From positions 372,001-436,000 of the forward strand of contig JAAFJE010000001.1 in the NCBI GenBank assembly GCA_013298025.1: a DNA stretch of 64,000 nucleotides, given 5' to 3'. Under the pieces are notes generated by a model, which saw only the letters and a list, made by a program, of their open reading frames with translations, did no database searches and had not been told where the DNA came from. The DNA is from Cytophagales bacterium (lineage in GTDB: Bacteria; Bacteroidota; Bacteroidia; Cytophagales; Spirosomataceae). The position numbers were made by a program, and so were the translations under genes. Below, piece after piece: positions 1-64,000 of this stretch (the stretch's first letter is position 1; each line of letters starts with the position of its first letter).

Positions 1-116
1 TGGACAAGTTCTTCTACGATGGTATTCCATTCGCCACAAGACGGACAACGCCCTAGCCATTTGGGCGGTTGATGACCACAATTTTGACAGAAAAAAGAGG
101 TTTTTGTTTTTGCCAT
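1..116 (-). CDS. radA: RadA/Sms DNA repair ATPase, N-terminal fragment (partial)
   Basis: The reverse strand reads from an ATG at 116 into the window edge. The 38 visible residues start MAKTKTSFFC and contain a four-cysteine zinc finger, C10-x2-C13 and C24-x2-C27, followed by GEWNTIVEE. This is the standard N-terminus of RadA/Sms, the RecA-like helicase that processes branched recombination intermediates. The Walker motifs, KNRFG motif and Lon-like domain lie outside the window, so only the zinc finger is seen. The gene is too short here for automatic ORF calling. Identification is confident because the finger plus GEWN signature is highly conserved. Confidence 0.88.
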   Translation of the reverse strand, partial: MAKTKTSFFCQNCGHQPPKWLGRCPSCGEWNTIVEELV

Positions 117-549
117 AAAATAAATCAAAAAATGCGTCTGCTTGAAAAAACTTAACTAACTGATTGTTAAACGAATAATCAAGCCTTCGGTAAATTATTG
201 CATTTATTAGTTTGATTAGAATTTTTCTAATAACTAATTGCCATTCACTAAATATTATGAAAAAATGCTTCAGAATCGTATGAGATAAAGCTTTTCTATC
301 GTTATCTTGCCGTTGCTAAGGGCATTTGAACAGTACACCTTTGCCATACATCGCATAAAATTACCTTATTATGATAGGAATATTGCAAGGTAAACGACAA
401 ATCCTTAGTAAAGTTTTAAACCTTGTTGGTACAACAAGCAAGTAGTGGTAAAAGCCAAGTTAGGTGTCTTTAGCTTAACGCATCTTTTACAGACACAATC
501 TTTAGTACTAAAACTCAATTTCCATTTTAATCTTTTAAAAAATTTCACA
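117..549. other. Intergenic region between radA and the outer-membrane barrel gene
   Basis: No gene is supported here. The stretch is AT-rich and must hold the radA promoter (reverse) and the promoter of the barrel gene (forward). I found no clean TTTG-N19-TAnnTTTG pair for either. The one clear structure is the short inverted repeat at 422-438. Confidence 0.5.
422..438. promoter_or_regulatory. Short perfect inverted repeat upstream of the outer-membrane barrel gene
   Basis: CTTGTTG at 422-428 is followed by GTA and its exact reverse complement CAACAAG at 432-438. It lies about 110 bases before the chosen start at 550. It could be a dimeric repressor site or a small leader hairpin. The function is a guess; only the symmetry is seen. 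Confidence 0.3.
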
Positions 550-1182
550 ATGATGAAGAAAAAACTTAGCACATTACTCGCTTTGCTTTTGATGGTAACA
601 TTTGCTTCGAAGGCACAATTGATCGTAGTTGGTTTGAAAGGCGGTGTCAACCTTTCACAATTAAGCCTAGGTTCTAATTTCAGCACAAACGTGCAAGAAA
701 GCTTGAAAACGCAAACAGGTTATGTAGCGGGGGTTTATGCCAGAGTAGGAAAATTGTTATTTATCCAGCCTGAGCTACTCGTTTCTGCCAAAGGTGGTTC
801 TGTGGATGTTTTAAAGTCTGGTACGCCCACTTCAGTAAACATTCAATACACCAACATTGATGTACCTGTATTGATTGGCTACAAATTCGGATTGCTCAGA
901 ATCAACGCTGGCCCTATTGCCTCTTTCAATGTAAGTAGCTCTAATGAACTTGCTACACAATTTGGAAGCATCATCGGGTCGAGTGGCAACAACGTGGGCG
1001 ATACTTTTAAGTCGGCTGCTTGGGGCTATCAAGCTGGGGGTGGTGTCGATATTGGCTCACTTTCATTGGATGTACGTTACGAAGGTAGCTTATCGAATGT
1101 AACAGCCTTGAGTGCTACTGGACTTACATTCAGCCAGAAAGCTAGTGTATGGCAAGTGACGTTAGGATTGAGAATTTTGTAA
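550..1182 (+). CDS. Secreted outer-membrane beta-barrel protein (PorT-like)
   Basis: The 210-residue protein starts MMKKKLSTLLALLLMV and has a signal peptide ending near SKAQ. The rest alternates polar and hydrophobic residues, with glycine-rich strands such as VGLKGGVNLSQLSLG and a final strand WQVTLGLRIL, typical of the Bacteroidota outer-membrane protein beta-barrel family (OMP_b-brl_2). The open frame runs back to 445, but the signal peptide sits directly after the ATG at 550, so that start is preferred. Such proteins are small 8-10 strand barrels of mostly unknown function; PorT of the type IX secretion system belongs to the wider family but I cannot claim that role. A strong terminator follows at 1195. 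Confidence 0.8.
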   Translation: MMKKKLSTLLALLLMVTFASKAQLIVVGLKGGVNLSQLSLGSNFSTNVQESLKTQTGYVAGVYARVGKLLFIQPELLVSAKGGSVDVLKSGTPTSVNIQYTNIDVPVLIGYKFGLLRINAGPIASFNVSSSNELATQFGSIIGSSGNNVGDTFKSAAWGYQAGGGVDIGSLSLDVRYEGSLSNVTALSATGLTFSQKASVWQVTLGLRIL

Positions 1183-1194
1183 TTGCATAAAAAA

Positions 1195-1223
1195 ACACCC
1201 TCCTGAAAATTTCGGGAGGGTGT
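1195..1223. terminator. Hairpin terminator between convergent genes
   Basis: ACACCCTCC at 1195-1203 pairs with GGAGGGTGT at 1215-1223; the inner bases GAAA/TTTC extend the stem. A run of A upstream gives a U tract on the reverse strand, so it probably serves both the barrel gene and the LytTR gene. Confidence 0.75.
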
Positions 1224-1375
1224 GAGTTATTCACCTAACCACTAAAATAGTTCTTTTTATATGTGCTGTTCGCTTATCAGCTACTTATATTTCTTTTCAA
1301 AGTAAGGACTAGCCTTTTGTTATACTTCATTGTGGGTTTAGAGGCTTTTCACCAAAATTTTTAGTTACCATAGAA

Positions 1376-1765
1376 CTAAATTTGTCTTCTAATAAATTCG
1401 GCTACTTCAAGCTCAAAATCTTGCCTTCTTCTTCTTGATATTTCAATCCGAGTGCCGTTCATCAGTGTTACGAATGGGTCAACTTTGGTTTGGTACGACA
1501 TCACAAAGTGCATATTTACCAAATAAGATTTATGGATTCTTACAAAATCATTGGCTAAACACGTTTCGGCAAATTCCTTCAATGTCTTTGAGAGTAAGAC
1601 TGTTTTACCATTGGCAAAATGAAACAAAGTATAATTGCTTACTGCTTCGAGATACAATATTTCTGATAGTTCAAATGAAGTTTTCTTTCTATCAATTGCG
1701 AGTTGAGCTTGTGCCTTTTTTTTATACTGACCAAAAAGCGGCATATTCATCAGGGTACTTTGCAT
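1376..1765 (-). CDS. LytTR-domain DNA-binding protein without receiver domain
   Basis: A 129-residue protein from the first ATG (1765); the open frame reaches a TTG at 1816 but the ATG gives the more ordinary start. Residues about 30-127 form a LytTR domain: the ILYLEAVSNYTLFHF strand-helix, KTLKEF, the FVRIHKSYLVN signature and a basic end, ISRRRRQDFE. LytTR proteins bind paired direct repeats in DNA, usually as the output half of AlgR/AgrA response regulators. There is no CheY-like receiver, so this is a stand-alone binder, a common type in Bacteroidota. No histidine kinase lies next to it. Its targets cannot be read from the sequence. Confidence 0.85.
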   Translation of the reverse strand: MQSTLMNMPLFGQYKKKAQAQLAIDRKKTSFELSEILYLEAVSNYTLFHFANGKTVLLSKTLKEFAETCLANDFVRIHKSYLVNMHFVMSYQTKVDPFVTLMNGTRIEISRRRRQDFELEVAEFIRRQI

Positions 1766-1926
1766 ATTGTTCTTTGGGCTAAGTAATTTATCTATTTTGA
1801 TGATACAAAGTAACAACAGCCAACGCAGGATTTTTAGCGTAGATATACCAGTTTTATAAAAACAGGTATTTATACGCTAAACTACGTAATTACGCTTCAC
1901 GCTTATTTTACCAGTAAAAATTGGGA

Positions 1927-3639
1927 CTACGGCTCTTTTTTCAATAGAATCTTTTGCAAAAGTGCCAATGGAAGCATACCATTGCTGAGGAGTGTATCAT
2001 GGAACTGCTTGAGAGAGAAAGTCTTGCCTATTTGTTTACGATAGGTTTTTCGTAGGGAAAGAATTTGTATTTTTCCAAGCGAATACGACAAATACCCAGG
2101 GTCATACGTGCCTCTTAGGGCTTCTTCGTAGGCTGGTTTGGGGGCATAATAGGCATTGTCGATAAAAAATTGCGTACTTTTTGCAACGCTCCAACCGTGG
2201 GTATGTTGTTGAATAGAAACAATGAGCCGGCATAAACGCAACAACGACTCAGCCAATTGTGCCATACGGTACTTGGCTCTTACTACAGGTTGCTGTCCTC
2301 CGAAGCCTTCTTCCCACATCATTTGCTCGGTATAATGTGCCCAGCCTTCTATGAAAGCATAACTCCCAAACAGCTTTCTTAGCTTACTCACCTTCGATTG
2401 TTTGAGCTGTAAAAACTGCACATAATGCCCTGGGTACGCCTCATGAATAGAAATCATTTCGATGGTGTAACGGTTAAACATCGTGAGCCATTCTGCTTGT
2501 TGCTGGGGTGTCCAACGGGCAGATGGCGGCGTAATGTAATAATAAGCTTCGCCAGCTTGGGGCATTTCAAATGCTCCGGGGGTATCCATCGCAGCCGTTG
2601 CTCCTAACAAAAAAGGGGGTGTAGCCACTACCTTAGCTCGTACTTCTGATGGCACTGTGACGAGTTGTTTTGCCACAACAAACTGCCGAATGGCTTCGCA
2701 GGATTGTCGGGTAAAATGTATCAAATCGTTGGCAGTGGGGTGTTCTTGCTGGATTTGTCGGAATACCGCTTGAGGCGACAAACGAGGATTAACCACACGA
2801 GCCGCCTGAGCAAAGGCTTGCTGCTCGGCACGTAGCTGTGCCATGCCTATTGCTAGTAGCTCATTGGGGGGCAGGTCTAATGCTTCATTGAGCTTGAGCA
2901 TTATACGGTACTTGCCCTCACCAAGGGCAAAAGATGCCTTGGCTTGAGTATAGTTTTGTAAGAAAGTGGCAAAATCGGCTAAGGCTACAGCCGCCTGTTT
3001 TGTGGCGAGATTCAGGGCAATTTGTACCTTTTTTTTATATACCTTCTGAAAAGCCTTTGGCACTTGCTTGGCATGATACACAGCCATTTGTCGGAAAGCC
3101 TCTGTCGCCAAGGTTATTTCTTCCTTAAAATTATGCCTACTCATATTGGCTTTAGCCTGAGCCATCAGCCTCGGAATTTGTTGTTCTACCCGCAAAACAG
3201 CCTCCGCTCGTTCTTCCAGCGAAGCATAATGACGCTTGAGGTAAGGCGTTATGTCAACCGCCTGCCAATACACCATGGGGCGTTCGTACAGGTGCAGTTC
3301 ATTGTGCTGAAATACCTGATTTTGAAGCTGGTTTTGTAAAAGTTGGTAATCAATTTTTCTATCTTCCGAAAGCTCAAGGCTATCTATTTCTGCGAGTTGT
3401 CTTTGTAACGTGACTACTTTGTTAAGATATACTCGACGAGCATCGGCACTGCAATCCGCTACTTGTCCGTCGTATTCATGCAACCCTGCCGCTACACCTA
3501 CTTGTGGTTGTGCCTGTAAATATAGTTGTATAAACGCTTCGGCAAGGACATCGAATTGTTGATTGGCCTTGTTCCAGCTACAGGCATGAAGCATCAATAC
3601 ACAGCCCAAGCAAATGCTGTAAACACATTTCTGGTACAT
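1927..3639 (-). CDS. DUF885 family lipoprotein, putative zinc metallopeptidase
   Basis: The 570-residue protein begins with a lipoprotein signal peptide ending LHAC/S, placing it on the cell-envelope surface. The body is alpha-helical DUF885, a family of putative M32-like metallopeptidases. The metal-binding HEAYPGH motif is near residues 398-404, followed by a downstream helix containing EGWAHYTEQMMWEE that should supply the third ligand. Length fits the family (550-600 residues). It is divergent from lysS and shares its upstream region. Substrate is unknown; a peptidase of peptides or peptidoglycan cross-links is the usual guess. Confidence 0.85.
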   Translation of the reverse strand: MYQKCVYSICLGCVLMLHACSWNKANQQFDVLAEAFIQLYLQAQPQVGVAAGLHEYDGQVADCSADARRVYLNKVVTLQRQLAEIDSLELSEDRKIDYQLLQNQLQNQVFQHNELHLYERPMVYWQAVDITPYLKRHYASLEERAEAVLRVEQQIPRLMAQAKANMSRHNFKEEITLATEAFRQMAVYHAKQVPKAFQKVYKKKVQIALNLATKQAAVALADFATFLQNYTQAKASFALGEGKYRIMLKLNEALDLPPNELLAIGMAQLRAEQQAFAQAARVVNPRLSPQAVFRQIQQEHPTANDLIHFTRQSCEAIRQFVVAKQLVTVPSEVRAKVVATPPFLLGATAAMDTPGAFEMPQAGEAYYYITPPSARWTPQQQAEWLTMFNRYTIEMISIHEAYPGHYVQFLQLKQSKVSKLRKLFGSYAFIEGWAHYTEQMMWEEGFGGQQPVVRAKYRMAQLAESLLRLCRLIVSIQQHTHGWSVAKSTQFFIDNAYYAPKPAYEEALRGTYDPGYLSYSLGKIQILSLRKTYRKQIGKTFSLKQFHDTLLSNGMLPLALLQKILLKKEP

Positions 3640-3686
3640 TTTTTTCGTTTTTTGCTGAAAGATACCCTCAGACTTTCCTTTCTTGA

Positions 3687-3717
3687 TTTGAAGACCCGTG
3701 ATTTCTCACTAATTTTG
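3687..3717 (+). promoter_or_regulatory. Bacteroidota-type promoter of lysS
   Basis: TTTG at 3687-3690, a 19-base spacer, then TAATTTTG at 3710-3717. This is an exact match to the known Bacteroidota sigma-ABfr consensus (-33 TTTG, -7 TAnnTTTG). The lysS start at 3812 lies about 95 bases downstream. Confidence 0.65.
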
Positions 3718-3811
3718 CAATCTTTATGACATCAAAACAATTGATGTCATCGACAAGTTTGAATTTTATTACGAATATAGTCGTTATGACTAGATAAACG
3801 AACCAAATACA

Positions 3812-5524
3812 ATGCTATCAGAACAAGAAATCCTCCGCCGACAAAAGCGCGAAGACTTGATGCGATTGGGCATAGACCCCTACCCTGCCGAGATGTTTGA
3901 GGTAAACGTAACGGCTGCCGACATTCATCAAAATTACGAAAATAATAAGATTGATTACAAAAGCGTAGCAATTGCAGGTCGTTTGATGAGTTTCAGAATC
4001 ATGGGTAGTGCTTCTTTCGCTGAATTGCAAGATGCGACCGGACGGATTCAATTATATTTCCGTAGAGATGACCTATGCCCTACCGAAGACAAAACGCTTT
4101 ATAATACCGTTTTCAAAAAATTACTTGATATTGGCGATATTGTAGGCGTAAATGGCTTTGTATTTACCACGCAAACGGGCGAAATTTCTATCCACGTAAC
4201 GGAGTTTAAAATTCTGAATAAATCGTTGCGTCCTTTGCCTATCGTAAAAAGAGATGAGGCTGGAAATGTATATGATGGCTTAACCGACCCCGAAATTCGC
4301 TACCGTCAACGGTATGTAGATTTGATTGTGAATCCAGAAGTAAGAGAAATTTTCTTGAAACGTTCTCGGATTGTCACAACCATGCGTTCACTTTTCGACT
4401 CGAAAGGCTGGCTAGAAGTAGAAACGCCTATTTTACAACCGATTCACGGAGGAGCTTCGGCACGTCCTTTCAAAACACACCACAACACCTTGGATATGCC
4501 TTTGTATATGCGTATTGCCAATGAGTTGTACCTCAAACGCCTGATTGTGGGTGGTTTCGATGGGGTGTATGAATTTGGTAAAATGTTCCGTAACGAAGGG
4601 ATGGACAGAACGCACAACCCAGAATTTACATCTTTGGAGTTTTATGTAGCTTACAAAGATTACAACTGGATGATGAATATTACCGAAGAAATTTTTGAGA
4701 AAGTAGCCCTTGCTACCAATGGTAATACCAAAATCAAAGTGGGCGAAAATGAAATTGAGTTTGCTGGTCCATTCGAGCGTTTGACTATTGCTGGTGCAAT
4801 TGAGAAATACACAGGTGTAAATGTTGAAGGCATGGACGAAGCTACTTTGCGTCAGCATTGTCAGCAATGGGGCATCGAGGTAGATGCCAGTATGGGCACA
4901 GGCAAATTGATTGACGAAATTTTTGGCGAAAAAGTAGAAGCCAACCTCATTCAGCCAACGTTTATCATTGATTATCCCGTAGAAATGTCGCCTTTGACCA
5001 AAAAGCACCGCAGCAAACCGGGCTTGGTAGAGCGTTTCGAGTTGTTTGTCAATGGCAAAGAGGTAGCCAATGCTTATTCAGAATTGAACGACCCTATCGA
5101 CCAGCGTGAGCGTTTTGAAGAACAATTGCGTTTGGCCGAGCGTGGCGATGAAGAAGCGATGGCGATGGACGAAGACTTCTTACGTGCTTTAGAATACGGA
5201 ATGCCGCCAACGGCTGGTATTGGTATCGGCATCGACCGCCTTACTATGTTGATGACCAACCAAACAACCATTCAGGAAGTGCTGTTTTTCCCACAGATGC
5301 GTCCTGAGAAAAAAGCTGAGGTATCGACCGATGCCGAATACGAAGCACTGGGCGTACCAACAGAATGGATTCCTGTTTTGCAAAAAATGGGCTTTATGAC
5401 TGTAGCCGCTTTGAAAGAAGCCAACCCCAACAAAGTGTTCAATGATTTGGGCGGTATGCGTAAAAAACTCAAGCTCGACATTCCTGTACCAAGCAAAGAA
5501 AGCGTATTGCAATGGTTTGAATAA
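3812..5524 (+). CDS. lysS: Lysyl-tRNA synthetase, class II
   Basis: The enzyme charges tRNA-Lys with lysine. The N-terminal OB-fold anticodon domain (about residues 55-145) contains the [19 protein letters not shown] strand run. The catalytic core has class II motif 2 ([15 protein letters not shown], about 260-275) and motif 3 ([12 protein letters not shown], about 469-480). At 570 residues it is longer than the roughly 500-residue E. coli enzyme because of a C-terminal tail of about 70 residues after the core, containing [22 protein letters not shown], a helix-hairpin-like segment found in Bacteroidota LysRS. It is monocistronic with its own promoter and terminator. Confidence 0.97.
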
Positions 5525-5537
5525 GCTTAAAAACAGG

Positions 5538-5568
5538 AAAACCTCGGTACAAGTACCGAGGTTTTTTT
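5538..5568 (+). terminator. Rho-independent terminator of lysS
   Basis: AAAACCTCGGTAC at 5538-5550, a two-base loop, then GTACCGAGGTTTT at 5553-5565 and further T residues to 5568. A perfect 13-bp stem with a U tract, 14 bases after the lysS stop. Confidence 0.9.
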
Positions 5569-5670
5569 GATGGGGTAAACTTACCTTTAGAATCCTAATT
5601 ATATAGAAAAATAAATGTTGAAAATCATCGTTTATAGTTCTGTCAATCGAATTCTAGCATCCGAAAAAAA

Positions 5671-5865
5671 CTAGATTTTCTTCACATTTACGGCGTTCAA
5701 TCCACGTTTGCCTTCAGTAACATCAAATGATACTGAATCGTTTTCACGAATCACTGTTGTAGCCAAGCCAGTTACATGTACGAAGATCTCTTCGTTTGAT
5801 TTGTCGTCAATAATGAAACCGAAACCTTTTGATTCGTTGAAAAATTTAACTTTACCAGTTTGCAT
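5671..5865 (-). CDS. Cold-shock domain protein (CspA family), copy 1
   Basis: A 64-residue single OB-fold cold-shock protein starting MQTGKVKFFNESKGFGFI. RNP1 (KGFGFI, residues 13-18) and the RNP2-like strand IFVHVTGL carry the aromatic residues that stack on single-stranded RNA or DNA. It is an RNA chaperone acting in the cytoplasm. A paralogue lies just upstream at 6007 on the same strand, 141 bases away; the two differ at about a third of positions, so this is an old tandem duplication. The AT-rich, hairpin-bearing leader is typical of cold-shock messages. Confidence 0.93.
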   Translation of the reverse strand: MQTGKVKFFNESKGFGFIIDDKSNEEIFVHVTGLATTVIRENDSVSFDVTEGKRGLNAVNVKKI

Positions 5866-5894
5866 AAAAAATAAAATAAAAAATGAAAATAAGA

Positions 5895-5920
5895 AATCCC
5901 AGGCAATAAGGGCTGGGATT
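5895..5920 (-). terminator. Hairpin between the two cold-shock genes
   Basis: AATCCCAG at 5895-5902 pairs perfectly with CTGGGATT at 5913-5920. On the reverse strand it is followed by T-rich sequence, so it may end the upstream cold-shock transcript or be part of the leader of the downstream one. Confidence 0.5.
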
Positions 5921-6006
5921 CCCTACGGATATATAGTTTAGCTTTTGTCTTGACCCTCGCAGATATAAGAAAATCTCACAAGAACAAGGACGATAAAAGA
6001 CAAAAA

Positions 6007-6204
6007 CTATCTGATTTTCTTTACATTAACAGCGTTTAAGCCTTTTTTTCCTTCGATTGTTTCGAAAGAAACTTTGTCGTCTTGGCGAATCTGAACACCG
6101 CCCAAGCCCGTTACGTGAACAAAAACTTCCTGTGCGGTTTTGTCATCTACGATAAAACCAAATCCTTTACTTTCGTTGAAGAATTTTACTGTACCTGTTT
6201 GCAT
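6007..6204 (-). CDS. Cold-shock domain protein (CspA family), copy 2
   Basis: A 65-residue cold-shock protein, MQTGTVKFFNESKGFGFI..., with RNP1 at residues 13-18 and a FVHVTGL RNP2-like strand. It binds single-stranded nucleic acid and melts RNA structure. A TACATTTG -7 element on the reverse strand at 6408-6401 would give an untranslated leader of roughly 190 bases, the arrangement expected for thermosensor leaders of csp genes. It precedes copy 1 on the same strand, and read-through may be limited by the hairpin at 5895-5920. Confidence 0.93.
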   Translation of the reverse strand: MQTGTVKFFNESKGFGFIVDDKTAQEVFVHVTGLGGVQIRQDDKVSFETIEGKKGLNAVNVKKIR

Positions 6205-6400
6205 GATTAAGATAAAAAATTAGTTATAAAGACTTTTAAGCAAGCCTAGCTTGCGGTGAAATAATAGCTCAATAAATGAATGGATTTAATCTAACAAGTA
6301 CTTGATAATCAAAGAGAGGCAACGCTAGAGGAGTTTGACGGACTCTTGAAAACTGGTAACTTTGGACTAGGAAATCTGACCATTAAGAACTATCTTTTAC

Positions 6401-6408
6401 CAAATGTA
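6401..6408 (-). promoter_or_regulatory. Candidate -7 element for cold-shock gene copy 2
   Basis: TACATTTG on the reverse strand matches TAnnTTTG. No convincing -33 TTTG sits at the usual spacing, so this is a weaker call than the lysS promoter. It would give a leader of about 190 bases. Confidence 0.4.
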
Positions 6409-6748
6409 GGCATAATTTTATACAATCCTAGCTATTCGGATGTTTTTTTTTGAAATTTAAGTAAAAATACCTTGTAAAAAACCAAATATGAGCTTTTCAA
6501 CAAGTATAAATTAAGTATTTTTGAATTTTTATACAATTTTACAATTATTTGATTATAAATATTTTATCTGCTATCGCTTTTGGTAGTTTACCAATATACT
6601 GGCTACAATTGCCGAAAGTTCTTCCTTTTTTAATACAAATTATCACAACATACAACACAAGCTTTTTCATAGCTGGATAACTAACTCATTTACAAGCTTT
6701 TTGTAAAAATACTTTTGTATAAAAAATTTCTATTTATAATAATTTTAT

Positions 6749-6756
6749 TAAATTTG
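6749..6756 (+). promoter_or_regulatory. Candidate -7 element for the PspC-like gene
   Basis: TAAATTTG matches TAnnTTTG, 66 bases before the ATG at 6823. The upstream TTTC at 6727-6730 is one mismatch from TTTG at an 18-base spacing. Confidence 0.35.
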
Positions 6757-6822
6757 TTTAGGATTATTCTAAGGGTATAGTTTTACTGTACTCTTGCACC
6801 ACCATAAAACCTCATCCATCCA

Positions 6823-7044
6823 ATGCTTAGACTTAAATACTTCGTTGAACAACACGTTTTTGGCGTATGTACTCGGATTGGAGAAAAGTTTGGTATTTCT
6901 ATCGGAAGTATCAGGCTCTATTTTATTTACACTTCGTTCATCACAATGGGGTCGCCTATTATTTTGTACCTTATTCTTGCGTTTTGGATGAACATTCGTA
7001 AATACCTACGCCAACGCAACCATCCTACTGTTTGGGAATGGTAA
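6823..7044 (+). CDS. Small PspC-domain membrane protein
   Basis: A 73-residue protein, MLRLKYFVEQHVFGVCTRIGEKFG..., with a PspC-like N-terminal segment (FGVCTRIGEKFGISIGSIRLYFIY) and one or two hydrophobic stretches around residues 30-52. It ends basic and tryptophan-rich (RKYLRQRNHPTVWEW). Short PspC-family proteins of this size are frequent in Cytophagales. In proteobacteria PspC is an inner-membrane part of the phage-shock stress response; here no PspA or PspB is nearby, so the role is open. It ends one base before the convergent glycosyltransferase. Confidence 0.7.
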   Translation: MLRLKYFVEQHVFGVCTRIGEKFGISIGSIRLYFIYTSFITMGSPIILYLILAFWMNIRKYLRQRNHPTVWEW

Positions 7045-7045
7045 G

Positions 7046-8062
7046 CTACCTCTTTTTTGTAGAAGGCAAATCGCTAAACTTGCGCTGTTTCTTGGCAAAA
7101 TACGCCCACACAATGCTATGAGCATACAACTGCACTGTTTTCTTACGAGCGATTGCCTTCCTTTGCCGATGCCAAGCACCCAATCGCTTGTAAAAACCTC
7201 CGTGTGCCTGCACTACTGCCCAGCAATCTTTCCAACCTGTAGCCCATAACAATTGAAGGCCCGCCAGTCCATCGAGGGTAAGCCGCCATAATATCACCCA
7301 AAAAACTTGGGTTGTAGGAAGGTTTTTGTAGAGCATAGCTAATCCATTTCTAAAATTAAGATACGTTTTAAAAGGATTGGATTTATGCAACGTTCCTCCG
7401 CCTACATGGTAAATAGTAGCCTCACCGCAGTAAAACACCCGATGCCCCGATGCTTGCAAACGCCAACACAAATCTATCTCTTCCATGTGTGCAAAAAATA
7501 GCCCATCGAAACCACCCACTTCCCAAAACGCCGCCGCTCTGATAAACATACAAGCCCCTGTGGCCCAAAAAACTTCACGGGTATCATCGTACTGTCCTTG
7601 GTCTTCTTCTACCGTGTCGAATAGGCGACCACGGCAAAAAGGATAGCCCCATTTGTCTAAATATCCTCCTGCTGCACCAGCATATTCAAAATGCGTTTGG
7701 CGGTTGAAATCTTTGATTTTGGGCTGACAAGCGGCTATCTGGGCGTTGCTTTCGAGCAATGCAAACATGGGTTCGAGCCAACGAGGCGTAACTTCGATGT
7801 CGGAATTTAACAATACATAATATTTCGCCTTTATTTGTGCCAACGCTTCATTGTAGCCTTGGGCATAGCCCCGATTTTGAGCCAAAGCGATGAGTTGCAC
7901 CGCAGGAAAATGCGTTCGGACAAAAGCCAACGATTGGTCGGTTGAGGCATTATCAGCCACATAAATTTGGGCATTTGACGAGTGAGCTAGTACCGAAGGT
8001 AAGAAAGCTTTGAGAAAAGCTAGGCCATTATAATTGAGAATAACAACAGCAATGTTGGTCAT
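7046..8062 (-). CDS. Glycosyltransferase family 2
   Basis: A 338-residue GT-A fold enzyme. The N-terminus AVVILNYNG, ADNASTDQS (about 36-44) and the metal-binding region LLNSDIEV (about 90-97) form the nucleotide-sugar site; the acceptor half has GGFDGLFFAHMEEIDLCWRL, with the ED-type catalytic acid typical of rhamnosyltransferase-like GT2 enzymes (WbbL/RfbN type). It probably adds a sugar to a surface polysaccharide or lipid carrier at the inner face of the membrane. It is not in a glycan cluster here. Donor and acceptor are not predictable. Confidence 0.88.
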   Translation of the reverse strand: MTNIAVVILNYNGLAFLKAFLPSVLAHSSNAQIYVADNASTDQSLAFVRTHFPAVQLIALAQNRGYAQGYNEALAQIKAKYYVLLNSDIEVTPRWLEPMFALLESNAQIAACQPKIKDFNRQTHFEYAGAAGGYLDKWGYPFCRGRLFDTVEEDQGQYDDTREVFWATGACMFIRAAAFWEVGGFDGLFFAHMEEIDLCWRLQASGHRVFYCGEATIYHVGGGTLHKSNPFKTYLNFRNGLAMLYKNLPTTQVFWVILWRLTLDGLAGLQLLWATGWKDCWAVVQAHGGFYKRLGAWHRQRKAIARKKTVQLYAHSIVWAYFAKKQRKFSDLPSTKKR

Positions 8063-8280
8063 ATTTCAGGTAAAAAAAAGATATAAGCCCCAAATGAAGG
8101 CACAAAGGTAAGCGATTAGTTTGGCTCGGCAGTACTTTTCGCTCGTAGAGATGTGTATATTCGCAATAAAATTGGTAAAAAGTGGGGTTTCTGGCTTCTT
8201 TTTTGTCGAAAAAAAAGACAAAAATGCTTAAATTACCTAAACAAAAGTTTTAGCCATCCCAACACTAAACTTCAAACTAA

Positions 8281-9933
8281 ATGTCTAAACAAAGTATTTT
8301 TCGTAAAAAAACAATTGGAAACGTTCTAAGTCAGCATGAAGACAATCATGGAGGATTAAGAAAAATCTTAGGCGTAAGAGACCTCACCTCCTTTGGAATC
8401 GCTGCTATTATTGGGGCAGGGATTTTCAGTACCATCGGAAGGGCTAGTTTTGATGGCGGTCCGGCGGTATCTTTACTTTTTGTATTTGTATCAATCGCTT
8501 GTGTTTTTACAGCCCTTTGTTATGCCCAATTTGCCTCTATGGTACCCGTTTCGGGCAGTGCCTACACGTATGCGTATGTATCTTTTGGCGAAATATTTGC
8601 TTGGATTATCGGCTGGGCATTGATTCTGGAATACGCCGTATCAAACATGGTTGTGGCCATTTCTTGGTCTGAATATTTTGTAGGAATGCTCAAAGGCTTT
8701 GGCATTAGCTTTCCCGATTATCTTACCATCGACTACGGCACAGCACACCAAGCCTACCTTGCACTCATGCGTGGCGAAAAGCTCAACGACACCAGCACAA
8801 TCGCCGCCCAAGCCTACCAACACGCCCCTACCCTTGTGGGGAATATCAAACTGCTCATCGACTTGCCGGCTGGCGTAATTACACTGATGGTTACGAGCCT
8901 TGTATATATTGGCATCAAAGAATCTCGTGCTGCGAGCAATATGCTTGTGGTACTAAAATTACTGGTGATTGGGTTGGTGATTATTTTAGGTACTTTTTAT
9001 ATAAAACCTGAAAATTGGTCGCCTTTTGCACCCAATGGAGCAGAAGGCGTACTAGGTGGCGTAGCTTCGGTATTTTTTGCCTTTATTGGCTTCGACTCGA
9101 TTTCGACTACCGCCGAGGAATGCGAAAATCCCCAAAGAGACCTACCTAGAGCGATGATTTACTGCCTTATTATTTGTACCATACTTTATGTACTGATTAC
9201 ACTGGTACTAACGGGGATGGTCAACTATACCGAACTCAAAGTAGATGATCCATTGGCTTATGTTTTTCAAAAAATTGGCTTCGATTTTATCGCTGGCGTT
9301 ATTTCGGTGTCGGCTGTGGTGGCTATTACGAGTGCCTTGTTGGTGTACCAAATGGGACAACCACGCATTTGGATGGCCATGAGTAGAGATGGACTTTTAT
9401 GGAAAAAATTCTCAGAGATTCATCCGCAATTCAAAACACCTAGCTTTGCCACCATCATGACGGGTTTGGTTGTGGCTGTGCCATCGTTATTTTTAGACAT
9501 GGGCTTTTTTGTAGATTTGACCAGCGTAGGAACATTTTTTGCCTTTATTTTGGTGTGCGGAGGTATTCTGTATTTAGACTACCAAGGGCTTTCTAAAGAT
9601 GCCAAATTCAAAGTGCCTTATATCAATGGTAAATATATTGTAGGACTATTATTTACCATCGCATTCATCTTTAGTATTAGCCAAGGGTCGTTTATCGAAC
9701 AATTGGAAGAAAAGAAACTGCTTGTTGTGTTTTGGCTTATTTGGTTGCTCATAAGCGTTATGGCTTGGAAATACAATTTTTCTCTTTTACCCGTGCTTGG
9801 TATATTAACCAACCTCTATTTGATGACAGAATTGGGCGTAAGCAACTGGGCTATTTTCTTTATTTGGTTACTGATTGGACTGGCAATTTACTTTACCTAC
9901 GGCTACCGACACAGTAAATTAGCCAACAAGTAA
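8281..9933 (+). CDS. APC-superfamily amino acid permease (cationic amino acid transporter type)
   Basis: A 550-residue integral membrane protein with about 12-14 hydrophobic segments. TM1 contains the unwound substrate-binding motif GIAAIIGAGIFSTIG (about residues 38-52), and TM6 has FFAFIGFDSISTTAEE, both signatures of the CAT/YfnA branch of the APC family. It should import amino acids by proton symport. A loop of about 50 residues (150-200) after the fourth segment is characteristic of Bacteroidota members. It is a single-gene unit ended by the strong hairpin at 9961-10010. Confidence 0.9.
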   Translation: MSKQSIFRKKTIGNVLSQHEDNHGGLRKILGVRDLTSFGIAAIIGAGIFSTIGRASFDGGPAVSLLFVFVSIACVFTALCYAQFASMVPVSGSAYTYAYVSFGEIFAWIIGWALILEYAVSNMVVAISWSEYFVGMLKGFGISFPDYLTIDYGTAHQAYLALMRGEKLNDTSTIAAQAYQHAPTLVGNIKLLIDLPAGVITLMVTSLVYIGIKESRAASNMLVVLKLLVIGLVIILGTFYIKPENWSPFAPNGAEGVLGGVASVFFAFIGFDSISTTAEECENPQRDLPRAMIYCLIICTILYVLITLVLTGMVNYTELKVDDPLAYVFQKIGFDFIAGVISVSAVVAITSALLVYQMGQPRIWMAMSRDGLLWKKFSEIHPQFKTPSFATIMTGLVVAVPSLFLDMGFFVDLTSVGTFFAFILVCGGILYLDYQGLSKDAKFKVPYINGKYIVGLLFTIAFIFSISQGSFIEQLEEKKLLVVFWLIWLLISVMAWKYNFSLLPVLGILTNLYLMTELGVSNWAIFFIWLLIGLAIYFTYGYRHSKLANK

Positions 9934-9960
9934 AGGCGTTCAATCCAATGTTAGTATCAG

Positions 9961-10010
9961 TAAAATTCCCCCGAAAAAGAGCTAACAGCACAATTTTCGG
10001 GGGAATTTTA
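9961..10010. terminator. Bidirectional hairpin terminator between permease and DUF1287 gene
   Basis: Seventeen-base perfect arms at 9961-9977 and 9994-10010, with GC core CCCCC/GGGGG and flanking A/T tracts on both sides, lie between convergent genes. Confidence 0.85.
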
Positions 10011-10037
10011 TGTAAAACCTCATAACAAAACATCGGC

Positions 10038-10694
10038 TTATTTTGGCTTAAATCTGTAATGTCCTATGATTTTATAGTTAAAAAGGCAATCGGCTAAGAC
10101 TTGTTCTCCGCCTATATTATGCACAATGAGGTTTCTTTTACTATAATCCGATATACGATCTACAACGATGCCAATGTGCGTTAGTCCACCGTCTAGCTCC
10201 CAACAAACAATATCGCCATATTGATAATCAGTTGCCTTAGTTGAGATAGGTAATTGAGCTTTATTTCTTTCAAAGAATTTCATGAGGTTGGGAACTCTTC
10301 GATGGTCAATGTTTGTATCTGTTGTTTTCAAGCCCCATTTGTGAGGATATGCGTTGAAATGCTCCGTCATGTCTTCATGAACGGCTTTTTGTAAATCAAC
10401 ATTCAGTTTCCGGTATGCTCTGATAATCACATCGGTACAAACGCCTTTGTCGGGAGGAACATCACCATTAGGATAGCATATAAGAAAATAAGTGGGGTCA
10501 TACACCACATGGTCGGCGGTTAGCATCATGGCACTGTCGGCCAGTTGTTTAAAAAAACTGTGCTTGGTTGACTTACGGGTGATTTTACGCTCTTTTATGA
10601 GCGATGTTTTAACTTCTTTTGTGTTTGTAGGATTGCTACAATTTGCCAAGAGCAACACAAGGCATAATTGTACGAGGTTTCTGTATAGTTTCAT
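10038..10694 (-). CDS. DUF1287 domain lipoprotein
   Basis: A 218-residue protein with a lipoprotein signal peptide ending LLLANC/S. The mature part is DUF1287, seen in E. coli YijF-like proteins: ADHVVYDPTYFLICYPNGDVPPDKGVCTDVI, then IDHRRVPNLMKFF, YGDIVCWEL and LTHIGIVVD. The order Cys (GVCTD), His (THIG) and polar residues recalls NlpC/P60-like papain folds, so a cysteine hydrolase acting on the cell wall is plausible but unproven. It is transcribed leftwards from a possible promoter at 10866-10896. Confidence 0.8.
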   Translation of the reverse strand: MKLYRNLVQLCLVLLLANCSNPTNTKEVKTSLIKERKITRKSTKHSFFKQLADSAMMLTADHVVYDPTYFLICYPNGDVPPDKGVCTDVIIRAYRKLNVDLQKAVHEDMTEHFNAYPHKWGLKTTDTNIDHRRVPNLMKFFERNKAQLPISTKATDYQYGDIVCWELDGGLTHIGIVVDRISDYSKRNLIVHNIGGEQVLADCLFNYKIIGHYRFKPK

Positions 10695-10865
10695 TGTCGA
10701 ATAGGATAAACGAGCATGATTCCCTGCATTTGAACACCTGCAAGCTAGGGTTTATTTATTTTCAAGTAGCAAAAAAGAACACTACCCCTTATATGGTGTA
10801 AGTTATTTTTTGTTTATCAAAGTTCTTGCGAAAAAAGTGTTAAGCAAAACATTACTTATCCTTAT

Positions 10866-10896
10866 CAAAAATAGATTCAATTTTGGATTAAGCAAA
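10866..10896 (-). promoter_or_regulatory. Candidate promoter reading towards the DUF1287 gene
   Basis: On the reverse strand TTTG (10896-10893), a 19-base spacer and TATTTTTG (10873-10866) match the Bacteroidota consensus exactly. It is about 170 bases from the DUF1287 start, so a long leader would be needed. Confidence 0.45.
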
Positions 10897-10930
10897 ACAA
10901 TTTCCTGCTTTTCAACTCATATTGTCAGTG

Positions 10931-11140
10931 CAGGAGGGAATATTTAATTTGCAGGAACTCATACCGTCATGGCAAGGAGGCATATTTACTTTTCAGGTGC
11001 TTATCTCGTTAGAGCAGGAGGGCATATTTACTTTGCAGGTGTTTATACCGTCTAGGCAGGAGGGAATATTTACTTTGCAGATGCTTATTCCGTTGGAACA
11101 GGAAGTTATATTTACTTTGCTCTATCACGTTTACCTATCG
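10931..11140. repeat. Five tandem copies of a 42-bp repeat
   Basis: Units begin at 10931, 10973, 11015, 11057 and 11099, each starting CAGGAGGG or a close variant, with a core ATATTTACTTTGCAGGTG. Units 1-4 are clearly related and unit 5 degenerates halfway. Because 42 is divisible by three, one frame stays open through all copies (from a TTG at 10922 to 11149) and would encode a 14-residue repeat of the type QEGIFTLQVLIPS. There is no signal peptide, no clear start site and no known family, so I treat it as a non-coding minisatellite rather than a gene. Every unit carries an AGGAGG-like stretch. Confidence 0.8.
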
Positions 11141-11370
11141 AAATTTTAATAGTTTGAAACAAGAAATAAAGTGCTGTTTCCGACTATAAAAAGATTGCTT
11201 TTGTTTAATTGCATTTGTCTAATGTAAGTCACTTCTCTCTATCTTCTCAATCAAATAACATCTTTGTAGCGAAAAATACGATGTAAATGGATATACCTAG
11301 TAACTTGGAAGGTAAAAAGGTAAAATAGTAGTGCAGTAAAAATAAGCAACTTAGATTTACCCAACAGACT

Positions 11371-11432
11371 TTCTACAAAAAATTTACGCCTACGGAGTGA
11401 TACTGCTCCGTAGGCGTAAAACTTTTGTAGAA
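11371..11432. terminator. Large hairpin downstream of the pca operon
   Basis: Arms 11371-11397 and 11406-11432 are 27 bases each with two mismatches and an 8-base loop; the stem base TTCTACAAAA/TTTTGTAGAA supplies U-rich flanks. It lies just after the stop of pcaB and probably ends the pob-pca transcript, though it is longer than a typical terminator and could be a mobile palindromic element. Confidence 0.65.
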
Positions 11433-11505
11433 TCAATAAGCTTCTGCTTGGCAAAATACTACCGCATTTTATTGTATCGGGCCTGTCACTTTAAAGCCAA
11501 AAGGC

Positions 11506-12825
11506 TTAGGAGGCTGTTTGGCTTTTGTTACAATAACTTTCTACCATCGTTACGGCAAAGCCAAGAGCATTTACAGGATTGAATAATTGCTCCAACTGCT
11601 CTGGTGTCAGTAGTTGTTGGCGTGCTACCACTGTTTTTAGATGTACGCCTTCGGCTTGGGCAAGCTTACACCATTGCTCTACTCGCTCGTGTGCTTCGGC
11701 TTTACCAAGTTGTTCGGCTAAAGCTAAACTAACATTTTCGGCAAAAATAAGTCCTTGCGTAGCTTCAATATTGCGTAACATTTGGGACGTATTTACTTCT
11801 AAGTTTTGCGTCATCACTTGTGTTTGAGCCAAACTTCCTGCACACAACTGTAAGATTTGTGCCAATGTTTCCCATTCTGTGTGCCAAGCCCCCGTAGCCC
11901 GTTCGTGGTCTTGAAGTTGAGCTTGCAACAGCGTACTTACCAATGCCGGCACCCTTTGGGCATTTGCCAAAATGGCAATACACGATACGGGGTTGCGTTT
12001 ATGTGGCATGGTAGAAGAGCCACCTTTGCCCTGTGCCGATGGCTCGAATACCTCTGCTATTTCGGTTTGCATCAGCAGACTAATATCTTTGGCTATTTTT
12101 CCTAAACTTCCCGACAATAAGCCTACGGTAGTAGCAATCTGTGCCAACAGGTCACGCTGGGTATGCCAAACCACGAGATGATACGACAAGCCTAGTAGCG
12201 ATGCCAAACTTTGGGCAATGGCTTGTCCTTTGTCGGGCATACTTGCCAATGTACCAACAGCACCACCCAACTGTACGTAAAAAGAAAGTTGTGCGAGGCG
12301 TTCTTTGGCACGTACCAAGCCGTCGAGCCACGTAACCACCTTTAAACCAAAGGTAATCGGTCGGGCTTGTTGCATAAACGAGCGACCAATCATTACGGTA
12401 TGACGATGGGCGTAAGCCAATTCATAGAGTTGTGCAATAATCACCGTTAATCGTTCTTGCATCAGTGCAATACTTGCCTGTGCTTGCAACATTTGAGCGG
12501 TGTCTATTACATCCTGACTGGTAGCTCCATAATGCACAAACTTCGCCGCTTCGGGGCTTTTTTGTTTGACCAACACCGTCAATTGCTTCACAAGTGGAAT
12601 GGTTACGTTTCCGCCCAAACCAACCTGAGCTACCAAGGCGGGCATATCAATAGCCTTTACAGTACAGCATTCGGCAATTATTTGGGCATATTCCTTTGGA
12701 ATAAAGCCTTCTTGGGCTTGAGCCAATGCCAAATTTGCTTCAAACGTAAGCAAGTATTGTACGGTTTGTTCGGGCGAAAAGATATGGTTTACAGCCTTAT
12801 CGTAAAACAACGATTCATAAAGCAT
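11506..12825 (-). CDS. pcaB: 3-carboxy-cis,cis-muconate cycloisomerase
   Basis: A 439-residue member of the fumarase/aspartase superfamily. It converts beta-carboxy-cis,cis-muconate to gamma-carboxymuconolactone, the step after ring cleavage in the protocatechuate branch. The superfamily signature GKGGSSTMPHKRNPV sits near residues 266-280, with the catalytic serine in the flexible SS loop; an earlier conserved block is YGATSQDVIDTAQ. Length agrees with proteobacterial PcaB (about 450). Adenylosuccinate lyase is excluded by the operon setting and the TSQDVIDT motif. It is the last gene of the pobA-pca run, 22 bases after pcaF. Confidence 0.93.
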   Translation of the reverse strand: MLYESLFYDKAVNHIFSPEQTVQYLLTFEANLALAQAQEGFIPKEYAQIIAECCTVKAIDMPALVAQVGLGGNVTIPLVKQLTVLVKQKSPEAAKFVHYGATSQDVIDTAQMLQAQASIALMQERLTVIIAQLYELAYAHRHTVMIGRSFMQQARPITFGLKVVTWLDGLVRAKERLAQLSFYVQLGGAVGTLASMPDKGQAIAQSLASLLGLSYHLVVWHTQRDLLAQIATTVGLLSGSLGKIAKDISLLMQTEIAEVFEPSAQGKGGSSTMPHKRNPVSCIAILANAQRVPALVSTLLQAQLQDHERATGAWHTEWETLAQILQLCAGSLAQTQVMTQNLEVNTSQMLRNIEATQGLIFAENVSLALAEQLGKAEAHERVEQWCKLAQAEGVHLKTVVARQQLLTPEQLEQLFNPVNALGFAVTMVESYCNKSQTAS

Positions 12826-12847
12826 AAGTCTGATTGCGAAGTTGTGG

Positions 12848-14056
12848 TTAACATTTTTCTATAATCACCGCATAGCCTTGTCCTACACCTACACACATAG
12901 CTGCCAAGGCATAACGTTTGTTTTGTTTGTGCAATTCGAGGGCGGCTGTTTGGATAAGACGAGTACCCGACATACCCAGTGGATGCCCCAAGGCAATAGC
13001 TCCTCCGTTGGGATTGATGCGTGGGTCGTCGTCGGCTAAACCGAGGACTCTTGTACACGCCAATACCTGTGCTGCAAAAGCTTCGTTTAGCTCAATGATG
13101 TCGATGTCTTGAAGACTCAACCCTGCTTTGGCTAAAGCTTTTTGTGTAGCAGGTACAGGGCCAATACCCATGATGCGAGGCTCTACCCCTACTACTGCCG
13201 AAGCAACAATTTTGGCCAATGGCTTTAATTGGTATTGTGCTACAGCTTCTTCCGATGCCAAAAACATCGCAGCAGCCCCATCGTTTAGACCTGCGGCATT
13301 GCCTGCCGTTACGCTTCCGCCTTCTTTTTTGAAGGCAGGACGCAATTTTGCCAAGCCTTCTACCGTTGTTTGAGGTTTGACAAATTCGTCTTTGGCAAAA
13401 ACTAAGGCATCTCCCTTCTTTTGAGGAATATGTACAGGAGTAATTTCTTCGGCTAAACGACCATCTTGTTGGGCAATACTGGCTTTTTGTTGCGAACGTA
13501 AGGCAAACAAATCTTGGTCTTCACGGCTAATTTGATACATCACTACCAAATTTTCAGCCGTTACGCCCATTGCATCAGTGCCATACATTTGTTGCATAAG
13601 CGGATTGACAAAACGCCAGCCAAAGCTCGAATCGAACATTTGGGCATCGTTGCCAAATGGTTTCGAGGTTTTTGAAATCACCCAAGGGCCACGGGTCATG
13701 TGTTCGATACCGCCAGCCAACATCACGTCGGCATCGCCCGTTTGGATGGCACGAGCGGCACTGATTACCGCCGACATCCCCGAAGCACACAAACGGTTGA
13801 CCGTTTCGCCCGGAATGGTATGGGGTAAACCCGCCAACAAAGCCGCCATGCGGGCCACGTTGCGGTTGTCTTCACCCGCTTGGTTATGGCAACCTAAAAC
13901 AACATCGCCAATACTTTCTTGCGGAATTTGTGGGTTACGTGCTACCAAGGCTTTGATAACCCAAGTAGCCAAGTCATCGGCACGAATGCCCGAAAGGCTG
14001 CCTCCAAAACTCGCAATGGGAGTCCGAATGGCATCTATGATATAAGCTGTTTTCAT
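12848..14056 (-). CDS. pcaF: Beta-ketoadipyl-CoA thiolase
   Basis: A 402-residue thiolase. The nucleophile Cys90 ([12 protein letters not shown]), His358 ([14 protein letters not shown]) and Cys388 ([10 protein letters not shown]) are all present. It cleaves 3-oxoadipyl-CoA to acetyl-CoA and succinyl-CoA, the final step. Specific features shared with PcaF/PaaJ enzymes include the N-terminus [26 protein letters not shown] and [12 protein letters not shown]. Its ATG overlaps the stop of the CoA-transferase gene by four bases (ATGA), indicating translational coupling. A general acetyl-CoA acetyltransferase is unlikely in this context. Confidence 0.95.
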
Positions 14057-15399
14057 GAAAGTTTCTCAATAAATTTTGCGGCAGTTTTAGCTCTTACTTC
14101 TTCAATCGTTACATTCGGCATCAATTCGATAAGCGTAAGTTTACCTTCGGGATAAGCAAAAACCGCCAAGTCTGTAATAACCAAATCGACAACGCCTTCG
14201 GCCGTAAGGGGCAAAGTACAAGCAGGCACAACTTTAGAAGTACCATCGGGGTCGGCATGGGTGAGGGTTACGATGAGTTTTTTTGCCCCCGAAGCCAAAT
14301 CCATTGCTCCACCTACGCCCAGCAAAGGTTTGCCCGGGACAGCCCAATTGGCCAAGTTGGCGTTTTCGTCGATTTCTAAGCCACCCATAATCGCTACATC
14401 AATATGTCCTCCTCTAATCATAGCAAACGAATCGGCACTATCAAAATAGCTGCTTCCTTTGAGGGCTGTGACGGGTATTTTTCCTGCATTGACAGGATAA
14501 TCCATCGCACCGCCTCCATCTTCGGGGGCAGGGCCAACGCCCAACATTCCATTTTCTGTATGTAAAATAATACCATCTTCGGGTTGAATCAAATCCGCTA
14601 CCAAAGTCGGGATACCAATACCGAGGTTTACGACATCGCCTTTTTTCAATTCGGCGAATGCCCTTTTGGCCATTTGCATTCTTGATTCACTCACCTTTTT
14701 CCCCTTACTTACCGAAGCCGATGAGCCTAAATCGGCGGCGGTTACTTTGGCTTCAACCAAATAATCGACAAAGCAACCAGGCGTATGAATATTGTTGGGG
14801 TCTATTTCGCCTACTGGCACAATTTCTTCCACCTCGGCAATCACCAAATCGGCGGCAGTTGCCATTGCACGGTTGAAATTCTGCTCGGTCATACGATAAG
14901 TCAGATTGCCAGCGGTGTCGGCTTTCCAAGCCCTGATAAACGCCACGTTTCCTCTGATGCCTTCGATAAATACTTGCTCTTGACCTTGAATCACCTTGGT
15001 TTCACGGTCTTTGGCAATAAGCGTACCTGCCGACGTTGGGGTATAAAATCCGCCAATGCCTGCTCCTCCTGCTCGAATCGCTTCGGCAAGTGTACCTTGT
15101 GGTAAAAGCTCGTATTCGACTTGTCCTGACTGTGCCGCTTTTACGGCATCGGGATTACTGGTAAAAAACGAACCAACCATTTTTTTAAGCTGCCCATTGA
15201 CCAACAAGCGGCCACCGCCAAGGTTGGGTTCGCCTACATTATTGCCAATAAAAGTAAGATTTTTGGTAGAAGTATTCGCCAAAGCGTGTAAAAGATGCAC
15301 AGGATTGCCTGTCATCCCAAAGCCGCCACCGAGCAGAATATCGCCATCTTTTACCAATGCGGCTGCTTGTGCTGCGGTGATTTGTGGTACTTGTTTCAT
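14053..15399 (-). CDS. pcaIJ: 3-oxoadipate CoA-transferase, fused A and B subunits
   Basis: A 448-residue protein joining both halves of a class I CoA-transferase. Residues 1 to about 220 are the A subunit ([14 protein letters not shown] oxyanion/CoA region); about 235-448 are the B subunit, with the catalytic glutamate in [11 protein letters not shown]. It transfers CoA from succinyl-CoA to 3-oxoadipate. In Pseudomonas the two subunits are separate pcaI and pcaJ; here a short linker, rich in lysine and serine ([13 protein letters not shown]), joins them as in mammalian SCOT. SCOT itself (acetoacetate) is an alternative, but the operon position between pcaG and pcaF favours 3-oxoadipate. Confidence 0.92.
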
Positions 15400-15462
15400 G
15401 ATTTTTAAATAAAAGTGATTTGAGCGTTTTGCTTACAAACTTGACTATTAGGCGAAGGTTGA

Positions 15463-16032
15463 TTACACATCAAAAAATACCGTTTCGCCTTCGCCTTGCA
15501 TAACTATATCCCACTGATATACAATACCTTCACCTGTTTCTTGGCGTTGAGCAATCAGCGTAGCGATTCTGTCGGAAGGAACAGTTTGCAATACAGGGTC
15601 TTGGGCATTAGCTGTATTTTCGTCTGAAAAATACAAACGGGTATAAGCATGAACCAACAGCCCACGCATAAACACCACTACCGTAATATGCGGTGCTTGT
15701 CCTTGTACAGCACCGGGTTTGATGGTTTGAAAAATAAAGCGGTTGTGGACATCGGGACCTGTACCAAACCGACCAAAACCTTTAAAATCAGAATCTTGCG
15801 GATTATAATTACCTTGGGCATCTGCTTGCCAAATTTCTATCAAAGCATCAGGAATAGGCTTTCCCTCGCCATCGAGTACACGCCCAACAATCGTAATGGG
15901 TTGTCCTTGGGTTTGGGGAGTACGCACCATGCCGGTGGCAACACTACTATGGTCGTATAAATATTGTACGGGACTCAGGCCATAAGCAAAGTATGGGCCT
16001 ACCGTTTGCGAAGGGGTCTGGATATAACTCAT
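15463..16032 (-). CDS. pcaG: Protocatechuate 3,4-dioxygenase alpha subunit
   Basis: A 189-residue intradiol dioxygenase subunit: SQTVGPYFAYGL at the N-terminus, the beta-sandwich core GRVLDGEGKPIPDALIEIWQAD, and GFGRFGTG. The alpha subunit lacks the iron-binding tyrosine/histidine set (it has APHITVVVFMRG where the beta subunit has RPNHIHFS), as expected. It forms the alpha-beta protomer with PcaH and helps build the active-site pocket for protocatechuate. Its ATG overlaps the pcaH stop by four bases. Confidence 0.95.
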   Translation of the reverse strand: MSYIQTPSQTVGPYFAYGLSPVQYLYDHSSVATGMVRTPQTQGQPITIVGRVLDGEGKPIPDALIEIWQADAQGNYNPQDSDFKGFGRFGTGPDVHNRFIFQTIKPGAVQGQAPHITVVVFMRGLLVHAYTRLYFSDENTANAQDPVLQTVPSDRIATLIAQRQETGEGIVYQWDIVMQGEGETVFFDV

Positions 16033-16727
16033 TGGTTCTCGAATGGGGTTGCTTTATCGCCTCTCAGCACAATGTTGAAACGATAGCCCAAAGCAAAATC
16101 GGGCTGGGTCAATGATAAATCGAATGATGAAATCAACAATTCTCTCCCTTTTTCTGGAACACCTTGATAAATAGGGTCGTAAGCCAAAAGTGGGTCGCCA
16201 GGGAAATACATTTGCGTTACCAAACGACTGGTGATATTTGAACCAAAAAGCGAAAAATGAATATGGTTGGGTCGCCAAGCATTCGGATGGTTGCCCCAAG
16301 GATATGCCCCTGGTTTGATGGTGAAAAAGGTATAATTTCCTTCGTTATCGGTAACACAGCGTCCTCCTCCAAAAAAGTTAGGGTCTAAAGGCGCATTATG
16401 CTGGTCAACTTTATGAATATATCTACCAGCAGCATTGGCTTGCCATATTTCTACCAAGGTATTTCGTACAGGACGACCATATTGGTCTAATACTTGTCCC
16501 GATACCACGATGCGTTCGCCGAGTGGCTCGCCATTACGGATACCATTTTTAGTAAGGTCGTTATCGTATTTCCCTAAACTCTCATGGCCATACACGGGAC
16601 CTGTCAACTCCGATAAACTGTGTTTGATAGGAATGAGCGGTTTGGCTGGGGCTCTCAACACCGTAGAGGCGTAAGGCGGATAACTATAAGGGGGATGCAC
16701 TTCCCAATCTCTTTGATTGTCGTTCAT
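16029..16727 (-). CDS. pcaH: Protocatechuate 3,4-dioxygenase beta subunit
   Basis: A 232-residue catalytic subunit that cleaves the protocatechuate ring between the two hydroxyls with molecular oxygen. The non-haem iron ligands are visible: Tyr103 (AAGRY), Tyr142 (GAYPWGNH), His155 and His157 (RPNHIHFS). These lie exactly five positions before the Pseudomonas ligands Tyr108, Tyr147, His160 and His162, so the alignment is without gaps across the site. A PcaH N-terminal region (residues 1-60) is also present. Active, iron(III) enzyme expected. Confidence 0.97.
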   Translation of the reverse strand: MNDNQRDWEVHPPYSYPPYASTVLRAPAKPLIPIKHSLSELTGPVYGHESLGKYDNDLTKNGIRNGEPLGERIVVSGQVLDQYGRPVRNTLVEIWQANAAGRYIHKVDQHNAPLDPNFFGGGRCVTDNEGNYTFFTIKPGAYPWGNHPNAWRPNHIHFSLFGSNITSRLVTQMYFPGDPLLAYDPIYQGVPEKGRELLISSFDLSLTQPDFALGYRFNIVLRGDKATPFENQ

Positions 16728-16763
16728 GGTTCACAGCAACGGTTAAGTAATGAATGATATAGT

Positions 16764-17936
16764 TCAATTTTGAGGATTTATCTCTTCGCCAAATACTTTT
16801 TTAGCTATTTTAAAAGCCTCATTTGAATTTGGAACGCCTGTATAAATACCTAAATGTAAGAGTACTTCTTTGATGTCGTCGATGCTTGCTCCTGTATTGC
16901 GTGTAGCTTTGAGGTGCATTTCTAGCTCTTCGTGGTGTGCCAAACCTGCCAGTAAAGCAATGGTTATCATGCTTCGCTCACGTTTGGTTAGGTGTGGCCG
17001 AGACCAAACTAGCCCCCAAGCACTTTGGGTAATATATGCCTGAAAATCTTGGTCGAGGCTATTTTTATTGGCTTCGGCTCTGTCCACGTGAGCATTGCCC
17101 AATACCGAACGGCGGGTTTTCATGCCTTGTTCATACAAAGACAACGCACTTGGCTGGCTCACAAATGCTTCGATAAGAGCCGTGAGTTTTTTTGGATTAT
17201 CTACACATGGAATATGCCCAGAACCTTCTATTGCTTGGTACTCGGCTTGTGGCATGAGTGCGACTAAACTTTTGACCAAAGCTGGAGTCGTAGAAAGGTC
17301 TTCTGTTCCTACGATACAAAGGGTCGGATGAGCGATTTGCTTGACCACCTCCGTGAGGTCGGCATCTCTGATGGCCTCACAGCAATGAATGTAGCCTGTA
17401 GGGCAACACCGCTCTAGCATGGTACGATAGCCAATCAATGCACTTGGGTTGCCCGTGCGAAACGCCGCAGGAAACCATTTTTCCATCACATTATCTGAAA
17501 TACCCGACAAGCCAAGTGTTTGTACTTGGGCAATACGTTGGTTCCAGCTTTCGGCTGTTCCGATTTTATGGGCGGTGTCGCAAAGCACCAAACGACTCAC
17601 CCGATGAGGCTGATTGGCTGCCAGTAACATCGCTACTCGTCCGCCTACCGACAAGCCCACAGGAATACATTGCTCAATGGCTAAGGCATCGAGCAGGGCT
17701 ACCAAATCTTCGTAATAGCTTTGCATACCATGAGTACTTTGTGCCGTTTCAGAAAGACCATGCCCCCGTTTATCATATACTAAAACATTGCCTATCGACT
17801 GCAAGGCTTGGGCTACGGCATCCCAAATACGAAAGTCGGTGCCGAGCGAGTTGATGAAAACAAACGTATGTTCTTTGCGATGATTGACCCAACGGTAATG
17901 TACGTTAAGCCCATTTACTTGCATAAAATCAGCCAT
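16764..17936 (-). CDS. pcaL: Fused 3-oxoadipate enol-lactonase / 4-carboxymuconolactone decarboxylase (PcaL type)
   Basis: A 390-residue fusion. Residues 1 to about 262 are an alpha/beta hydrolase with nucleophile Ser96 in GLSVGG, acid in VGTEDLSTTP and histidine in GSGHIPCVDN: the enol-lactone hydrolase PcaD. Residues about 265-385 are a carboxymuconolactone decarboxylase domain (YEQGMKTRRSVLGNAHVDRA..., ERSMITIALLAGLAHHEELEMHLKATRNTGAS): PcaC. Such PcaDC fusions are called PcaL in actinobacteria. The two consecutive reactions turn gamma-carboxymuconolactone into beta-ketoadipate with channelled enol-lactone. It lies 36 bases before pcaH. Confidence 0.94.
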   Translation of the reverse strand: MADFMQVNGLNVHYRWVNHRKEHTFVFINSLGTDFRIWDAVAQALQSIGNVLVYDKRGHGLSETAQSTHGMQSYYEDLVALLDALAIEQCIPVGLSVGGRVAMLLAANQPHRVSRLVLCDTAHKIGTAESWNQRIAQVQTLGLSGISDNVMEKWFPAAFRTGNPSALIGYRTMLERCCPTGYIHCCEAIRDADLTEVVKQIAHPTLCIVGTEDLSTTPALVKSLVALMPQAEYQAIEGSGHIPCVDNPKKLTALIEAFVSQPSALSLYEQGMKTRRSVLGNAHVDRAEANKNSLDQDFQAYITQSAWGLVWSRPHLTKRERSMITIALLAGLAHHEELEMHLKATRNTGASIDDIKEVLLHLGIYTGVPNSNEAFKIAKKVFGEEINPQN

Positions 17937-18005
17937 AAATTGCTCCTGTGTGCGTTTAGAAATAGTAAATCAAGGATAAAAATGAGGTTTGTTCAACCCC
18001 TTGTA

Positions 18006-19184
18006 TTATATGGTTTTCAAGCCTACATAATTTTCGGCAATGGTTGTTTCTTGGGCTTTCGACAGGCCGATATAATCGAATTTTGACTTTTGTAATAAGT
18101 TTTCAAATGAGCCATGTGCGGCTTGTTTGTGAAAAAGATAAGTCATAAAATTAGAAAAATCTTGTGCTCGCCAAATTCTTCTTAGGCAATCCTGTGAGTA
18201 GCTTTCCAATAAAATATCTTCTTGTTTTTCAAACCATTGTATCAAAGCAGTCGCCAAAAATCGCACATCTGCCACCGCTAAATTCAAGCCTTTACCGCCT
18301 GTTGGAGGCACAATATGTGCGGCATCACCAGCCAAAAACAAGCGGCCATGCTGCATGTTGTCAATCATAAAACTACGCATAGGTGTAATGCTTTTCTCGA
18401 AAATCGGGCCTCTGTTCAATGTCCAACCTTCTGTTCCTAAACGAATCGCTAACTCATCCCAAATCTGCTCATCCGTCCAATTTTCTACTTTATCCTCATT
18501 GTCCACCTGAATGTACAAACGGCTTACGGTTTCAGAACGCAAGCTATGCAAAGCAAAGCCTCTTTCGTGGTACGCATAAATCAATTCGTCGGACGAAGGA
18601 GCTACATTTGCCAAAATTCCTAGCCAGCTAAATGGATATTCTATCCTAAATTCTTGGTAAGAATCTTTGGGTAAATGCTTGCGTCCAATGCCATGATAGC
18701 CATCGCAGGCAGCCACAAAGGCACAATCAATGCGATGTTCTTCGCCATTTTGTTTGAAGAAAATCGTGGGCGTTTCAGTTTCTAAGCCAGCTAGGTGCGT
18801 TGCTTCCGCCTCGAAAAGAATAGGAATATGGCGTTCGAGGTTTGCCTGAATCAAGTCTTTTACCGCTTCTTGTTGCCCATAAATCGTGATACAACGGCCG
18901 CCTGTCAGTTCTTTAAAAGCTACTCGCTTGCGTACACCATTGAAGCTCAAATATACACCGTGGTGTTCTAAGCCTTCTTTGTCCATGCGTTCGCTTACGC
19001 CCAACTCACGCCATAAGTCAACGGTGTTTTGTTCCAACAAGCCTGCTCGTACACGAGATTCGACGTAATTACGACTTCTATTTTCTAGGATAATGCAGTC
19101 AATGCCTTGACGTTGCAACATCAGAGCCAAGGTGAGTCCCGCAGGGCCGGCTCCGATAATACCAACTTGAGTTTGATGTATCAT
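18006..19184 (-). CDS. pobA: 4-hydroxybenzoate 3-monooxygenase
   Basis: A flavoprotein hydroxylase of about 392 residues that converts 4-hydroxybenzoate to protocatechuate with NADPH and oxygen. The FAD dinucleotide fold is at the N-terminus (VGIIGAGPAGLTLALML), with RAGLLEQNTVDLW, the DG motif region CDGYHGIGRKHLP and the second FAD motif LFLAGDAAHIVPPTGGKGLNLAVAD. I chose the ATG at 19184 because it gives the usual PobA length and N-terminus; an in-frame ATG at 19226 would add 14 residues. It heads the pob-pca run and is divergent from an AraC regulator. Confidence 0.95.
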   Translation of the reverse strand: MIHQTQVGIIGAGPAGLTLALMLQRQGIDCIILENRSRNYVESRVRAGLLEQNTVDLWRELGVSERMDKEGLEHHGVYLSFNGVRKRVAFKELTGGRCITIYGQQEAVKDLIQANLERHIPILFEAEATHLAGLETETPTIFFKQNGEEHRIDCAFVAACDGYHGIGRKHLPKDSYQEFRIEYPFSWLGILANVAPSSDELIYAYHERGFALHSLRSETVSRLYIQVDNEDKVENWTDEQIWDELAIRLGTEGWTLNRGPIFEKSITPMRSFMIDNMQHGRLFLAGDAAHIVPPTGGKGLNLAVADVRFLATALIQWFEKQEDILLESYSQDCLRRIWRAQDFSNFMTYLFHKQAAHGSFENLLQKSKFDYIGLSKAQETTIAENYVGLKTI

Positions 19185-19308
19185 GATGGATAAATCTGAA
19201 ATAACGGTTGTTAGTTTAAGAGACATGTTGTTTTCTGAAAGGCTTTATCCTAGTATTTGCCTTTACAGAAGACTCAAAACAAATCTATTTTTTCTTGTAT
19301 TTATACAA

Positions 19309-19316
19309 CAAAGATA
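19309..19316 (-). promoter_or_regulatory. -7 element of the pobA-pca promoter
   Basis: The reverse strand reads TATCTTTG, a match to TAnnTTTG. No TTTG occurs at the -33 spacing; instead the proximal TTGGACAAA half-site (19339-19347) lies close upstream. A promoter lacking -33 with an adjacent activator site is what one expects of an AraC-activated operon. Confidence 0.5.
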
Positions 19317-19338
19317 GCGTAGTCAAACAACATGACAC

Positions 19339-19368
19339 TTGGACAAACGTGGGTATTATTTGGACAAA
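19339..19368. promoter_or_regulatory. Direct repeats, candidate AraC-type operator
   Basis: TTGGACAAA occurs at 19339-19347 and again at 19360-19368. The 21-base period is two helical turns, the classic spacing of AraC/XylS half-sites. The pair sits between pobA and the divergent AraC gene, upstream of the pobA -7 element and overlapping the -33 element of the regulator gene. Confidence 0.55.
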
Positions 19369-19389
19369 TTAAACATAGTTCTTAATTTG
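19359..19389 (+). promoter_or_regulatory. Candidate promoter of the AraC regulator gene
   Basis: TTTG at 19359-19362, a 19-base spacer, then TTAATTTG at 19382-19389 (one mismatch to TAnnTTTG). It lies 46 bases before the ATG at 19436. The TTTG overlaps the second operator-like repeat, so autoregulation is likely (inference). Confidence 0.45.
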
Positions 19390-19435
19390 GTAGAAGATTA
19401 AAAGAGCAGGGATTTTATACCGTATTTTACCCAAC

Positions 19436-20320
19436 ATGGCAACTAAAATAACGCAGTACGCTGGTCTTTACGGCGACGACCAAAAACGCCTTTATCCCGA
19501 TTTTGTGCATTGCGAGTTATTGGAAACCCGTAGCGAGAAGCACAATTGGCAAATAGACCCGCACATACACAACGATTTAGTCCAAATATTTTGCTTTGAA
19601 GAAGGCAATGCACGCATCATTGGCGAACAACAGCAATGGACAAGCCAAGGGGCAAGTTTTGTTGTGATTCCCGACAACACCTTGCATGGGTTTGAATTTG
19701 TGGCAGGTTTACGGGGTATTGTTCTAAGTATTTCTACTTCTTATTGGGAAAAATTATTAGCCAATAGCCCAGCCATGAGCTTGGCTTTTGCCCAGATTGG
19801 GCTCATTCCTTTGCCCAATAACTTGGGGAAGTTTGGTCAGCTTACGCAATTATTGGGTAAAATAACCGAAGAAATTGGTTTGGTATTACCCGAAAAATCC
19901 CTTTTATTACAAGCTTTGCTTAGTACTTTTTTGGTTGAATTATACCGAGAATTACCCCAAGAAACAAATCAAGTAACGGGTAAAAGAAGTTTAGCTATTT
20001 TTAGACAATTTTTGAAAGACATCAAAGAAGCTTACAGCCCACTCAAAAGTTTACGCTCCTATGCCGACAACCAGCATATCAGTTTGGTGCATCTCAACAG
20101 GGTATGCCAGCACGTAGCCAACCAGTCGGCGACGTTGGTTGTGCATCATTTTTTTGTAGAAGAAGCCAAAAAGTACCTATTGTACACCAATCTTTCGGTT
20201 GCAGAAGTAGCCTACCAGCTCAATTTTGAAGACCCAGCGTATTTTTCTCGTTTGTTCAAAAAATTGGTTGGCGTTTCACCCAAAACCTTTCAACAGCACC
20301 AAAAGCCTTTGTATTTTTGA
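19436..20320 (+). CDS. AraC-family regulator, probable PobR-type activator
   Basis: A 294-residue regulator. Residues about 20-130 form a cupin-like ligand domain (DPHIHNDLVQIFCFEEGNARI, IPDNTLHGFEF). The C-terminal 100 residues hold two helix-turn-helix motifs: HISLVHLNRVCQHVANQSATLVVHHF and LSVAEVAYQLNFEDPAYFSRLFKKLVGVSPKTF. The AraC-type PobR proteins of Pseudomonas and Azotobacter activate pobA with 4-hydroxybenzoate; the divergent arrangement with pobA and the direct repeats between them support the same role here. The effector is inferred. Confidence 0.85.
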   Translation: MATKITQYAGLYGDDQKRLYPDFVHCELLETRSEKHNWQIDPHIHNDLVQIFCFEEGNARIIGEQQQWTSQGASFVVIPDNTLHGFEFVAGLRGIVLSISTSYWEKLLANSPAMSLAFAQIGLIPLPNNLGKFGQLTQLLGKITEEIGLVLPEKSLLLQALLSTFLVELYRELPQETNQVTGKRSLAIFRQFLKDIKEAYSPLKSLRSYADNQHISLVHLNRVCQHVANQSATLVVHHFFVEEAKKYLLYTNLSVAEVAYQLNFEDPAYFSRLFKKLVGVSPKTFQQHQKPLYF

Positions 20321-20333
20321 GTGGACGAAAGTT

Positions 20334-21668
20334 TTACTCCACCTTCCACACCTGTATCACTACGTGGTCGGGGTTGCGGATGCCCTTGCAGATAAAAATG
20401 GCGTTGTTCATCCACTCGTACTTGCCTTTGGGTGCTTCAAATTTAGGCACTGCCCTAAAGTAATACTGTGAGGCATCAACGGCTTCTCCCTTGGCAATTT
20501 TGGCGGCCACTTCAGGCGTGGCTACCCGTAATCCTGTATTTTTAACGTAAATCAGCACGCCGTCGTCGGTCTTAAATTGGTAATGAGCCTCCAACTCGGC
20601 AACACCGTCGGTTCTTACTATTTGCCAGTCGGCACCGCTTTCTACAATCGTACCTTTCAGTGCTGGGCCTTCTACCGTGCCTCCCACAATCGGAATAATT
20701 CTTCTAAGCCCTTTGGGCGTATCGCCTACCACCAAGGCAGGATTGAGCTTTACTTTTAGTTCAGCTACAAAAGTAAGAGGCGTTGCTACGGGACTGTTCA
20801 TGAGGCCGTTTAAACGCAACCAGTCGCCAAAACGTTCAATCCATGTATCGGTCGGAATGTGATTTTGGTGCATCCCAAAGCCATGTCCGCCTTGTTGATA
20901 AATATGCAGTTCGGCAGGCTGTTTGGCATCGAGCCATTTTTGGTAAATATGATGGCTATGCGGTGCAAAGCCCAATTGGTCGTCGCTGGCGGCGGCAATA
21001 AAAATGGGGGTTTTTACTTTTGGCACAACATTCCCTAAAATGGCTTTTTCGTAGGCATAAATCGGAGCGACGAAATTAGGGCGGTTTTCGTCGGTAGCTG
21101 TGTAAACCACCGACATCGTAAGCGTACCGCCTGCCGAGAAGCCCATAAAGCCAATTTTTTGAGGGTCGATGTTCAGTTCTTGGGCATGGGTACGCAGGTA
21201 TTTTACAGCCGTAAGTCCGTCTTGGGTTGCCAAAGGAATCACAGCGTTGTTTTCAGCATCGAGCTGTTTCATGTTACGCATTTTACCCATAATTTCTTTT
21301 ACAGGGTCATCGGTAAAACTACGCGCCACCCGATATTTTAATACAAAAGCAGCAATACCATGAGCATTGAGCCATTTGGCTACCTTAGTACCTTCGCTTT
21401 CGATAGATAAGGTATGAAACGCGCCACCCGGTGCTACTACCACTGCCGTACCATTGGCTAGGGCTGGATTGGGCAAATAGGCTGTAATGCTAGGCTTTAC
21501 AACATTGTAAACAGTAGGCGTACCAAACATATTATTGGTAGAAATGCCTTCTTCCCAAGTCCAATTTTCAGAACCGGGTGCTTTGCCTTCATACAAAGAA
21601 ATCACTTGCTGGGCTTGTGCCGATAAGGCAAATAAGCCACAGAGTAAAAGCAATAATTGTTTTTTCAT
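20334..21668 (-). CDS. Secreted alpha/beta hydrolase fused to a DUF3237 domain
   Basis: A 444-residue protein with signal peptide MKKQLLLLLCGLFALSAQAQ. Residues about 25-285 are an acetyl-esterase/BD-FAE-like alpha/beta hydrolase: oxyanion region VVAPGGAFH, nucleophile elbow GFSAGG and a late GGHGFG histidine. Residues about 292-444 are DUF3237 (VGDTPKGLRRIIPIVGGTVEG, GADWQIVRTDGVAELEA, DASQYYFRAVPKFE), normally a stand-alone protein of unknown function. The gene is seven bases after the SDR and ends the ligase-SDR operon. I infer a periplasmic or secreted esterase releasing hydroxycinnamates from plant cell wall esters. The role of DUF3237 is unknown; binding of an aromatic acid is one possibility. 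Confidence 0.8.
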   Translation of the reverse strand: MKKQLLLLLCGLFALSAQAQQVISLYEGKAPGSENWTWEEGISTNNMFGTPTVYNVVKPSITAYLPNPALANGTAVVVAPGGAFHTLSIESEGTKVAKWLNAHGIAAFVLKYRVARSFTDDPVKEIMGKMRNMKQLDAENNAVIPLATQDGLTAVKYLRTHAQELNIDPQKIGFMGFSAGGTLTMSVVYTATDENRPNFVAPIYAYEKAILGNVVPKVKTPIFIAAASDDQLGFAPHSHHIYQKWLDAKQPAELHIYQQGGHGFGMHQNHIPTDTWIERFGDWLRLNGLMNSPVATPLTFVAELKVKLNPALVVGDTPKGLRRIIPIVGGTVEGPALKGTIVESGADWQIVRTDGVAELEAHYQFKTDDGVLIYVKNTGLRVATPEVAAKIAKGEAVDASQYYFRAVPKFEAPKGKYEWMNNAIFICKGIRNPDHVVIQVWKVE

Positions 21669-21675
21669 GTCTGTC

Positions 21676-22443
21676 TTATTTTGCTCCCATTCTGATAGCT
21701 CCGTCGAGGCGAATCACCTCACCATTGAGCATGGGATTTTCAATGATGTGTTTTACGAGTAAAGCAAATTCTTGGGGTTTGCCCAATCTTGGTGGAAAAG
21801 GCACTTGTTTCCCTAATGAGTCTTGGGCTTCTTGTGGCAACGAAGCCAACAAGGGCGTTTCAAAAATACCGGGGGCAATGCTCATCACCCGAATCCCCAT
21901 GCGTGCAAACTCACGGGCAATGGGCAAGGTCATGGCTACAATACCTCCTTTCGAGGCTGCATAAGCCGCCTGACCGATTTGTCCGTCGAAAGCCGCCACC
22001 GAAGCCGTATTGATGACAATACCTCTTTCGCCCTCTTGGTTGGGCGTATTATACTGTAACTGATTCGCCACCAAACGAATGGTATTGAAAGTACCAATCA
22101 GGTTGATTTGTACTACTTTTTGAAAAAAATCGAGGGCATGAGGGCCGTCTTTCCCTACCACACGCTTGGCGGGGCCAATTCCTGCACAGTTGATAATGCC
22201 TGCTATGGAGCCAAAGCGTTGTAAGGCTTGTTCGATGGCCTGATTGACGGCTGTTTCGGAAGCCACATCTGCACAAACAAAAAGGCTTTTGTCGCCCAAC
22301 TGGGCTTGTGCGAGGTCGCCAGCTTGTTGGTTGATGTCTAAAATTACTACTTGTGCCTCTTGCTCCGTGAGCATGGTTGCTACGGCAAGCCCCAAGCCCG
22401 AAGCACCACCTGTAACCAAAAATGTATTGTGTGCAATATTCAT
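21676..22443 (-). CDS. SDR dehydrogenase, probable 3-hydroxyacyl-CoA dehydrogenase (CouN-like)
   Basis: A 255-residue short-chain dehydrogenase. NAD-binding [10 protein letters not shown] (residues 11-20), the NCAGIG strand, catalytic serine in [12 protein letters not shown] and YAASKGG (Tyr-x3-Lys) are all present. The insertion [27 protein letters not shown] is characteristic of type II 3-hydroxyacyl-CoA dehydrogenases (HSD17B10-like). In the CoA-dependent hydroxycinnamate route such an enzyme oxidises 3-hydroxy-3-(4-hydroxyphenyl)propanoyl-CoA to the beta-keto thioester. It is 8 bases after the ligase and 7 before the esterase, hence co-transcribed. Substrate is inferred from context. Confidence 0.82.
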
Positions 22444-22451
22444 CTGATAGC

Positions 22452-24260
22452 TTATTTTTCGTACAACAAATCTACCAATTTTGTACGGTGTTTGAGTACC
22501 ATTCTTTGATTCAACGAACCTTTATCTGTAATCTCTCCTAAGTCGATAGAAGGTGGGTCGAGTGCAACCACATAACGTTTAATCAACATCGAACTACCCG
22601 TGGCTTGTTGGTTAAAGTTGGTTTGCCATTGTTGTAAATAGGCTATGGTGGCTGGATGCTCAAACGCCACTTCATTGGGTGCTGATTCGGGCAATTGGGC
22701 ATTTTTTTTACAAATCTCCGCATTTAAAAATAGAATCGCACCAACGTATTCTTTATCTAAACCTGCCAATACCACATCTTGAATCAATGGAGAACCCGTA
22801 GAGAGAATTTTCGACTTGAGTACCCCAACATTCACCCACGTACCCGTAGAAAGTTTGAAATCTTCGGCGATACGTCCGTCAAAAACCAAGCCTTTGTCGG
22901 GGTCGTTTTCATCTAAAAACTTTACAGCATCGCCTGTTTTATAAAACCCTTCGTTGTCGAAAGCCTTGGCTGTAGCCTCGGCATTACGCCAATAGCCAGG
23001 CGTGATATTGGGTGCTTTGTAGCGAATTTCTTGCTTGTCGCCATCAGGAACAATTTTCACTTCCATGCCTGCCACAGGCACACCAAGCAAGCCCGAAAAA
23101 GCCCCTCCCCAATTGGCAAACAAGGCCGACGGCCCCGATTCGGTACAGCCCAAACCTGTGATGATGGGGATTTTTTTACCGATTGTTTTGACAGACAACT
23201 CTTCTAATTTATTCCAAATGGGCTGTGCCAAACTTGCTCCTGCGTAAAAAATGATTTCTAATTTGCTAAAAAAAATTTCTCGTAAAGCAGGTTCTTGTTC
23301 TAAATAAGGAATCAGCATTTCAAAACCTTTGGGCACATTGAAATAAGCTGTTGGGGCAATTTCTCGTAAATTTTGTACCGTTTCTTCTATGCCTTTTTTG
23401 GTAGGTTTGCCGTCATCTATGTACAGCGTACCGCCATTGTACAGGGCTAAACCGAAATTGTGATTTCCACCAAAGGTATGATTCCAAGGAAGCCAGTCGA
23501 TGAAAACAGGCGGCGTTTCGGCCATAAACGGAAAGGCCTGCGTAATTTGTTGCAAATTGGCACACCACATTTGTTGGGTGTTGATGACCCCTTTGGGCAA
23601 ACCCGTCGAACCCGACGTAAATAATATTTTTGCTACTTGCGTTGAAGTCACTTGAGCATAAGCAGCCTCCACTTGTGGCGTTACGGCAACGTTGCACCAC
23701 GTGTCGAATGCACTACCTATTCGACCATCGACTGTGATTAGTTGGGTTTCAGGAAAATGCTTTTGTACAAAATTTAATGCTTTGGCATACACGACACTAT
23801 CTTGGACAAATACCACCTTGGGGTTCATCAATGCCAAGCAATGAGCCAACTTGCCAAAGTCGTCGGAAACCAAGGAATAAGGCGGTGAAATGGGCGTATA
23901 AGGAATGCCCACCCAAGTAGCAGCCAACGCTAACAAAGCGTGTTCGAGGCTGTTTTCGGATAAAATCACGACCGATTCTTCGGGCGAAAACGACAAGTTG
24001 AGTAAGGCTTGGGCAATGGCTTGTACTTGTTGAAGGGTTTGGGCGTAAGAAAAAGTTTGCCAAGTAGTAGCCGAATTTCGTCGGGCGATAAAGGTTTTAT
24101 CTGGCTGTACGCTTGCCCAATGCAACAACCTATCGCCCAGTTTTTCGGGGAAAGGGGCTAAAGGTTGTTGGAGTTTGTAATAGGTAATGCCATCGGGTGA
24201 TACTTGCCTTTCGGTGTGGTGAGGGCCAAAATGTACCTCTTTGAATGCTGCGTTTTTCAT
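22452..24260 (-). CDS. Feruloyl/p-coumaroyl-CoA synthetase
   Basis: A 602-residue acyl-adenylate-forming ligase. The phosphate loop [11 protein letters not shown] is near residues 215-225, [26 protein letters not shown] follows, and [22 protein letters not shown] and YKTGDAVKF are the later core motifs. The [13 protein letters not shown] block and the long C-terminal half are typical of feruloyl-CoA synthases (Fcs/FerA group) rather than 4-coumarate ligases of plants. It activates p-coumarate, caffeate or ferulate to CoA thioesters with ATP. It lies 12 bases after the crotonase and 8 before the SDR. Confidence 0.9.
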
Positions 24261-24272
24261 AAGATACGGAGT

Positions 24273-25049
24273 TTATTCGCCTACTTTTTTAGCTCTACCT
24301 TCCAAAAAATCTGCTAGGCGTTGTTTGGCTTCGGGTGCATTTTGGGCAATGGCTGCCATGAGGCTTTCGAGCAGTAGCCCTTCGGTTTGCCCAGCATCTA
24401 CAATTCTTGGCAATACGTGCGTCAAGGCAAAATTGGTCATGCCTGCATTTGAGGCAATTTTTTGTGCTAGTTCTATACCTTTTTCAAGTCCTTTACCTGT
24501 TTCTACCAAGTATTGAGCCAAGCCAATACGCTCGCCTTCGGCTGCCTGATATACACGCCCCGTTAGCATCATATCGGTCATGCGTGCCATGCCAATGAGT
24601 TTTGGTACTCGCACCGAAGCCCCTCCTCCTACAAAAATGCCTCTTTGTCCTTCGGGTAAGGCATAAAATGTGCTGTCGTCTGAAACCCGAATATGGCAAG
24701 CGGCCGCCAATTCTAAACCACCACCCACAACAGCCCCGTGTAGTACAGCAATGACTGGTACTGGACCAAATTGCACTTTATCGAGTACCCGATGCCACAT
24801 TCTCGAATGATACACGCCTTGTACGGCATCTCTTTCTTTGAGTTCAGAGAGGTCTAAGCCTGCCGAAAAATGCTTGCCATGCCCGTGAATAATCACACAG
24901 CGAACGCCACTAGGGATTTGGTCGAATATTTTTTCAATTCCTAAAATCAACTCATCGTTGAAGGCATTACGCTTTTCTGGTCGGTTGAGTGCTACCAATA
25001 CGATATTGTCTTGCCGTGTCACCTCTAAGGTTGACGGCAGGTTTTGCAT
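24273..25049 (-). CDS. Crotonase-fold enoyl-CoA hydratase, probable hydroxycinnamoyl-CoA hydratase (CouM-like)
   Basis: A 258-residue crotonase from the ATG at 25049 (a GTG four codons upstream is possible). Oxyanion-hole segments KHFSAGLDL and GAVVGGGLELAAAC are present. Both general acid/base glutamates of hydratases seem conserved: GGGLELA and LPEGQRGIFVGGG. It should hydrate hydroxycinnamoyl-CoA. Whether it stops at the hydrated product or also cleaves it like HCHL/vanillin synthase cannot be decided by eye; the neighbouring SDR and amidohydrolase argue for hydration only. First gene of the hydratase-ligase-SDR-esterase operon. Confidence 0.85.
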   Translation of the reverse strand: MQNLPSTLEVTRQDNIVLVALNRPEKRNAFNDELILGIEKIFDQIPSGVRCVIIHGHGKHFSAGLDLSELKERDAVQGVYHSRMWHRVLDKVQFGPVPVIAVLHGAVVGGGLELAAACHIRVSDDSTFYALPEGQRGIFVGGGASVRVPKLIGMARMTDMMLTGRVYQAAEGERIGLAQYLVETGKGLEKGIELAQKIASNAGMTNFALTHVLPRIVDAGQTEGLLLESLMAAIAQNAPEAKQRLADFLEGRAKKVGE

Positions 25050-25079
25050 GAAATGTTCCACAAATAAAAGAGGGACTTG

Positions 25080-25121
25080 TACGGTGTTTTTGTCTTTTAC
25101 AATAAATTCAAAAACACCGTA
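25080..25121. terminator. Hairpin between MFS transporter and hydratase genes
   Basis: Perfect 13-base arms at 25080-25092 and 25109-25121 (core ACGGTGTTTTTG) with a 16-base loop. There is no good U tract after it on the reverse strand, so it may only attenuate transcription from the transporter gene into the hydratase operon. Confidence 0.5.
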
Positions 25122-25201
25122 GCTTAAATATGAAAGATTCGTTTTTAGAATAATCTGATACTTAAAGTTTAAGGATAAAACACAGACTTTACGCCTGCTT
25201 T

Positions 25202-26488
25202 CTAGCTAATTTTATCCGACGATAAAAACCAAGTAGTGATACCTGCCAAGACCGTAGGAATGGCAAAAATCAAAAAGTTTGCCCCCATCGATAAGCCCAC
25301 GCCAATCAAGATGCCACCCACGGCGGGGCCAATAATGCCTCCCAAGCGTCCAATGCCAATCGACCAGCCTACGCCTGTGGTACGAAACTCTGTCGGATAC
25401 ATTCTGGCAGCCACGGCATACAGCCCTACAAAACCGCCTTGTACACCAAAACCCAATAGCCCGAATACCAGCAACAATACGTCTGAGCCAATGAATAGCT
25501 TGAAGATTGCCATGAGTATGCCCGTGAGGATTAGTATCGTGCCAATGGTTTTTTTGAGGCCATATTTACTAGAAAAATACCCTTGCGTTACGATGCCTAC
25601 AAATGCCCCGCAATTGAATACAGTGCCTGCATAAATCGCCAATTCCATCGACAAACCTGCGGCCGATGCCAGTTTAGGAATCCAACTTGTGAGGAAATAA
25701 AGCGTAGCAAATGCCAAAAATAGGGCTGTCCATAATTGCAAAGTAGGCTTTCGATAGGCTTTGTCTAAAACCTTTGCTACCGAATTTTTATGCAATTGCA
25801 AAGGCTTGTCGGGCAAATAAGTCAATGGCACTTTTCCCATTTTTACGAGCAATCCATTGACTTTGGTTAAGGCATTTACAGGCTGTGATTTTAAATAAAA
25901 GTCGATAGATTCTACTAAAAACAAATAAATCAAGGGCAACGACAACAGCGTAGCTACACCAGCCCATTGAAATAGTGCTTGCCAACCTTGTAAAGGAATC
26001 AGGTACGCCGCCACTAAACCCGACAACACCGCCCCCACAGGATAGCCCGATAGCACAAAACTGACCCAAAAATCCTTGGTTTTCGCAGGAGCGTACTCAG
26101 AGGTAATGGCTGCTGTACTCGCCAACATACATCCAATACCTAGCCCGTTGATGAATCGAAAAATCATCAAAATTTGTACATTCGCCGCATAAGAAGTCAG
26201 GAAAATGGTCAGGCTCATCAATAAGCCACTGAGCAACATCATGCTTTTTCTTCCAATTTTATCGGCAAACGGTGCTAAGACCAAAGCCCCGACGGTCATG
26301 CCTATCAAGCCCGAACTAAACACTACGCCCAAGGCTTGCGGACTTACATTCCAGCCTTTCGCAATGGCAGGAGCGGCATACGAAATCACCATTACGTCCA
26401 TGCCATCGAGCATATTCATCAAAAAGCATATTAGAATGGTCGTATAAGCCCACTTCGATACAGCAGGCGTTTCTAAGGTTATGTTCAT
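25202..26488 (-). CDS. MFS aromatic-acid transporter (AAHS type, PcaK/CouT-like)
   Basis: A 428-residue 12-TM major facilitator from the ATG at 26488; the frame extends 13 codons upstream but the first membrane segment begins soon after MNITLETPAVSKW. TM1 contains LDGMDVMVISYAAP, the DGxD motif required by PcaK-type aromatic acid:H+ symporters, and loop 2-3 has the MFS signature DKIGRKSMM. Its position in the aromatic cluster supports uptake of hydroxycinnamates, 4-hydroxybenzoate or protocatechuate across the inner membrane. It follows the amidohydrolase by 52 bases. Confidence 0.88.
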   Translation of the reverse strand: MNITLETPAVSKWAYTTILICFLMNMLDGMDVMVISYAAPAIAKGWNVSPQALGVVFSSGLIGMTVGALVLAPFADKIGRKSMMLLSGLLMSLTIFLTSYAANVQILMIFRFINGLGIGCMLASTAAITSEYAPAKTKDFWVSFVLSGYPVGAVLSGLVAAYLIPLQGWQALFQWAGVATLLSLPLIYLFLVESIDFYLKSQPVNALTKVNGLLVKMGKVPLTYLPDKPLQLHKNSVAKVLDKAYRKPTLQLWTALFLAFATLYFLTSWIPKLASAAGLSMELAIYAGTVFNCGAFVGIVTQGYFSSKYGLKKTIGTILILTGILMAIFKLFIGSDVLLLVFGLLGFGVQGGFVGLYAVAARMYPTEFRTTGVGWSIGIGRLGGIIGPAVGGILIGVGLSMGANFLIFAIPTVLAGITTWFLSSDKIS

Positions 26489-26540
26489 AGTCCTGTTTAA
26501 GTAGTTTAGCAATGCAAATTGTAACACAAAGTGTTTATTA

Positions 26541-27410
26541 TCAATTTTTTAAACCCAACATCCGAATGGCGTTTTCTTTCAAAATCAAAGGCTTTACTTG
26601 TGGTTTGAAACCTGCTTCTTCAAAATCTTTTATCCAACGTTCGGGCGTAATCAAGGGGAAGTCTGTTCCAAAGAGCATTCGGTCTTTGAGCAAGGTATTG
26701 GCATATTGCACCAGTTGTGGTGGGAAATATTTGGGCGACCAGCCACTGAGGTCGATGTACACGTTGGGTTTGTGCATCGCCACAGAAAGGGCTTCGTCTT
26801 GCCAAGGCCAACTTGGGTGTGCAATGATAATCGGACAATCGGGGAAATCAATTGCCACGTCGTCGAGGTGAATCGGATTAGAATACTCTAATCGCAAGCC
26901 TCCGCCTCCACGCACCCCACTGCCAAAACCCGAATGCCCCGAATGAAACAGCATAGGTAATTTGTACTCAGCAATTACTTCATAAAGCGGATACGCCATT
27001 TTATCTTGTGGGTAAAAACCCTGTACTGTTGGGTGAAATTTGAAGCCTTTTACCCCATAATTTTCAATCAAATCACGGGCTTCTCTGGCACCCATTCGTC
27101 CTTTGTGTGGGTCGATGCTCGCAAAGGCAATCATTACATCGTCGTTTTTCAATGCTCCTTCGGCTACTTCTATGTTCGGAATACGGCGTTTGCCAACGGT
27201 ATGCTCGGCATCTATTGTAAACATAACAAATGCCATGTTGCGTTCACGGTAATAATCGGCGGTTTCCTGAATGGTAGGTCTTTTGTCTGATTTAAAATAT
27301 TTGGCAAAAGCCTCGTCAAACTCCGAACGATAATCGTCGTGTGGCTGACAACACGACACTTCTGCGTGCGTGTGTACATCTATGGCTATGACTTTTTGAA
27401 TGTCTATCAT
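26541..27410 (-). CDS. Amidohydrolase-2 family metal hydrolase, candidate retro-Claisen beta-ketoacyl-CoA hydrolase (CouO-like)
   Basis: A 289-residue TIM-barrel hydrolase from the ATG at 27410 (an ORF extension upstream looks untranslated). Metal-binding and catalytic elements are visible: DVHTHAE (His-x-His), GVKGFKFHP, MLFHSGHSG, IIIAHPSWPWQD and LFGTDFPL (Asp). This is the ACMSD/amidohydrolase-2 group. In CoA-dependent p-hydroxycinnamate pathways of Rhodococcus (CouO) and Agrobacterium (Atu1421), a hydrolase of this kind splits 4-hydroxybenzoylacetyl-CoA to 4-hydroxybenzoate and acetyl-CoA. The adjacent ligase, hydratase and dehydrogenase make that assignment likely; a decarboxylase is the main alternative. 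Confidence 0.75.
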   Translation of the reverse strand: MIDIQKVIAIDVHTHAEVSCCQPHDDYRSEFDEAFAKYFKSDKRPTIQETADYYRERNMAFVMFTIDAEHTVGKRRIPNIEVAEGALKNDDVMIAFASIDPHKGRMGAREARDLIENYGVKGFKFHPTVQGFYPQDKMAYPLYEVIAEYKLPMLFHSGHSGFGSGVRGGGGLRLEYSNPIHLDDVAIDFPDCPIIIAHPSWPWQDEALSVAMHKPNVYIDLSGWSPKYFPPQLVQYANTLLKDRMLFGTDFPLITPERWIKDFEEAGFKPQVKPLILKENAIRMLGLKN

Positions 27411-27446
27411 TTTTTTAAAATATACAAAAACTCCGTTGTTAAGTAG

Positions 27447-27477
27447 CAAACCTACATGAGTAGTGTACGAAAGTTTT
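27447..27477 (-). promoter_or_regulatory. Candidate promoter with recurrent ACGAAAGTTTT motif
   Basis: The reverse strand has TAGGTTTG (27454-27447), a match to TAnnTTTG, 37 bases before the amidohydrolase start. No TTTG lies at -33; instead the forward sequence GTACGAAAGTTTT (27465-27477) covers that position. The 11-mer ACGAAAGTTTT recurs in two other intergenic spots. Confidence 0.4.
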
Positions 27478-27544
27478 ACTTTATTCTTAAAAACAATTAT
27501 CTGAAAATCAATATATTAATGCAAAAAAATACACTTCCGTCGAA

Positions 27545-28672
27545 TTATTCTACAAAACCAGCCTTGGGTTTTTGCCCTGTTTTGGTCCAATGTAACAAGG
27601 CTTCAAAAGCCTTTTGGGTTTGTTGGGGAGTAAAATTACAATGTCCTTGTCCGTTGGTATATTTTACGGTAAAATACTGGTCTTTTTGTTGCTGATGTAC
27701 CATGTTTTCAAAATTAACCACGCCATAAGTGGCAGGAATCAATTGGTCGTAAATGGTATGCAACAACAAAACGGGCTTGTCTATTTTACCTGTTCGGTCG
27801 TATTTACCGAAAATCAAATTAGGATTAACGGTTGCAACTAAACGTTCGGCTTGTTGATTTACCACCAAATTATTGGGAAAACCACTGTACAAGGTATTGG
27901 TATTATCGAAAGGATTGCCTCCTGCTTTTTGGGCAATATCCCGCAAGACATTTTCATTAAACATCAACGAAAATGGCAGGTCGTCGAGTTTTAGGTCAAA
28001 TCTTTTGGCAAAAGCAATCGCCAAAACTGAGTCTTTGGCAAGTAGGGCTTCTTTGATGGCTTTCGCTTTTCCCACCATTGCTCTCATGTTGAGGGCTGGT
28101 GTAAGGGTTTTTGAGGCAAAAATTTCTTTCAACGAAGGTACAATTCCTGGAAACAAGCCATTGAAAGTAGCATACATATCATACTCTTTGCGGCATTGCA
28201 AGTAGGGTCGGCTCGAAAGCGGACACAAAGGCAATGCCCCGTTGTAGTATTGTCCAAAGTTTTCGATAGTAGCCAAGGTGATTCCTCCTCCCATCGAATG
28301 CCCCACCATAAAAGTAGAGTCGGGTTTGCCGTATTGTTTGATAAAGTATTGTCGCAAGGCTTCGGTGTCGTCAACGCCTTGCGGTAAGGCAAAACCTTGG
28401 TATTGATAGTCGGAAGCAGCCACAGCGTAGCCTTTAGCCAAAAATGGCTTCATGCGTACCAGAAACTCAGGATTTTGGCTTTGCAAAGGTTTGCTTCCCA
28501 TAAATTCGTAGCCGTGGGCGTACATCACCAATTTGCCTTTCCAATTTTCTGGAAATAAAATGCGGTATTTCGCTCCATTGATAGCTCCCGAATCAATTTT
28601 GGCAATGTTTTGCCCCAATACTGCACTGGCTGTGAGCAAGAGCCATCCCAACAATACGAGTTGTTTTTTCAT
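27545..28672 (-). CDS. Secreted alpha/beta hydrolase
   Basis: A 375-residue protein with signal peptide MKKQLVLLGWLLLTASAVLGQ. The alpha/beta hydrolase core has the strand KLVMYAHGYEFMG, nucleophile elbow GHSMGG (about residues 131-136) and a late histidine in GQGHCNFTPQQ. Four cysteines around LCPLSSRPYLQCRKEYD may form a disulfide, fitting an exported enzyme. It lies in the aromatic region, between the amidohydrolase and the MetE-like gene, so an aromatic-ester esterase is plausible; the substrate cannot be read from the sequence. Confidence 0.78.
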   Translation of the reverse strand: MKKQLVLLGWLLLTASAVLGQNIAKIDSGAINGAKYRILFPENWKGKLVMYAHGYEFMGSKPLQSQNPEFLVRMKPFLAKGYAVAASDYQYQGFALPQGVDDTEALRQYFIKQYGKPDSTFMVGHSMGGGITLATIENFGQYYNGALPLCPLSSRPYLQCRKEYDMYATFNGLFPGIVPSLKEIFASKTLTPALNMRAMVGKAKAIKEALLAKDSVLAIAFAKRFDLKLDDLPFSLMFNENVLRDIAQKAGGNPFDNTNTLYSGFPNNLVVNQQAERLVATVNPNLIFGKYDRTGKIDKPVLLLHTIYDQLIPATYGVVNFENMVHQQQKDQYFTVKYTNGQGHCNFTPQQTQKAFEALLHWTKTGQKPKAGFVE

Positions 28673-28758
28673 ATATTGATAAAAGAAAATTGAAGTTTTC
28701 CGTCAACCCCAGCATGAAATATTTATACGTTTTTTCCCTTGATACGAGGACTTGAAAA

Positions 28759-28889
28759 TTGTGAATTAGTCAGTTGTGAATTAGTGTATTGGTTTTTAGG
28801 CACTTACAGCTTAGTTTAATCAAAAGTAATTTTGAATGCTCAATTGCCTAATTCACAACTCCCTAATTAACTAATTCACAACTCCCTAA
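28759..28889. repeat. Direct and inverted copies of TTGTGAATTAG
   Basis: TTGTGAATTAG occurs at 28759-28769 and 28774-28784, and its reverse complement CTAATTCACAA at 28848-28858 and 28871-28881. The right-hand pair is embedded in a 19-base direct repeat with a 23-base period. The four copies can fold into a long stem in the gap between the MetE-like gene and the secreted hydrolase. Confidence 0.65.
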
Positions 28890-28896
28890 CTCACAC

Positions 28897-30003
28897 CTAG
28901 GCTTCGCCCCATACTTTGATTGCCGTGTTTACCACCAATTCAATTTTACGCCATTGGTCGTCGTGGGTCAAATCGTTGCCATGATGCGTTGACGAAAAGC
29001 CACATTGCGGACTTACGCAAAGGTTTTCGAGTGGTATGTATTGAGCCGCCTCGTCGATACGCTTGCAAAGGTCGTCGATGTTTTCGAGTGCTTTTACTTT
29101 AGACGAAACAATGCCTAGTACTACGTGCTTGTGCGAAGGCACAAAACGAAGCGGAGCAAAATCGCCACTGCGTTCGTCGTCGTATTCCAAGAAATAAGCA
29201 TCCACATTGATTTCGTTGAAAAGGATTTCGGCCACAGGCTCGTAGCCACCTTCGGCAAACCAAGTACTGCGGTAGTTGCCTCGGCACAAATGAATGCCAA
29301 CGGTAAGGTCTTTGGGGCGGTCGTCGATAACCGAGTTGATAAGAGCGGCATACGTGCGAGGCAATTGGTTGGGGTCTTCGCCACGAGCTTGGGCGGCGGC
29401 ACGCATTTTGGGGTCGCAGAGATAGGCCAAATTGGTATCGTCGAGTTGCAAATATCGTAAGCCTGCATCATACAAATGGGCTATTTCTTGGCGATAGGCT
29501 TTAGACAAATCAGCAAAAAACTCGTCCATGTCGGGGTAAGAATTGATGTCGATTGATTTGCGTCCTCCTCTAAAGTGAATCATGGTAGGCGATGGAATCG
29601 ACACTTTAGGCGTTTGACTCACAACCGATTGCAGGTAGTTGAAGTCGGCCACTTGAATATCTTTTGTATGAGCCAATTTGCCTGTTACACTCAGCACTGG
29701 CGGCGTAAAGCCATCTTCGGCAGCTTTGGCGTTGGGATTTGCCTCAATGCCTCCCGTTACGGTAACACCCGCCAATTCTTTCAAAAAATCGAGGTGAAAA
29801 TAATCTCGACGAAACTCTCCATCAGTAATGGCCTTCATGCCTGTAGCTTCCAATTTCTTCACAGTTTCGGCAATGCCTTCGTTTTCTATAGCTCGGAGTT
29901 CTTCGGCAGAAATTTGCCCCATTTTCCATTTCAAACGATTTTCTTTCACGGCTGGCGTTCTCAAAAGGCTTCCCACGTGGTCGGCTCTAAAAGGAGGTTT
30001 CAT
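28897..30003 (-). CDS. MetE-like cobalamin-independent methyltransferase (YxjG/YxjH type)
   Basis: A 368-residue protein equal to the C-terminal catalytic half of MetE. Residues 5-14 RADHVGSLLR, ATGMKAITDGEFRRDYFHLDFL, YLQLDDTN, the zinc ligands in GIHLCRGN (His, Cys) and SPQCGFSS (Cys) are all present. Members transfer methyl groups from folate, methylcobalamin substitutes or small methyl donors to homocysteine or other thiols. Its place between an esterase and regulators of aromatic catabolism raises the possibility that it handles methyl groups from methoxylated aromatics, but this is only inference; ordinary methionine synthesis or salvage is equally possible. Confidence 0.82.
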   Translation of the reverse strand: MKPPFRADHVGSLLRTPAVKENRLKWKMGQISAEELRAIENEGIAETVKKLEATGMKAITDGEFRRDYFHLDFLKELAGVTVTGGIEANPNAKAAEDGFTPPVLSVTGKLAHTKDIQVADFNYLQSVVSQTPKVSIPSPTMIHFRGGRKSIDINSYPDMDEFFADLSKAYRQEIAHLYDAGLRYLQLDDTNLAYLCDPKMRAAAQARGEDPNQLPRTYAALINSVIDDRPKDLTVGIHLCRGNYRSTWFAEGGYEPVAEILFNEINVDAYFLEYDDERSGDFAPLRFVPSHKHVVLGIVSSKVKALENIDDLCKRIDEAAQYIPLENLCVSPQCGFSSTHHGNDLTHDDQWRKIELVVNTAIKVWGEA

Positions 30004-30280
30004 AGTACAGTTGGTTTGTTAAGAAGAGGTACGAAGGCTAAGGTTTGCGAAGGGTTGAACAAACCTTGGCTTTCGATACCTCTCATTTGGGGATAGATTA
30101 ATTTACAATATATTATGTTGTTTTTTGGATAGTTACGTGGTTGGTATAATTATGCTAAAGATTTTTAACGTCTTTTTATTAAAACAAATAGTACAATTTT
30201 TTCTTTTAATTTTTATGTAAAATTGCAAATTATTTTAAAGATTAAATAGGCAAGAAGAGAGAATAAATAGGATAAATCAA
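30004..30280. other. Intergenic leader of the MetE-like gene
   Basis: A 277-base gap between the MetE-like gene and the AraC gene. The part near the MetE-like start holds the imperfect stem described separately; the remainder is AT-rich with no consensus promoter that I could find. Confidence 0.5.
30026..30082 (-). promoter_or_regulatory. Long imperfect leader hairpin before the MetE-like gene
   Basis: The segment from GAGGTACGAAGG (30026) pairs with the segment ending at ACCTC (30082), about 22 base pairs with one bulge and a 12-base loop. On the reverse strand it ends 22 bases before the ATG at 30003 and is not followed by a U tract, so it looks like a structured leader rather than a terminator. 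It does not resemble the SAM-I or SAH riboswitch consensus that I know. Confidence 0.45.
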
Positions 30281-31189
30281 TCAATTTTCATTTTTTCTAA
30301 AGCGATTTGGGGTCATTTGTGTTTTAGATTTGAAAAAACGACAAAAATCGCTTGGGTCGAGCTTGCCTAATTTGAAGGCTATTTCGCCAATACTCATACT
30401 GGTTTGTTTGAGCATTACTTTAGCTTCCAAAATACGCATTTCTTCGAGCAACTCGTGGGCCGATTTGCCCGTGGTGGCTTTCACACTTTTGTGCAAATGA
30501 TTGGGCGAAACCGCCAAATAATCGGCGTATTCTTGTACGGTTTTCTTCTCATAAATAAAACTCGACAAGGCATCTTTGTAGCGTTGGGTCAATTGTGTAG
30601 CTGCGTTTTGGGGCTTCATACCTTGGGGATTTACCTGCAAACTCAATTCTACAAAAATGCTGAGGAGGTACATTTTCAAAAGGCTGATACGCTCAGGTTG
30701 ATTTTTTTTGTATTCTTCCCATAAAAGCTCCAATAACGCAACAACAGCCTTATCGTCAGTTACTTGCACAATCGGATTGCCCGTAAATTGGAAAAAGGGC
30801 AAGTCGGTAATAAAATCGGTTGGTGTAAGCGATTGATTGAAAATTTCGGGTAAAAAATGGCAATAAAATCCCTCGGCATCTTCGCTGATATACTCTAAAG
30901 ATGTGATTTGGTCGGCAGGCAGGGCAAACAAATGGTGTGGCTCAAGCACATATTGGGTAAGTCCTTTGCTACGAATGGCTTTGCCTTTAGTCAAATAAAT
31001 AAAAAAATACACCAAACGCCGATGCGGTTGTAAGGGCAATTTGAGATGAGGTTTGTAATATTCTACTTTTTCTATGTGAAATTGGTCGTACAATTGTGCC
31101 ACTTCGGGCTTCCAGTTGCCAAACAAATAATCATCAAATTGCGATGGTTTCAGGCTTGGAATATGCGATTGGACAGACGATAGTTTCAT
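30281..31189 (-). CDS. AraC-family transcriptional regulator
   Basis: A 302-residue regulator with an N-terminal cupin-like sensing domain (residues about 50-150, ending in FYCHFLPEIFN) and a C-terminal AraC DNA-binding domain. The two helix-turn-helix units are KTVQEYADYLAVSPNHLHKSVKATTG and MSIGEIAFKLGKLDPSDFCRFFKSKTQMTPNRFR. It lies between the acyl-CoA dehydrogenase and the MetE-like gene, all on the same strand, and is not similar in its N-terminal half to the regulator at 19436. It may control the upper hydroxycinnamate genes; the effector is unknown. Confidence 0.85.
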   Translation of the reverse strand: MKLSSVQSHIPSLKPSQFDDYLFGNWKPEVAQLYDQFHIEKVEYYKPHLKLPLQPHRRLVYFFIYLTKGKAIRSKGLTQYVLEPHHLFALPADQITSLEYISEDAEGFYCHFLPEIFNQSLTPTDFITDLPFFQFTGNPIVQVTDDKAVVALLELLWEEYKKNQPERISLLKMYLLSIFVELSLQVNPQGMKPQNAATQLTQRYKDALSSFIYEKKTVQEYADYLAVSPNHLHKSVKATTGKSAHELLEEMRILEAKVMLKQTSMSIGEIAFKLGKLDPSDFCRFFKSKTQMTPNRFRKNEN

Positions 31190-31310
31190 AAATGCTGAGG
31201 GATGGGTGAAATTGTGAATGGTTAATTAGTATTTTGATTTTCAACAAATTATCATTCACTCAATTAATTAAAATACCTGAAATCAATAGCTCGAAAACAT
31301 TCGGACAGGA

Positions 31311-33056
31311 CTAAGGCAAGGTTAATAACTCGTCGTTTTGCAAAGAAATAGCCCAATGATGACAAGCAGGAAAATGGTATTTAAAAAAGAAGCGTAAGCT
31401 ATGAATTTTGTCCTGATAAAATGCGTTGTCAGGCGTATCGGAAGCCAGTGCTTGCTGTGCCGTACTTCCCATTTTGAGCCATTGCCAAGCCACATTGAGC
31501 ATCCCGAAATAATGCAAATACAGGGTAGCATCGGCCAAAAAGGCTTCTGTTCCTTGCGTAGTGGCACGTTGCAACAAACGAGCGGTAATTTCCTTAAAAC
31601 GAAGCACTTCGGTATTGAAATTTGTCGTAAAACTTGATAAATTCTCAGGCATATTCGTCAAGGTTTGTTGCACTTCTTTTTCCCAAAGTGTCAAGATTTT
31701 CCCTTGACTTCCCCCTATTTGTCGCCCCAATAAGGTTTGTGCTTGAATCCCCGTTGTGCCTTCATAAATGCTCATGATACGCACATCTCTTGCCATTTGT
31801 TCTAAAGGAAAATCGTTGGTGTAGCCATAGCCTCCCAATACTTGCAAGCCCTGATGTACCGCTTGGTTGCCCATTTCGGCACCAACGGTTTTTACCACAG
31901 GCGTAAGCAATTGTAAGAGTGCTTCATAATACGCCTGTTGTTCAAGCGACACTTTAGCCAAGTCGAGGTAGAGGTAGCATTGCAAAAGCAAGGACAGCAC
32001 CCCTTCGGTAATGACCTTTTGGTCGAGCAACATTTTCTTCACATCAGGATGATTGACAATCGGCGTAGGTGCCGACTCGTTGGGTCGCCTGCCTTGTCGT
32101 CGTTCTTGGGCGTATTGCAAAGACGTATAATAAGCCGCCGAAGCCAGTTGCGTACCACCCAAGCCAACACCTAGTCGGGCGGCGTTCATCATCTGGAACA
32201 TTTGGAGAAGACCCTCATGGGCTTTTCCCAACAAAAAACCTTCGCATTGGTCGTCTTCGCCAAAGCTTAAATGAAGGGCTGGCGTAGCTTTTTGTCCCAT
32301 TTTATGATACAAACCAATGGTTTTTACATCGTTAGTTTGTGTCGGATTGTCCCATTTATGTTTGGGTACAATAAACAAAGAAATGCCCTTAACGCCCTGC
32401 GGAGCGTCTGCTATGCGAGCCAAGACTAGGTGAATAATATTTTCGGTAAGGTCGTGGTCGCCTGCCGAAATGAATATTTTTTGTCCTTTGATGCGGTACG
32501 TTCCATCGGACTGAGGGAAAGCTGTAGTCGTAATTTCGGCGAGCGAACTACCCGCTTGTGGCTCGGTAAGGCACATGGTTCCTGCCCATTTTCCAGCCAA
32601 TAAAGGCGGTACAAAGGTTTGTTTTTGGGTATCTGTACCGAAAGCAAGTATCAAATTGGCACAGCCTTGTACCAAGTCGGAAAACATCACAAAGCTGTTA
32701 TTGGCACAGCCCAATATAAAATCGACCGCCGCAAAAACGCTTTTAGGCATTTGTTGTCCTTCCCATTCCAAGGCAAAAGGAGCAGCCAACAAGCCCGATT
32801 CGGCCATTGCCTTAAAAAACACGTGTACGCCTTCATGCACCGCTACTTGCTGGTCGATGCACGTAGGTTCTTGTTTATCGGCTGGCTGATAAAAGGCTTG
32901 TATTTTATCGGCAATACTCGTAGCCATATCGAGTACCATTGCTAGTGTGCTTTGGTCGTGTATTTCAAAAAAAGGATACGCCAATAATTGCTGTACTTGG
33001 TGTACTTCCCACAAGGTAAAGTCTAAGTTTCTTCTCGAAAAAAGGGCTTGTTTCAT
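31311..33056 (-). CDS. Acyl-CoA dehydrogenase (large, DmdC/FadE5-like)
   Basis: A 581-residue flavoenzyme of the long acyl-CoA dehydrogenase subgroup. The FAD/substrate motifs MCLTEPQAGSSLAEITT and GQKIFISAGDHDLTENI (about residues 160-210), the middle beta domain, and the C-terminal QVLGGYGYTNDFPLEQMARDVRIMSIYEGTTGIQA with the catalytic glutamate in YEGTTG are present. It should desaturate acyl-CoA with electron transfer to ETF. In this neighbourhood it could oxidise dihydro-p-coumaroyl- or dihydroferuloyl-CoA to the cinnamoyl thioester, as PhdC does in Corynebacterium; a fatty-acid role cannot be excluded. Confidence 0.85.
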   Translation of the reverse strand: MKQALFSRRNLDFTLWEVHQVQQLLAYPFFEIHDQSTLAMVLDMATSIADKIQAFYQPADKQEPTCIDQQVAVHEGVHVFFKAMAESGLLAAPFALEWEGQQMPKSVFAAVDFILGCANNSFVMFSDLVQGCANLILAFGTDTQKQTFVPPLLAGKWAGTMCLTEPQAGSSLAEITTTAFPQSDGTYRIKGQKIFISAGDHDLTENIIHLVLARIADAPQGVKGISLFIVPKHKWDNPTQTNDVKTIGLYHKMGQKATPALHLSFGEDDQCEGFLLGKAHEGLLQMFQMMNAARLGVGLGGTQLASAAYYTSLQYAQERRQGRRPNESAPTPIVNHPDVKKMLLDQKVITEGVLSLLLQCYLYLDLAKVSLEQQAYYEALLQLLTPVVKTVGAEMGNQAVHQGLQVLGGYGYTNDFPLEQMARDVRIMSIYEGTTGIQAQTLLGRQIGGSQGKILTLWEKEVQQTLTNMPENLSSFTTNFNTEVLRFKEITARLLQRATTQGTEAFLADATLYLHYFGMLNVAWQWLKMGSTAQQALASDTPDNAFYQDKIHSLRFFFKYHFPACHHWAISLQNDELLTLP

Positions 33057-33491
33057 TTGTTTTTGGCGGTCAGATTATTGATAAACTGTTGTAAGTAGCA
33101 AGGTAAAATCATCTGTCATCAAAAAACCTTCTTATCTTTCCATGTTTAAATAGACAATAAAATACAATTATTTATAAAAATTTCAATATACAAATTTGTA
33201 TGTTTTTTTACAAAAAAGATAGGCAAGATTCAAAATAAATACGCATTTTCAATCATTTTGTTTCGTATCTATACTTGAATTTGCTATATCATAAAGAATT
33301 ATCACTTTTTTAGGCTTATGATACTATTTCATTAAAGGCTTCATAATGAATTTACATAAATAATATTTATTAAAAATATGAAAAATATAAATAAAAATAT
33401 ATGAATCAATTATACGAAATTTGCCAAAGAATCAAGCGTAAAGCAATAGCTCAATCGTTCTGATACCACATACAAAAAAGGAATAAGCACC
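33057..33491. other. AT-rich divergent intergenic region
   Basis: A 435-base gap between the divergent acyl-CoA dehydrogenase and tsaC genes. It is very AT-rich with many A/T runs. The only ordered element noticed is the palindrome at 33188-33201. No consensus promoter stands out on either strand. Confidence 0.55.
33188..33201. promoter_or_regulatory. Perfect 14-bp palindrome ATACAAATTTGTAT
   Basis: ATACAAATTTGTAT is self-complementary and lies about 130 bases upstream of the acyl-CoA dehydrogenase start. It could be a dimeric repressor (TetR or MarR type) operator, but AT-rich palindromes also arise by chance in such a region. Confidence 0.3.
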
Positions 33492-34475
33492 ATGTGTTCG
33501 ATTATTGATGATATAGAAATAGCTGCCGATTGGCTTTGTAAGGATGAAATTGTAGGCATTCCGACAGAAACGGTTTATGGCTTGGCTGGCAATATGTTTA
33601 GTGAGCAAGCGGTTAATAAAATTTTTACGGTAAAACAACGTCCTACTTTTAATCCTTTAATCGTCCATATTGCCAAAGGCGAGGCACTAAGCAGATTAGC
33701 CCATAGCATTCCAACACAGGCCTATCAATTGGCAGAAGCTTTTTGGCCTGGGCCTTTAACGCTGATTTTGCCCAAAAACCCAAGCGTATTGCCCCTCATT
33801 ACGGCCAATAAACCCACCGTTGCAGTACGAATGCCAGCCCATAGCTTGCTTCAAAACTTGCTAAATATCTTACCGTTTCCGTTGGTTGCTCCAAGTGCCA
33901 ATCCGTTTACACGCATTAGCCCAACTTCTGCTGGACAAGTGGCACAGTATTTTGATGGACAAATCCCTGCTGTACTAGAAGGAGGCAATTGTGAAAAAGG
34001 CATCGAATCGACCATTGTGGGCTTCGAGCAAGGGCAGGTTGTCATTTATAGGTTAGGGGCTATTCCTGTAGAAAAAATTGAAAGTATAGTAGGCAAGGTA
34101 AGCATTGCACAATTGTCGAAAAGCGTTCATATACCACAGGAAGGACTCATGGCACCGGGTATGTTTTACAAGCACTATGCCCCTACCACCACAGCACTTT
34201 GGGTTGATAACTTACAAGCATTTATCGAAGCACACCCACACAAACGTATTGGCGTGTTGAGTTTTCAAGAAACAGCACCCATAACAGGCATTACGCAGGA
34301 AGTGCTTTCGGCAATGGGCAATTTCGACGAAGCGAGTCATCGCTTGTATGCAGCACTCGACAGACTCGACAAAGCCCAGCTAGATTATATCATTACAACA
34401 GGCGTACCCGACCAACAATTAGGAAGGAGTATCAACGACCGCCTCTCAAGAGCTTTCAAGCGACAACATCAGTAA
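33492..34475 (+). CDS. tsaC: Threonylcarbamoyl-AMP synthase (Sua5 type)
   Basis: A 327-residue enzyme that makes L-threonylcarbamoyladenylate from threonine, bicarbonate and ATP, the first step of t6A37 tRNA modification. The YrdC domain fills residues about 10-195 (GIPTETVYGLAGN, KQRPTFNPLIVHI, FWPGPLTLIL, VAVRMPAH, APSANPFTRISPTSA, STIVGF). Residues about 210-327 are the Sua5 C-terminal domain (APGMFYKHYAPTT ... SRAF), so this is the longer Sua5/YwlC form rather than short TsaC. Confidence 0.94.
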   Translation: MCSIIDDIEIAADWLCKDEIVGIPTETVYGLAGNMFSEQAVNKIFTVKQRPTFNPLIVHIAKGEALSRLAHSIPTQAYQLAEAFWPGPLTLILPKNPSVLPLITANKPTVAVRMPAHSLLQNLLNILPFPLVAPSANPFTRISPTSAGQVAQYFDGQIPAVLEGGNCEKGIESTIVGFEQGQVVIYRLGAIPVEKIESIVGKVSIAQLSKSVHIPQEGLMAPGMFYKHYAPTTTALWVDNLQAFIEAHPHKRIGVLSFQETAPITGITQEVLSAMGNFDEASHRLYAALDRLDKAQLDYIITTGVPDQQLGRSINDRLSRAFKRQHQ

Positions 34476-34563
34476 AATTTCCCTATACATTCATTCCTTA
34501 GAAGGCATAAGTAAGCAATTGTGTACAATTGCTTACGACACCTTCCTTAACCAACTGTATCTT

Positions 34564-35526
34564 ATGAACTTAGATTTACTCATCGAAAACCTCACCAACC
34601 CTGCACTTTTATTTTTTGTGCTAGGTATTTTTGCCGTACAGGTAAAAAGTGATTTAGAAATTCCGAGCGGCTCGTCGAAATTTATTTCCTTGTATTTGCT
34701 CTTTTCTATTGGCTTCAAAGGAGGGCAAGAATTGTCGCATAGCCATTTCGATATGGAAATTATTTGGGCAATTCTTTTTGGTATTTTACTTGCTTGTGTT
34801 ATTCCGCTTTACACATTCTTTATTTTAAAGAAAAAATTAAGCGTCGAAAATGCGGGGGCTATCTGTGCGGCTTATGGCTCGGTCAGTGCCGTAACGTTTG
34901 TTACAGCCGTATCTTTCTTAGAAATGCAACAACAACATTTCAGTGGCTATATGGTAGCGGTGATGTCGGTCATGGAAGCTCCTTCTATCATTGTAGGTGT
35001 TGTACTCATCCGACTTTTCAGCCGTGACCAAGAATCTACTACACAAAGCCTAAAGCAATTGGTGATACATTCGCTTACCAACGGCAGCGTATTGTTGATT
35101 GTGGGTAGTTTGGTGATTGGTTTGTTGGCAAGCGAGCAACAAGCCCAAGGTATTAAACCTTTTACGACCGATATTTTCAAAGGATTTTTGGCGATATTCT
35201 TATTAGATATGGGTATTACGAGTGGGAAAAAGATTCACCATTTTTATGAAAGCGGTTGGTTTCCTTTGGTTTTCGCCTTGGTGATTCCGTTGGTTAATGG
35301 TTGTGGAGCGGCTTTGTTGAGCCAATTTATCACTACCGAAACAGGCAACCGTTTTATCTTTGCCATCTTGGCGGCCAGTGCTTCATATATTGCTGTACCA
35401 GCAGCCATGAAAATTGCCGTACCCAAGGCAAATCCGGGTTTGTTTTTACCTATGGCTTTGGCTGTCACTTTTCCGCTCAATATCACGATAGGGATGCCTC
35501 TGTATATGAGCATTATTAGTATGTAA
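34564..35526 (+). CDS. SbtA-family sodium-dependent bicarbonate permease
   Basis: A 320-residue membrane protein with about ten hydrophobic segments, starting MNLDLLIENLTNPALLFFVLG. The frame runs back to 34519, but the ATG at 34564 begins the family N-terminus. Conserved SbtA segments include SSKFISLYLLFSIGFKGG, CAAYGSVSAVTFVTA, FLLDMGITSGKK and ASASYIAVPAAMKIAVPKANPG. SbtA of cyanobacteria imports bicarbonate with sodium; in heterotrophs it may feed carboxylases. It follows tsaC by 88 bases (bicarbonate is a TsaC substrate, an appealing but unproven link). Confidence 0.88.
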   Translation: MNLDLLIENLTNPALLFFVLGIFAVQVKSDLEIPSGSSKFISLYLLFSIGFKGGQELSHSHFDMEIIWAILFGILLACVIPLYTFFILKKKLSVENAGAICAAYGSVSAVTFVTAVSFLEMQQQHFSGYMVAVMSVMEAPSIIVGVVLIRLFSRDQESTTQSLKQLVIHSLTNGSVLLIVGSLVIGLLASEQQAQGIKPFTTDIFKGFLAIFLLDMGITSGKKIHHFYESGWFPLVFALVIPLVNGCGAALLSQFITTETGNRFIFAILAASASYIAVPAAMKIAVPKANPGLFLPMALAVTFPLNITIGMPLYMSIISM

Positions 35527-35572
35527 AACGTTTGTCAGGTCGTAGCCAACCCCTACGACCTGACAAACGTTT
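35526..35572. terminator. Bidirectional terminator after sbtA-like gene
   Basis: Twenty-base perfect arms at 35526-35545 and 35553-35572 around a 7-base loop. It lies exactly between the convergent stops of the permease and the secreted unknown protein, overlapping both stop codons. Confidence 0.85.
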
Positions 35573-36506
35573 ATGCTGTTGGTACATCCAACAGATAACA
35601 ATAAAGTTTCTTATTGAATACATACACAAGATGTAATTTTCCCTTGATGTCAACCATTCTAAAGGTTGGGTCTCCTTCTATAAAGCGTAATGGATTAGTC
35701 TTGAGATTGGAGAAGTAATCTTTTAGTGGAATAGTCATTACATTTTCAAGGTGTTCATTTTGAGCTTTTCTTTTTTTAATGCTCAGTTTAGTAAAGTCAT
35801 AGTCAATACAATATACGTACTTCTCGTTTGAATAAGCTAAATAGCTTTCATTCTCATCATGTAAATAAAATGATTTTACCAGCGTATTGTTTAACGTATC
35901 ATAACGATACTCTGTGAGCCCCTCTGGTAGGTATGTCACCATTGATAATACGTTTTTTGAACTACGAAAAGAATTACCATCATACCCAATAACATCTTTT
36001 TTACTATAAAGGCGTTTACTTTTATCATAAACAATTAGCTCAATAAAACTTCTACCAGAATCGACCCTTATAGGTGTGAGAATAGGAAGTACAACTAAAG
36101 GATATTTCTCATTTAGTAAAACAACGTGTCGAATAGTAACATTAAATTTTAAAGAACTCGTCAATTTGTTTTTATCCATGAAATAAACCTTTCTTAAGTC
36201 AGAAATGATACTCTTATTGGTATTTTTAAACAAAATTTCAAAAGGTTCATAATTTTCCCCTTTTATTGCAAACGTATTGTCAATACTTTCTTTTTTGGTT
36301 GAATAATTATACACAGCCCATTGTGCATCATCGTTAAATGCCATTAGTTTGTCCTCAAAAATATTAAATTGGTAAGGACTGTATAAAGTTTTAAAATATT
36401 TGGAGGAAGCCAAATCCAACACAAATAATGGCTGCTTTTTTTGTGCCAGCAAAGGTGTTGTAGTGCTTAAAATGGTTATTACTAAACCAAAAAAGATTTT
36501 TTTCAT
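35571..36506 (-). CDS. Secreted protein of unknown function
   Basis: A 311-residue protein with signal peptide MKKIFFGLVITILSTTTPLLAQ. I recognise no family. The mature part is rich in aromatic residues and short beta strands (NIFEDKLMAFNDDAQWAVYNYS, PLVVLPILTPIRV, YVYCIDYDFTKLSI), which might form a beta-propeller-like fold of about six repeats, with YVFNKKLYCYLL at the end. Base composition is more AT-rich than the catabolic genes, like the RloA/RloB genes just upstream on the same strand but separated from them by a terminator. Confidence 0.6.
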   Translation of the reverse strand: MKKIFFGLVITILSTTTPLLAQKKQPLFVLDLASSKYFKTLYSPYQFNIFEDKLMAFNDDAQWAVYNYSTKKESIDNTFAIKGENYEPFEILFKNTNKSIISDLRKVYFMDKNKLTSSLKFNVTIRHVVLLNEKYPLVVLPILTPIRVDSGRSFIELIVYDKSKRLYSKKDVIGYDGNSFRSSKNVLSMVTYLPEGLTEYRYDTLNNTLVKSFYLHDENESYLAYSNEKYVYCIDYDFTKLSIKKRKAQNEHLENVMTIPLKDYFSNLKTNPLRFIEGDPTFRMVDIKGKLHLVYVFNKKLYCYLLDVPTA

Positions 36507-36583
36507 GAGGCTGTCGATTAGAGATGGAAACTATTAAAAACGTACTATTCACAAGGTTACAAAGAAAAGGGGTAATAACCAAG

Positions 36584-36642
36584 CACACCCGAAGAAATAA
36601 AAGCCTGTAGATTTGTTCAGTGCTTTTATTTCTTCGGGTGTG
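36584..36642. terminator. Hairpin terminator downstream of rloB
   Basis: Twenty-one-base perfect arms at 36584-36604 and 36622-36642 around a 17-base loop (core ACACCCGAAGAAATAAAAG). It separates the RloA/RloB pair from the secreted unknown gene. Confidence 0.8.
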
Positions 36643-36713
36643 TGTGTTCTTACAGAACTTGATTGATTGTCTAACCTTATTTTTACCAATACAGTGATAG
36701 AAAGTAGGCTTTT

Positions 36714-37355
36714 TTAGACATCAATGATAGATTTTAGTTCGTCGGACTCAAATAAAAACTGCATTTGGGACATGGCTGTTTGGGGATTATCTAAGTCGAA
36801 TGCCTTCAGCTTTTTTGCATTTGCTATAGCTGTTTTCAGGTTAGGTTTTAATTTTAAGTAAATATCGTTGTCTTGCTTGGTAAAATACTTACTTGTTTTT
36901 TCATAATCGGGTAAATGTTTTTTCAACTGTTTAAGGGCCGATTCACAGTCGTCAAAATACCTCCCTGTGGATTCAAAATGAAGTAATAGCCAAAATTCCA
37001 AGCAGGGGTTATTGATAATTACCACAACATTTTTGTACTTTTTTGCTAATTGGGTTATGTATCTCTTCAATTCTTGCGAAGCCGTTTCTGTACCTTTTTT
37101 AGCCGATGCCGTTTCACTATTGATAACATCATAATCAACAATCCAAAAAACTTTATCATAGTGTTTTGACTGTTCCGTAACTTTCTCAAATTGCTCCTTG
37201 AGTTTCTTTTTTTGAGGGATTTCTGGTTTTAAATCAACGTTAATTCCTTTTTCATTCCTCCTTAACATCTGGAAATACCAAGATTCACAATCTCCATCAA
37301 CGACGATTGCAAACTTAATCTTATTGGCAAAAGGAATGGTTCTATTTTTTCTCAT
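36714..37355 (-). CDS. rloB: RloB-family protein, probable effector of an ATPase-linked defence pair
   Basis: A 213-residue protein of the RloB family (PF13707). The N-terminus has FAIVVDGDCESWYF (Asp20, Asp22, Glu24), then VFWIVDYDVI (Asp74, Asp76) and the family hallmark NNPCLEFWLLLHFE (about 113-126). The spacing of an acidic Gly-containing strand and a later DxD strand recalls TOPRIM nucleases such as OLD and AriB, so a nuclease role is plausible (inference). Its start overlaps the end of the rloA gene by 14 bases, so the pair is translationally coupled. Rlo genes were first seen inside Campylobacter type I restriction loci. Confidence 0.82.
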   Translation of the reverse strand: MRKNRTIPFANKIKFAIVVDGDCESWYFQMLRRNEKGINVDLKPEIPQKKKLKEQFEKVTEQSKHYDKVFWIVDYDVINSETASAKKGTETASQELKRYITQLAKKYKNVVVIINNPCLEFWLLLHFESTGRYFDDCESALKQLKKHLPDYEKTSKYFTKQDNDIYLKLKPNLKTAIANAKKLKAFDLDNPQTAMSQMQFLFESDELKSIIDV

Positions 37356-38652
37356 CGTTTATATCCACATAATAATCACCCAAGTTAGGAACGCCACCCA
37401 GTTTACCAATTTTATAAGCATTATAAACATTACTCGTATCTCTGATGGTTTTGCTATCAAAATCTGAAAGAGCATACAGTTCCGTAGCTCTGAGCTTATC
37501 TTTGTCTGTAAACCAAATCACATCATTTCTAAAAATGTCTTTATTAGTGAGCATTTCTCTATTATGTGTAGTAGCTATGATTTGAGAGTGTTTTGAATTG
37601 ACCAAAAAAGATAAGATAAAATGAGTAAACAAATCTGGGTGTAACGAAGACTCCAATTCATCTATGGGGAAAATAATTGAGTCCTTAATCAACATACTCA
37701 AAAGCCCCGAAAAGCTGTAGTATCTTTTTGTACCTTGAGACTCGAACTCGAAAGGTATGCTGTATGTCATCTTGCCAACCGTATATTCCAATGCTATACT
37801 AATGGTAGTGACCTTCCCTTTATTCTTTATTTCTTCAAGCTTATCAGTGTGTGTATTTACTTGTTTTTCAAGAAATTCAAGCAGACCATTAGGAATCTCT
37901 TCTTCTTCCTCATTTATCAAAATATCTGAAATATTGAAGTCTGCTTTTTTGAGTATCTCAACAACTGATTTCTTATCTATATCAGCTTCGTTTATGGCAG
38001 AAGTGACATAACCTTCCAGCTTTGTTTCAGACTCAATCAGTGGTTTTAAATAATTTGAAAACCACGCTGAAACTTCTCTAAGCTCTTTGAAATCAATATT
38101 AGTCTTTAGAAAGCCTCCCAATACAGTTGTATTCCAAATTGTATTTGCTTCTAAAGCTTTTTCAGAAGATTTGTCTTTTTTAATTTTGCTTCCAAAAGTA
38201 ATTTCGGTAAACTGATTATCCAGGTTTGTCACTCTACTGAATATTTTCGCTTTGTTCGGATTATAATAATTCAATTCCTCACATATAATTGCTTTTTTGT
38301 TGAACTCTACCTCATAATAATATCTTATACCATGCTGGATAAAATCTATGGATATTATCGAATTTTGCGTAGGTGAGAAAGAATCAAAAAGGAAGGGTTC
38401 ATATTGCAATAATGCTGTCTTTTTTTCAGCAGGTTCTAAGACAAGGTCTCTGAGAAAAGCTAATGCTCTGAGTACGGTTGTTTTGCCAGAAGCATTAGCT
38501 CCATAAATCAGGGCTAGTTTAAGAAGCCTTAGTCCTTTTATTGGCTCTGTTATATAGAAATCCTCAAGGTGAGTAGATTTTGTCGCCTCGAAAGATAGCG
38601 TTTGCTTATCCTTGATTGAGCCAAAGTTTTTTATACTAAAATTTACAATCAT
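37342..38652 (-). CDS. rloA: RloA-like AAA (ABC-type) ATPase of a defence pair
   Basis: A 436-residue AAA15/AAA21-type ATPase starting MIVNFSIKNFGSIKDKQTLSFEA, the SMC-like N-terminus of OLD/RecF-related proteins. Walker A is GANASGKTT (51-59), Walker B and D-loop are IFPIDELESSLHPDL (about 327-341) and the H-loop is IIATTHNREM (about 356-365). A coiled or helical insert of about 150 residues lies between them. The architecture is that of ATPase sensors in phage-defence pairs (RloA/RloB, PARIS AriA/AriB, OLD/Gabija-like). It is first in the two-gene operon. Confidence 0.85.
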   Translation of the reverse strand: MIVNFSIKNFGSIKDKQTLSFEATKSTHLEDFYITEPIKGLRLLKLALIYGANASGKTTVLRALAFLRDLVLEPAEKKTALLQYEPFLFDSFSPTQNSIISIDFIQHGIRYYYEVEFNKKAIICEELNYYNPNKAKIFSRVTNLDNQFTEITFGSKIKKDKSSEKALEANTIWNTTVLGGFLKTNIDFKELREVSAWFSNYLKPLIESETKLEGYVTSAINEADIDKKSVVEILKKADFNISDILINEEEEEIPNGLLEFLEKQVNTHTDKLEEIKNKGKVTTISIALEYTVGKMTYSIPFEFESQGTKRYYSFSGLLSMLIKDSIIFPIDELESSLHPDLFTHFILSFLVNSKHSQIIATTHNREMLTNKDIFRNDVIWFTDKDKLRATELYALSDFDSKTIRDTSNVYNAYKIGKLGGVPNLGDYYVDINDEKK

Positions 38653-38937
38653 TTTAAGCTTGATTTATGTAATTCACTTACAAAATAAGGCACAAAAGTC
38701 GAAAATTTTAATAATATTTATTATTTTTTGCAAACACCTTAGTACAAGGTGATAAGCAAGTGTTTATTAGCGTATGTTGTAATAAACCCAAGTGCTATTT
38801 TACTTTCAAGTACATTGGTTAGCCCTTTTACCTAAATAAAATCGTATAAACCAAAACTTTGTGGCTTTACTTCATGCTACTGCTCAAGCGAAGTACTCCT
38901 CAAAAACATGAGGAATACTTCGCTCAAAGAGCAAAAA
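38653..38937. other. Intergenic region upstream of the RloA/RloB pair
   Basis: A 285-base gap, AT-rich on the left, with the tricorn gene terminator on the right. No consensus promoter for rloA was found, which could mean a weak or regulated promoter. Confidence 0.5.
38887..38924 (-). terminator. Hairpin after the tricorn-like protease gene
   Basis: AGCGAAGTACTCCTCA (38887-38902) pairs with TGAGGAATACTTCGCT (38909-38924) with one G-U-type mismatch and a 6-base loop, 14 bases past the stop of the protease gene. Confidence 0.7.
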
Positions 38938-41900
38938 CTACTGTCCATCAATTTGTTTGAGCAGGGTTTCTACGGCAACTTTGAGTTGCTCGTCTGTGCC
39001 TTTGGCAATCCAATCGGGGGTATTTGCCACTATCACATCTGGAATGGCTGGGCCTAATTCTTGGTTTTTATCGGTTGTTTTGGTAAACCATCCTCTGCCA
39101 GGCAAACGCACAAACGAGCCATCCATCAAGGTTTTTCCACCTGTAGAAATAACCGAACCATTGGTGGGTTGTCCGACCAACTTGCCGATGCCCAAGCTTT
39201 TATAGGCATGAGAAAAGATTTCGGCATTGGAGTAGCTTCCTTCGTTGCACAAAGCGATAGAGGGCTTGGTCCAAGCAGCATATACGAGGCGTTCGCCAAT
39301 AGGATAATAGGCTTTAAATTTGAGTTTGTCTTTTTCCAAATTGTCACTTGCCCCCCGTGGAATGGTATAAGCGTGTTGTTTATAATTCAGAATAGTCATC
39401 AAATAATCGGTGGTAGAGCCTCCGCCGTTGTAGCGTACATCTATCACAATGCCTTCTTTGCCATAACCTGCTGCCATGAACTCTCGCTCAACTACCTCAA
39501 AACTAGGAAAATCCATGCCTTTGATATGGATATACCCCAAGCGACCTTTAGAATACTGCTCAACCATTTTCTTACGATTACCAACCCATTCTTCGTATAA
39601 ATTATTGGCAATACTACTGCTCAACCGCAGTACTACTTCTCTGGTTTTTCCCGAAGGTTCTTGTACTTCTATCAGTACTTTTTCGTTGGCTAGGCCATTG
39701 AGTGAGGCGTAAAAATTATCCATTTCTTGCACTTTCTGCCCATTGATGGCAAGGATAATTTCTCCTTCTTTAATGATACTTTTACTTTTATCTACAGGTG
39801 TTTCAGGCACAACATGGCTTACCTTCATACCTGTAGCTGTTGGTTGCAATTCTGCCCCTAGCATACCTGTCATTTCCTTTTGCGTTTCGGCTCTGTCAGG
39901 TGCGGTAAGCCCTGTATGGCTCGAATTGAGTTCGCCCAATAGGAGGTTGAACATATCTCTAAAATCGTTGGAAGTACTAGCAGCAATACAACGGGCTTGG
40001 TATTTATCGTGGAGGGCTTTCCAGTTGTATCCATGAAATTGGGGGTCATAAAAGCCATCTCTGATAGCACGCCAAGCTTCTTCAAAAATTTGTGTTCGCT
40101 CGGCTACGTAGTCTATTTTCATTTTAGCCGAGAATGGTAAAACTTCTGTACTGGCAGCCTTGGTATCGAGCCTCGAAAGCCCACCTCCTGTACGTACATA
40201 ATACAGATATTTACCTTCTTTGTCGAAAGCAAGGTCGCTTGGATTGCTTCCGCCCTTGGTGAGTTCTTTGAGGTCTTTACCGTCCCATTTAATGCTGTAT
40301 AAATCTTTGCCTTTGGCACTACTGCTGTTGGTTGTATAATAAAATGTTTCGCCGTCTTTGCTTATCACAAATGCCGACTCGTTGCCCGGAAAGTTGGTTA
40401 CTTGTACCACTCGCTCGTGGATATTTTCAGCATCTATTTGTAAAGCTTTGCTTTTTTCTTTTTTGTTGTCAGATGCCTTTTCTTGCCAATCTTGTGCCTC
40501 TTTTTCCCAATCTTCTTTTTTCAACCAAACAAACCAAATATCTTCACTGCGTGCCGCACTTCGCTCAGAGATAAAGCCTAATTTAGAGCCATCGGCCGAC
40601 CAAAACGGGCGACCGTCTGAACGGGGGTGCATTGATACGTTTATGGGTTTAGCACTGTTGTCGGCCGCTTGGATAAATACGTCTTCGTTGAAATACAAAT
40701 CGGTTAGGCTATAAGCTAAATACTTATTGTCGGGACTCCACGCCACATCGCTGGGGGCGTTCCATCCACTGTGTAAGATTTTTTCATTGCTCAATTTGCC
40801 ATCGGGGGCAATGTCGGCAACTACCAACGTACCTCTGCCACGGATATACGCTATTTTTTTAGCATCGCCCGACACCACGGGGTTTTTCTCGTCTTCCGCA
40901 CTTTGGGTAAGTGCTACGACCTTAGTTTTAAGGGTTTTGAATAAATTTGGCTCGTTGGCATCTGTTGAACGCACAGCGTATAAATCGAAATTGCCGTTTG
41001 CTCTGTCGCTCGTAAACAACAACGTGCTATCGTTCAGCCACGTAGGAGCATTATCCCGATAAGGATGTTGTGAAACATTGACACTGCGGGCGTTTTCTTT
41101 GTCTGCTTCTTTGACAAAAATCTCGCCTCTCACAGCCAGTGCCAAAGATTTTCCATTGGGCGATACAGCGTATTGGTCTAATCCAGCCACAAAACTTTTT
41201 TGTTCTATCGCATCAAAACGCTCATCAGCCTGTATCGTCACGGGTATTTTTTGGGTATTTCCTGTGGTAATTTTATATAAAAATAAATCCATTTCTTTTT
41301 CAAAAACAATCGTTTGCCCATCGGCCGAAATGCCAAAATGCCGTATTGATTCGTCTTTGAAATGCGTCAATTGCTTGGGTGTTCCTTCGGCTTTACCAGT
41401 AGTCCCAATTTTTAGTTGATACAAATTATACACTCCCGAATGGCTACTCAAAAAGTACAACAAACCATTATTGCCCCATTGTGGTAAAATATCGTTGGTG
41501 TCGAAAAGAGGCAATTGTTGATACGTTTTTTGTTGGGTATCGTACAACCAAATTTCTCGGTTAGAACTTCCTTTATATGCTTGTCGAGCCACAGGGTTGA
41601 TGTCGCCACGCACAAACGCCAAGAAACGACCGTCAGGCGAAAGTACAGGGTCGAAGCCCACGGCATCGAGCATACGGCTTTCCGTGCCACCATTTGGACT
41701 AACGCTATAGACTTCCAAAGGGCGTTCTATTTGCCTAAATTCTCTGCTTGTCGAAAACAAAATTTTATCGGCTTGCGTCCAGCTTGCCACGTTGTCGGCA
41801 TTAGAATAAAACGTAAGGCGTTTGGGCGTACCACCCTTGCTTGGCACAACAAACACATCGTTGTTTCCAAAACGGCTGCCCGAAAAAGCAATTTGCTTGC

Positions 41901-42120
41901 CATCGGGACTAAACACAGGATTTCCCTCATAAGCCTCGTGAATCGTCAATCTGGTAGCATTGCCCCCCAAGCTCGGAACTGTCCAAATATCACCTTGATA
42001 AGAAAACGCCACCATTGAACCATCTTGGTTGATACTGGGCTGTCGTAGTAATACCTGTTGTGCGTCGGCGGTAGAACACCATAAGCCACAGCAAAGGGCT
42101 AGTAAAGATTTTTTTAGCAT
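38938..42120 (-). CDS. Tricorn-like S41 protease with beta-propeller and PDZ domain
   Basis: A 1060-residue exported protein, signal peptide MLKKSLLALCCGLWCSTADAQ. Residues about 25-330 and 330-650 contain WD40-like/TolB propeller repeats (SPDGKQIAFSGSRFGNND, SPDNKYLAYSL, SADGSKLGFISE). A core helical domain (EEAWRAIRDGFYDPQFHGYNWK) precedes a PDZ domain (IIKEGEIILAINGQKVQEM) and a C-terminal S41 peptidase; the nucleophile is in CNEGSYSNAEIFS (about residue 985) and the downstream FTKTTDKNQELGPAIPDV fits. It degrades peptides in the periplasm. It is the size of archaeal tricorn (about 1070). Promoter candidate at 42187-42219. Confidence 0.93.
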   Translation of the reverse strand: MLKKSLLALCCGLWCSTADAQQVLLRQPSINQDGSMVAFSYQGDIWTVPSLGGNATRLTIHEAYEGNPVFSPDGKQIAFSGSRFGNNDVFVVPSKGGTPKRLTFYSNADNVASWTQADKILFSTSREFRQIERPLEVYSVSPNGGTESRMLDAVGFDPVLSPDGRFLAFVRGDINPVARQAYKGSSNREIWLYDTQQKTYQQLPLFDTNDILPQWGNNGLLYFLSSHSGVYNLYQLKIGTTGKAEGTPKQLTHFKDESIRHFGISADGQTIVFEKEMDLFLYKITTGNTQKIPVTIQADERFDAIEQKSFVAGLDQYAVSPNGKSLALAVRGEIFVKEADKENARSVNVSQHPYRDNAPTWLNDSTLLFTSDRANGNFDLYAVRSTDANEPNLFKTLKTKVVALTQSAEDEKNPVVSGDAKKIAYIRGRGTLVVADIAPDGKLSNEKILHSGWNAPSDVAWSPDNKYLAYSLTDLYFNEDVFIQAADNSAKPINVSMHPRSDGRPFWSADGSKLGFISERSAARSEDIWFVWLKKEDWEKEAQDWQEKASDNKKEKSKALQIDAENIHERVVQVTNFPGNESAFVISKDGETFYYTTNSSSAKGKDLYSIKWDGKDLKELTKGGSNPSDLAFDKEGKYLYYVRTGGGLSRLDTKAASTEVLPFSAKMKIDYVAERTQIFEEAWRAIRDGFYDPQFHGYNWKALHDKYQARCIAASTSNDFRDMFNLLLGELNSSHTGLTAPDRAETQKEMTGMLGAELQPTATGMKVSHVVPETPVDKSKSIIKEGEIILAINGQKVQEMDNFYASLNGLANEKVLIEVQEPSGKTREVVLRLSSSIANNLYEEWVGNRKKMVEQYSKGRLGYIHIKGMDFPSFEVVEREFMAAGYGKEGIVIDVRYNGGGSTTDYLMTILNYKQHAYTIPRGASDNLEKDKLKFKAYYPIGERLVYAAWTKPSIALCNEGSYSNAEIFSHAYKSLGIGKLVGQPTNGSVISTGGKTLMDGSFVRLPGRGWFTKTTDKNQELGPAIPDVIVANTPDWIAKGTDEQLKVAVETLLKQIDGQ

Positions 42121-42186
42121 GTTGTGAAGTAGTAATGTTAAATATGCGGATAAAGGATATACAGCAAATCATTTAAACAAAATCAC

Positions 42187-42219
42187 CAAAAATAGGAGAA
42201 TTTCTATTTTTTACACAAA
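42187..42219 (-). promoter_or_regulatory. Candidate promoter of the tricorn-like gene
   Basis: On the reverse strand TTTG (42219-42216), a 21-base spacer and TATTTTTG (42194-42187) match the Bacteroidota promoter pattern, 67 bases before the start at 42120. Confidence 0.5.
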
Positions 42220-42289
42220 AAAGCATTTAAAAAGATAGGAAAAATTTATTTCGGGCTAAAACACTTTTTCTTTTTTACAGCTAGAGTGT

Positions 42290-43504
42290 TTAACCATTTT
42301 TCCCTAAGAAAAACGACAACACCGTAGCTAGACCCATGATAATGGCAACGAGCATAAATGCCATCTGATACGAATGGGTTTGGTCATGTAAATAACCCGT
42401 TACGATAGGCCCTAAAAAGCCCCCTGCCGACTCGAACATATTGATACTGGCATTGATTTTACCAGCCTCTTTTAAACCAAAAGTTCGCACCGTTAGTACG
42501 TTATACATCGAATAAATGCCTCCCCAACTCAAGGCCATGCCTACCGTTGCCCACACAATCAGGGCAGGATTGACCGTAGCAAATAAACCAATAGCCAATG
42601 TAAGTATCAAACAACAAATGCTGAAAAGTCGGTAAATATTTACATAGTCAGACAGTGTAGTAATAAGCATTTTTCCCGTAAAAGCAACACCAAAATAAAG
42701 CGATAACATACCTGTAGCGTACTGTTCGGAAAGCCCTATGTCTGTGATATGCAAGTGCAAATTGGCGACTACCGAGAGTAAACTGTAAAAGGTCAGAAAA
42801 CCACATACACAAATAACCAAATAAGTAAATGTGCGGGTTGCTTCTTTGAAAGTAAGTCCTTCTAATACAGACACTTTAATTGCATTGCTATCAGTCAGCA
42901 CAGGTGTTTGCGGACGGCTTTTTACGAAGAATAAAATATAAAAAAATAGTATTATCGGAAAAATAGTTAGTGCCAAAAAAGTAGTACGCCAGCCGTATAG
43001 TATAATCCAATGATGGATAATATTGGGAAAAATTACGCTACCCAGACTCGTCCCTGCCAACGTAAAGCCCAAAGCCAAGCCCTTGCGTTTGTTGAACCAA
43101 CTCGAAACCAAAATAATAGCCGATACGGGCCCTGCCAAACAATACGCCAAGCCAAACAAAAAGTGCATAAAATACGCCTCCCGAATACTTTGAATAGTAC
43201 TATAACAGCCCAAGGCAATGGCGAGCACCAAAGCGCCCAACAACAAGAGCCTTTTTACTTGAAATTTATCAATCATTGAACCAGCAAAAAAGATAAGCAA
43301 AAAGGCTGTAGCATTCGGAATAGAATCCCTGAATTTCAGCTCTGTGCGTGTCCAATGAAATTCGTGCAACAGCGTTTTGTCAAACACCGACATCGTGGTA
43401 GTAGTAAGGCCATTGATGACAACTAATATCAATAAGCCCGAAAAGCAGATAAAAACTCGGTAGGCAATATCTTTGGTCAATAGTGGTAAAGTTATATTTG
43501 TCAT
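42290..43504 (-). CDS. MFS transporter (oxalate/formate antiporter-like, monocarboxylate type)
   Basis: A 404-residue 12-TM major facilitator. The first half has GLLILVVINGLTTTTMSVF and GSMIDKFQVKRLLLLGALVL (the loop 2-3 region), then SWFNKRKGLALGFTLAGTSLG, the diagnostic segment of the OFA/MCT branch (OxlT and related). It probably moves a small organic anion; the substrate is unknown. It stands alone between the tricorn gene and the subtilisin-like gene. Confidence 0.82.
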   Translation of the reverse strand: MTNITLPLLTKDIAYRVFICFSGLLILVVINGLTTTTMSVFDKTLLHEFHWTRTELKFRDSIPNATAFLLIFFAGSMIDKFQVKRLLLLGALVLAIALGCYSTIQSIREAYFMHFLFGLAYCLAGPVSAIILVSSWFNKRKGLALGFTLAGTSLGSVIFPNIIHHWIILYGWRTTFLALTIFPIILFFYILFFVKSRPQTPVLTDSNAIKVSVLEGLTFKEATRTFTYLVICVCGFLTFYSLLSVVANLHLHITDIGLSEQYATGMLSLYFGVAFTGKMLITTLSDYVNIYRLFSICCLILTLAIGLFATVNPALIVWATVGMALSWGGIYSMYNVLTVRTFGLKEAGKINASINMFESAGGFLGPIVTGYLHDQTHSYQMAFMLVAIIMGLATVLSFFLGKNG

Positions 43505-43806
43505 GCCTTAAAATTTAATACGTATCCGACGAAGCTATGAGTCGATACCTTTTTTATATCACTTCATTTGTGGCAATTTTTCGATAAAATGACCAGTTTG
43601 TGCATTAAAAATCACATGGATGTGGTTAAACAGTATCATTGGTAATCCAATACACTATTTCATATACAAAAAATGCGTTACATCAGTTCCTAGGCACTTA
43701 CGTTAATTTGTCGGATGTACGCTTTGGTTATCGACAAAAAACCTCGTACCTTTTCAGTACAATTTGCCCATAAGTAGTTATATTTTAAATTATTGCATTG
43801 AAAATT
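43505..43806. other. Intergenic region before the subtilisin-like gene
   Basis: A 302-base gap between divergent genes. I see near matches to TAnnTTTG (for example TACAATTTG around 43759) but none exact, and no repeat or hairpin of note. Confidence 0.45.
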
Positions 43807-45459
43807 ATGAAAAAGACGCACGCAATCGCCTTAGTTGCTTGTTTGTTTGCGACCAACGTTTTTGCCCAATCTCAGTACTTAAAAGTTTCTTCCTTTAATG
43901 CACCCAACGAATGGTTACATTTAGATTTACATCAAGATGGAATCATGGGGATAAGCACTGAAAAAGCGTACAGAGAGATTTTAGGCAAACGTAAGTCGAA
44001 AACAGTTATTGTTGCCGTGATTGATTCGGGGGTAGATATTACCCACGAAGACCTGAAAGATCATATCTGGGTGAATCCCAACGAGATACCCCAAAATGGT
44101 ATCGACGACGATCGGAACGGGTATGTTGATGATGTGTATGGTTGGGACTACCTTGGCAATACAAACGGCCAAGACCTCGCCAAAGAACGTTCAGAATTGA
44201 CTCGTGAGTATGCCAAATTATACGCACAATTTGGTCATCTCAAAACTACAGAAGGCCTTTCTCCTCAACAAAAAGCCTCGTATGATTTATTCAAAAAGTA
44301 CCAAATTCAGTATGAAGCCAAAGCGAAAGAAGTAAAGGAAGAAGGGGAGTTTGTTGTAAAATTGTACAAGCAATTTGTAGGAAACAAGGCTACGCTTCAA
44401 GCATTTTTAGGTAAAAAAGAGTTTACCGATGCCGACATCGCCAACATTGATGCTACTGCTCCAAAAGCTATTGCAGAAGCCAAAAAAATGTATGAAACCT
44501 TGGCTAAATTTGGTCAAAATGAAGTTTCGTTGAAAGAGGCTTATACCCACTACGACCGCCTTTTACAGTATGGCATCAACCTCCAGCACGACCCTAGAAG
44601 CATTGTGGGAGATAATCCCAACGACTTGAACGATTTTCACTATGGCAACAACGAAGTAACAGGCCCAGATGCACGCCACGGCACACACGTAGCAGGCATT
44701 ATTGCCGCCAATCGCAACAATGCTTTGGGGGTAAAAGGTATTGCTTCCGACGTAAAAGTCATGGTATTGCGGGCTGTTCCCGACGGCGACGAGCGTGATA
44801 AAGATGTAGCAAGAGCCATTTATTATGCCGTTGACAACGGAGCAAAAATTATCAATATGAGTTTTGGTAAATCCATTTCGCCTCAAAAAAATGCGGTTGA
44901 CGAAGCTGTTCGTTATGCTGAAAGCAGAGATGTATTGATTATTCACGCCGCAGGCAACGACAATGCCAATATCGACCAAAGCGATAATTTCCCCAACAAG
45001 CGTTTTACCAATGGCGAAATTGCCCAAAATTGGATTGAAGTAGGGGCTACCACTTGGATGCAACCGCCTGCTGCCGTAGCCGATTTTTCTAATTATGGTT
45101 CAAAAACTGTCGATATTTTTGCCCCAGGCGTTGATGTACAATCGACGGTAGTGGGTTCAAAATATGAATCGTTGAGTGGTACAAGTATGGCTGCACCTGT
45201 AGTAGCAGGTGTGGCAGCCATGATTAAAAGTTATTATCCGCATTTTTCGGCTGTACAAATCAAAAGTATTATTCTAAACTCGGCTACCAAACTTTCTAAT
45301 ACCAAAGTGGCACAGCCAGGTACGGGTGATTTGGTCAATCTCAAACAATTGAGTATTACGGGTGGGGTAGTGAATGCTTACCAAGCCGTGAAATTAGCAG
45401 AAGAATTGACAAAAAATACGCTCTTGCCACAAGCAAGCAAAAAGACTCATAAACAGTAA
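43807..45459 (+). CDS. Secreted S8 (subtilisin-like) peptidase with helical insert
   Basis: A 550-residue serine protease from the ATG at 43807 (a TTG three codons earlier is also in frame); signal peptide MKKTHAIALVACLFATNVFAQ. The triad is Asp in VIDSGVDITHEDL (about residue 76), His in GPDARHGTHVAG (about 296) and Ser in LSGTSMAAP (about 460), with oxyanion Asn in HAAGNDNAN. Between Asp and His is an acidic NGIDDDRNGYVDD calcium-type loop and a charged helical insert of about 140 residues, an arrangement common in Bacteroidota S8 proteases. No propeptide of the I9 type is evident. It degrades extracellular or periplasmic protein. Confidence 0.92.
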   Translation: MKKTHAIALVACLFATNVFAQSQYLKVSSFNAPNEWLHLDLHQDGIMGISTEKAYREILGKRKSKTVIVAVIDSGVDITHEDLKDHIWVNPNEIPQNGIDDDRNGYVDDVYGWDYLGNTNGQDLAKERSELTREYAKLYAQFGHLKTTEGLSPQQKASYDLFKKYQIQYEAKAKEVKEEGEFVVKLYKQFVGNKATLQAFLGKKEFTDADIANIDATAPKAIAEAKKMYETLAKFGQNEVSLKEAYTHYDRLLQYGINLQHDPRSIVGDNPNDLNDFHYGNNEVTGPDARHGTHVAGIIAANRNNALGVKGIASDVKVMVLRAVPDGDERDKDVARAIYYAVDNGAKIINMSFGKSISPQKNAVDEAVRYAESRDVLIIHAAGNDNANIDQSDNFPNKRFTNGEIAQNWIEVGATTWMQPPAAVADFSNYGSKTVDIFAPGVDVQSTVVGSKYESLSGTSMAAPVVAGVAAMIKSYYPHFSAVQIKSIILNSATKLSNTKVAQPGTGDLVNLKQLSITGGVVNAYQAVKLAEELTKNTLLPQASKKTHKQ

Positions 45460-45470
45460 ACGATGTGTTG

Positions 45471-45568
45471 GTACTGTACGAAAGATAATAAAAATCTATT
45501 GATGTCGGATAGGTAAAATAAGTTCTCCGAAATCAGCAATTTCCTGCATGAAAACTTTCGTACAGTAC
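45471..45568. repeat. Widely spaced inverted repeat between convergent genes
   Basis: GTACTGTACGAAAG at 45471-45484 and its exact complement CTTTCGTACAGTAC at 45555-45568 are separated by 70 bases. It lies between the S8 protease and the beta-helix gene and may act as a bidirectional terminator or mark a small inserted element; the right arm contains the recurrent ACGAAAGTTTT motif in reverse. Confidence 0.5.
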
Positions 45569-45579
45569 TAATACTCCAT

Positions 45580-48204
45580 TTAATTACCGGGCATAATAAA
45601 TTCAAAACATCCTATATCAAAGCTTCCTCCTGCCATACGGGCGTTGTCGTCACGGTCGGTAGTAATGCCCCAATTCATGACATTTTCACCAGCATTCACC
45701 AAAGGTGAGCGTGCTGTTGGATAATAAAACCCGTATTTTATATCTTTGAGCAAAGCCGCTTCTGCCACCGTGTTTTTATAATTATTTCGCTCATTAACAA
45801 TCACTGGCGTTCCTAATTTTACAATAAACTTACCCGTAGCAGGTGCTACGATAAGGTTATTGACTACCTCATGCGTATGAATCAAGCTATACAATTTGAT
45901 GGCATCGCTTTGGGTAGTAATGATAGAATTATTGACAAGACGCAAATACGTATTCGGAATAGAGCTTGCCCTAGAATCGGCAAAGATACCATTGTATCCC
46001 GCATTGATAATCAGGTTATTATACACAGTTTGGTTTCCTAGAAAACCTAAAATAATAATACCCGTTCCTCGTGCATTCACAATGGTATTATTATAGCAAT
46101 CGCCTCCCGAACCTTCGCCCATTTGAATCCCGTTGGCCTGAAAAGCATCAAAAGGAGCAATACCTGGGTCGATTAGTGTATTATGATGCACTTTGGCATC
46201 TATTGAACAACCATACTGAATCCCTTCGCAACCACTTCGTTCAATTTGATTATTATAAATTTCTAACCCTTCTATGGCATGAGGGAAAACCGTTCTTGCC
46301 ACTCCATTGCAAGTAAGTTTCACCCCAGAAGCAGCAAAGGAATTGCCCACATAAATGCCTTCACCGCCTACATCGTGGATAAAATTATCGTGAATCTTTA
46401 CATTTCGCATCACAAAATAGCCACGCCAAGCAGTGCTATCACAACTTGGGTCGGTTTTTGCCATAATGCCTGCAAAACCTGTTTTCATAATTTCTACATG
46501 GTCTATTTCACAATCGGTACTTTTACTATCAATTTTTACACCCATCGCCCCAGAGCCAGTATAGTTTATCTGGATACCATAGCTCAAGGTACTATCGCCA
46601 GTACCCGTAAGTTTAAAATATTTACAATTAGAAAAAGTGATACCGCCAAGCAAAGCGGCACTATTTCCTATATTTACGCTACCTCCTACATTTTTAAAAA
46701 TAATAGGCTGGTCGGCATTTCCTTCAAAATCGTTAAAATCGAAATAACTGTATGTTCCTGCTACAATACAAACCGTATTGCCTGCCGTTGCCGTAAGATT
46801 ATTGGGCGAATAGTTGCCTCCTTGCCTAATTGTATAGTCGCATACATTAGGATTGGGCGTTGCTACGCTTGCACTCGATTCAAAGCAACCAATATCGAAC
46901 TCGCTGCCATTCGGACGAGGATTGTCGGACAAATCGGTTTTAATCCCCCAACTGAGGAGATTTTCACCCGTATTAACCAGCGGCGTAAAACTTTTAGGGC
47001 TATACCGAAAGGTAGTAGTATCGACAAAAAAACTGGCATCAATAATACCGTTGAAATAATTGTGCTTGAGCGATACCTTTACATCTGGCGACAAGGTTGT
47101 GATGTATTTACCATTGCCCACGTTCAGTACTAAGTTGTTGGCTATGGTATGTTGGTGCTGCGTGCTATACAGCTTGATGGCATCTGACGAGGGTGATATG
47201 ATGGTATTATGGGCAAAAAGTAAATAGGCATTCGGAATAGCTCCGGGTCTGGCATCAGCAAAGATTCCTCCTCCATTAGGTCGTACAATCAGGTTATTAT
47301 AAATCTTTTGATTACCTAAAAAACCAATCATCGAAATGGCCGAGCCTTGGGCATTGACAATTACGTTGTTGTAAAAATCGCCCCCAGCACCACCGCCCAA
47401 AGCCACGGCATTGTTGAGGCTTGTACTATTAGGTAATTTACCACAGTTGGTTACGAAGTTGTGATGCACTTGGGCATCGGGAGCGGCGGCATAATTGATG
47501 CCCTTCCCTCCTGTATTTTCTATATGGTTATGATTGATTTCTAAATTGTAGAGCAAAGGTGTAAACTTAGTGATTGTGCGGTTGTTGCAGGTAATATTTT
47601 TGCCTATATCAAACGTCTGTTCTCCTACCGATATGCCATCGCCTTCAATATCATGAATGTAATTATGGTGAATTTTAATGCCATTCATGCTGTAATAATC
47701 TCGCCAAGTGGTACTATCGCAAGTCAACTCCGAGCGGGCAACAATACCTACTCCTTTTACCTGTTGTATTTCTATGTTATCTATTTCTATATTGGTACTT
47801 CTGTCAACTATCGCAATGCCTCGCCCGTTGCTTCCTGTTCCCGCTACTTTAATGCCTTGTGCATAATTGGCATCGCCTTTGCCTGACATTTTGACGTATC
47901 TACTTCTGTTACCAATTTGAATAGCCGACCCACTGCTCGTATTTTGAACTACCACCAAGCCCGCACAATTCTGGATAGTAATAGGCTTGCTTTCTGTACC
48001 TTGAAAACCATTGAAAGTCAGGTTGGTATAAGTTCCAGCCTGAATACAAATCGTACCACCGACAGGTACATTCAAATTGCTAGGCGTGTAAGTGCCGCTC
48101 TTGGTAACTGTCACCGAACAGTTACAAGACTGTGCCATATTGGGGCTAATCTTTCCCAACAAGTTTATGGCAAAGCATATCGACAAGGTAAGGTACTGTT
48201 TCAT
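45580..48204 (-). CDS. Secreted right-handed parallel beta-helix protein, two tandem modules
   Basis: An 874-residue exported protein (signal peptide ending NMAQ). It consists of two copies of a module of about 425 residues: 30-445 and 452-872. Each begins with a CxxTVxxxGTYxPxNLxxxxGxxxCIxAGTY block, runs through parallel beta-helix coils with NN and HHN ladders (IHHNYIHDIEGDGISVGEQ; VKIHDNFIHDVGGEGIYVGN), and ends with a DIGCFE block. The fold is that of pectin lyase/DUF5123-like right-handed helix repeats. Such proteins bind or cleave polysaccharides; no catalytic residues are obvious. No T9SS tail was recognised at the C-terminus (IMPGN). Confidence 0.82.
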   Translation of the reverse strand: MKQYLTLSICFAINLLGKISPNMAQSCNCSVTVTKSGTYTPSNLNVPVGGTICIQAGTYTNLTFNGFQGTESKPITIQNCAGLVVVQNTSSGSAIQIGNRSRYVKMSGKGDANYAQGIKVAGTGSNGRGIAIVDRSTNIEIDNIEIQQVKGVGIVARSELTCDSTTWRDYYSMNGIKIHHNYIHDIEGDGISVGEQTFDIGKNITCNNRTITKFTPLLYNLEINHNHIENTGGKGINYAAAPDAQVHHNFVTNCGKLPNSTSLNNAVALGGGAGGDFYNNVIVNAQGSAISMIGFLGNQKIYNNLIVRPNGGGIFADARPGAIPNAYLLFAHNTIISPSSDAIKLYSTQHQHTIANNLVLNVGNGKYITTLSPDVKVSLKHNYFNGIIDASFFVDTTTFRYSPKSFTPLVNTGENLLSWGIKTDLSDNPRPNGSEFDIGCFESSASVATPNPNVCDYTIRQGGNYSPNNLTATAGNTVCIVAGTYSYFDFNDFEGNADQPIIFKNVGGSVNIGNSAALLGGITFSNCKYFKLTGTGDSTLSYGIQINYTGSGAMGVKIDSKSTDCEIDHVEIMKTGFAGIMAKTDPSCDSTAWRGYFVMRNVKIHDNFIHDVGGEGIYVGNSFAASGVKLTCNGVARTVFPHAIEGLEIYNNQIERSGCEGIQYGCSIDAKVHHNTLIDPGIAPFDAFQANGIQMGEGSGGDCYNNTIVNARGTGIIILGFLGNQTVYNNLIINAGYNGIFADSRASSIPNTYLRLVNNSIITTQSDAIKLYSLIHTHEVVNNLIVAPATGKFIVKLGTPVIVNERNNYKNTVAEAALLKDIKYGFYYPTARSPLVNAGENVMNWGITTDRDDNARMAGGSFDIGCFEFIMPGN

Positions 48205-48635
48205 CCTATTCAGCTTTTGGTATGTGATTGACTGATAATGAACAATAGCTGTAGTGGATTATAGCAATGTATTTTGAGTAGTTGAGGCAAGAGCAACGCT
48301 ATTGGCTGTACCTCTGAAAGAGCAAGTAAAGCTACGATTTTTTACGAGGTAAACACCAGACAAAACTCAGTATTTTTTCTGATTTACTATGAAAATATTG
48401 AGTTATGCCAAAAGAAAACACTTTTATTCTTCTTCACAAAAGTAGTATTTTCATGATAAATGCCCAATATTCCGAATGAAAAAATACCGTACTTGTACCT
48501 TTATGCCTGTTTGCATCCGCTCAACGCACAGAATTACCGTTCCTACAAATTGCGGTATAACAAGCCCAAATACCCCACAAATTTGGTACGTGAACTTCTT
48601 AGAAGTTTGATACAACAACCAAAACAACTACAGTC
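48205..48635. other. Intergenic region before the SPFH gene
   Basis: A 431-base gap between divergent genes. A weak stem (CTCAGTATTTT ... AAAATATTGAG around 48365-48405) is visible. A 60-codon open frame at 48460-48642 overlaps the SPFH start and is not convincing. Confidence 0.5.
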
Positions 48636-50516
48636 ATGTTGACTACCATTTCTGCGTATGCCATTTTTGCCATACCTGTATTATGCCTCATTTTTTACAA
48701 ATTCATCTTTCGTTTATTGGGTATTATCATTGTTCCAGAAGACCGCATTGGGCTAGTTACCAAAAAGTTTGTGCTGTTTGGGGATAAAAAATCATTACCC
48801 GAAGGACGTATCTTTGCCACAGAAGGCGAAGCGGGTTATCAAGCCAAACCCTTGGCCCCTGGGATTTATTTTTGGTACTGGATTTGGCAATTCGACATTG
48901 AGTTGCGACCACTGACCGTTATTCCTACAGGTAAAATTGGCTTAGTGTTGGCAAAAGATGGAAAAGAACTCGAAACAGGCTGGATTCTTGCCCGAAAAAT
49001 AGAATGCGATGGCTTTCAAGATGCCGAAGCATTTCTGAAAAATGGTGGTAGAAAAGGCCGACAAACCGCCATTATTACGGCAGGCTCGTACCGAATCAAT
49101 ACTTTTTTATTTGACGTAGAATTAACCGACATTACCGAAATTAAAGAAAACATGGTTGGTATTGTGACCACCATGGATGGTGCTTCGATTCCATCGGGAC
49201 AAATTTCGGGTAAATCGCTCGACGGACACAACAACTTCCAGAATGTAGATGCCTTTTTGCATGGAGGCGGTAACAAGGGTTTGCAGCAACAAGTCATTTT
49301 GGCTGGTTCATACAACCTCAATCCTTGGTTTGTCAAAGTAGAAGAAATTCACATGACCGAAATTCCCATTGGCAGTGTAGGCGTAGTGATTTCGTATGTA
49401 GGCGATGAAGGCGAAGACGTGAGCGGGTCTGAATTTAAACACGGTAATATTGTTTCTAAAGGATACAAAGGCGTTTGGGCCGAACCATTGGGCCCTGGCA
49501 AATATCCTTTGAATACTTTTGTACAAAAAATAGAGCTAGTGCCAACCACCAATCTCGTACTCAACTGGGCAAGTGCAAGGTCGGAGTCGCACCAATTAGA
49601 CAAAAACCTTTCGACCATCACGGTACGCTCAAAAGACGGTTTCCCATTCAATCTCGATGTTTCTCAGATCATCCATATTCCCAACTACGAAGCTCCCAAG
49701 GTCATTGCAAGATTTGGTAACATGAACAACCTCGTGAGCCAAGTATTAGAACCTACCATCGGGAACTATTTTCGTAACTCGGCACAAGACTCAGACGTTA
49801 TTTCGTTTTTGGGTTCACGAGCCGAGCGACAAGACACCGCCAGAAGGTATATTGGGGCGGTACTCAACCAGTACAACGTAAATGCCGTAGATACCCTCAT
49901 TGGCGACATCGTGCCACCCGAATCGTTGATGAAAACCCTCACCGACCGTAAATTGGCAGAAGAGCAAAAAGTAACTTACGATACCCAAAAGATGGCCCAA
50001 GAAACCCGACAAGCCTTGGAAAAAGAAACAGCCATTGCCGATATTCAGAAAGATATTGTGAAAGCCGACCAAGGCGTTGTAATTGCCGAACGTGTAGCCG
50101 ATGCTTCGGTGAAAAAAGCCCAAGGGGAAGCCCAAAGCCTAAAGCTACAAGCCGCTGCCGAAGCCGAAAGAGTGAAGCTCCAAGCCAGTGCCGAATCGGA
50201 ACGAATTAAATTGATTGCCGTTGCCGAAGCCGAGAAAATTAGTAAAACAGGTAATGCCGAAGCCGAAAAAATCTTGGCCATCGGTAAAGCCGAAGCAGAG
50301 GCGTATCAGTTAGCGGTATCGGCTATGGGCGAGCACAATTTTACCCAGCTCAAAATCACCGAAAGCATTGGTAAAGAAAACATTAAGGTGATTCCTGACA
50401 TTTTGATTACAGGAGGAAACCAAGACCAAAATGGGGCATTAAGTGGCTTGTTGGGCTTGCGTTTGATGGAAGAAATGGGTAAAAGAAAACCACAAAACGA
50501 CGCTGAACAAAGCTAG
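48636..50516 (+). CDS. SPFH/Band 7 (flotillin-like) membrane protein with tandem N-terminal repeats
   Basis: A 626-residue protein with one N-terminal membrane segment (about 5-32). Residues about 95-270 contain two copies of a unit of about 75 residues, each with a G-x-V/L...DG...L/IxxG.I start, FLxxGGxKGxQ and ITAGSYxIN (NGGRKGRQTAIITAGSYRIN and HGGGNKGLQQQVILAGSYNL), and a third partial copy (GSVGVVISYVGDEGEDV). The SPFH core follows (about 290-450), then a long coiled coil of repeated AEAERVKLQASAESERIK type (about 450-560) and a flexible tail. Flotillins scaffold membrane microdomains; the repeats may bind a partner. Confidence 0.85.
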   Translation: MLTTISAYAIFAIPVLCLIFYKFIFRLLGIIIVPEDRIGLVTKKFVLFGDKKSLPEGRIFATEGEAGYQAKPLAPGIYFWYWIWQFDIELRPLTVIPTGKIGLVLAKDGKELETGWILARKIECDGFQDAEAFLKNGGRKGRQTAIITAGSYRINTFLFDVELTDITEIKENMVGIVTTMDGASIPSGQISGKSLDGHNNFQNVDAFLHGGGNKGLQQQVILAGSYNLNPWFVKVEEIHMTEIPIGSVGVVISYVGDEGEDVSGSEFKHGNIVSKGYKGVWAEPLGPGKYPLNTFVQKIELVPTTNLVLNWASARSESHQLDKNLSTITVRSKDGFPFNLDVSQIIHIPNYEAPKVIARFGNMNNLVSQVLEPTIGNYFRNSAQDSDVISFLGSRAERQDTARRYIGAVLNQYNVNAVDTLIGDIVPPESLMKTLTDRKLAEEQKVTYDTQKMAQETRQALEKETAIADIQKDIVKADQGVVIAERVADASVKKAQGEAQSLKLQAAAEAERVKLQASAESERIKLIAVAEAEKISKTGNAEAEKILAIGKAEAEAYQLAVSAMGEHNFTQLKITESIGKENIKVIPDILITGGNQDQNGALSGLLGLRLMEEMGKRKPQNDAEQS

Positions 50517-50549
50517 GACTGATTTCGGTTTGTAGTGTTAAGATTTCAA

Positions 50550-50590
50550 GAGCATTTGGTTAAAACGAAAATGTTTTTAACCAAATGCTC
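50550..50590. terminator. Hairpin terminator between SPFH and esterase genes
   Basis: Sixteen-base perfect arms at 50550-50565 and 50575-50590 (GAGCATTTGGTTAAAA) around a 9-base loop, with A and T tracts at the tip, between convergent genes. Confidence 0.8.
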
Positions 50591-50614
50591 AATCCAAAAT
50601 CAAATTATTGGTTG

Positions 50615-51439
50615 TTATTTTTTAAAAAACATAGAAAAATACAAAAAATGTGCTGGTACTACATTTCTCCAATACACCCAATCGTGCTTGCCAGGTTTTT
50701 CGGTATAAATATGTGGCACTTTAGCTTCGAGCAATTTTTTGTGTAAAGCTCTGTTTACCTCAATAAAGAAATCGTCAATACCACAATCGAACATTACCTG
50801 TAAAGACGCAGGAAAGGGCTGGTTCAATACTGTATTTTGTTCCCACAAAGCTTTGTTTTCGGCGTATGTTCCCAAACGGCTTTTGATGTTCCAGTTATTC
50901 GGAAAAGGCGTAAAATCGACCCCACCACTCATACTAGCGGCTGCTCCAAAAACATCGGCATGGCGCGTTGCCAAATACAAAGCCCCGTGTCCGCCCATAC
51001 TCAAGCCCGTAATACCCCGTTGCGTTGCTTCTGCCTTAGTACGGTACTGTTTATCAATGTATTGCACCAATTCGCTCGACACAAACGTTTCGTAGCGATA
51101 GCTCGGCTCAATAGGGCTATCGAAATACCAGCTATCGAAACCGCCGTCGGTACAAACTGCCATCACTTGGTATAAATCGACCCATTGCTGAAAATCGGGA
51201 ATATTCTTCACCCAGTCTTTATGATTACCACTGTACCCATGCAAGAAATAAACTACAGGAAAATGTTGACTTTTGTCTTTATACGCATCTGGCACTACTA
51301 CCACTACAGGTACATTTTTTTTCATAGCTGTGCTATACACCCGAATGGTATCAACTTGGGCGGCCCAAGCAGTGCTGTGGGTAATAGCGTAACAAAAAAA
51401 CGCTACTAAATAGGTTTTTAATCGCAAAGAAATTTTCAT
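50615..51439 (-). CDS. Exported esterase (esterase D / tributyrin esterase family)
   Basis: A 274-residue alpha/beta hydrolase with signal peptide ending near TAWA. It has the EstD-family strand VVYFLHGYSGNHKDW, a nucleophile elbow GLSMGGHGAL (about residues 145-154) and a late GKHDWVYWR histidine. The family includes feruloyl esterases, acetyl esterases and S-formylglutathione hydrolase; the export signal excludes the last. It is not in the aromatic cluster but could contribute to ester hydrolysis of plant material. Substrate unknown. Confidence 0.83.
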   Translation of the reverse strand: MKISLRLKTYLVAFFCYAITHSTAWAAQVDTIRVYSTAMKKNVPVVVVVPDAYKDKSQHFPVVYFLHGYSGNHKDWVKNIPDFQQWVDLYQVMAVCTDGGFDSWYFDSPIEPSYRYETFVSSELVQYIDKQYRTKAEATQRGITGLSMGGHGALYLATRHADVFGAAASMSGGVDFTPFPNNWNIKSRLGTYAENKALWEQNTVLNQPFPASLQVMFDCGIDDFFIEVNRALHKKLLEAKVPHIYTEKPGKHDWVYWRNVVPAHFLYFSMFFKK

Positions 51440-51533
51440 AATTGTTGAAAGATTATTGTACCGAACAAAGGTAAAAATTTCATCGTTTAAAGCGGCTTTT
51501 ATTTCTTGATTTCATCTAAAAATACAAGTCAAT

Positions 51534-51567
51534 ATTGAGTAGATTTAGCGTAAAATCAGTATATTTG
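51534..51567 (+). promoter_or_regulatory. Candidate promoter of the DUF1624-like gene
   Basis: TATATTTG at 51560-51567 is an exact TAnnTTTG match; ATTG at 51534-51537 is a near -33 at 22 bases. The start lies 49 bases downstream at 51617. Confidence 0.4.
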
Positions 51568-51616
51568 GTAGGATTGTACCAATCGTATGATTTATACTAA
51601 ACCCTTCAAGTAACAG

Positions 51617-52786
51617 ATGAAAAGAATAACAGCCATAGACTTTGCTCGTGGTATTGTAATGATTATCATGGCATTAGACCATACACGAGATTTGTTTCAC
51701 GTCGATTCCCTCACGCAAGACCCCACCGATTTGACCACCACTACACCTTGGCTTTTTTTCACTCGTTGGATTACCCATTTTTGTGCTCCGACTTTTGTAT
51801 TTTTGGCAGGATTATCGGCTTATTTATCGGTTCAAAAACAGCAAAATATCCAAGAAAGTAAGCGTGTATTACGCACCAGAGGCTTATGGCTGATTGCTTT
51901 AGAATGTACTATAGTAAACTTCGCACTTTGGTATGACATTCAGTTTCGTATGCTTATGTTTCAGGTAATTGGGAGTATAGGAGTAGGATTTTTGTTGCTA
52001 AGTTTACTCATACGGTTCAAGCCCCAATGGTTACTAGGCATAGCCTTAGTACTGATAATTGGCCACAGTGCCTCGGCGTTGTTACCTGCCATCGAAAACC
52101 CTTTGGGCAAGGTACTATGGGCATTGGGCTGGAGTCCTAATTTATTTCCTGTCACAGCCAATTTTACATTTTTTGTTTCGTATCCTATTTTACCTTGGTT
52201 TGGCATCATGTTGGCGGGCTACGCCTTTGGTTCATTTTATACCAACATTTCTATAAGTCGTAGTAAAACACTAAACATTGCACTACTCATCAGTCTAGTA
52301 GGCTTTTGCCTCGTTCGATTACTCAATGTATATGGAGCAAATCCAAGTCCGTGGCAAGTGCAAGAAAATCCGATATATACCTTTTTGTCCATACTCAACA
52401 CCAACAAATATCCTCCCTCCCTCGCTTATACTTGCATGACCCTGAGTGGAGCATTTGCTTTGTTGCATTGGGGAGAAAATGCCCAAAATTCATGGGCTAA
52501 AGTCATCAGCTTGTATGGCAACGTTCCATTGTTTTACTACGTAGTACATTGGTATGTACTGCATAGCCTTTTGCTGGTGGTGTTGTTTGCACAAGGAGCA
52601 AGTTGGCAAATGATGCGATTTGAACCCTTCACCTTTGGTCGCCCCGAAGGTACTTGGGGGCTTTCGTTAGGCTGGATTTATGCCTTATGGTTGAGTGTAG
52701 TGATAGCCTTATATCCATTATGCCGTTGGTATGAGGGCTATAAAAAAGCCCATATTACCACAAAACCTTGGCTTAGGTATTGTTGA
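51617..52786 (+). CDS. DUF1624 / heparan-alpha-glucosaminide N-acetyltransferase-like membrane protein
   Basis: A 389-residue multi-pass membrane protein beginning ITAIDFARGIVMIIMALDHTRDLFH. The N-terminal D-F-A-R-G and DHTRD motif is the hallmark of the DUF1624/HGSNAT acyltransferase group, where the conserved histidine accepts an acetyl group from CoA. About ten to eleven hydrophobic segments follow. It probably acylates a periplasmic sugar or glycan; the acceptor is not known. It is 18 bases upstream of the nucleotidyltransferase gene, so the two may be co-transcribed. Confidence 0.82.
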   Translation: MKRITAIDFARGIVMIIMALDHTRDLFHVDSLTQDPTDLTTTTPWLFFTRWITHFCAPTFVFLAGLSAYLSVQKQQNIQESKRVLRTRGLWLIALECTIVNFALWYDIQFRMLMFQVIGSIGVGFLLLSLLIRFKPQWLLGIALVLIIGHSASALLPAIENPLGKVLWALGWSPNLFPVTANFTFFVSYPILPWFGIMLAGYAFGSFYTNISISRSKTLNIALLISLVGFCLVRLLNVYGANPSPWQVQENPIYTFLSILNTNKYPPSLAYTCMTLSGAFALLHWGENAQNSWAKVISLYGNVPLFYYVVHWYVLHSLLLVVLFAQGASWQMMRFEPFTFGRPEGTWGLSLGWIYALWLSVVIALYPLCRWYEGYKKAHITTKPWLRYC

Positions 52787-52804
52787 AAACGTAAAATATT
52801 TTGT

Positions 52805-53380
52805 ATGCAAACTTCCATTATCGTACTTGCCGCAGGCAGTAGTAGCCGCTTGGGACAGCCTAAGCAATTGTTGTTGTACCAAGGCAAAAGCCTACTTTGT
52901 CACATCATCGAAACGGCACTGGCTGTTGTTTCAGATGTAAAAGTAGTGTTAGGTGCAAATGAGCCACTGCTGACAGAACATTTACAACAAAACATTTATC
53001 CCATTTCGATTATTAGTAATCCCGATTGGCAAGAAGGCATGGCCTCCTCTATCAGGGCTGGCATGGCTCAGGTGAGTGCGACCACCGATGCAGTACTGTT
53101 TGTTTTGAGCGACCAGCCGGCGGTATCTGTTGAATTATTAGCAGGCATTTTAGCACAGGCTCAAACCAACAAGCAAGGTATAGTCGCTTGCCAATATGCC
53201 CAACAGCAAGGCGTACCGATGCTTTTTAAGCGACCTTATTTTGCTTTATTACAAAAACTTCAAGGAGAAAAAGGAGCGAAAAGTGTACTTGCACAACACC
53301 AATACGATAGCATTGCTGTACCTTTTGCCCAAGGAAATTGGGACATTGATACGCCAAATGATTTGAAAAGTTTGGTATAA
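52805..53380 (+). CDS. MobA-like NTP-transferase (molybdenum cofactor cytidylyltransferase type)
   Basis: A 191-residue nucleotidyltransferase. The NTP-binding signature LAAGSSSRLGQPKQLLLYQGKSLL is at residues 8-31, followed by NPDWQEGMASSIRAGM and VLFVLSDQPAV. These features fit the MocA/YgfJ group that cytidylates molybdopterin, rather than MobA or CDP-ME synthase. No xanthine dehydrogenase, CoxI or other molybdenum genes are in the window, so the link to molybdenum remains indirect. Cytoplasmic. Confidence 0.85.
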   Translation: MQTSIIVLAAGSSSRLGQPKQLLLYQGKSLLCHIIETALAVVSDVKVVLGANEPLLTEHLQQNIYPISIISNPDWQEGMASSIRAGMAQVSATTDAVLFVLSDQPAVSVELLAGILAQAQTNKQGIVACQYAQQQGVPMLFKRPYFALLQKLQGEKGAKSVLAQHQYDSIAVPFAQGNWDIDTPNDLKSLV

Positions 53381-53388
53381 AAACAAAA

Positions 53389-54915
53389 TTAATTGTCTAT
53401 TTCCTCCCACTTCAACGCCTCTACCTTCTTCTTTTCAGTAGAAAAATTAATGCCTACGGCTACCAACTTTTTTCCTTCTTGGGCAAAGGGTTGCAGATAA
53501 CCTTTGTCCTTGATTTGTGCCAATGCCTCCTCTGCCGAGCCATCCAACTTAAATTCAAAGCAATAAATATACTCTTTCATCCGCACCAACGCATCCATCC
53601 TACCATCGGAGGTCTGTACTTCTGATTGCACATAAACGCCTAATAACGTGAATGCTAAATGAATAATCGCATGGTAAAAATGCTCATTCTCCTTTTGCCA
53701 AAGCTCATAAGGCAATGATTTGAAAAGAGAATTTAGAATGCCTTCCAACTTGTCAATCTTGCCTGCCAAAAGTGTTTTCCTTAACTCATTGACAAATACA
53801 ATTCCTTGGTCGCTGGGGTATTCTCGCACGGCATCTAGCAGCACTTCTAAATACGACTTTTTGACTTCTTTATTCGGAAATCCTAAAGTGTAAATATCGC
53901 CTTCTTCATCGTAACTTTTGAATGTAAGATAGCCCGTTTGGAACATCAAGGGTATCAATTCCAAGCGTTCGAGGTCGTAAGAGTTAAGGTGCGAAAGGCT
54001 TGTCTCTTTGTTCTCGAAATCATATAAATGAATTTGCTTGGCGAGTTTGATGAGAAACGTAGGCGTGCCCGTATCGAACCAGTAGTTATGAAATTTCTTT
54101 TTGGTAAAGAAATTTAACAAGGAAAATGGATTGTAAACACTCACTTCCAAATCCCAAGAATAACCATTGTACCATTCTTTAATCCCCTGTTTATCAAATA
54201 TTTGAAGCTCTTCTGCAAAATTATTTTCTAATTCTTGTTCGGTGATTCCACAACAACCAGCGAAACGATAGTCAATGGTTATATCATCTAAATTATTCAA
54301 ATCAGAAAAAATACTCACCCTCGAAAACTTAGAAACGCCCGTAATAAAGACCAATTTCAAATGAGGATCGGCATCTTTCAAAATAGAATAAAACACCTTC
54401 ATGATGTCCCGATTCTCAATGGCTTTGGCAGTATCTTCTCCCAAATAATCAATGATAGGACGGTCGTATTCATCTATCAACACTACCACTTTCCCACGAG
54501 TTTCAGCAAGTTTTTCAATAAGTTCTTTAAACTTTCCACTGATAGTGATAGTTTTTTCTCGAAAAACAATTCCATAGCCCTCTGCGAGGTTATCCAATTG
54601 CTCGTCGATAGCACGATAAAGCCCTTTTTCTTTATGACTAATATTACTAAAAGAGATTCTGATAATCGGAAAAGTTTGTTCCCAATTCCATTTATCTTCG
54701 ATGAATAAGCCTTTGAAAAGTTCTTTTTTAGCCAAAAACAAACATTCTAAAGTGCTAATAAACAAAGACTTGCCAAACCTCCGTGGACGAGAAAGAAAGT
54801 AATATCCGCCGATGTTTGCCATTTGATAGACAAAATCGGTTTTGTCAACATAAAGAAAATTTTCTCGACGAAGCTTTTCAAAATCTTGAATACCTACTGG
54901 ATATTTCTGTATCAT
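53389..54915 (-). CDS. AAA-ATPase-like / PD-(D/E)XK nuclease-domain protein, copy 1
   Basis: A 508-residue protein with two parts. Residues 1 to about 290 are an AAA-ATPase-like domain (PF09820): MIQKYPVGIQDFEKLRRENF, variant Walker A RPRRFGKS (43-50), Walker B VVVLIDEYDRP (Asp148, Glu149), TGVSKFSR sensor. The C-terminus is PDDEXK_9 (PF08011): Asp441 in DGRMDALV and Glu454-x-Lys456 in CFEFKLDG. The active-site residues are intact. It lies 15 bases after a close paralogue on the same strand and is convergent with the MobA-like gene. Families like this are multicopy in Bacteroidota; the true role is unknown. Confidence 0.85.
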   Translation of the reverse strand: MIQKYPVGIQDFEKLRRENFLYVDKTDFVYQMANIGGYYFLSRPRRFGKSLFISTLECLFLAKKELFKGLFIEDKWNWEQTFPIIRISFSNISHKEKGLYRAIDEQLDNLAEGYGIVFREKTITISGKFKELIEKLAETRGKVVVLIDEYDRPIIDYLGEDTAKAIENRDIMKVFYSILKDADPHLKLVFITGVSKFSRVSIFSDLNNLDDITIDYRFAGCCGITEQELENNFAEELQIFDKQGIKEWYNGYSWDLEVSVYNPFSLLNFFTKKKFHNYWFDTGTPTFLIKLAKQIHLYDFENKETSLSHLNSYDLERLELIPLMFQTGYLTFKSYDEEGDIYTLGFPNKEVKKSYLEVLLDAVREYPSDQGIVFVNELRKTLLAGKIDKLEGILNSLFKSLPYELWQKENEHFYHAIIHLAFTLLGVYVQSEVQTSDGRMDALVRMKEYIYCFEFKLDGSAEEALAQIKDKGYLQPFAQEGKKLVAVGINFSTEKKKVEALKWEEIDN

Positions 54916-54930
54916 TGTCTTAGCTATATT

Positions 54931-56451
54931 TTAGACTATTTCCTCCCACTTCAATGCCTCTACCTTCTTCTTTTCAGTAGAAAAATTAATCCCCACGGCT
55001 ATCCTTTTCTTATCTTCTTGGGCAAAAGGTTGCAAATAACCTTTGTCCTTGATTTGTGCCAACGCCTCCTCTGCCGAGCCGTCCAACTTAAATTCAAAGC
55101 AATAAATATACTCCTTCATCCATACCAATGCGTCCATTCTACCGTCGGAAGTTTGCACTTCTGATTGTACATAAACGCCTAATAACGTAAATGCTAAATG
55201 AATAATGGCATGGTAAAAATGCTCATTTTCTTTCTGCCAAAGTTCATACGGCAACGATTTGAAAAGCGAGTTTAAAATACTTTCCAACTTGTCAATATTG
55301 CCTGCCAAGAGTGTTTTCCGTAGCTCGTTTACAAGCACAACGCCTTGGTCGCTGGGGTATTCTCGCACGGCATCTAGCAGCACTTCTAAGTATGACTTTT
55401 TGACTTCTTTATTCGGAAAACCCAAGGTATAAATATCGCCTTCTTCGTCGTAACTTTTGAACGTGAGATAGCCCGTTTGAAACATCAAGGGTATCAGTTC
55501 CAAGCGTTCGAGGTCATAAGAGTTAAGATGCGACAAACTCGTTTCTCGGTTTTCAAAATCGTATAAATGAATCTGTTTGGCAAGCCTAATGAGAAACGTA
55601 GGCGTGCCTGTATCGAACCAATAGTTTTTAAAATCATACCCTTGTACAAAAAAACTCAGCAGAGAATAAGGATTATAAACGCTCGTTTTTACATCCCATG
55701 AATAGCCATTGTACCATTCTTTGATGCGTTCTTTATTGGTTTCTTCTAACTCTTGGGCAAAGTAAGAAACCAATTCTTGTTCGGTAATGCCACAACAACC
55801 TGCAAAGAATTTGTTGGTGGTAAGGTCTTGCAAATTATTCAAATCAGAAAAAATACTCACCCTCGAAAACTTAGAAACGCCTGTGATAAAAACCAGTTTC
55901 AAATGAGGGTCGGCATCTTTCAAGATGGAATAAAAGACCTTCATAATGTCCCGATTTTCAATGGCTTTGGCGGTGTCTTCTCCCAAATAATCAATGATGG
56001 GGCGGTCGTATTCGTCTATCAAAACCACTACTTTGCCTCGACTTGTGGAGAGAGAAACAATTAATTCTTTGAATTTTTGGTCGATGGTTTTAGCCGAAAG
56101 CCCGATACCATACTCTTTTGCGATTTCGTCTAAACGGGTATCTATTGCCTCTTTTAAGCCTAACGATTTATGTCCGATATTGCTAAAAGAAATTCTGATA
56201 ATGGGAAAAGTTTGTTCCCAATTCCATTTATCCTCAATGTACAAGCCTTTGAAAAGTTCTTTTTTAGCCAGAAATAAACATTCTAAAGTACTAATAAACA
56301 AAGATTTACCAAACCTCCGTGGACGAGAAAGAAAGTAATATCCGCCGATGTTTGCCATTCGATAGACAAAATCGGTTTTGTCAACATAAAGAAAATTTTC
56401 TCGACGAAGCTTTTCAAAATCTTGAATGCCTACTGGATATTTTTGTATCAT
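54931..56451 (-). CDS. AAA-ATPase-like / PD-(D/E)XK nuclease-domain protein, copy 2
   Basis: A 506-residue paralogue of the gene at 53389. The first 90 and last 220 residues are nearly identical to it; the differences cluster at about residues 91-135 and 215-290, with SFFVQGYDFKN in place of NFFTKKKFHN. The Walker A-like RPRRFGKS, VVVLIDEYDRP and the nuclease triad (DGRMDALV, FEFKLDG) are retained. Variation confined to a mid-protein block suggests divergence in a substrate- or partner-contact region, or gene conversion of the ends. First of the pair to be transcribed. Confidence 0.85.
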   Translation of the reverse strand: MIQKYPVGIQDFEKLRRENFLYVDKTDFVYRMANIGGYYFLSRPRRFGKSLFISTLECLFLAKKELFKGLYIEDKWNWEQTFPIIRISFSNIGHKSLGLKEAIDTRLDEIAKEYGIGLSAKTIDQKFKELIVSLSTSRGKVVVLIDEYDRPIIDYLGEDTAKAIENRDIMKVFYSILKDADPHLKLVFITGVSKFSRVSIFSDLNNLQDLTTNKFFAGCCGITEQELVSYFAQELEETNKERIKEWYNGYSWDVKTSVYNPYSLLSFFVQGYDFKNYWFDTGTPTFLIRLAKQIHLYDFENRETSLSHLNSYDLERLELIPLMFQTGYLTFKSYDEEGDIYTLGFPNKEVKKSYLEVLLDAVREYPSDQGVVLVNELRKTLLAGNIDKLESILNSLFKSLPYELWQKENEHFYHAIIHLAFTLLGVYVQSEVQTSDGRMDALVWMKEYIYCFEFKLDGSAEEALAQIKDKGYLQPFAQEDKKRIAVGINFSTEKKKVEALKWEEIV

Positions 56452-56613
56452 TTGCCTTGCTTAATGAATGATGGTAAACGGAGTAAGGACTCATCTTTAG
56501 ATTTTCATAATCAAACACTTACCAGACTTTATTTCATTTTACTTATGCAAAAATATGAGTAATTCATGGGTAATCGTAGTTTTTTATGAAACTACTTTAC
56601 AATAGAGGCTAGA

Positions 56614-59040
56614 TTAATCCACAAAAATATCAGGTTTTTCTAAACCTCGTTCTTTTTTCTTGAAACTACCATTGGCTTTACCAATAGGAAGGCTGAGGGT
56701 TAGTTTATAAAACCGTACTTCTCTTCTATTCATCGACCATTGTTGTACATTTCCTTGTTCATACACATTAATAAATTGTCGAGAATTAAACAAGTCGTTT
56801 ACGGTAAAAGCGATACTAGCCCTATTTTTTAAGAATGATTTACGCAAGGCTATATCCATGCCTTGTACCCCTTGGCGATACCCTTGTAAAGTGGGCGAGT
56901 TACCATCGCTGTTGGCTGTAATTTGTGCCATGATATTGCTTGGAAAACGATAGGAAAGCGTCAACTTAGAACGGTACGTAAACATTTCATTTTGTTGATT
57001 AACCGACTGAATCATAAAATGATAAGCGTTTAAATTACCCACAACAGAGAGTCCTCCAATGCTATACTTGAGGGTGTTATCGACACCATATTGAATATCG
57101 GCTTTGGTATTGATAAAGGTCGTAACCAGTACGCTTGGGTCGGTTGCCGATGCCTGTGTATAAGGCTTAATGGTATGGTCTTCATACACATAATAGCCCG
57201 TAGCCAACCAAGTGAAATGTCCGAAGGTTTTGTTATAACTCAACTCGGCAGCATTTACAAATTCGGGCTGTACTTTCGGATTTCCCATCGTAATGTTTTG
57301 GCGGTCATTTGCCTGAATACCTACAAAAACGTGTCTGAAATTAGGACGACCCACTTTTCGGCTTAGACTAAGACCAAGCTCCGAATCTTTACCCAATTGC
57401 TTTACGATAGAAAATGACGGAAAAAAAGACTTTAGCCAATCGTCACCTGCGGCACTCGGATAGTCATAGCCAAAACTGGTGTTGTCGAAACGTGACGTAC
57501 CGTGCATCGACGATTGTTCCACACGCAAGCCTGCTTGAAGGCTCATTTGGTGTTTTAGCTTACGGCTATACAAAAAATAAGCCGCATTGATGGTTTCAAG
57601 AATCGTACCATTCTGCGAATAACTTTCTTGCAAACGGTAGGTTTGCGTGGTATTGTCGAGTTGGTTGAATAAATATTGAATGTCTCGGTCATAGGTAAAT
57701 GACCTTACGCCCATTTCTATTTTGCTCGAATCGTTGAGCGGCTTGGTATAATCTAGTTGGAATAAATACTGATACCCACGCTGATAGCCCGTGATTTTAT
57801 CTGTTTCTGGATAATTGTTTTGGCTTGTTCCATCGGCATTAAAACTGGTTGTGAGCCAATCGGCGGCATTCGATACGTTGTTTCGAGTAAAAGAGGTAAG
57901 TACGCTTAGTTCTTTTCCTTTTTGTGAGAAAGTCCGTTTCCAATCAAATTCTACACCAATATTGGTAAAATCATTGGCCGGAACGGTATTGCGTCCGCCA
58001 TAACCTGTTACTTTTTGTTGGGCATCTTTGTAGCTATACTCCTGATGACCAATGGTGTTGAACGCCCCTAGTACTATATTGGTAGCCAAGGCAAAGGTAT
58101 TATACTTATTGGCAACATACTCAACCGACACCCTGCCATTATTGAATAAATTGTTGAGATTATTGATGGTATTTTGGTTGAAATATGTCTGTGGTACACC
58201 GTTGGCGTAAGACGTTCGGTTGACGTACCCGTTGGTTGGGTTTTTCGTCGCATTCATATTGTACATCAAATTGAACGTCCATTTGTTTTGATGGTAGTCA
58301 AAATTCAAGGAAGCATCATAACGAGCATTGTTGCCGATACCAATACTTGCACTGCCATTATAGCCAGCCGCACGGTTTTTCTTCAAAATAAGATTAACGA
58401 TACCGCCAGAAGTAGAAGCATCGTAGCGAGCCGATGGATTAGAAATCACTTCTACCGATTCAATTTGATTGGCTGGAATTTGGGCTAATGTCAATTGAGT
58501 GGGCTTGCCATTGATGTAAATGGTTGTTGCCAAATTACGAATCGACGCACTACCGCTTTCGTCGATGCTTACCGAAGGCAAGTTGCGTAACAAGGCTTCG
58601 GCTGTACCGCCAATACTGGTAAGGCTTTTGGCTACATTAAACACACGCTTGTCCATACCGAAAGTAGCCGCTTCTTTTTCGGCTTTTACTTGTACTTCTT
58701 GCAGCACGGTGTTGTCGGGTGCAAGCTGAATAGTACCAACATCAATATTAGCTTGGTTGGCTACCACACGCTGAACCATTGTTTTGTAATAAACAAACGA
58801 CACTTTAAGCGTAAGTTCGCCTGTGGGCAATTTACTCAATACAAAAGTACCTGCTTCGGTCACGGTTGTACTGCCCAGCAACACTTCTTTGTCGGCCACT
58901 ACTTTGAACACCGTAACAGAAGCAAAAGCTAAGGGCTTACCTGTAGAAGCATCCAATACTCGTCCGGTCATTTGGGTTGTTCCTTGTTGCCCCCAAGCAT
59001 AGGAGCTAAGTAAACATAGAAAAATAAAAAAATATCTCAT
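56614..59040 (-). CDS. TonB-dependent receptor-like outer-membrane protein (OMP_b-brl_3 family)
   Basis: An 808-residue exported protein from the ATG at 59040, where MRYFFIFLCLLSSYAWGQ is a clear signal peptide (the longer frame to 59133 adds 31 residues ahead of it). After it come a carboxypeptidase-regulatory-like domain (GRVLDASTGKPLAFASVTVF), a plug domain (EALLRNLPSVSIDESGSASIRN, PANQIESVEVISNPSARYDASTSGGIVNLILKK) and a 22-strand-type barrel of the outer membrane beta-barrel family. It likely imports a large or chelated substrate with TonB energy. No SusD partner lies nearby, so it is not a Sus-type polysaccharide system. Confidence 0.9.
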   Translation of the reverse strand: MRYFFIFLCLLSSYAWGQQGTTQMTGRVLDASTGKPLAFASVTVFKVVADKEVLLGSTTVTEAGTFVLSKLPTGELTLKVSFVYYKTMVQRVVANQANIDVGTIQLAPDNTVLQEVQVKAEKEAATFGMDKRVFNVAKSLTSIGGTAEALLRNLPSVSIDESGSASIRNLATTIYINGKPTQLTLAQIPANQIESVEVISNPSARYDASTSGGIVNLILKKNRAAGYNGSASIGIGNNARYDASLNFDYHQNKWTFNLMYNMNATKNPTNGYVNRTSYANGVPQTYFNQNTINNLNNLFNNGRVSVEYVANKYNTFALATNIVLGAFNTIGHQEYSYKDAQQKVTGYGGRNTVPANDFTNIGVEFDWKRTFSQKGKELSVLTSFTRNNVSNAADWLTTSFNADGTSQNNYPETDKITGYQRGYQYLFQLDYTKPLNDSSKIEMGVRSFTYDRDIQYLFNQLDNTTQTYRLQESYSQNGTILETINAAYFLYSRKLKHQMSLQAGLRVEQSSMHGTSRFDNTSFGYDYPSAAGDDWLKSFFPSFSIVKQLGKDSELGLSLSRKVGRPNFRHVFVGIQANDRQNITMGNPKVQPEFVNAAELSYNKTFGHFTWLATGYYVYEDHTIKPYTQASATDPSVLVTTFINTKADIQYGVDNTLKYSIGGLSVVGNLNAYHFMIQSVNQQNEMFTYRSKLTLSYRFPSNIMAQITANSDGNSPTLQGYRQGVQGMDIALRKSFLKNRASIAFTVNDLFNSRQFINVYEQGNVQQWSMNRREVRFYKLTLSLPIGKANGSFKKKERGLEKPDIFVD

Positions 59041-59071
59041 AAAGCAACTGATTTGTAGCCATACCGTCCCC

Positions 59072-59104
59072 CAAACATAGGTGGATAAAAGCTCTTTTTG
59101 CAAA
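59072..59104 (-). promoter_or_regulatory. Candidate promoter of the TonB-dependent receptor gene
   Basis: Reverse strand: TTTG (59104-59101), a 21-base spacer, then TATGTTTG (59079-59072), an exact match to TAnnTTTG, 31 bases before the signal-peptide ATG at 59040. This supports that ATG over the longer frame, whose start would lie upstream of the promoter. Confidence 0.55.
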
Positions 59105-59281
59105 ACAACATAATTCTGTAGTATTTTACACATTTATTATATCATCCGACACATTACCTCGACCAAAACAACAGATAGCACGATAGCACTGCAAATAATT
59201 GTTTACTCGATAGAAGCCCTTCTTTTCTTGTATTTATGCCTAGAAGTATTTATATTGCTTTCGTACTAACCAACCATACTT

Positions 59282-60133
59282 ATGAGTTTTTTTAAAAACC
59301 CTTCTTGGATTAATCGGTATGTATATCCTTACAAAAGCGTAGATGATATACCTGCAAGCGTATATGCCGAAATCAACGAAAAGCTGATAAAAAAAACCTC
59401 CGAATCGCCTGAAGTGAGCATTGTGATTGCCGCTTGGAACGAAGAGGTAAATATGCTCCCGACGATTGGCTCGTTGGCTGATACCCATACGACTATTCCA
59501 TTTGAAATTTTGGTTGTTAATAACAATTCTACCGACCGCACCCAAGAAGTGTTAGACAAGCTTCATATCAGAAGTTGCCTGCAAACGATTCAGGGTTGTG
59601 GGCCTGCCCGACAAATGGGCTTGGAGCAAGCCAGAGGTAAATACATTCTTTCGGCAGATGCCGACTGTATGTATCCCCCCAACTGGATTGATAAAATGAT
59701 TGCACCGCTCCGTGCCAACGACGTGGCGTGTGTGTATGGGCGTTATTCGTTTATCGCAACTGAGGTTACGCCTCGCTGGAAGCTGGCTTTGTATGAGAAA
59801 ATGAAAGACCTCATGGCCGAAATTAGGCATTTCAAACGTCCTTACCTCAATACGCTAGGCATGACTATGGGCTATAAAACCGCCCAAGCACTCAAAGTGG
59901 GCTACGTGATGCGTCATGTAAGAGGAGAAGACGGTCGCCTGACTTTCGATTTGATGCAATTTGGCAAGGTGGTACAAGTAAAAGATGGCGATATTCGTGT
60001 GTGGACGGGCACACGCACGCTCGACAAAGATGGAAGCTTTTTCACGATGCTTACCAGTAGAATTATCAAAGAATTAAAACGTTTGTTGAGCTATCTCAAG
60101 CCTCTTGCACCGCACGATACAAAAACTTCGTAG
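59282..60133 (+). CDS. Glycosyltransferase family 2
   Basis: A 283-residue GT-A glycosyltransferase: SIVIAAWNEEVNMLPTIGSL, VVNNNSTDRTQEVLD, ARGKYILSADADCMYPPNW (DxD at about 121-126) and the later RGEDGRLTFDLMQFG region. It uses a nucleotide sugar to extend a surface glycan or glycolipid. No other glycan genes are adjacent. The C-terminus (about 240-283) is basic and may rest on the membrane. Confidence 0.87.
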   Translation: MSFFKNPSWINRYVYPYKSVDDIPASVYAEINEKLIKKTSESPEVSIVIAAWNEEVNMLPTIGSLADTHTTIPFEILVVNNNSTDRTQEVLDKLHIRSCLQTIQGCGPARQMGLEQARGKYILSADADCMYPPNWIDKMIAPLRANDVACVYGRYSFIATEVTPRWKLALYEKMKDLMAEIRHFKRPYLNTLGMTMGYKTAQALKVGYVMRHVRGEDGRLTFDLMQFGKVVQVKDGDIRVWTGTRTLDKDGSFFTMLTSRIIKELKRLLSYLKPLAPHDTKTS

Positions 60134-60198
60134 GACAAAAACAGAACATAAACATTTGATTTTAAAAATATTATATTTTACTAAAAAATATTTAATAC

Positions 60199-60236
60199 AA
60201 AAAAGCTAACCAACAAATGTATTGGTTAGCTTTTTT
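60199..60236 (+). terminator. Rho-independent terminator of the GT2 gene
   Basis: Fifteen-base perfect arms at 60199-60213 and 60222-60236 (AAAAAAGCTAACCAA) with an 8-base loop and T run. Confidence 0.85.
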
Positions 60237-60245
60237 TCTTTGGGC

Positions 60246-60297
60246 TTTTACGAATAATATTCGTAAAAAAAGTCGGCCTCTCGAAAGAATGCCGACT
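60246..60297. terminator. Further hairpins ending the amidase gene transcript
   Basis: TTTTACGAAT/ATTCGTAAAA (60246-60268) and AGTCGGC/GCCGACT (60271-60297) lie between the GT2 terminator and the convergent amidase gene. Together three stem-loops fill this 200-base gap. Confidence 0.5.
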
Positions 60298-60338
60298 CGT
60301 TAAACAGGGAGGCTAAGTCACAATTATAGTGCTTTTCG

Positions 60339-61205
60339 CTAGTCAATATATCTTTTCGTAATAGGCTCATAGCTATCTATGCGGCGGTCACGCAAGTAAG
60401 GCCAAGTGCTACGATAATACTCTGTTTTCTGTAAATCGAGGGTTTGTACGTGTACTTCTTCTTGGTTATGCGAGGCCAAATACAACAGCGAGCCAAAAGG
60501 ATTACTCACAAAACTGCCCCCCCAAAATTGTTGCTCGGCTTCGATACCTACACGGTTTACCGACACCACGTGTACGCCATTGGCAATGGCATGGCTACGC
60601 TGTATGGTCTGCCAAGCGTTGTATTGCTCACGATTAATTTGCGGGTCGGTTTCGTTCATATCCCAACCAATAGCCGTAGGATAAAAGAGGATTTCTGCCC
60701 CCATCAATGCCGTAATGCGAGCGGCTTCTGGGTACCACTGGTCCCAACAAATCAGCACACCAATAGTAGCAAATTTAGTTTTAAATACTTTATACCCCAA
60801 ATCGCCGGGCGTGAAATAAAATTTCTCATAATAACCTGGGTCGTCGGGAATGTGCATTTTGCGGTATTTTCCCAAATAACTACCGTCGGCATCGAGTACA
60901 GCCGTGGTATTATGGTATAAACCTGCCGCTCTTTTTTCAAAAAGAGATGCAATAATCACTACACCAAGCTCTTGGGCAACCGATGCTAGGGTATCGGTAG
61001 AAGGACCCGGAATGGCTTCGGCTAGACCAAAATTGGCATGGTCTTCTACATCGCAAAAATAAAGTGAGGTAAAAAGCTCTTGCAAACACACAATTTGAGC
61101 GCCTTGTGCAGCCGCTTTCCGAATGCCTTCAATGGCTTTTTGCATATTGGCTGATGGGTCAGCCGAACAGGACATTTGTACAAGTCCTACGTTTACTTTT
61201 TTCAT
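60339..61205 (-). CDS. aguB: N-carbamoylputrescine amidase
   Basis: A 288-residue nitrilase-superfamily enzyme. The catalytic triad is Glu43 (CLQELFTSLYF), Lys116 (KYRKMHIPDD) and Cys153 (LICWDQWYPE). The features QELFTSLYFC, HIPDDPGYYEKFYF and GWDMNETDP are those of the bacterial/plant N-carbamoylputrescine hydrolase, which yields putrescine, CO2 and ammonia. The partner agmatine deiminase (aguA) is not in the window, so it must be elsewhere. Cytoplasmic. Confidence 0.92.
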   Translation of the reverse strand: MKKVNVGLVQMSCSADPSANMQKAIEGIRKAAAQGAQIVCLQELFTSLYFCDVEDHANFGLAEAIPGPSTDTLASVAQELGVVIIASLFEKRAAGLYHNTTAVLDADGSYLGKYRKMHIPDDPGYYEKFYFTPGDLGYKVFKTKFATIGVLICWDQWYPEAARITALMGAEILFYPTAIGWDMNETDPQINREQYNAWQTIQRSHAIANGVHVVSVNRVGIEAEQQFWGGSFVSNPFGSLLYLASHNQEEVHVQTLDLQKTEYYRSTWPYLRDRRIDSYEPITKRYID

Positions 61206-61265
61206 TTATATATGGAGTCAAAAAACAAAGTCATTTCATAAGAAGCGATAGATTCAATTCAAAAC

Positions 61266-62255
61266 TTATCTCAGGCTTTGCACCAATTGATTGATATGCT
61301 TGAATGTCAAATCTTGCGTACAACGGAAATGCCCCACTGGACATTTCTCATAACCAATTTTAGAGCAAGGTCTGCACTGCAAATCGGTATTTTCAATGAC
61401 AACAAAAGGCGTGAGATAAGGGTACATCCCAAAGCTTGGCACGGTATTGCCCCAAATCGAAACCACTTTTTTCTTCAAAGCTGCGGCTACGTGCATCATG
61501 CCCGTATCGTGGCTAATCACCCATTGGGCTTGTTGGAGCAACGATGCCGATTGGTTAAGATTACATTTACCACAGGTATTCAGCACTTTTTTGCCTTGTT
61601 TTTCTAAAAGTGTACGCAAATCTTCGCCTTGTGCCAAATCTTCTTTTCCGCCAATCAATACCAAAGGCTGTTTGATTTCGCTACAAAGCTCTACCATTTT
61701 GCTTAGGGGTAATTTTTTGGTTTCGTGTTGCCCACCAATAGCATACACCACAAAGCCTTGTTGGTGCGTTTCGGGAAGCCATTCTAAAGGCAATTCATCT
61801 CGTGCTGGAATGAAGTAATCTAATCCTTTATAATCGTTTTTGATGCCCAAATCTGCTACTGTTGCCATGTAGCGGTCCACAATATGCACATCAGGAAGAA
61901 GATTTTTTTTAAATTTTACTAAAAGAAATTTCCTAAAATTCAATTTATCAAAGCTAAATGCTTTTGCTCCGAGTTGCCATTTGATGAGGCTTGTGCGGAG
62001 ATTATGGTGCAAGTCGATGACAAAATCGAAACGTTCGGCTTTTAATTGATGCACTAAAGCACTCAGCGATTCTTCCAAGATATGCACCTTGTCGATATAA
62101 GGATTGTTTTCCAACAAGCCCTTAAAAGCTTTTTTGGTTGCATAATGTACCTCTGCTTGAGGGTATTGCAATTTGATACAACGCACCACTGGGGTTGTAA
62201 GTACAATATCGCCAATAGACGAAAAGCGAAGAATAAGAAATTTCGTTGGGGGCAT
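61266..62255 (-). CDS. Glycosyltransferase family 9 (heptosyltransferase-like)
   Basis: A 329-residue GT-B enzyme from the ATG at 62255; the frame extends to a TTG at 62276. The N-terminus FLILRFSSIGDIVLTTPVVRCIK is characteristic of ADP-heptose:LPS heptosyltransferases, and the C-terminal half has LIGGKEDLAQG, SHDTGMMHVAAALKKKVVSIWG and NLNQSASLLQQAQ. It probably builds lipopolysaccharide core or a related outer-membrane glycan. It lies between nadE and aguB, on the same strand, 60 bases upstream of aguB. Confidence 0.88.
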   Translation of the reverse strand: MPPTKFLILRFSSIGDIVLTTPVVRCIKLQYPQAEVHYATKKAFKGLLENNPYIDKVHILEESLSALVHQLKAERFDFVIDLHHNLRTSLIKWQLGAKAFSFDKLNFRKFLLVKFKKNLLPDVHIVDRYMATVADLGIKNDYKGLDYFIPARDELPLEWLPETHQQGFVVYAIGGQHETKKLPLSKMVELCSEIKQPLVLIGGKEDLAQGEDLRTLLEKQGKKVLNTCGKCNLNQSASLLQQAQWVISHDTGMMHVAAALKKKVVSIWGNTVPSFGMYPYLTPFVVIENTDLQCRPCSKIGYEKCPVGHFRCTQDLTFKHINQLVQSLR

Positions 62256-62463
62256 AGTAGCCAATTTTTTTGACAAAGATACGCAAATAAGTAAGAGTTG
62301 TAAAAAGGCTGTATGGTTGCGTACAGGGATTTTAGGTTATGAATAACGCTACCTAAGCATATCAGATGTTTGATAGATGGTCTTTGGTAAAAATGGTGTT
62401 TTTTTTCTAAAATGAAAAGTATTTTTACCTCTTCCGTAAACAAACATCTGATAAAACAATACG

Positions 62464-64000
62464 TTAAAACCCGATTTTTCCCCTGCGTTGTTGAGATTTA
62501 GGATTTTCTACCCATGCACGCAACTCGGCAAGTTCAGTTTCAAAACCTCCTGATAAAATAGGAAAACGCAGCCAACTTCTAGGGTCGAGGTTGTAGTCGT
62601 CGAGATGAAAACTTGGGGCATAACGTTCTCGTTTCCATTGGTTTCTGCACCAAAGTCTAAAAAACCGCTCGATACTCAACAAGATTTTTTCGTTGGAATA
62701 TATTCCTTCAAACTCCATTTGCATGAGTTCGTAGCAGTCTTTCGGCGATTTTTTATCTCTGAAAGCTGCTTTTTCAAGGGCATTCAACAAATCATAAGGC
62801 ATGAGGTCTTCTTCGTCGATTTGCTTGGCTTCGAGAGGACGCAATTCGGCGGTAGGCTGTAGGTTATTCATGGCATGAAGTCCTGGCAAAGCCAACGTAG
62901 CGTCGAGTCCTGTGTGTTCGAGCCAACGCAACCAATGTCTTAAAAAGTGTTTATCAATGCCCGCAATCGGCGAAATAGACCCCGACGTATCGCCATCCAT
63001 GGTGGCATAGCCCACGGCGGCTTCCGAGCGATTGGAGGTAGCCAATAGCAAGGCGTTTTTGATATTGGCCAATAGCCACGCACTTGGGGCTCTGACCCGT
63101 GCTTGGATATTTTGCAAAGCCAAATCGTCGGTTTGCCATGAAAGCTTGCGGTCTATCGCTCCTTGGATGAGTGCTTTATAGGTTTCAACCAAACCGTTGA
63201 TATTAATGTCGTAAAAAGTAGTATGGAGCGATGCCGCCAACGAGCTTGCGGCATGGCGTGTAGCGTCGGAACTGTTTTCGGTAGCCTGATAAATATTGGT
63301 AATCAATGCCTGCGAAAGCGACGATACGCTATCACAATCTTGTATAATCGGAATATGCGATAGCTTCTTTTTGAAAGCTTCAAGCCCCAATTCGGCAACG
63401 CCCAGCTCGATGGCCAAGTAACAAAGAGCCGTAATAGCCGACGAATCGGCCCCGCCCGAAAGCGAGATAACCCAACCCCAAGCACGGGCTTTGCGTAAGT
63501 AATCGAAAAGAGCCAAGGCTACCGCTCGGGCAAATTCTTCTTCTTTTTGGTAGCCTTTGGCTTCCCAATGCTCCAACACGTGTGTTTGTTTGATGGGTTT
63601 TACCGCAGGAAAATCATATAAAAAAGCAATTTTACCACTACTCACCGCCGATTTAAGGCGGTTTTGGGCTTGTTCTAAACGCACTTTATCAATGTCGATA
63701 ACCGCCGTAGTAAGATAAAAATCTTTGTAGCTAAAGCGTGTACCCGACACCAGCATTTCGCCTGCTTGAGCAATCATGGCATCGCCATCAAACACAATAC
63801 GACCCGCTTCGTTGCCTAGCAAATTGGCATAAATGTAGGCAACCCCAAATGCCCTTGAGGCATCTTGCACAAAGCGTTCACGGGTTTGGGTTTTGAAAAA
63901 AGCAAAATGCGATGCCGATGGGTTCAAGATAATATCGACACCTTGGGCATATAAAGCCCGTCCCGGACGGTTGGCAATCCACGCATCTTCACATATCTCA
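62464..64000 (-). CDS. nadE: Glutamine-dependent NAD synthetase (partial, 5' end beyond window)
   Basis: The visible 512 residues cover the end of the glutaminase domain and the whole synthetase domain. The reverse strand at the window edge reads EICEDAWIANRPGRALYAQG, where the cysteine is the nitrilase-domain nucleophile; the apparent start at 63927 (TTG) is internal. The ATP pyrophosphatase loop is SLSGGADSSA, with ATSNRSEAAVGYATMDGDTSGSISPIAG and the C-terminal LDDYNLDPRSWLRFPILSGG. It makes NAD from deamido-NAD using ammonia from glutamine. Bacterial two-domain NadE are about 540-680 residues, so some 120-190 residues are missing. Confidence 0.93.
   Translation of the reverse strand, partial: EICEDAWIANRPGRALYAQGVDIILNPSASHFAFFKTQTRERFVQDASRAFGVAYIYANLLGNEAGRIVFDGDAMIAQAGEMLVSGTRFSYKDFYLTTAVIDIDKVRLEQAQNRLKSAVSSGKIAFLYDFPAVKPIKQTHVLEHWEAKGYQKEEEFARAVALALFDYLRKARAWGWVISLSGGADSSAITALCYLAIELGVAELGLEAFKKKLSHIPIIQDCDSVSSLSQALITNIYQATENSSDATRHAASSLAASLHTTFYDININGLVETYKALIQGAIDRKLSWQTDDLALQNIQARVRAPSAWLLANIKNALLLATSNRSEAAVGYATMDGDTSGSISPIAGIDKHFLRHWLRWLEHTGLDATLALPGLHAMNNLQPTAELRPLEAKQIDEEDLMPYDLLNALEKAAFRDKKSPKDCYELMQMEFEGIYSNEKILLSIERFFRLWCRNQWKRERYAPSFHLDDYNLDPRSWLRFPILSGGFETELAELRAWVENPKSQQRRGKIGF

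Follow-up and report, generated by a model that had tools for sequence, protein, structure and literature searches.

The question raised by this locus is whether one stretch of Bacteroidota DNA can hold a complete route for plant hydroxycinnamates, and which gene in it would deal with the methoxy group of ferulate. The window, by which we mean the whole stretch of 64,000 nucleotides that was analyzed, carries between positions 11506 and 33056 a complete predicted 4-hydroxybenzoate/protocatechuate beta-ketoadipate set together with side-chain-removal genes, a transporter, and secreted hydrolases. All of the genes named by the original prediction proved to be open reading frames in their places and to match the expected families in profile searches; its picture of a block uniting release, uptake, side-chain, and ring steps holds for those genes but overlooked a MetE-like gene at 28897-30003. 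The features of the block are as follows.

11506-12825, minus strand: pcaB, 3-carboxymuconate cycloisomerase (TIGR02426, 373 bits, cut-off 355.75)
12848-14056, minus strand: pcaF, 3-oxoadipyl-CoA thiolase (TIGR02430, 617 bits, cut-off 597)
14053-15399, minus strand: pcaIJ fusion, both halves of 3-oxoadipate CoA-transferase (TIGR02429, 218.7 bits, and TIGR02428, 285.2 bits, both above cut-off)
15463-16032, minus strand: pcaG (TIGR02423, 223.6 bits, cut-off 126.25)
16029-16727, minus strand: pcaH (TIGR02422, 355.2 bits, cut-off 296.4)
16764-17936, minus strand: pcaDC fusion (NF051488, 419.8 bits, cut-off 390)
18006-19226, minus strand: pobA, 4-hydroxybenzoate 3-monooxygenase (NF006091, 557 bits, cut-off 351)
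19436-20320, plus strand: AraC-type regulator, divergent from pobA (HpaA-like, 137.7 bits, below cut-off 274.65)
20334-21668, minus strand: putative secreted esterase fused to DUF3237 (PF11578, 170.8 bits; BD-FAE, 46.5 bits; DLH, 50.6 bits)
21676-22443, minus strand: SDR, proposed 3-hydroxyacyl-CoA dehydrogenase (PF00106; motifs)
22452-24260, minus strand: hydroxycinnamoyl-CoA ligase, PRK12582 type (733 bits, below curated cut-off 777)
24273-25061, minus strand: crotonase, proposed hydroxycinnamoyl-CoA hydratase (NF006013, 402 bits, cut-off 232; two Glu motifs)
25202-26527, minus strand: aromatic-acid MFS symporter (TIGR00895, 347 bits, below cut-off 419)
26541-27449, minus strand: amidohydrolase (Amidohydro_2), proposed aryl-beta-keto-CoA hydrolase, CouO/HpeF-like (PF04909, 170.5 bits; contexts of relatives)
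27545-28672, minus strand: putative secreted tannase/feruloyl-esterase-like hydrolase (PF07519, 31.4 bits, cut-off 29.8)
28897-30003, minus strand: MetE catalytic-barrel homologue, proposed aryl-O-demethylase (NF005085, 461 bits, cut-off 313)
30281-31189, minus strand: AraC-type regulator (HTH_18, 71 bits)
31311-33056, minus strand: acyl-CoA dehydrogenase, perhaps admitting dihydro-hydroxycinnamates (Pfam domains; inside the block in Lacihabitans-type loci)

A predicted route from hydroxycinnamates to the beta-ketoadipate pathway

The protocatechuate branch is entire, with pcaH, G, B, C, D, I, J, and F each above the curated cut-off of the matching model, and PobA, at 491.6 bits, lies under the 538.7 cut-off of the stricter TIGR02360. 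The ligase, crotonase, dehydrogenase, and amidohydrolase are found together, as a CouLMNO-type route requires, and this combination recurs in relatives. Our analysis supports the prediction that a Bacteroidota genome joins a CoA-dependent beta-oxidative route, resembling those of CouLMNO and A. fabrum, to the beta-ketoadipate pathway through its protocatechuate branch. In the proposed scheme, secreted esterases would free hydroxycinnamates and the MFS symporter would bring the acids in; the ligase would form hydroxycinnamoyl-CoA, which the crotonase would hydrate and the SDR oxidize to a beta-keto-CoA, and the amidohydrolase would split this into acetyl-CoA and either 4-hydroxybenzoate (from p-coumarate) or vanillate (from ferulate). 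The MetE-like protein would then demethylate vanillate to protocatechuate with zinc-bound homocysteine as methyl acceptor, which is the least certain step of the proposed pathway.

The reading of the amidohydrolase was further examined through its plasmid-borne relatives (94 records, 5 contexts inspected). Two of the five adjoin a crotonase and a feruloyl-CoA synthase, two lie in Hpe-like acetophenone clusters, and one adjoins an AMP-ligase, an SDR, and a MaoC dehydratase. Such contexts are the settings of CouO/HpeF in PMC9618137, and the fit of these 5 of 94 records supports, by analogy, a CouO/HpeF-like window protein. The solved relatives of the ligase and the amidohydrolase are distant and uninformative.

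From the genes, families, motifs, synteny, and distribution, all directly observed, we infer every substrate and reaction, and on this footing the block is probably a supercluster of catabolic genes for plant hydroxycinnamates, with a predicted gene set that is complete from plant phenolic acids to central metabolism within one stretch of DNA. Apart from the demethylation proposed for the MetE-like protein, this is a known pathway in a new variant form.

The MetE-like gene and the methoxy group

Ferulate use needs an O-demethylase, a point that the original prediction left unaddressed. The candidate is a protein of 368 aa carrying PF01717 alone. A domain search did not find the N-terminal folate domain of full-length MetE, and the alignment has a gap opposite Trp539, the folate-stacking residue of MetE (PMC539065); the protein is not a full-length MetE methionine synthase. 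Its H238, C240, C334, S12, and E63 align with His618, Cys620, Cys704, Ser411, and Glu462, five zinc/homocysteine residues conserved in no fewer than 49 of 50 clade proteins and in 9 of 9 outgroup proteins, and E273, likewise conserved, corresponds to Glu642 in a register set by hand (the program aligned Asp268). Judged by this alignment, the protein is a MetE catalytic barrel with zinc ligands and homocysteine-binding residues retained.

We tentatively propose, while holding it to be somewhat less than probable, that this protein is the first of a new aryl-O-demethylase class, in which a free-standing MetE barrel would transfer the methyl group of vanillate or ferulate directly to homocysteine bound at zinc, with no need for oxygen, folate, or corrinoid, and would stand in for VanAB in the family. 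Each aromatic demethylated in this way would leave one methionine to be disposed of, a surplus that the scheme does not account for. The competing reading, not far short of an even prospect, is that the pathway is confined to acids without a methoxy group (p-coumarate, caffeate, 4-hydroxybenzoate), the MetE-like protein acting as an accessory enzyme of methionine synthesis or in methyl recycling, with no bearing on aromatic methoxy groups. The inclusion of pobA in the block fits this competing reading, as do the 33 clade-specific positions of MetE-like proteins, 7 of which lie in loops considered close to the active site, compared with an expectation of 5.2 (hand loop count), giving no sign of a changed donor site. 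Plasmid-borne MetE-like relatives point the same way, 9 of the 10 inspected lying outside aromatic loci. On a Pantoea plasmid the gene adjoins gallate-pathway genes, a case left ambiguous by a VanB-family reductase and a ring-hydroxylating oxygenase also present there and by the nearest inspected Klebsiella copies, which sit by urt genes; nothing was recovered when E. coli was searched with the Pantoea gene.

Also consistent with an absence of methoxylated substrates is the lack of a conventional demethylase in the window genome, where VanA, P450, and LigM-type candidates were sought and discarded: at the thresholds used there was no VanA_C match and no P450 match, and the one GCV_T match was GcvT-type, with no second GCV_T protein of the kind that the LigM/DesA type needs. 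Elsewhere in the family, 92 of 150 genomes contain P450s (E <= 1e-10), and in 3 of 44 contexts (G002, G038, G065) one is encoded no more than 10 kb from the MetE-like gene, so that a P450 could serve in some relatives.

Against an accessory role stands the distribution of the gene, which follows the block and not methionine need. It is present in 41 of the 42 family genomes with the amidohydrolase (at least 80% identity; sample of 150 genomes from 36 genera), an association with a Fisher p of 5e-30, uncorrected for kinship. The 42nd genome is Jiulongibacter sediminis, the sole one with a strong vanA among 222 family genomes. Its vanAB is faced by an IclR gene; in three relatives the orthologue of that regulator gene instead faces the MetE-like gene, which there holds the position of vanAB. 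This swap is seen in one genome. A palindrome in the IclR-MetE gap has two matches with two mismatches in the window, which is not beyond chance (mean 2.38), and it is not intact in the IclR-vanA gap of J. sediminis. MetE-like sequences without the amidohydrolase were found in five family genomes (one in two pieces, one a fragment), and among the genomes behind ligase loci, 18 of 22 hold the gene at 84% identity or more. A housekeeping methionine synthase was rejected, MetH being encoded by the window genome as well as by 145 of 150 family genomes, and this also weighs against an accessory one, as do BD-FAE-type esterase genes close to the block in relatives.

VanA_C matches were obtained in 10 of 150 family genomes: one at 163 bits (G019), five in genus g27 at 56-61 bits (G074, G093, G109, G127, G132), and four at 23-25 bits (G031, G050, G102, G137). 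The nine weaker matches are taken as other Rieske proteins, since they are absent from the VanA protein search at E <= 1e-35 and no vanB-like gene lies beside the match in the single 3.5 kb stretch that was read. Were they vanillate demethylases, the mutual exclusivity would be weaker, as six genomes (G031, G074, G093, G102, G109, G132) hold a weak match together with the amidohydrolase and the MetE-like gene. Of the 22 genomes behind ligase loci, three have VanA_C: J. sediminis, G170 (the same as G109, 60.8 bits), and a Flavobacteriaceae genome (94 bits) whose fetched locus shows the ligase as the only block gene.

If the MetE-like protein is a demethylase, a class would be added beside the Rieske, P450, folate, and corrinoid systems, possibly a novel enzyme type that strips lignin-type aromatics of their methoxy groups. 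Demethylation would then proceed without oxygen or an electron partner, which would be useful for lignin conversion, and where the protein replaced VanAB, aromatic methoxy groups would feed the methionine/SAM pool directly. The hypothesis is clearly testable, with a single gene and a single substrate.

Substrates, side-chain chemistry, and origin of the block

The gene originally called an esterase (20334-21668) does encode a hydrolase, but as an alpha/beta hydrolase-DUF3237 fusion whose DUF3237 part had been overlooked; the hydrolase starts with a signal-peptide-like sequence, and the same fusion occurs in three congeners. This fusion and the other secreted hydrolases could mean that simple hydroxycinnamates are intermediates, the actual substrates being ester-linked dimers or lignans, which we regard as unlikely. 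In PMC12607616, PinX, a DUF3237 protein, has a lignan intermediate as its substrate and shares 42% identity with PhcG and 38% with PhcF, both phenylcoumaran decarboxylases, and a DUF3237 domain recurs near the block in 27 of 39 Bacteroidota loci (38 from a ligase scan plus the window). The DUF3237 proteins of Bacteroidota are, however, mostly secreted by a crude hydrophobicity measure, and none of the block genes was identified as a stilbene dioxygenase.

The side chain might instead be lost through 4-hydroxybenzaldehyde or vanillin, the crotonase acting as a hydratase-lyase (HCHL). Both genes of that route, crotonase and ligase, are here, and of the 36 relatives in which block genes accompany the MetE-like gene, 15 have no SDR inside 10 kb of it, with some contexts ending at contig ends. 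In HCHL the first crotonase Glu is replaced or lacking. The window crotonase keeps both hydratase Glu motifs, no aldehyde dehydrogenase is present among the 18 block genes, and the amidohydrolase is present in 33 of the 39 loci; the motifs and the missing aldehyde dehydrogenase favour the beta-oxidative route, and the HCHL alternative is very improbable.

The original prediction of a notable Bacteroidota version holds as to phylum, whereas a single odd cluster gives way to a recurrent trait of one family. At 80% identity or more, the amidohydrolase is present in 42 of 150 family genomes and, among 395 phylum genomes, is confined to that family; a single stop codon was counted by the tool in 7 of 44 listed amidohydrolase stretches. 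The 39 loci hold amidohydrolase-cluster ORFs (33), secreted hydrolase (32), MetE-like (29), and SDR (24) genes. The nearest kin of the window genome is Flectobacillus, and the congeners checked carry the block, except G001. The comparison of synteny across Bacteroidota that had been called for shows the block recurring in relatives with changed gene order, which makes the arrangement more than chance. The claim of no base-composition break was not quite right: the 18 genes inside the block average 45.4% G+C against 41.4% for 26 outside (Mann-Whitney p = 0.0007), and third-position G+C is 43.1% against 40.4% (p = 0.03). This difference and the proteobacterial origin of the nearest non-Bacteroidota amidohydrolases would suit a recent horizontal import into the window genome, which is nonetheless highly improbable given the single clade (99/95) of 45 Bacteroidota amidohydrolases, the identical gene order in three congeners, and the spread over 14 of 36 genera. 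Hydroxycinnamate and 4-hydroxybenzoate catabolism recurs in this one family as a probably old trait, likely acquired once.

Comparison with known systems

The reaction proposed for the MetE-like protein is that of VanAB (vanillate to protocatechuate), and the IclR-facing position is shared in Jiulongibacter; the protein itself is unrelated to VanAB, with a MetE fold, no oxygen, and no Rieske centre. It scores highest with the PRK06520 model (461 bits), while PRK04326, PRK09121, and PRK00957, which may stand for Mes families, give at most 94.5 bits. The core methionine synthases MesA-MesD likewise have the MetE catalytic domain without the folate domain and use other methyl donors, according to PMC7857596.

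The likeness to PinX, PhcF, and PhcG of lignin-dimer catabolism lies in the shared DUF3237 domain alone (stated for PinX) in an aromatic catabolic setting; in the window the domain is part of an esterase fusion that is apparently secreted. In Rhodococcus rhodochrous GD02, HpeF serves the hydroxyphenylethanone pathway as a beta-keto-CoA hydrolase (PMC9618137), and homologues of the window protein occur in Hpe-like clusters, whereas the window block has no kinase, carboxylase, or phosphatase genes.

Region SpG8-1b of Agrobacterium fabrum C58 similarly combines ligase, hydratase, dehydrogenase, beta-keto-cleaving enzyme, and a methyl-removing gene; there PMC7797058 describes the folate-dependent Atu1420 with Atu1418 and MarR/GntR regulators, in place of the MetE-like gene and AraC regulators of the window. 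CouLMNO of Rhodococcus jostii RHA1 (PMC4737184 and PMC9618137) is alike in CoA ligation, hydration, oxidation, and an amidohydrolase-type beta-ketoacyl-CoA hydrolase. It is under the MarR-type CouR, whereas the window, in another phylum, has AraC regulators and adds the MetE-like gene, secreted esterases, DUF3237, and the pob/pca genes in one block.

Gene content of the block

The window organism is a member of the Bacteroidota of Flectobacillus kind, with a draft genome of 5.44 Mb in 53 contigs (G000, the window being G000:C1:372001-436000) and three congeners among the genomes sampled (G037, G053 and G066, each marked 'same genus'). The MetE-like hits of G037 and G066 coincide in coordinates with those in the genomes that carry the Flectobacillus longus and Flectobacillus sp. 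BAB-3569 loci. A hydroxycinnamate-to-beta-ketoadipate supercluster was described here by the original prediction, and both its gene calls and this broad reading are upheld. Each pob/pca or side-chain gene is an intact reading frame at the stated position and matches its expected family. Ten co-directional genes run from 33056 down to 20334, followed by the ring-cleavage genes:

From 33056 (-): acyl-CoA dehydrogenase, then an AraC regulator
28897-30003 (-): MetE-like gene, 368 aa, a MetE catalytic-barrel protein; a secreted hydrolase follows
26541-27449 (-): amidohydrolase; an MFS transporter follows
24273-25061 (-): crotonase
22452-24260 (-): ligase; an SDR follows
20334-21668 (-): esterase-DUF3237 fusion
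Beyond 20334: AraC gene on the opposite strand, then pobA, pcaDC, pcaH, pcaG, pcaIJ, pcaF and pcaB

The pathway represents a Bacteroidota version of an established type, and the gene deserving work is the MetE-like one, which had been missed. Beside the block, at 35571-38652, stand three genes of low G+C content (30-34%). One is RloB-like, another encodes an AAA_21 ATPase and the third matches no Pfam family; together they resemble a small mobile or defence-type cassette.

Distribution across the Bacteroidota

A ligase scan of species genomes gave 104 relatives, of which 80 loci were kept, 38 of them from Bacteroidota. Counting the window, the block reappears across 39 loci in varying gene order, with amidohydrolase-cluster ORFs in 33, the secreted hydrolase in 32, the MetE-like gene in 29, DUF3237 in 27 and the SDR in 24; pca/pob genes are likewise present in a number of loci from Spirosoma, Fibrella, Emticicia and Lacihabitans. 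One locus titled Cellulophaga sp. BC115SP (L015) sits in the congener G053, and the record is probably misnamed. The amidohydrolase was matched at E <= 1e-30 in 43 of 150 sampled family genomes (of 222), 42 at >=80% identity and one at 37%, and at E <= 1e-40 in 3 of 395 phylum genomes, all from the window's family. In a midpoint-rooted tree of 55 rows, all 45 Bacteroidota rows group in a single clade (99/95) adjoining Roseiarcus, Steroidobacteraceae and the P. putida plasmid copy, which fits one old origin.

The MetE-like gene follows closely: 46 of these 150 genomes have it, 44 as a whole gene, one split in two and one as a fragment, and so do the same three phylum genomes. Both genes occur in 41 family genomes, the amidohydrolase only in 1, the MetE-like gene only in 5 and neither in 103, a table in which the 37% match is scored absent and relatedness among genomes overstates the p value. 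Besides the window genome, 45 family genomes carry the MetE-like gene, and contexts were inspected in 44 of them (G042 left out): 36 have a ligase, crotonase or amidohydrolase gene no more than 10 kb away, and in four of the remaining eight (G002, G038, G029, G127) the gene lies within 300 bp of the aromatic-acid MFS gene.

Several neighbourhoods carry further genes. In L110 (G088) the split MetE-like gene adjoins a ligase fragment, a sign of apparent decay of the block in this genome. A P450 gene with an adjoining MEDS-BTAD domain regulator lies near the MetE-like gene in L108 (15070-17928) and L115. In L107, L108, L113, L126, L128, L134 and L137 the neighbours of the MetE-like gene or of the block include a second AMP-ligase and a gene for a MadM-type malonate symporter; malonate use may be coupled. 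A recurrent set in relatives (L112 10128-13071; L114 11427-15512; L116 1498-8923), read by eye as HisD-like, cyclase-like, FAD monooxygenase-like, FAH-like and SMP-30-like, suggests another aromatic pathway. On a Pantoea piersonii plasmid (L172 8920-18893), a MetE-like gene lies near a VanB-family reductase, a ring-hydroxylating oxygenase and gallate-pathway genes.

The MetE-like gene as candidate demethylase

The window genome gave no VanA_C match, no P450 at E <= 1e-10 and one GCV_T match, and MetH is present. Should ferulate or vanillate be used by this organism, the only demethylase candidate found, with VanA_C, P450 and GCV_T proteins searched for, would be the MetE-like one. Among the 150 family genomes, only G019, equated with Jiulongibacter sediminis through matching hit coordinates, has the amidohydrolase without the MetE-like gene. 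There a VanA (VanA_C at 163 bits) and a VanB-like reductase, checked against Pfam, adjoin pca genes, divergent from an IclR gene; a search with this VanA at E <= 1e-35 found no further one among the 222 family genomes, and weaker VanA_C matches exist in others. An orthologous IclR gene (69-73% identical) is divergent from the MetE-like gene in 3 of the 44 contexts, namely a Jiulongibacter MAG (G014), Lacihabitans sp. LS3-19 (G022) and G116, which bears the same genus number as G022. Because both are divergent from the orthologous IclR gene, vanAB and the MetE-like gene occupy an equivalent regulatory position in close relatives. The three gaps contain TTTGTTCG-N5-CGAACAAA, a palindrome resembling PcaR/PobR boxes, and exact copies of its core TGTTCG-N5-CGAACA occur in 4 of 170 loci, all accounted for by the three gaps, one of them represented twice; the J. 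sediminis IclR-vanA gap holds part of it only.

PMC539065 gives His618, Cys620, Glu642 and Cys704 as the zinc ligands of MetE, includes Ser411 and Glu462 among its homocysteine contacts, and has folate stacking on Trp539. In our alignment, whose chain numbers run 32 higher, His618, Cys620, Cys704, Ser411 and Glu462 have identical counterparts, Glu642 corresponds to E273 by our own register, and Trp539 falls opposite a gap. At least 49 of the 50 clade members, and all 9 outgroups, retain the zinc and homocysteine residues, which therefore mark the wider family and not this clade alone. This residue pattern makes a zinc-homocysteine methyl acceptor likely and folate an unlikely methyl donor. Core methionine synthases are described as taking other donors (PMC7857596), and a Bmt enzyme, reported to need neither folate nor cobalamin when it forms methionine with DMSP and betaine as donors (PMC12366255), is a precedent for the proposed direct transfer. 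A weak point is the methionine, one for every aromatic, that the cell would have to dispose of; further ones are that 9 of 10 inspected plasmid-borne relatives lie outside aromatic loci and that the swap is known from one genome. Among the matches listed from the open-access literature, no paper was found on a MetE-type aryl-O-demethylase or on the block in these genera.

Comparison with known side-chain pathways

The ligase is of PRK12582 type, at 733 bits against a cut-off of 777 and hence under it, and the crotonase carries both glutamate motifs of hydratases, the first of which HCHL is not known to have. Ser and Tyr-Lys motifs are present in the SDR, and the metal motifs of its family in the amidohydrolase. 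The nearest solved relative of the crotonase is 3HIN, presumably an R. palustris protein.

DUF3237 is fused to the esterase in the window and three congeners; other Bacteroidota copies mostly stand alone, as proteins that begin with a hydrophobic stretch, a start that four proteobacterial copies lack, by a crude hydrophobicity measure. Its nearest solved relative is RPA1785 (PDB 3C5O), which the tag places in R. palustris; the adjacent number, RPA1786, belongs to a hydratase that is credited with a part in p-coumarate use in that species and whose knock-down barely affected growth (PMC12366328). PinX, a DUF3237 protein, is reported in PMC12607616 and PMC12997858 as a decarboxylase in pinoresinol catabolism. 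The domain may act on diferulates or on phenolics in ester linkage.

Amidohydrolase relatives include 94 plasmid records, and five contexts were inspected. The Terrarubrum plasmid pairs the amidohydrolase with a crotonase and feruloyl-CoA synthase; Rhizobium Q54 has an acyl-CoA dehydrogenase, dehydrogenase, feruloyl-CoA synthase, hydratase, MarR and a gene annotated 4-hydroxyphenyl-beta-ketoacyl-CoA hydrolase; and Rhodococcus opacus has an AMP-binding protein, SDR and MaoC dehydratase. For A. fabrum, PMC7797058 lists ligase Atu1416, hydratase Atu1417, dehydrogenase Atu1415, beta-keto-cleaving enzyme Atu1421 and O-demethylase Atu1420. HpeF is a hydroxyphenyl-beta-ketopropionyl-CoA hydrolase that shares 95% identity with CouO of RHA1 (PMC9618137), and the P. 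putida YC-AE1 and R. leguminosarum BT01 contexts, with their biotin-dependent carboxylase, HAD hydrolase and acetoacetate-CoA ligase, resemble the Hpe operon.
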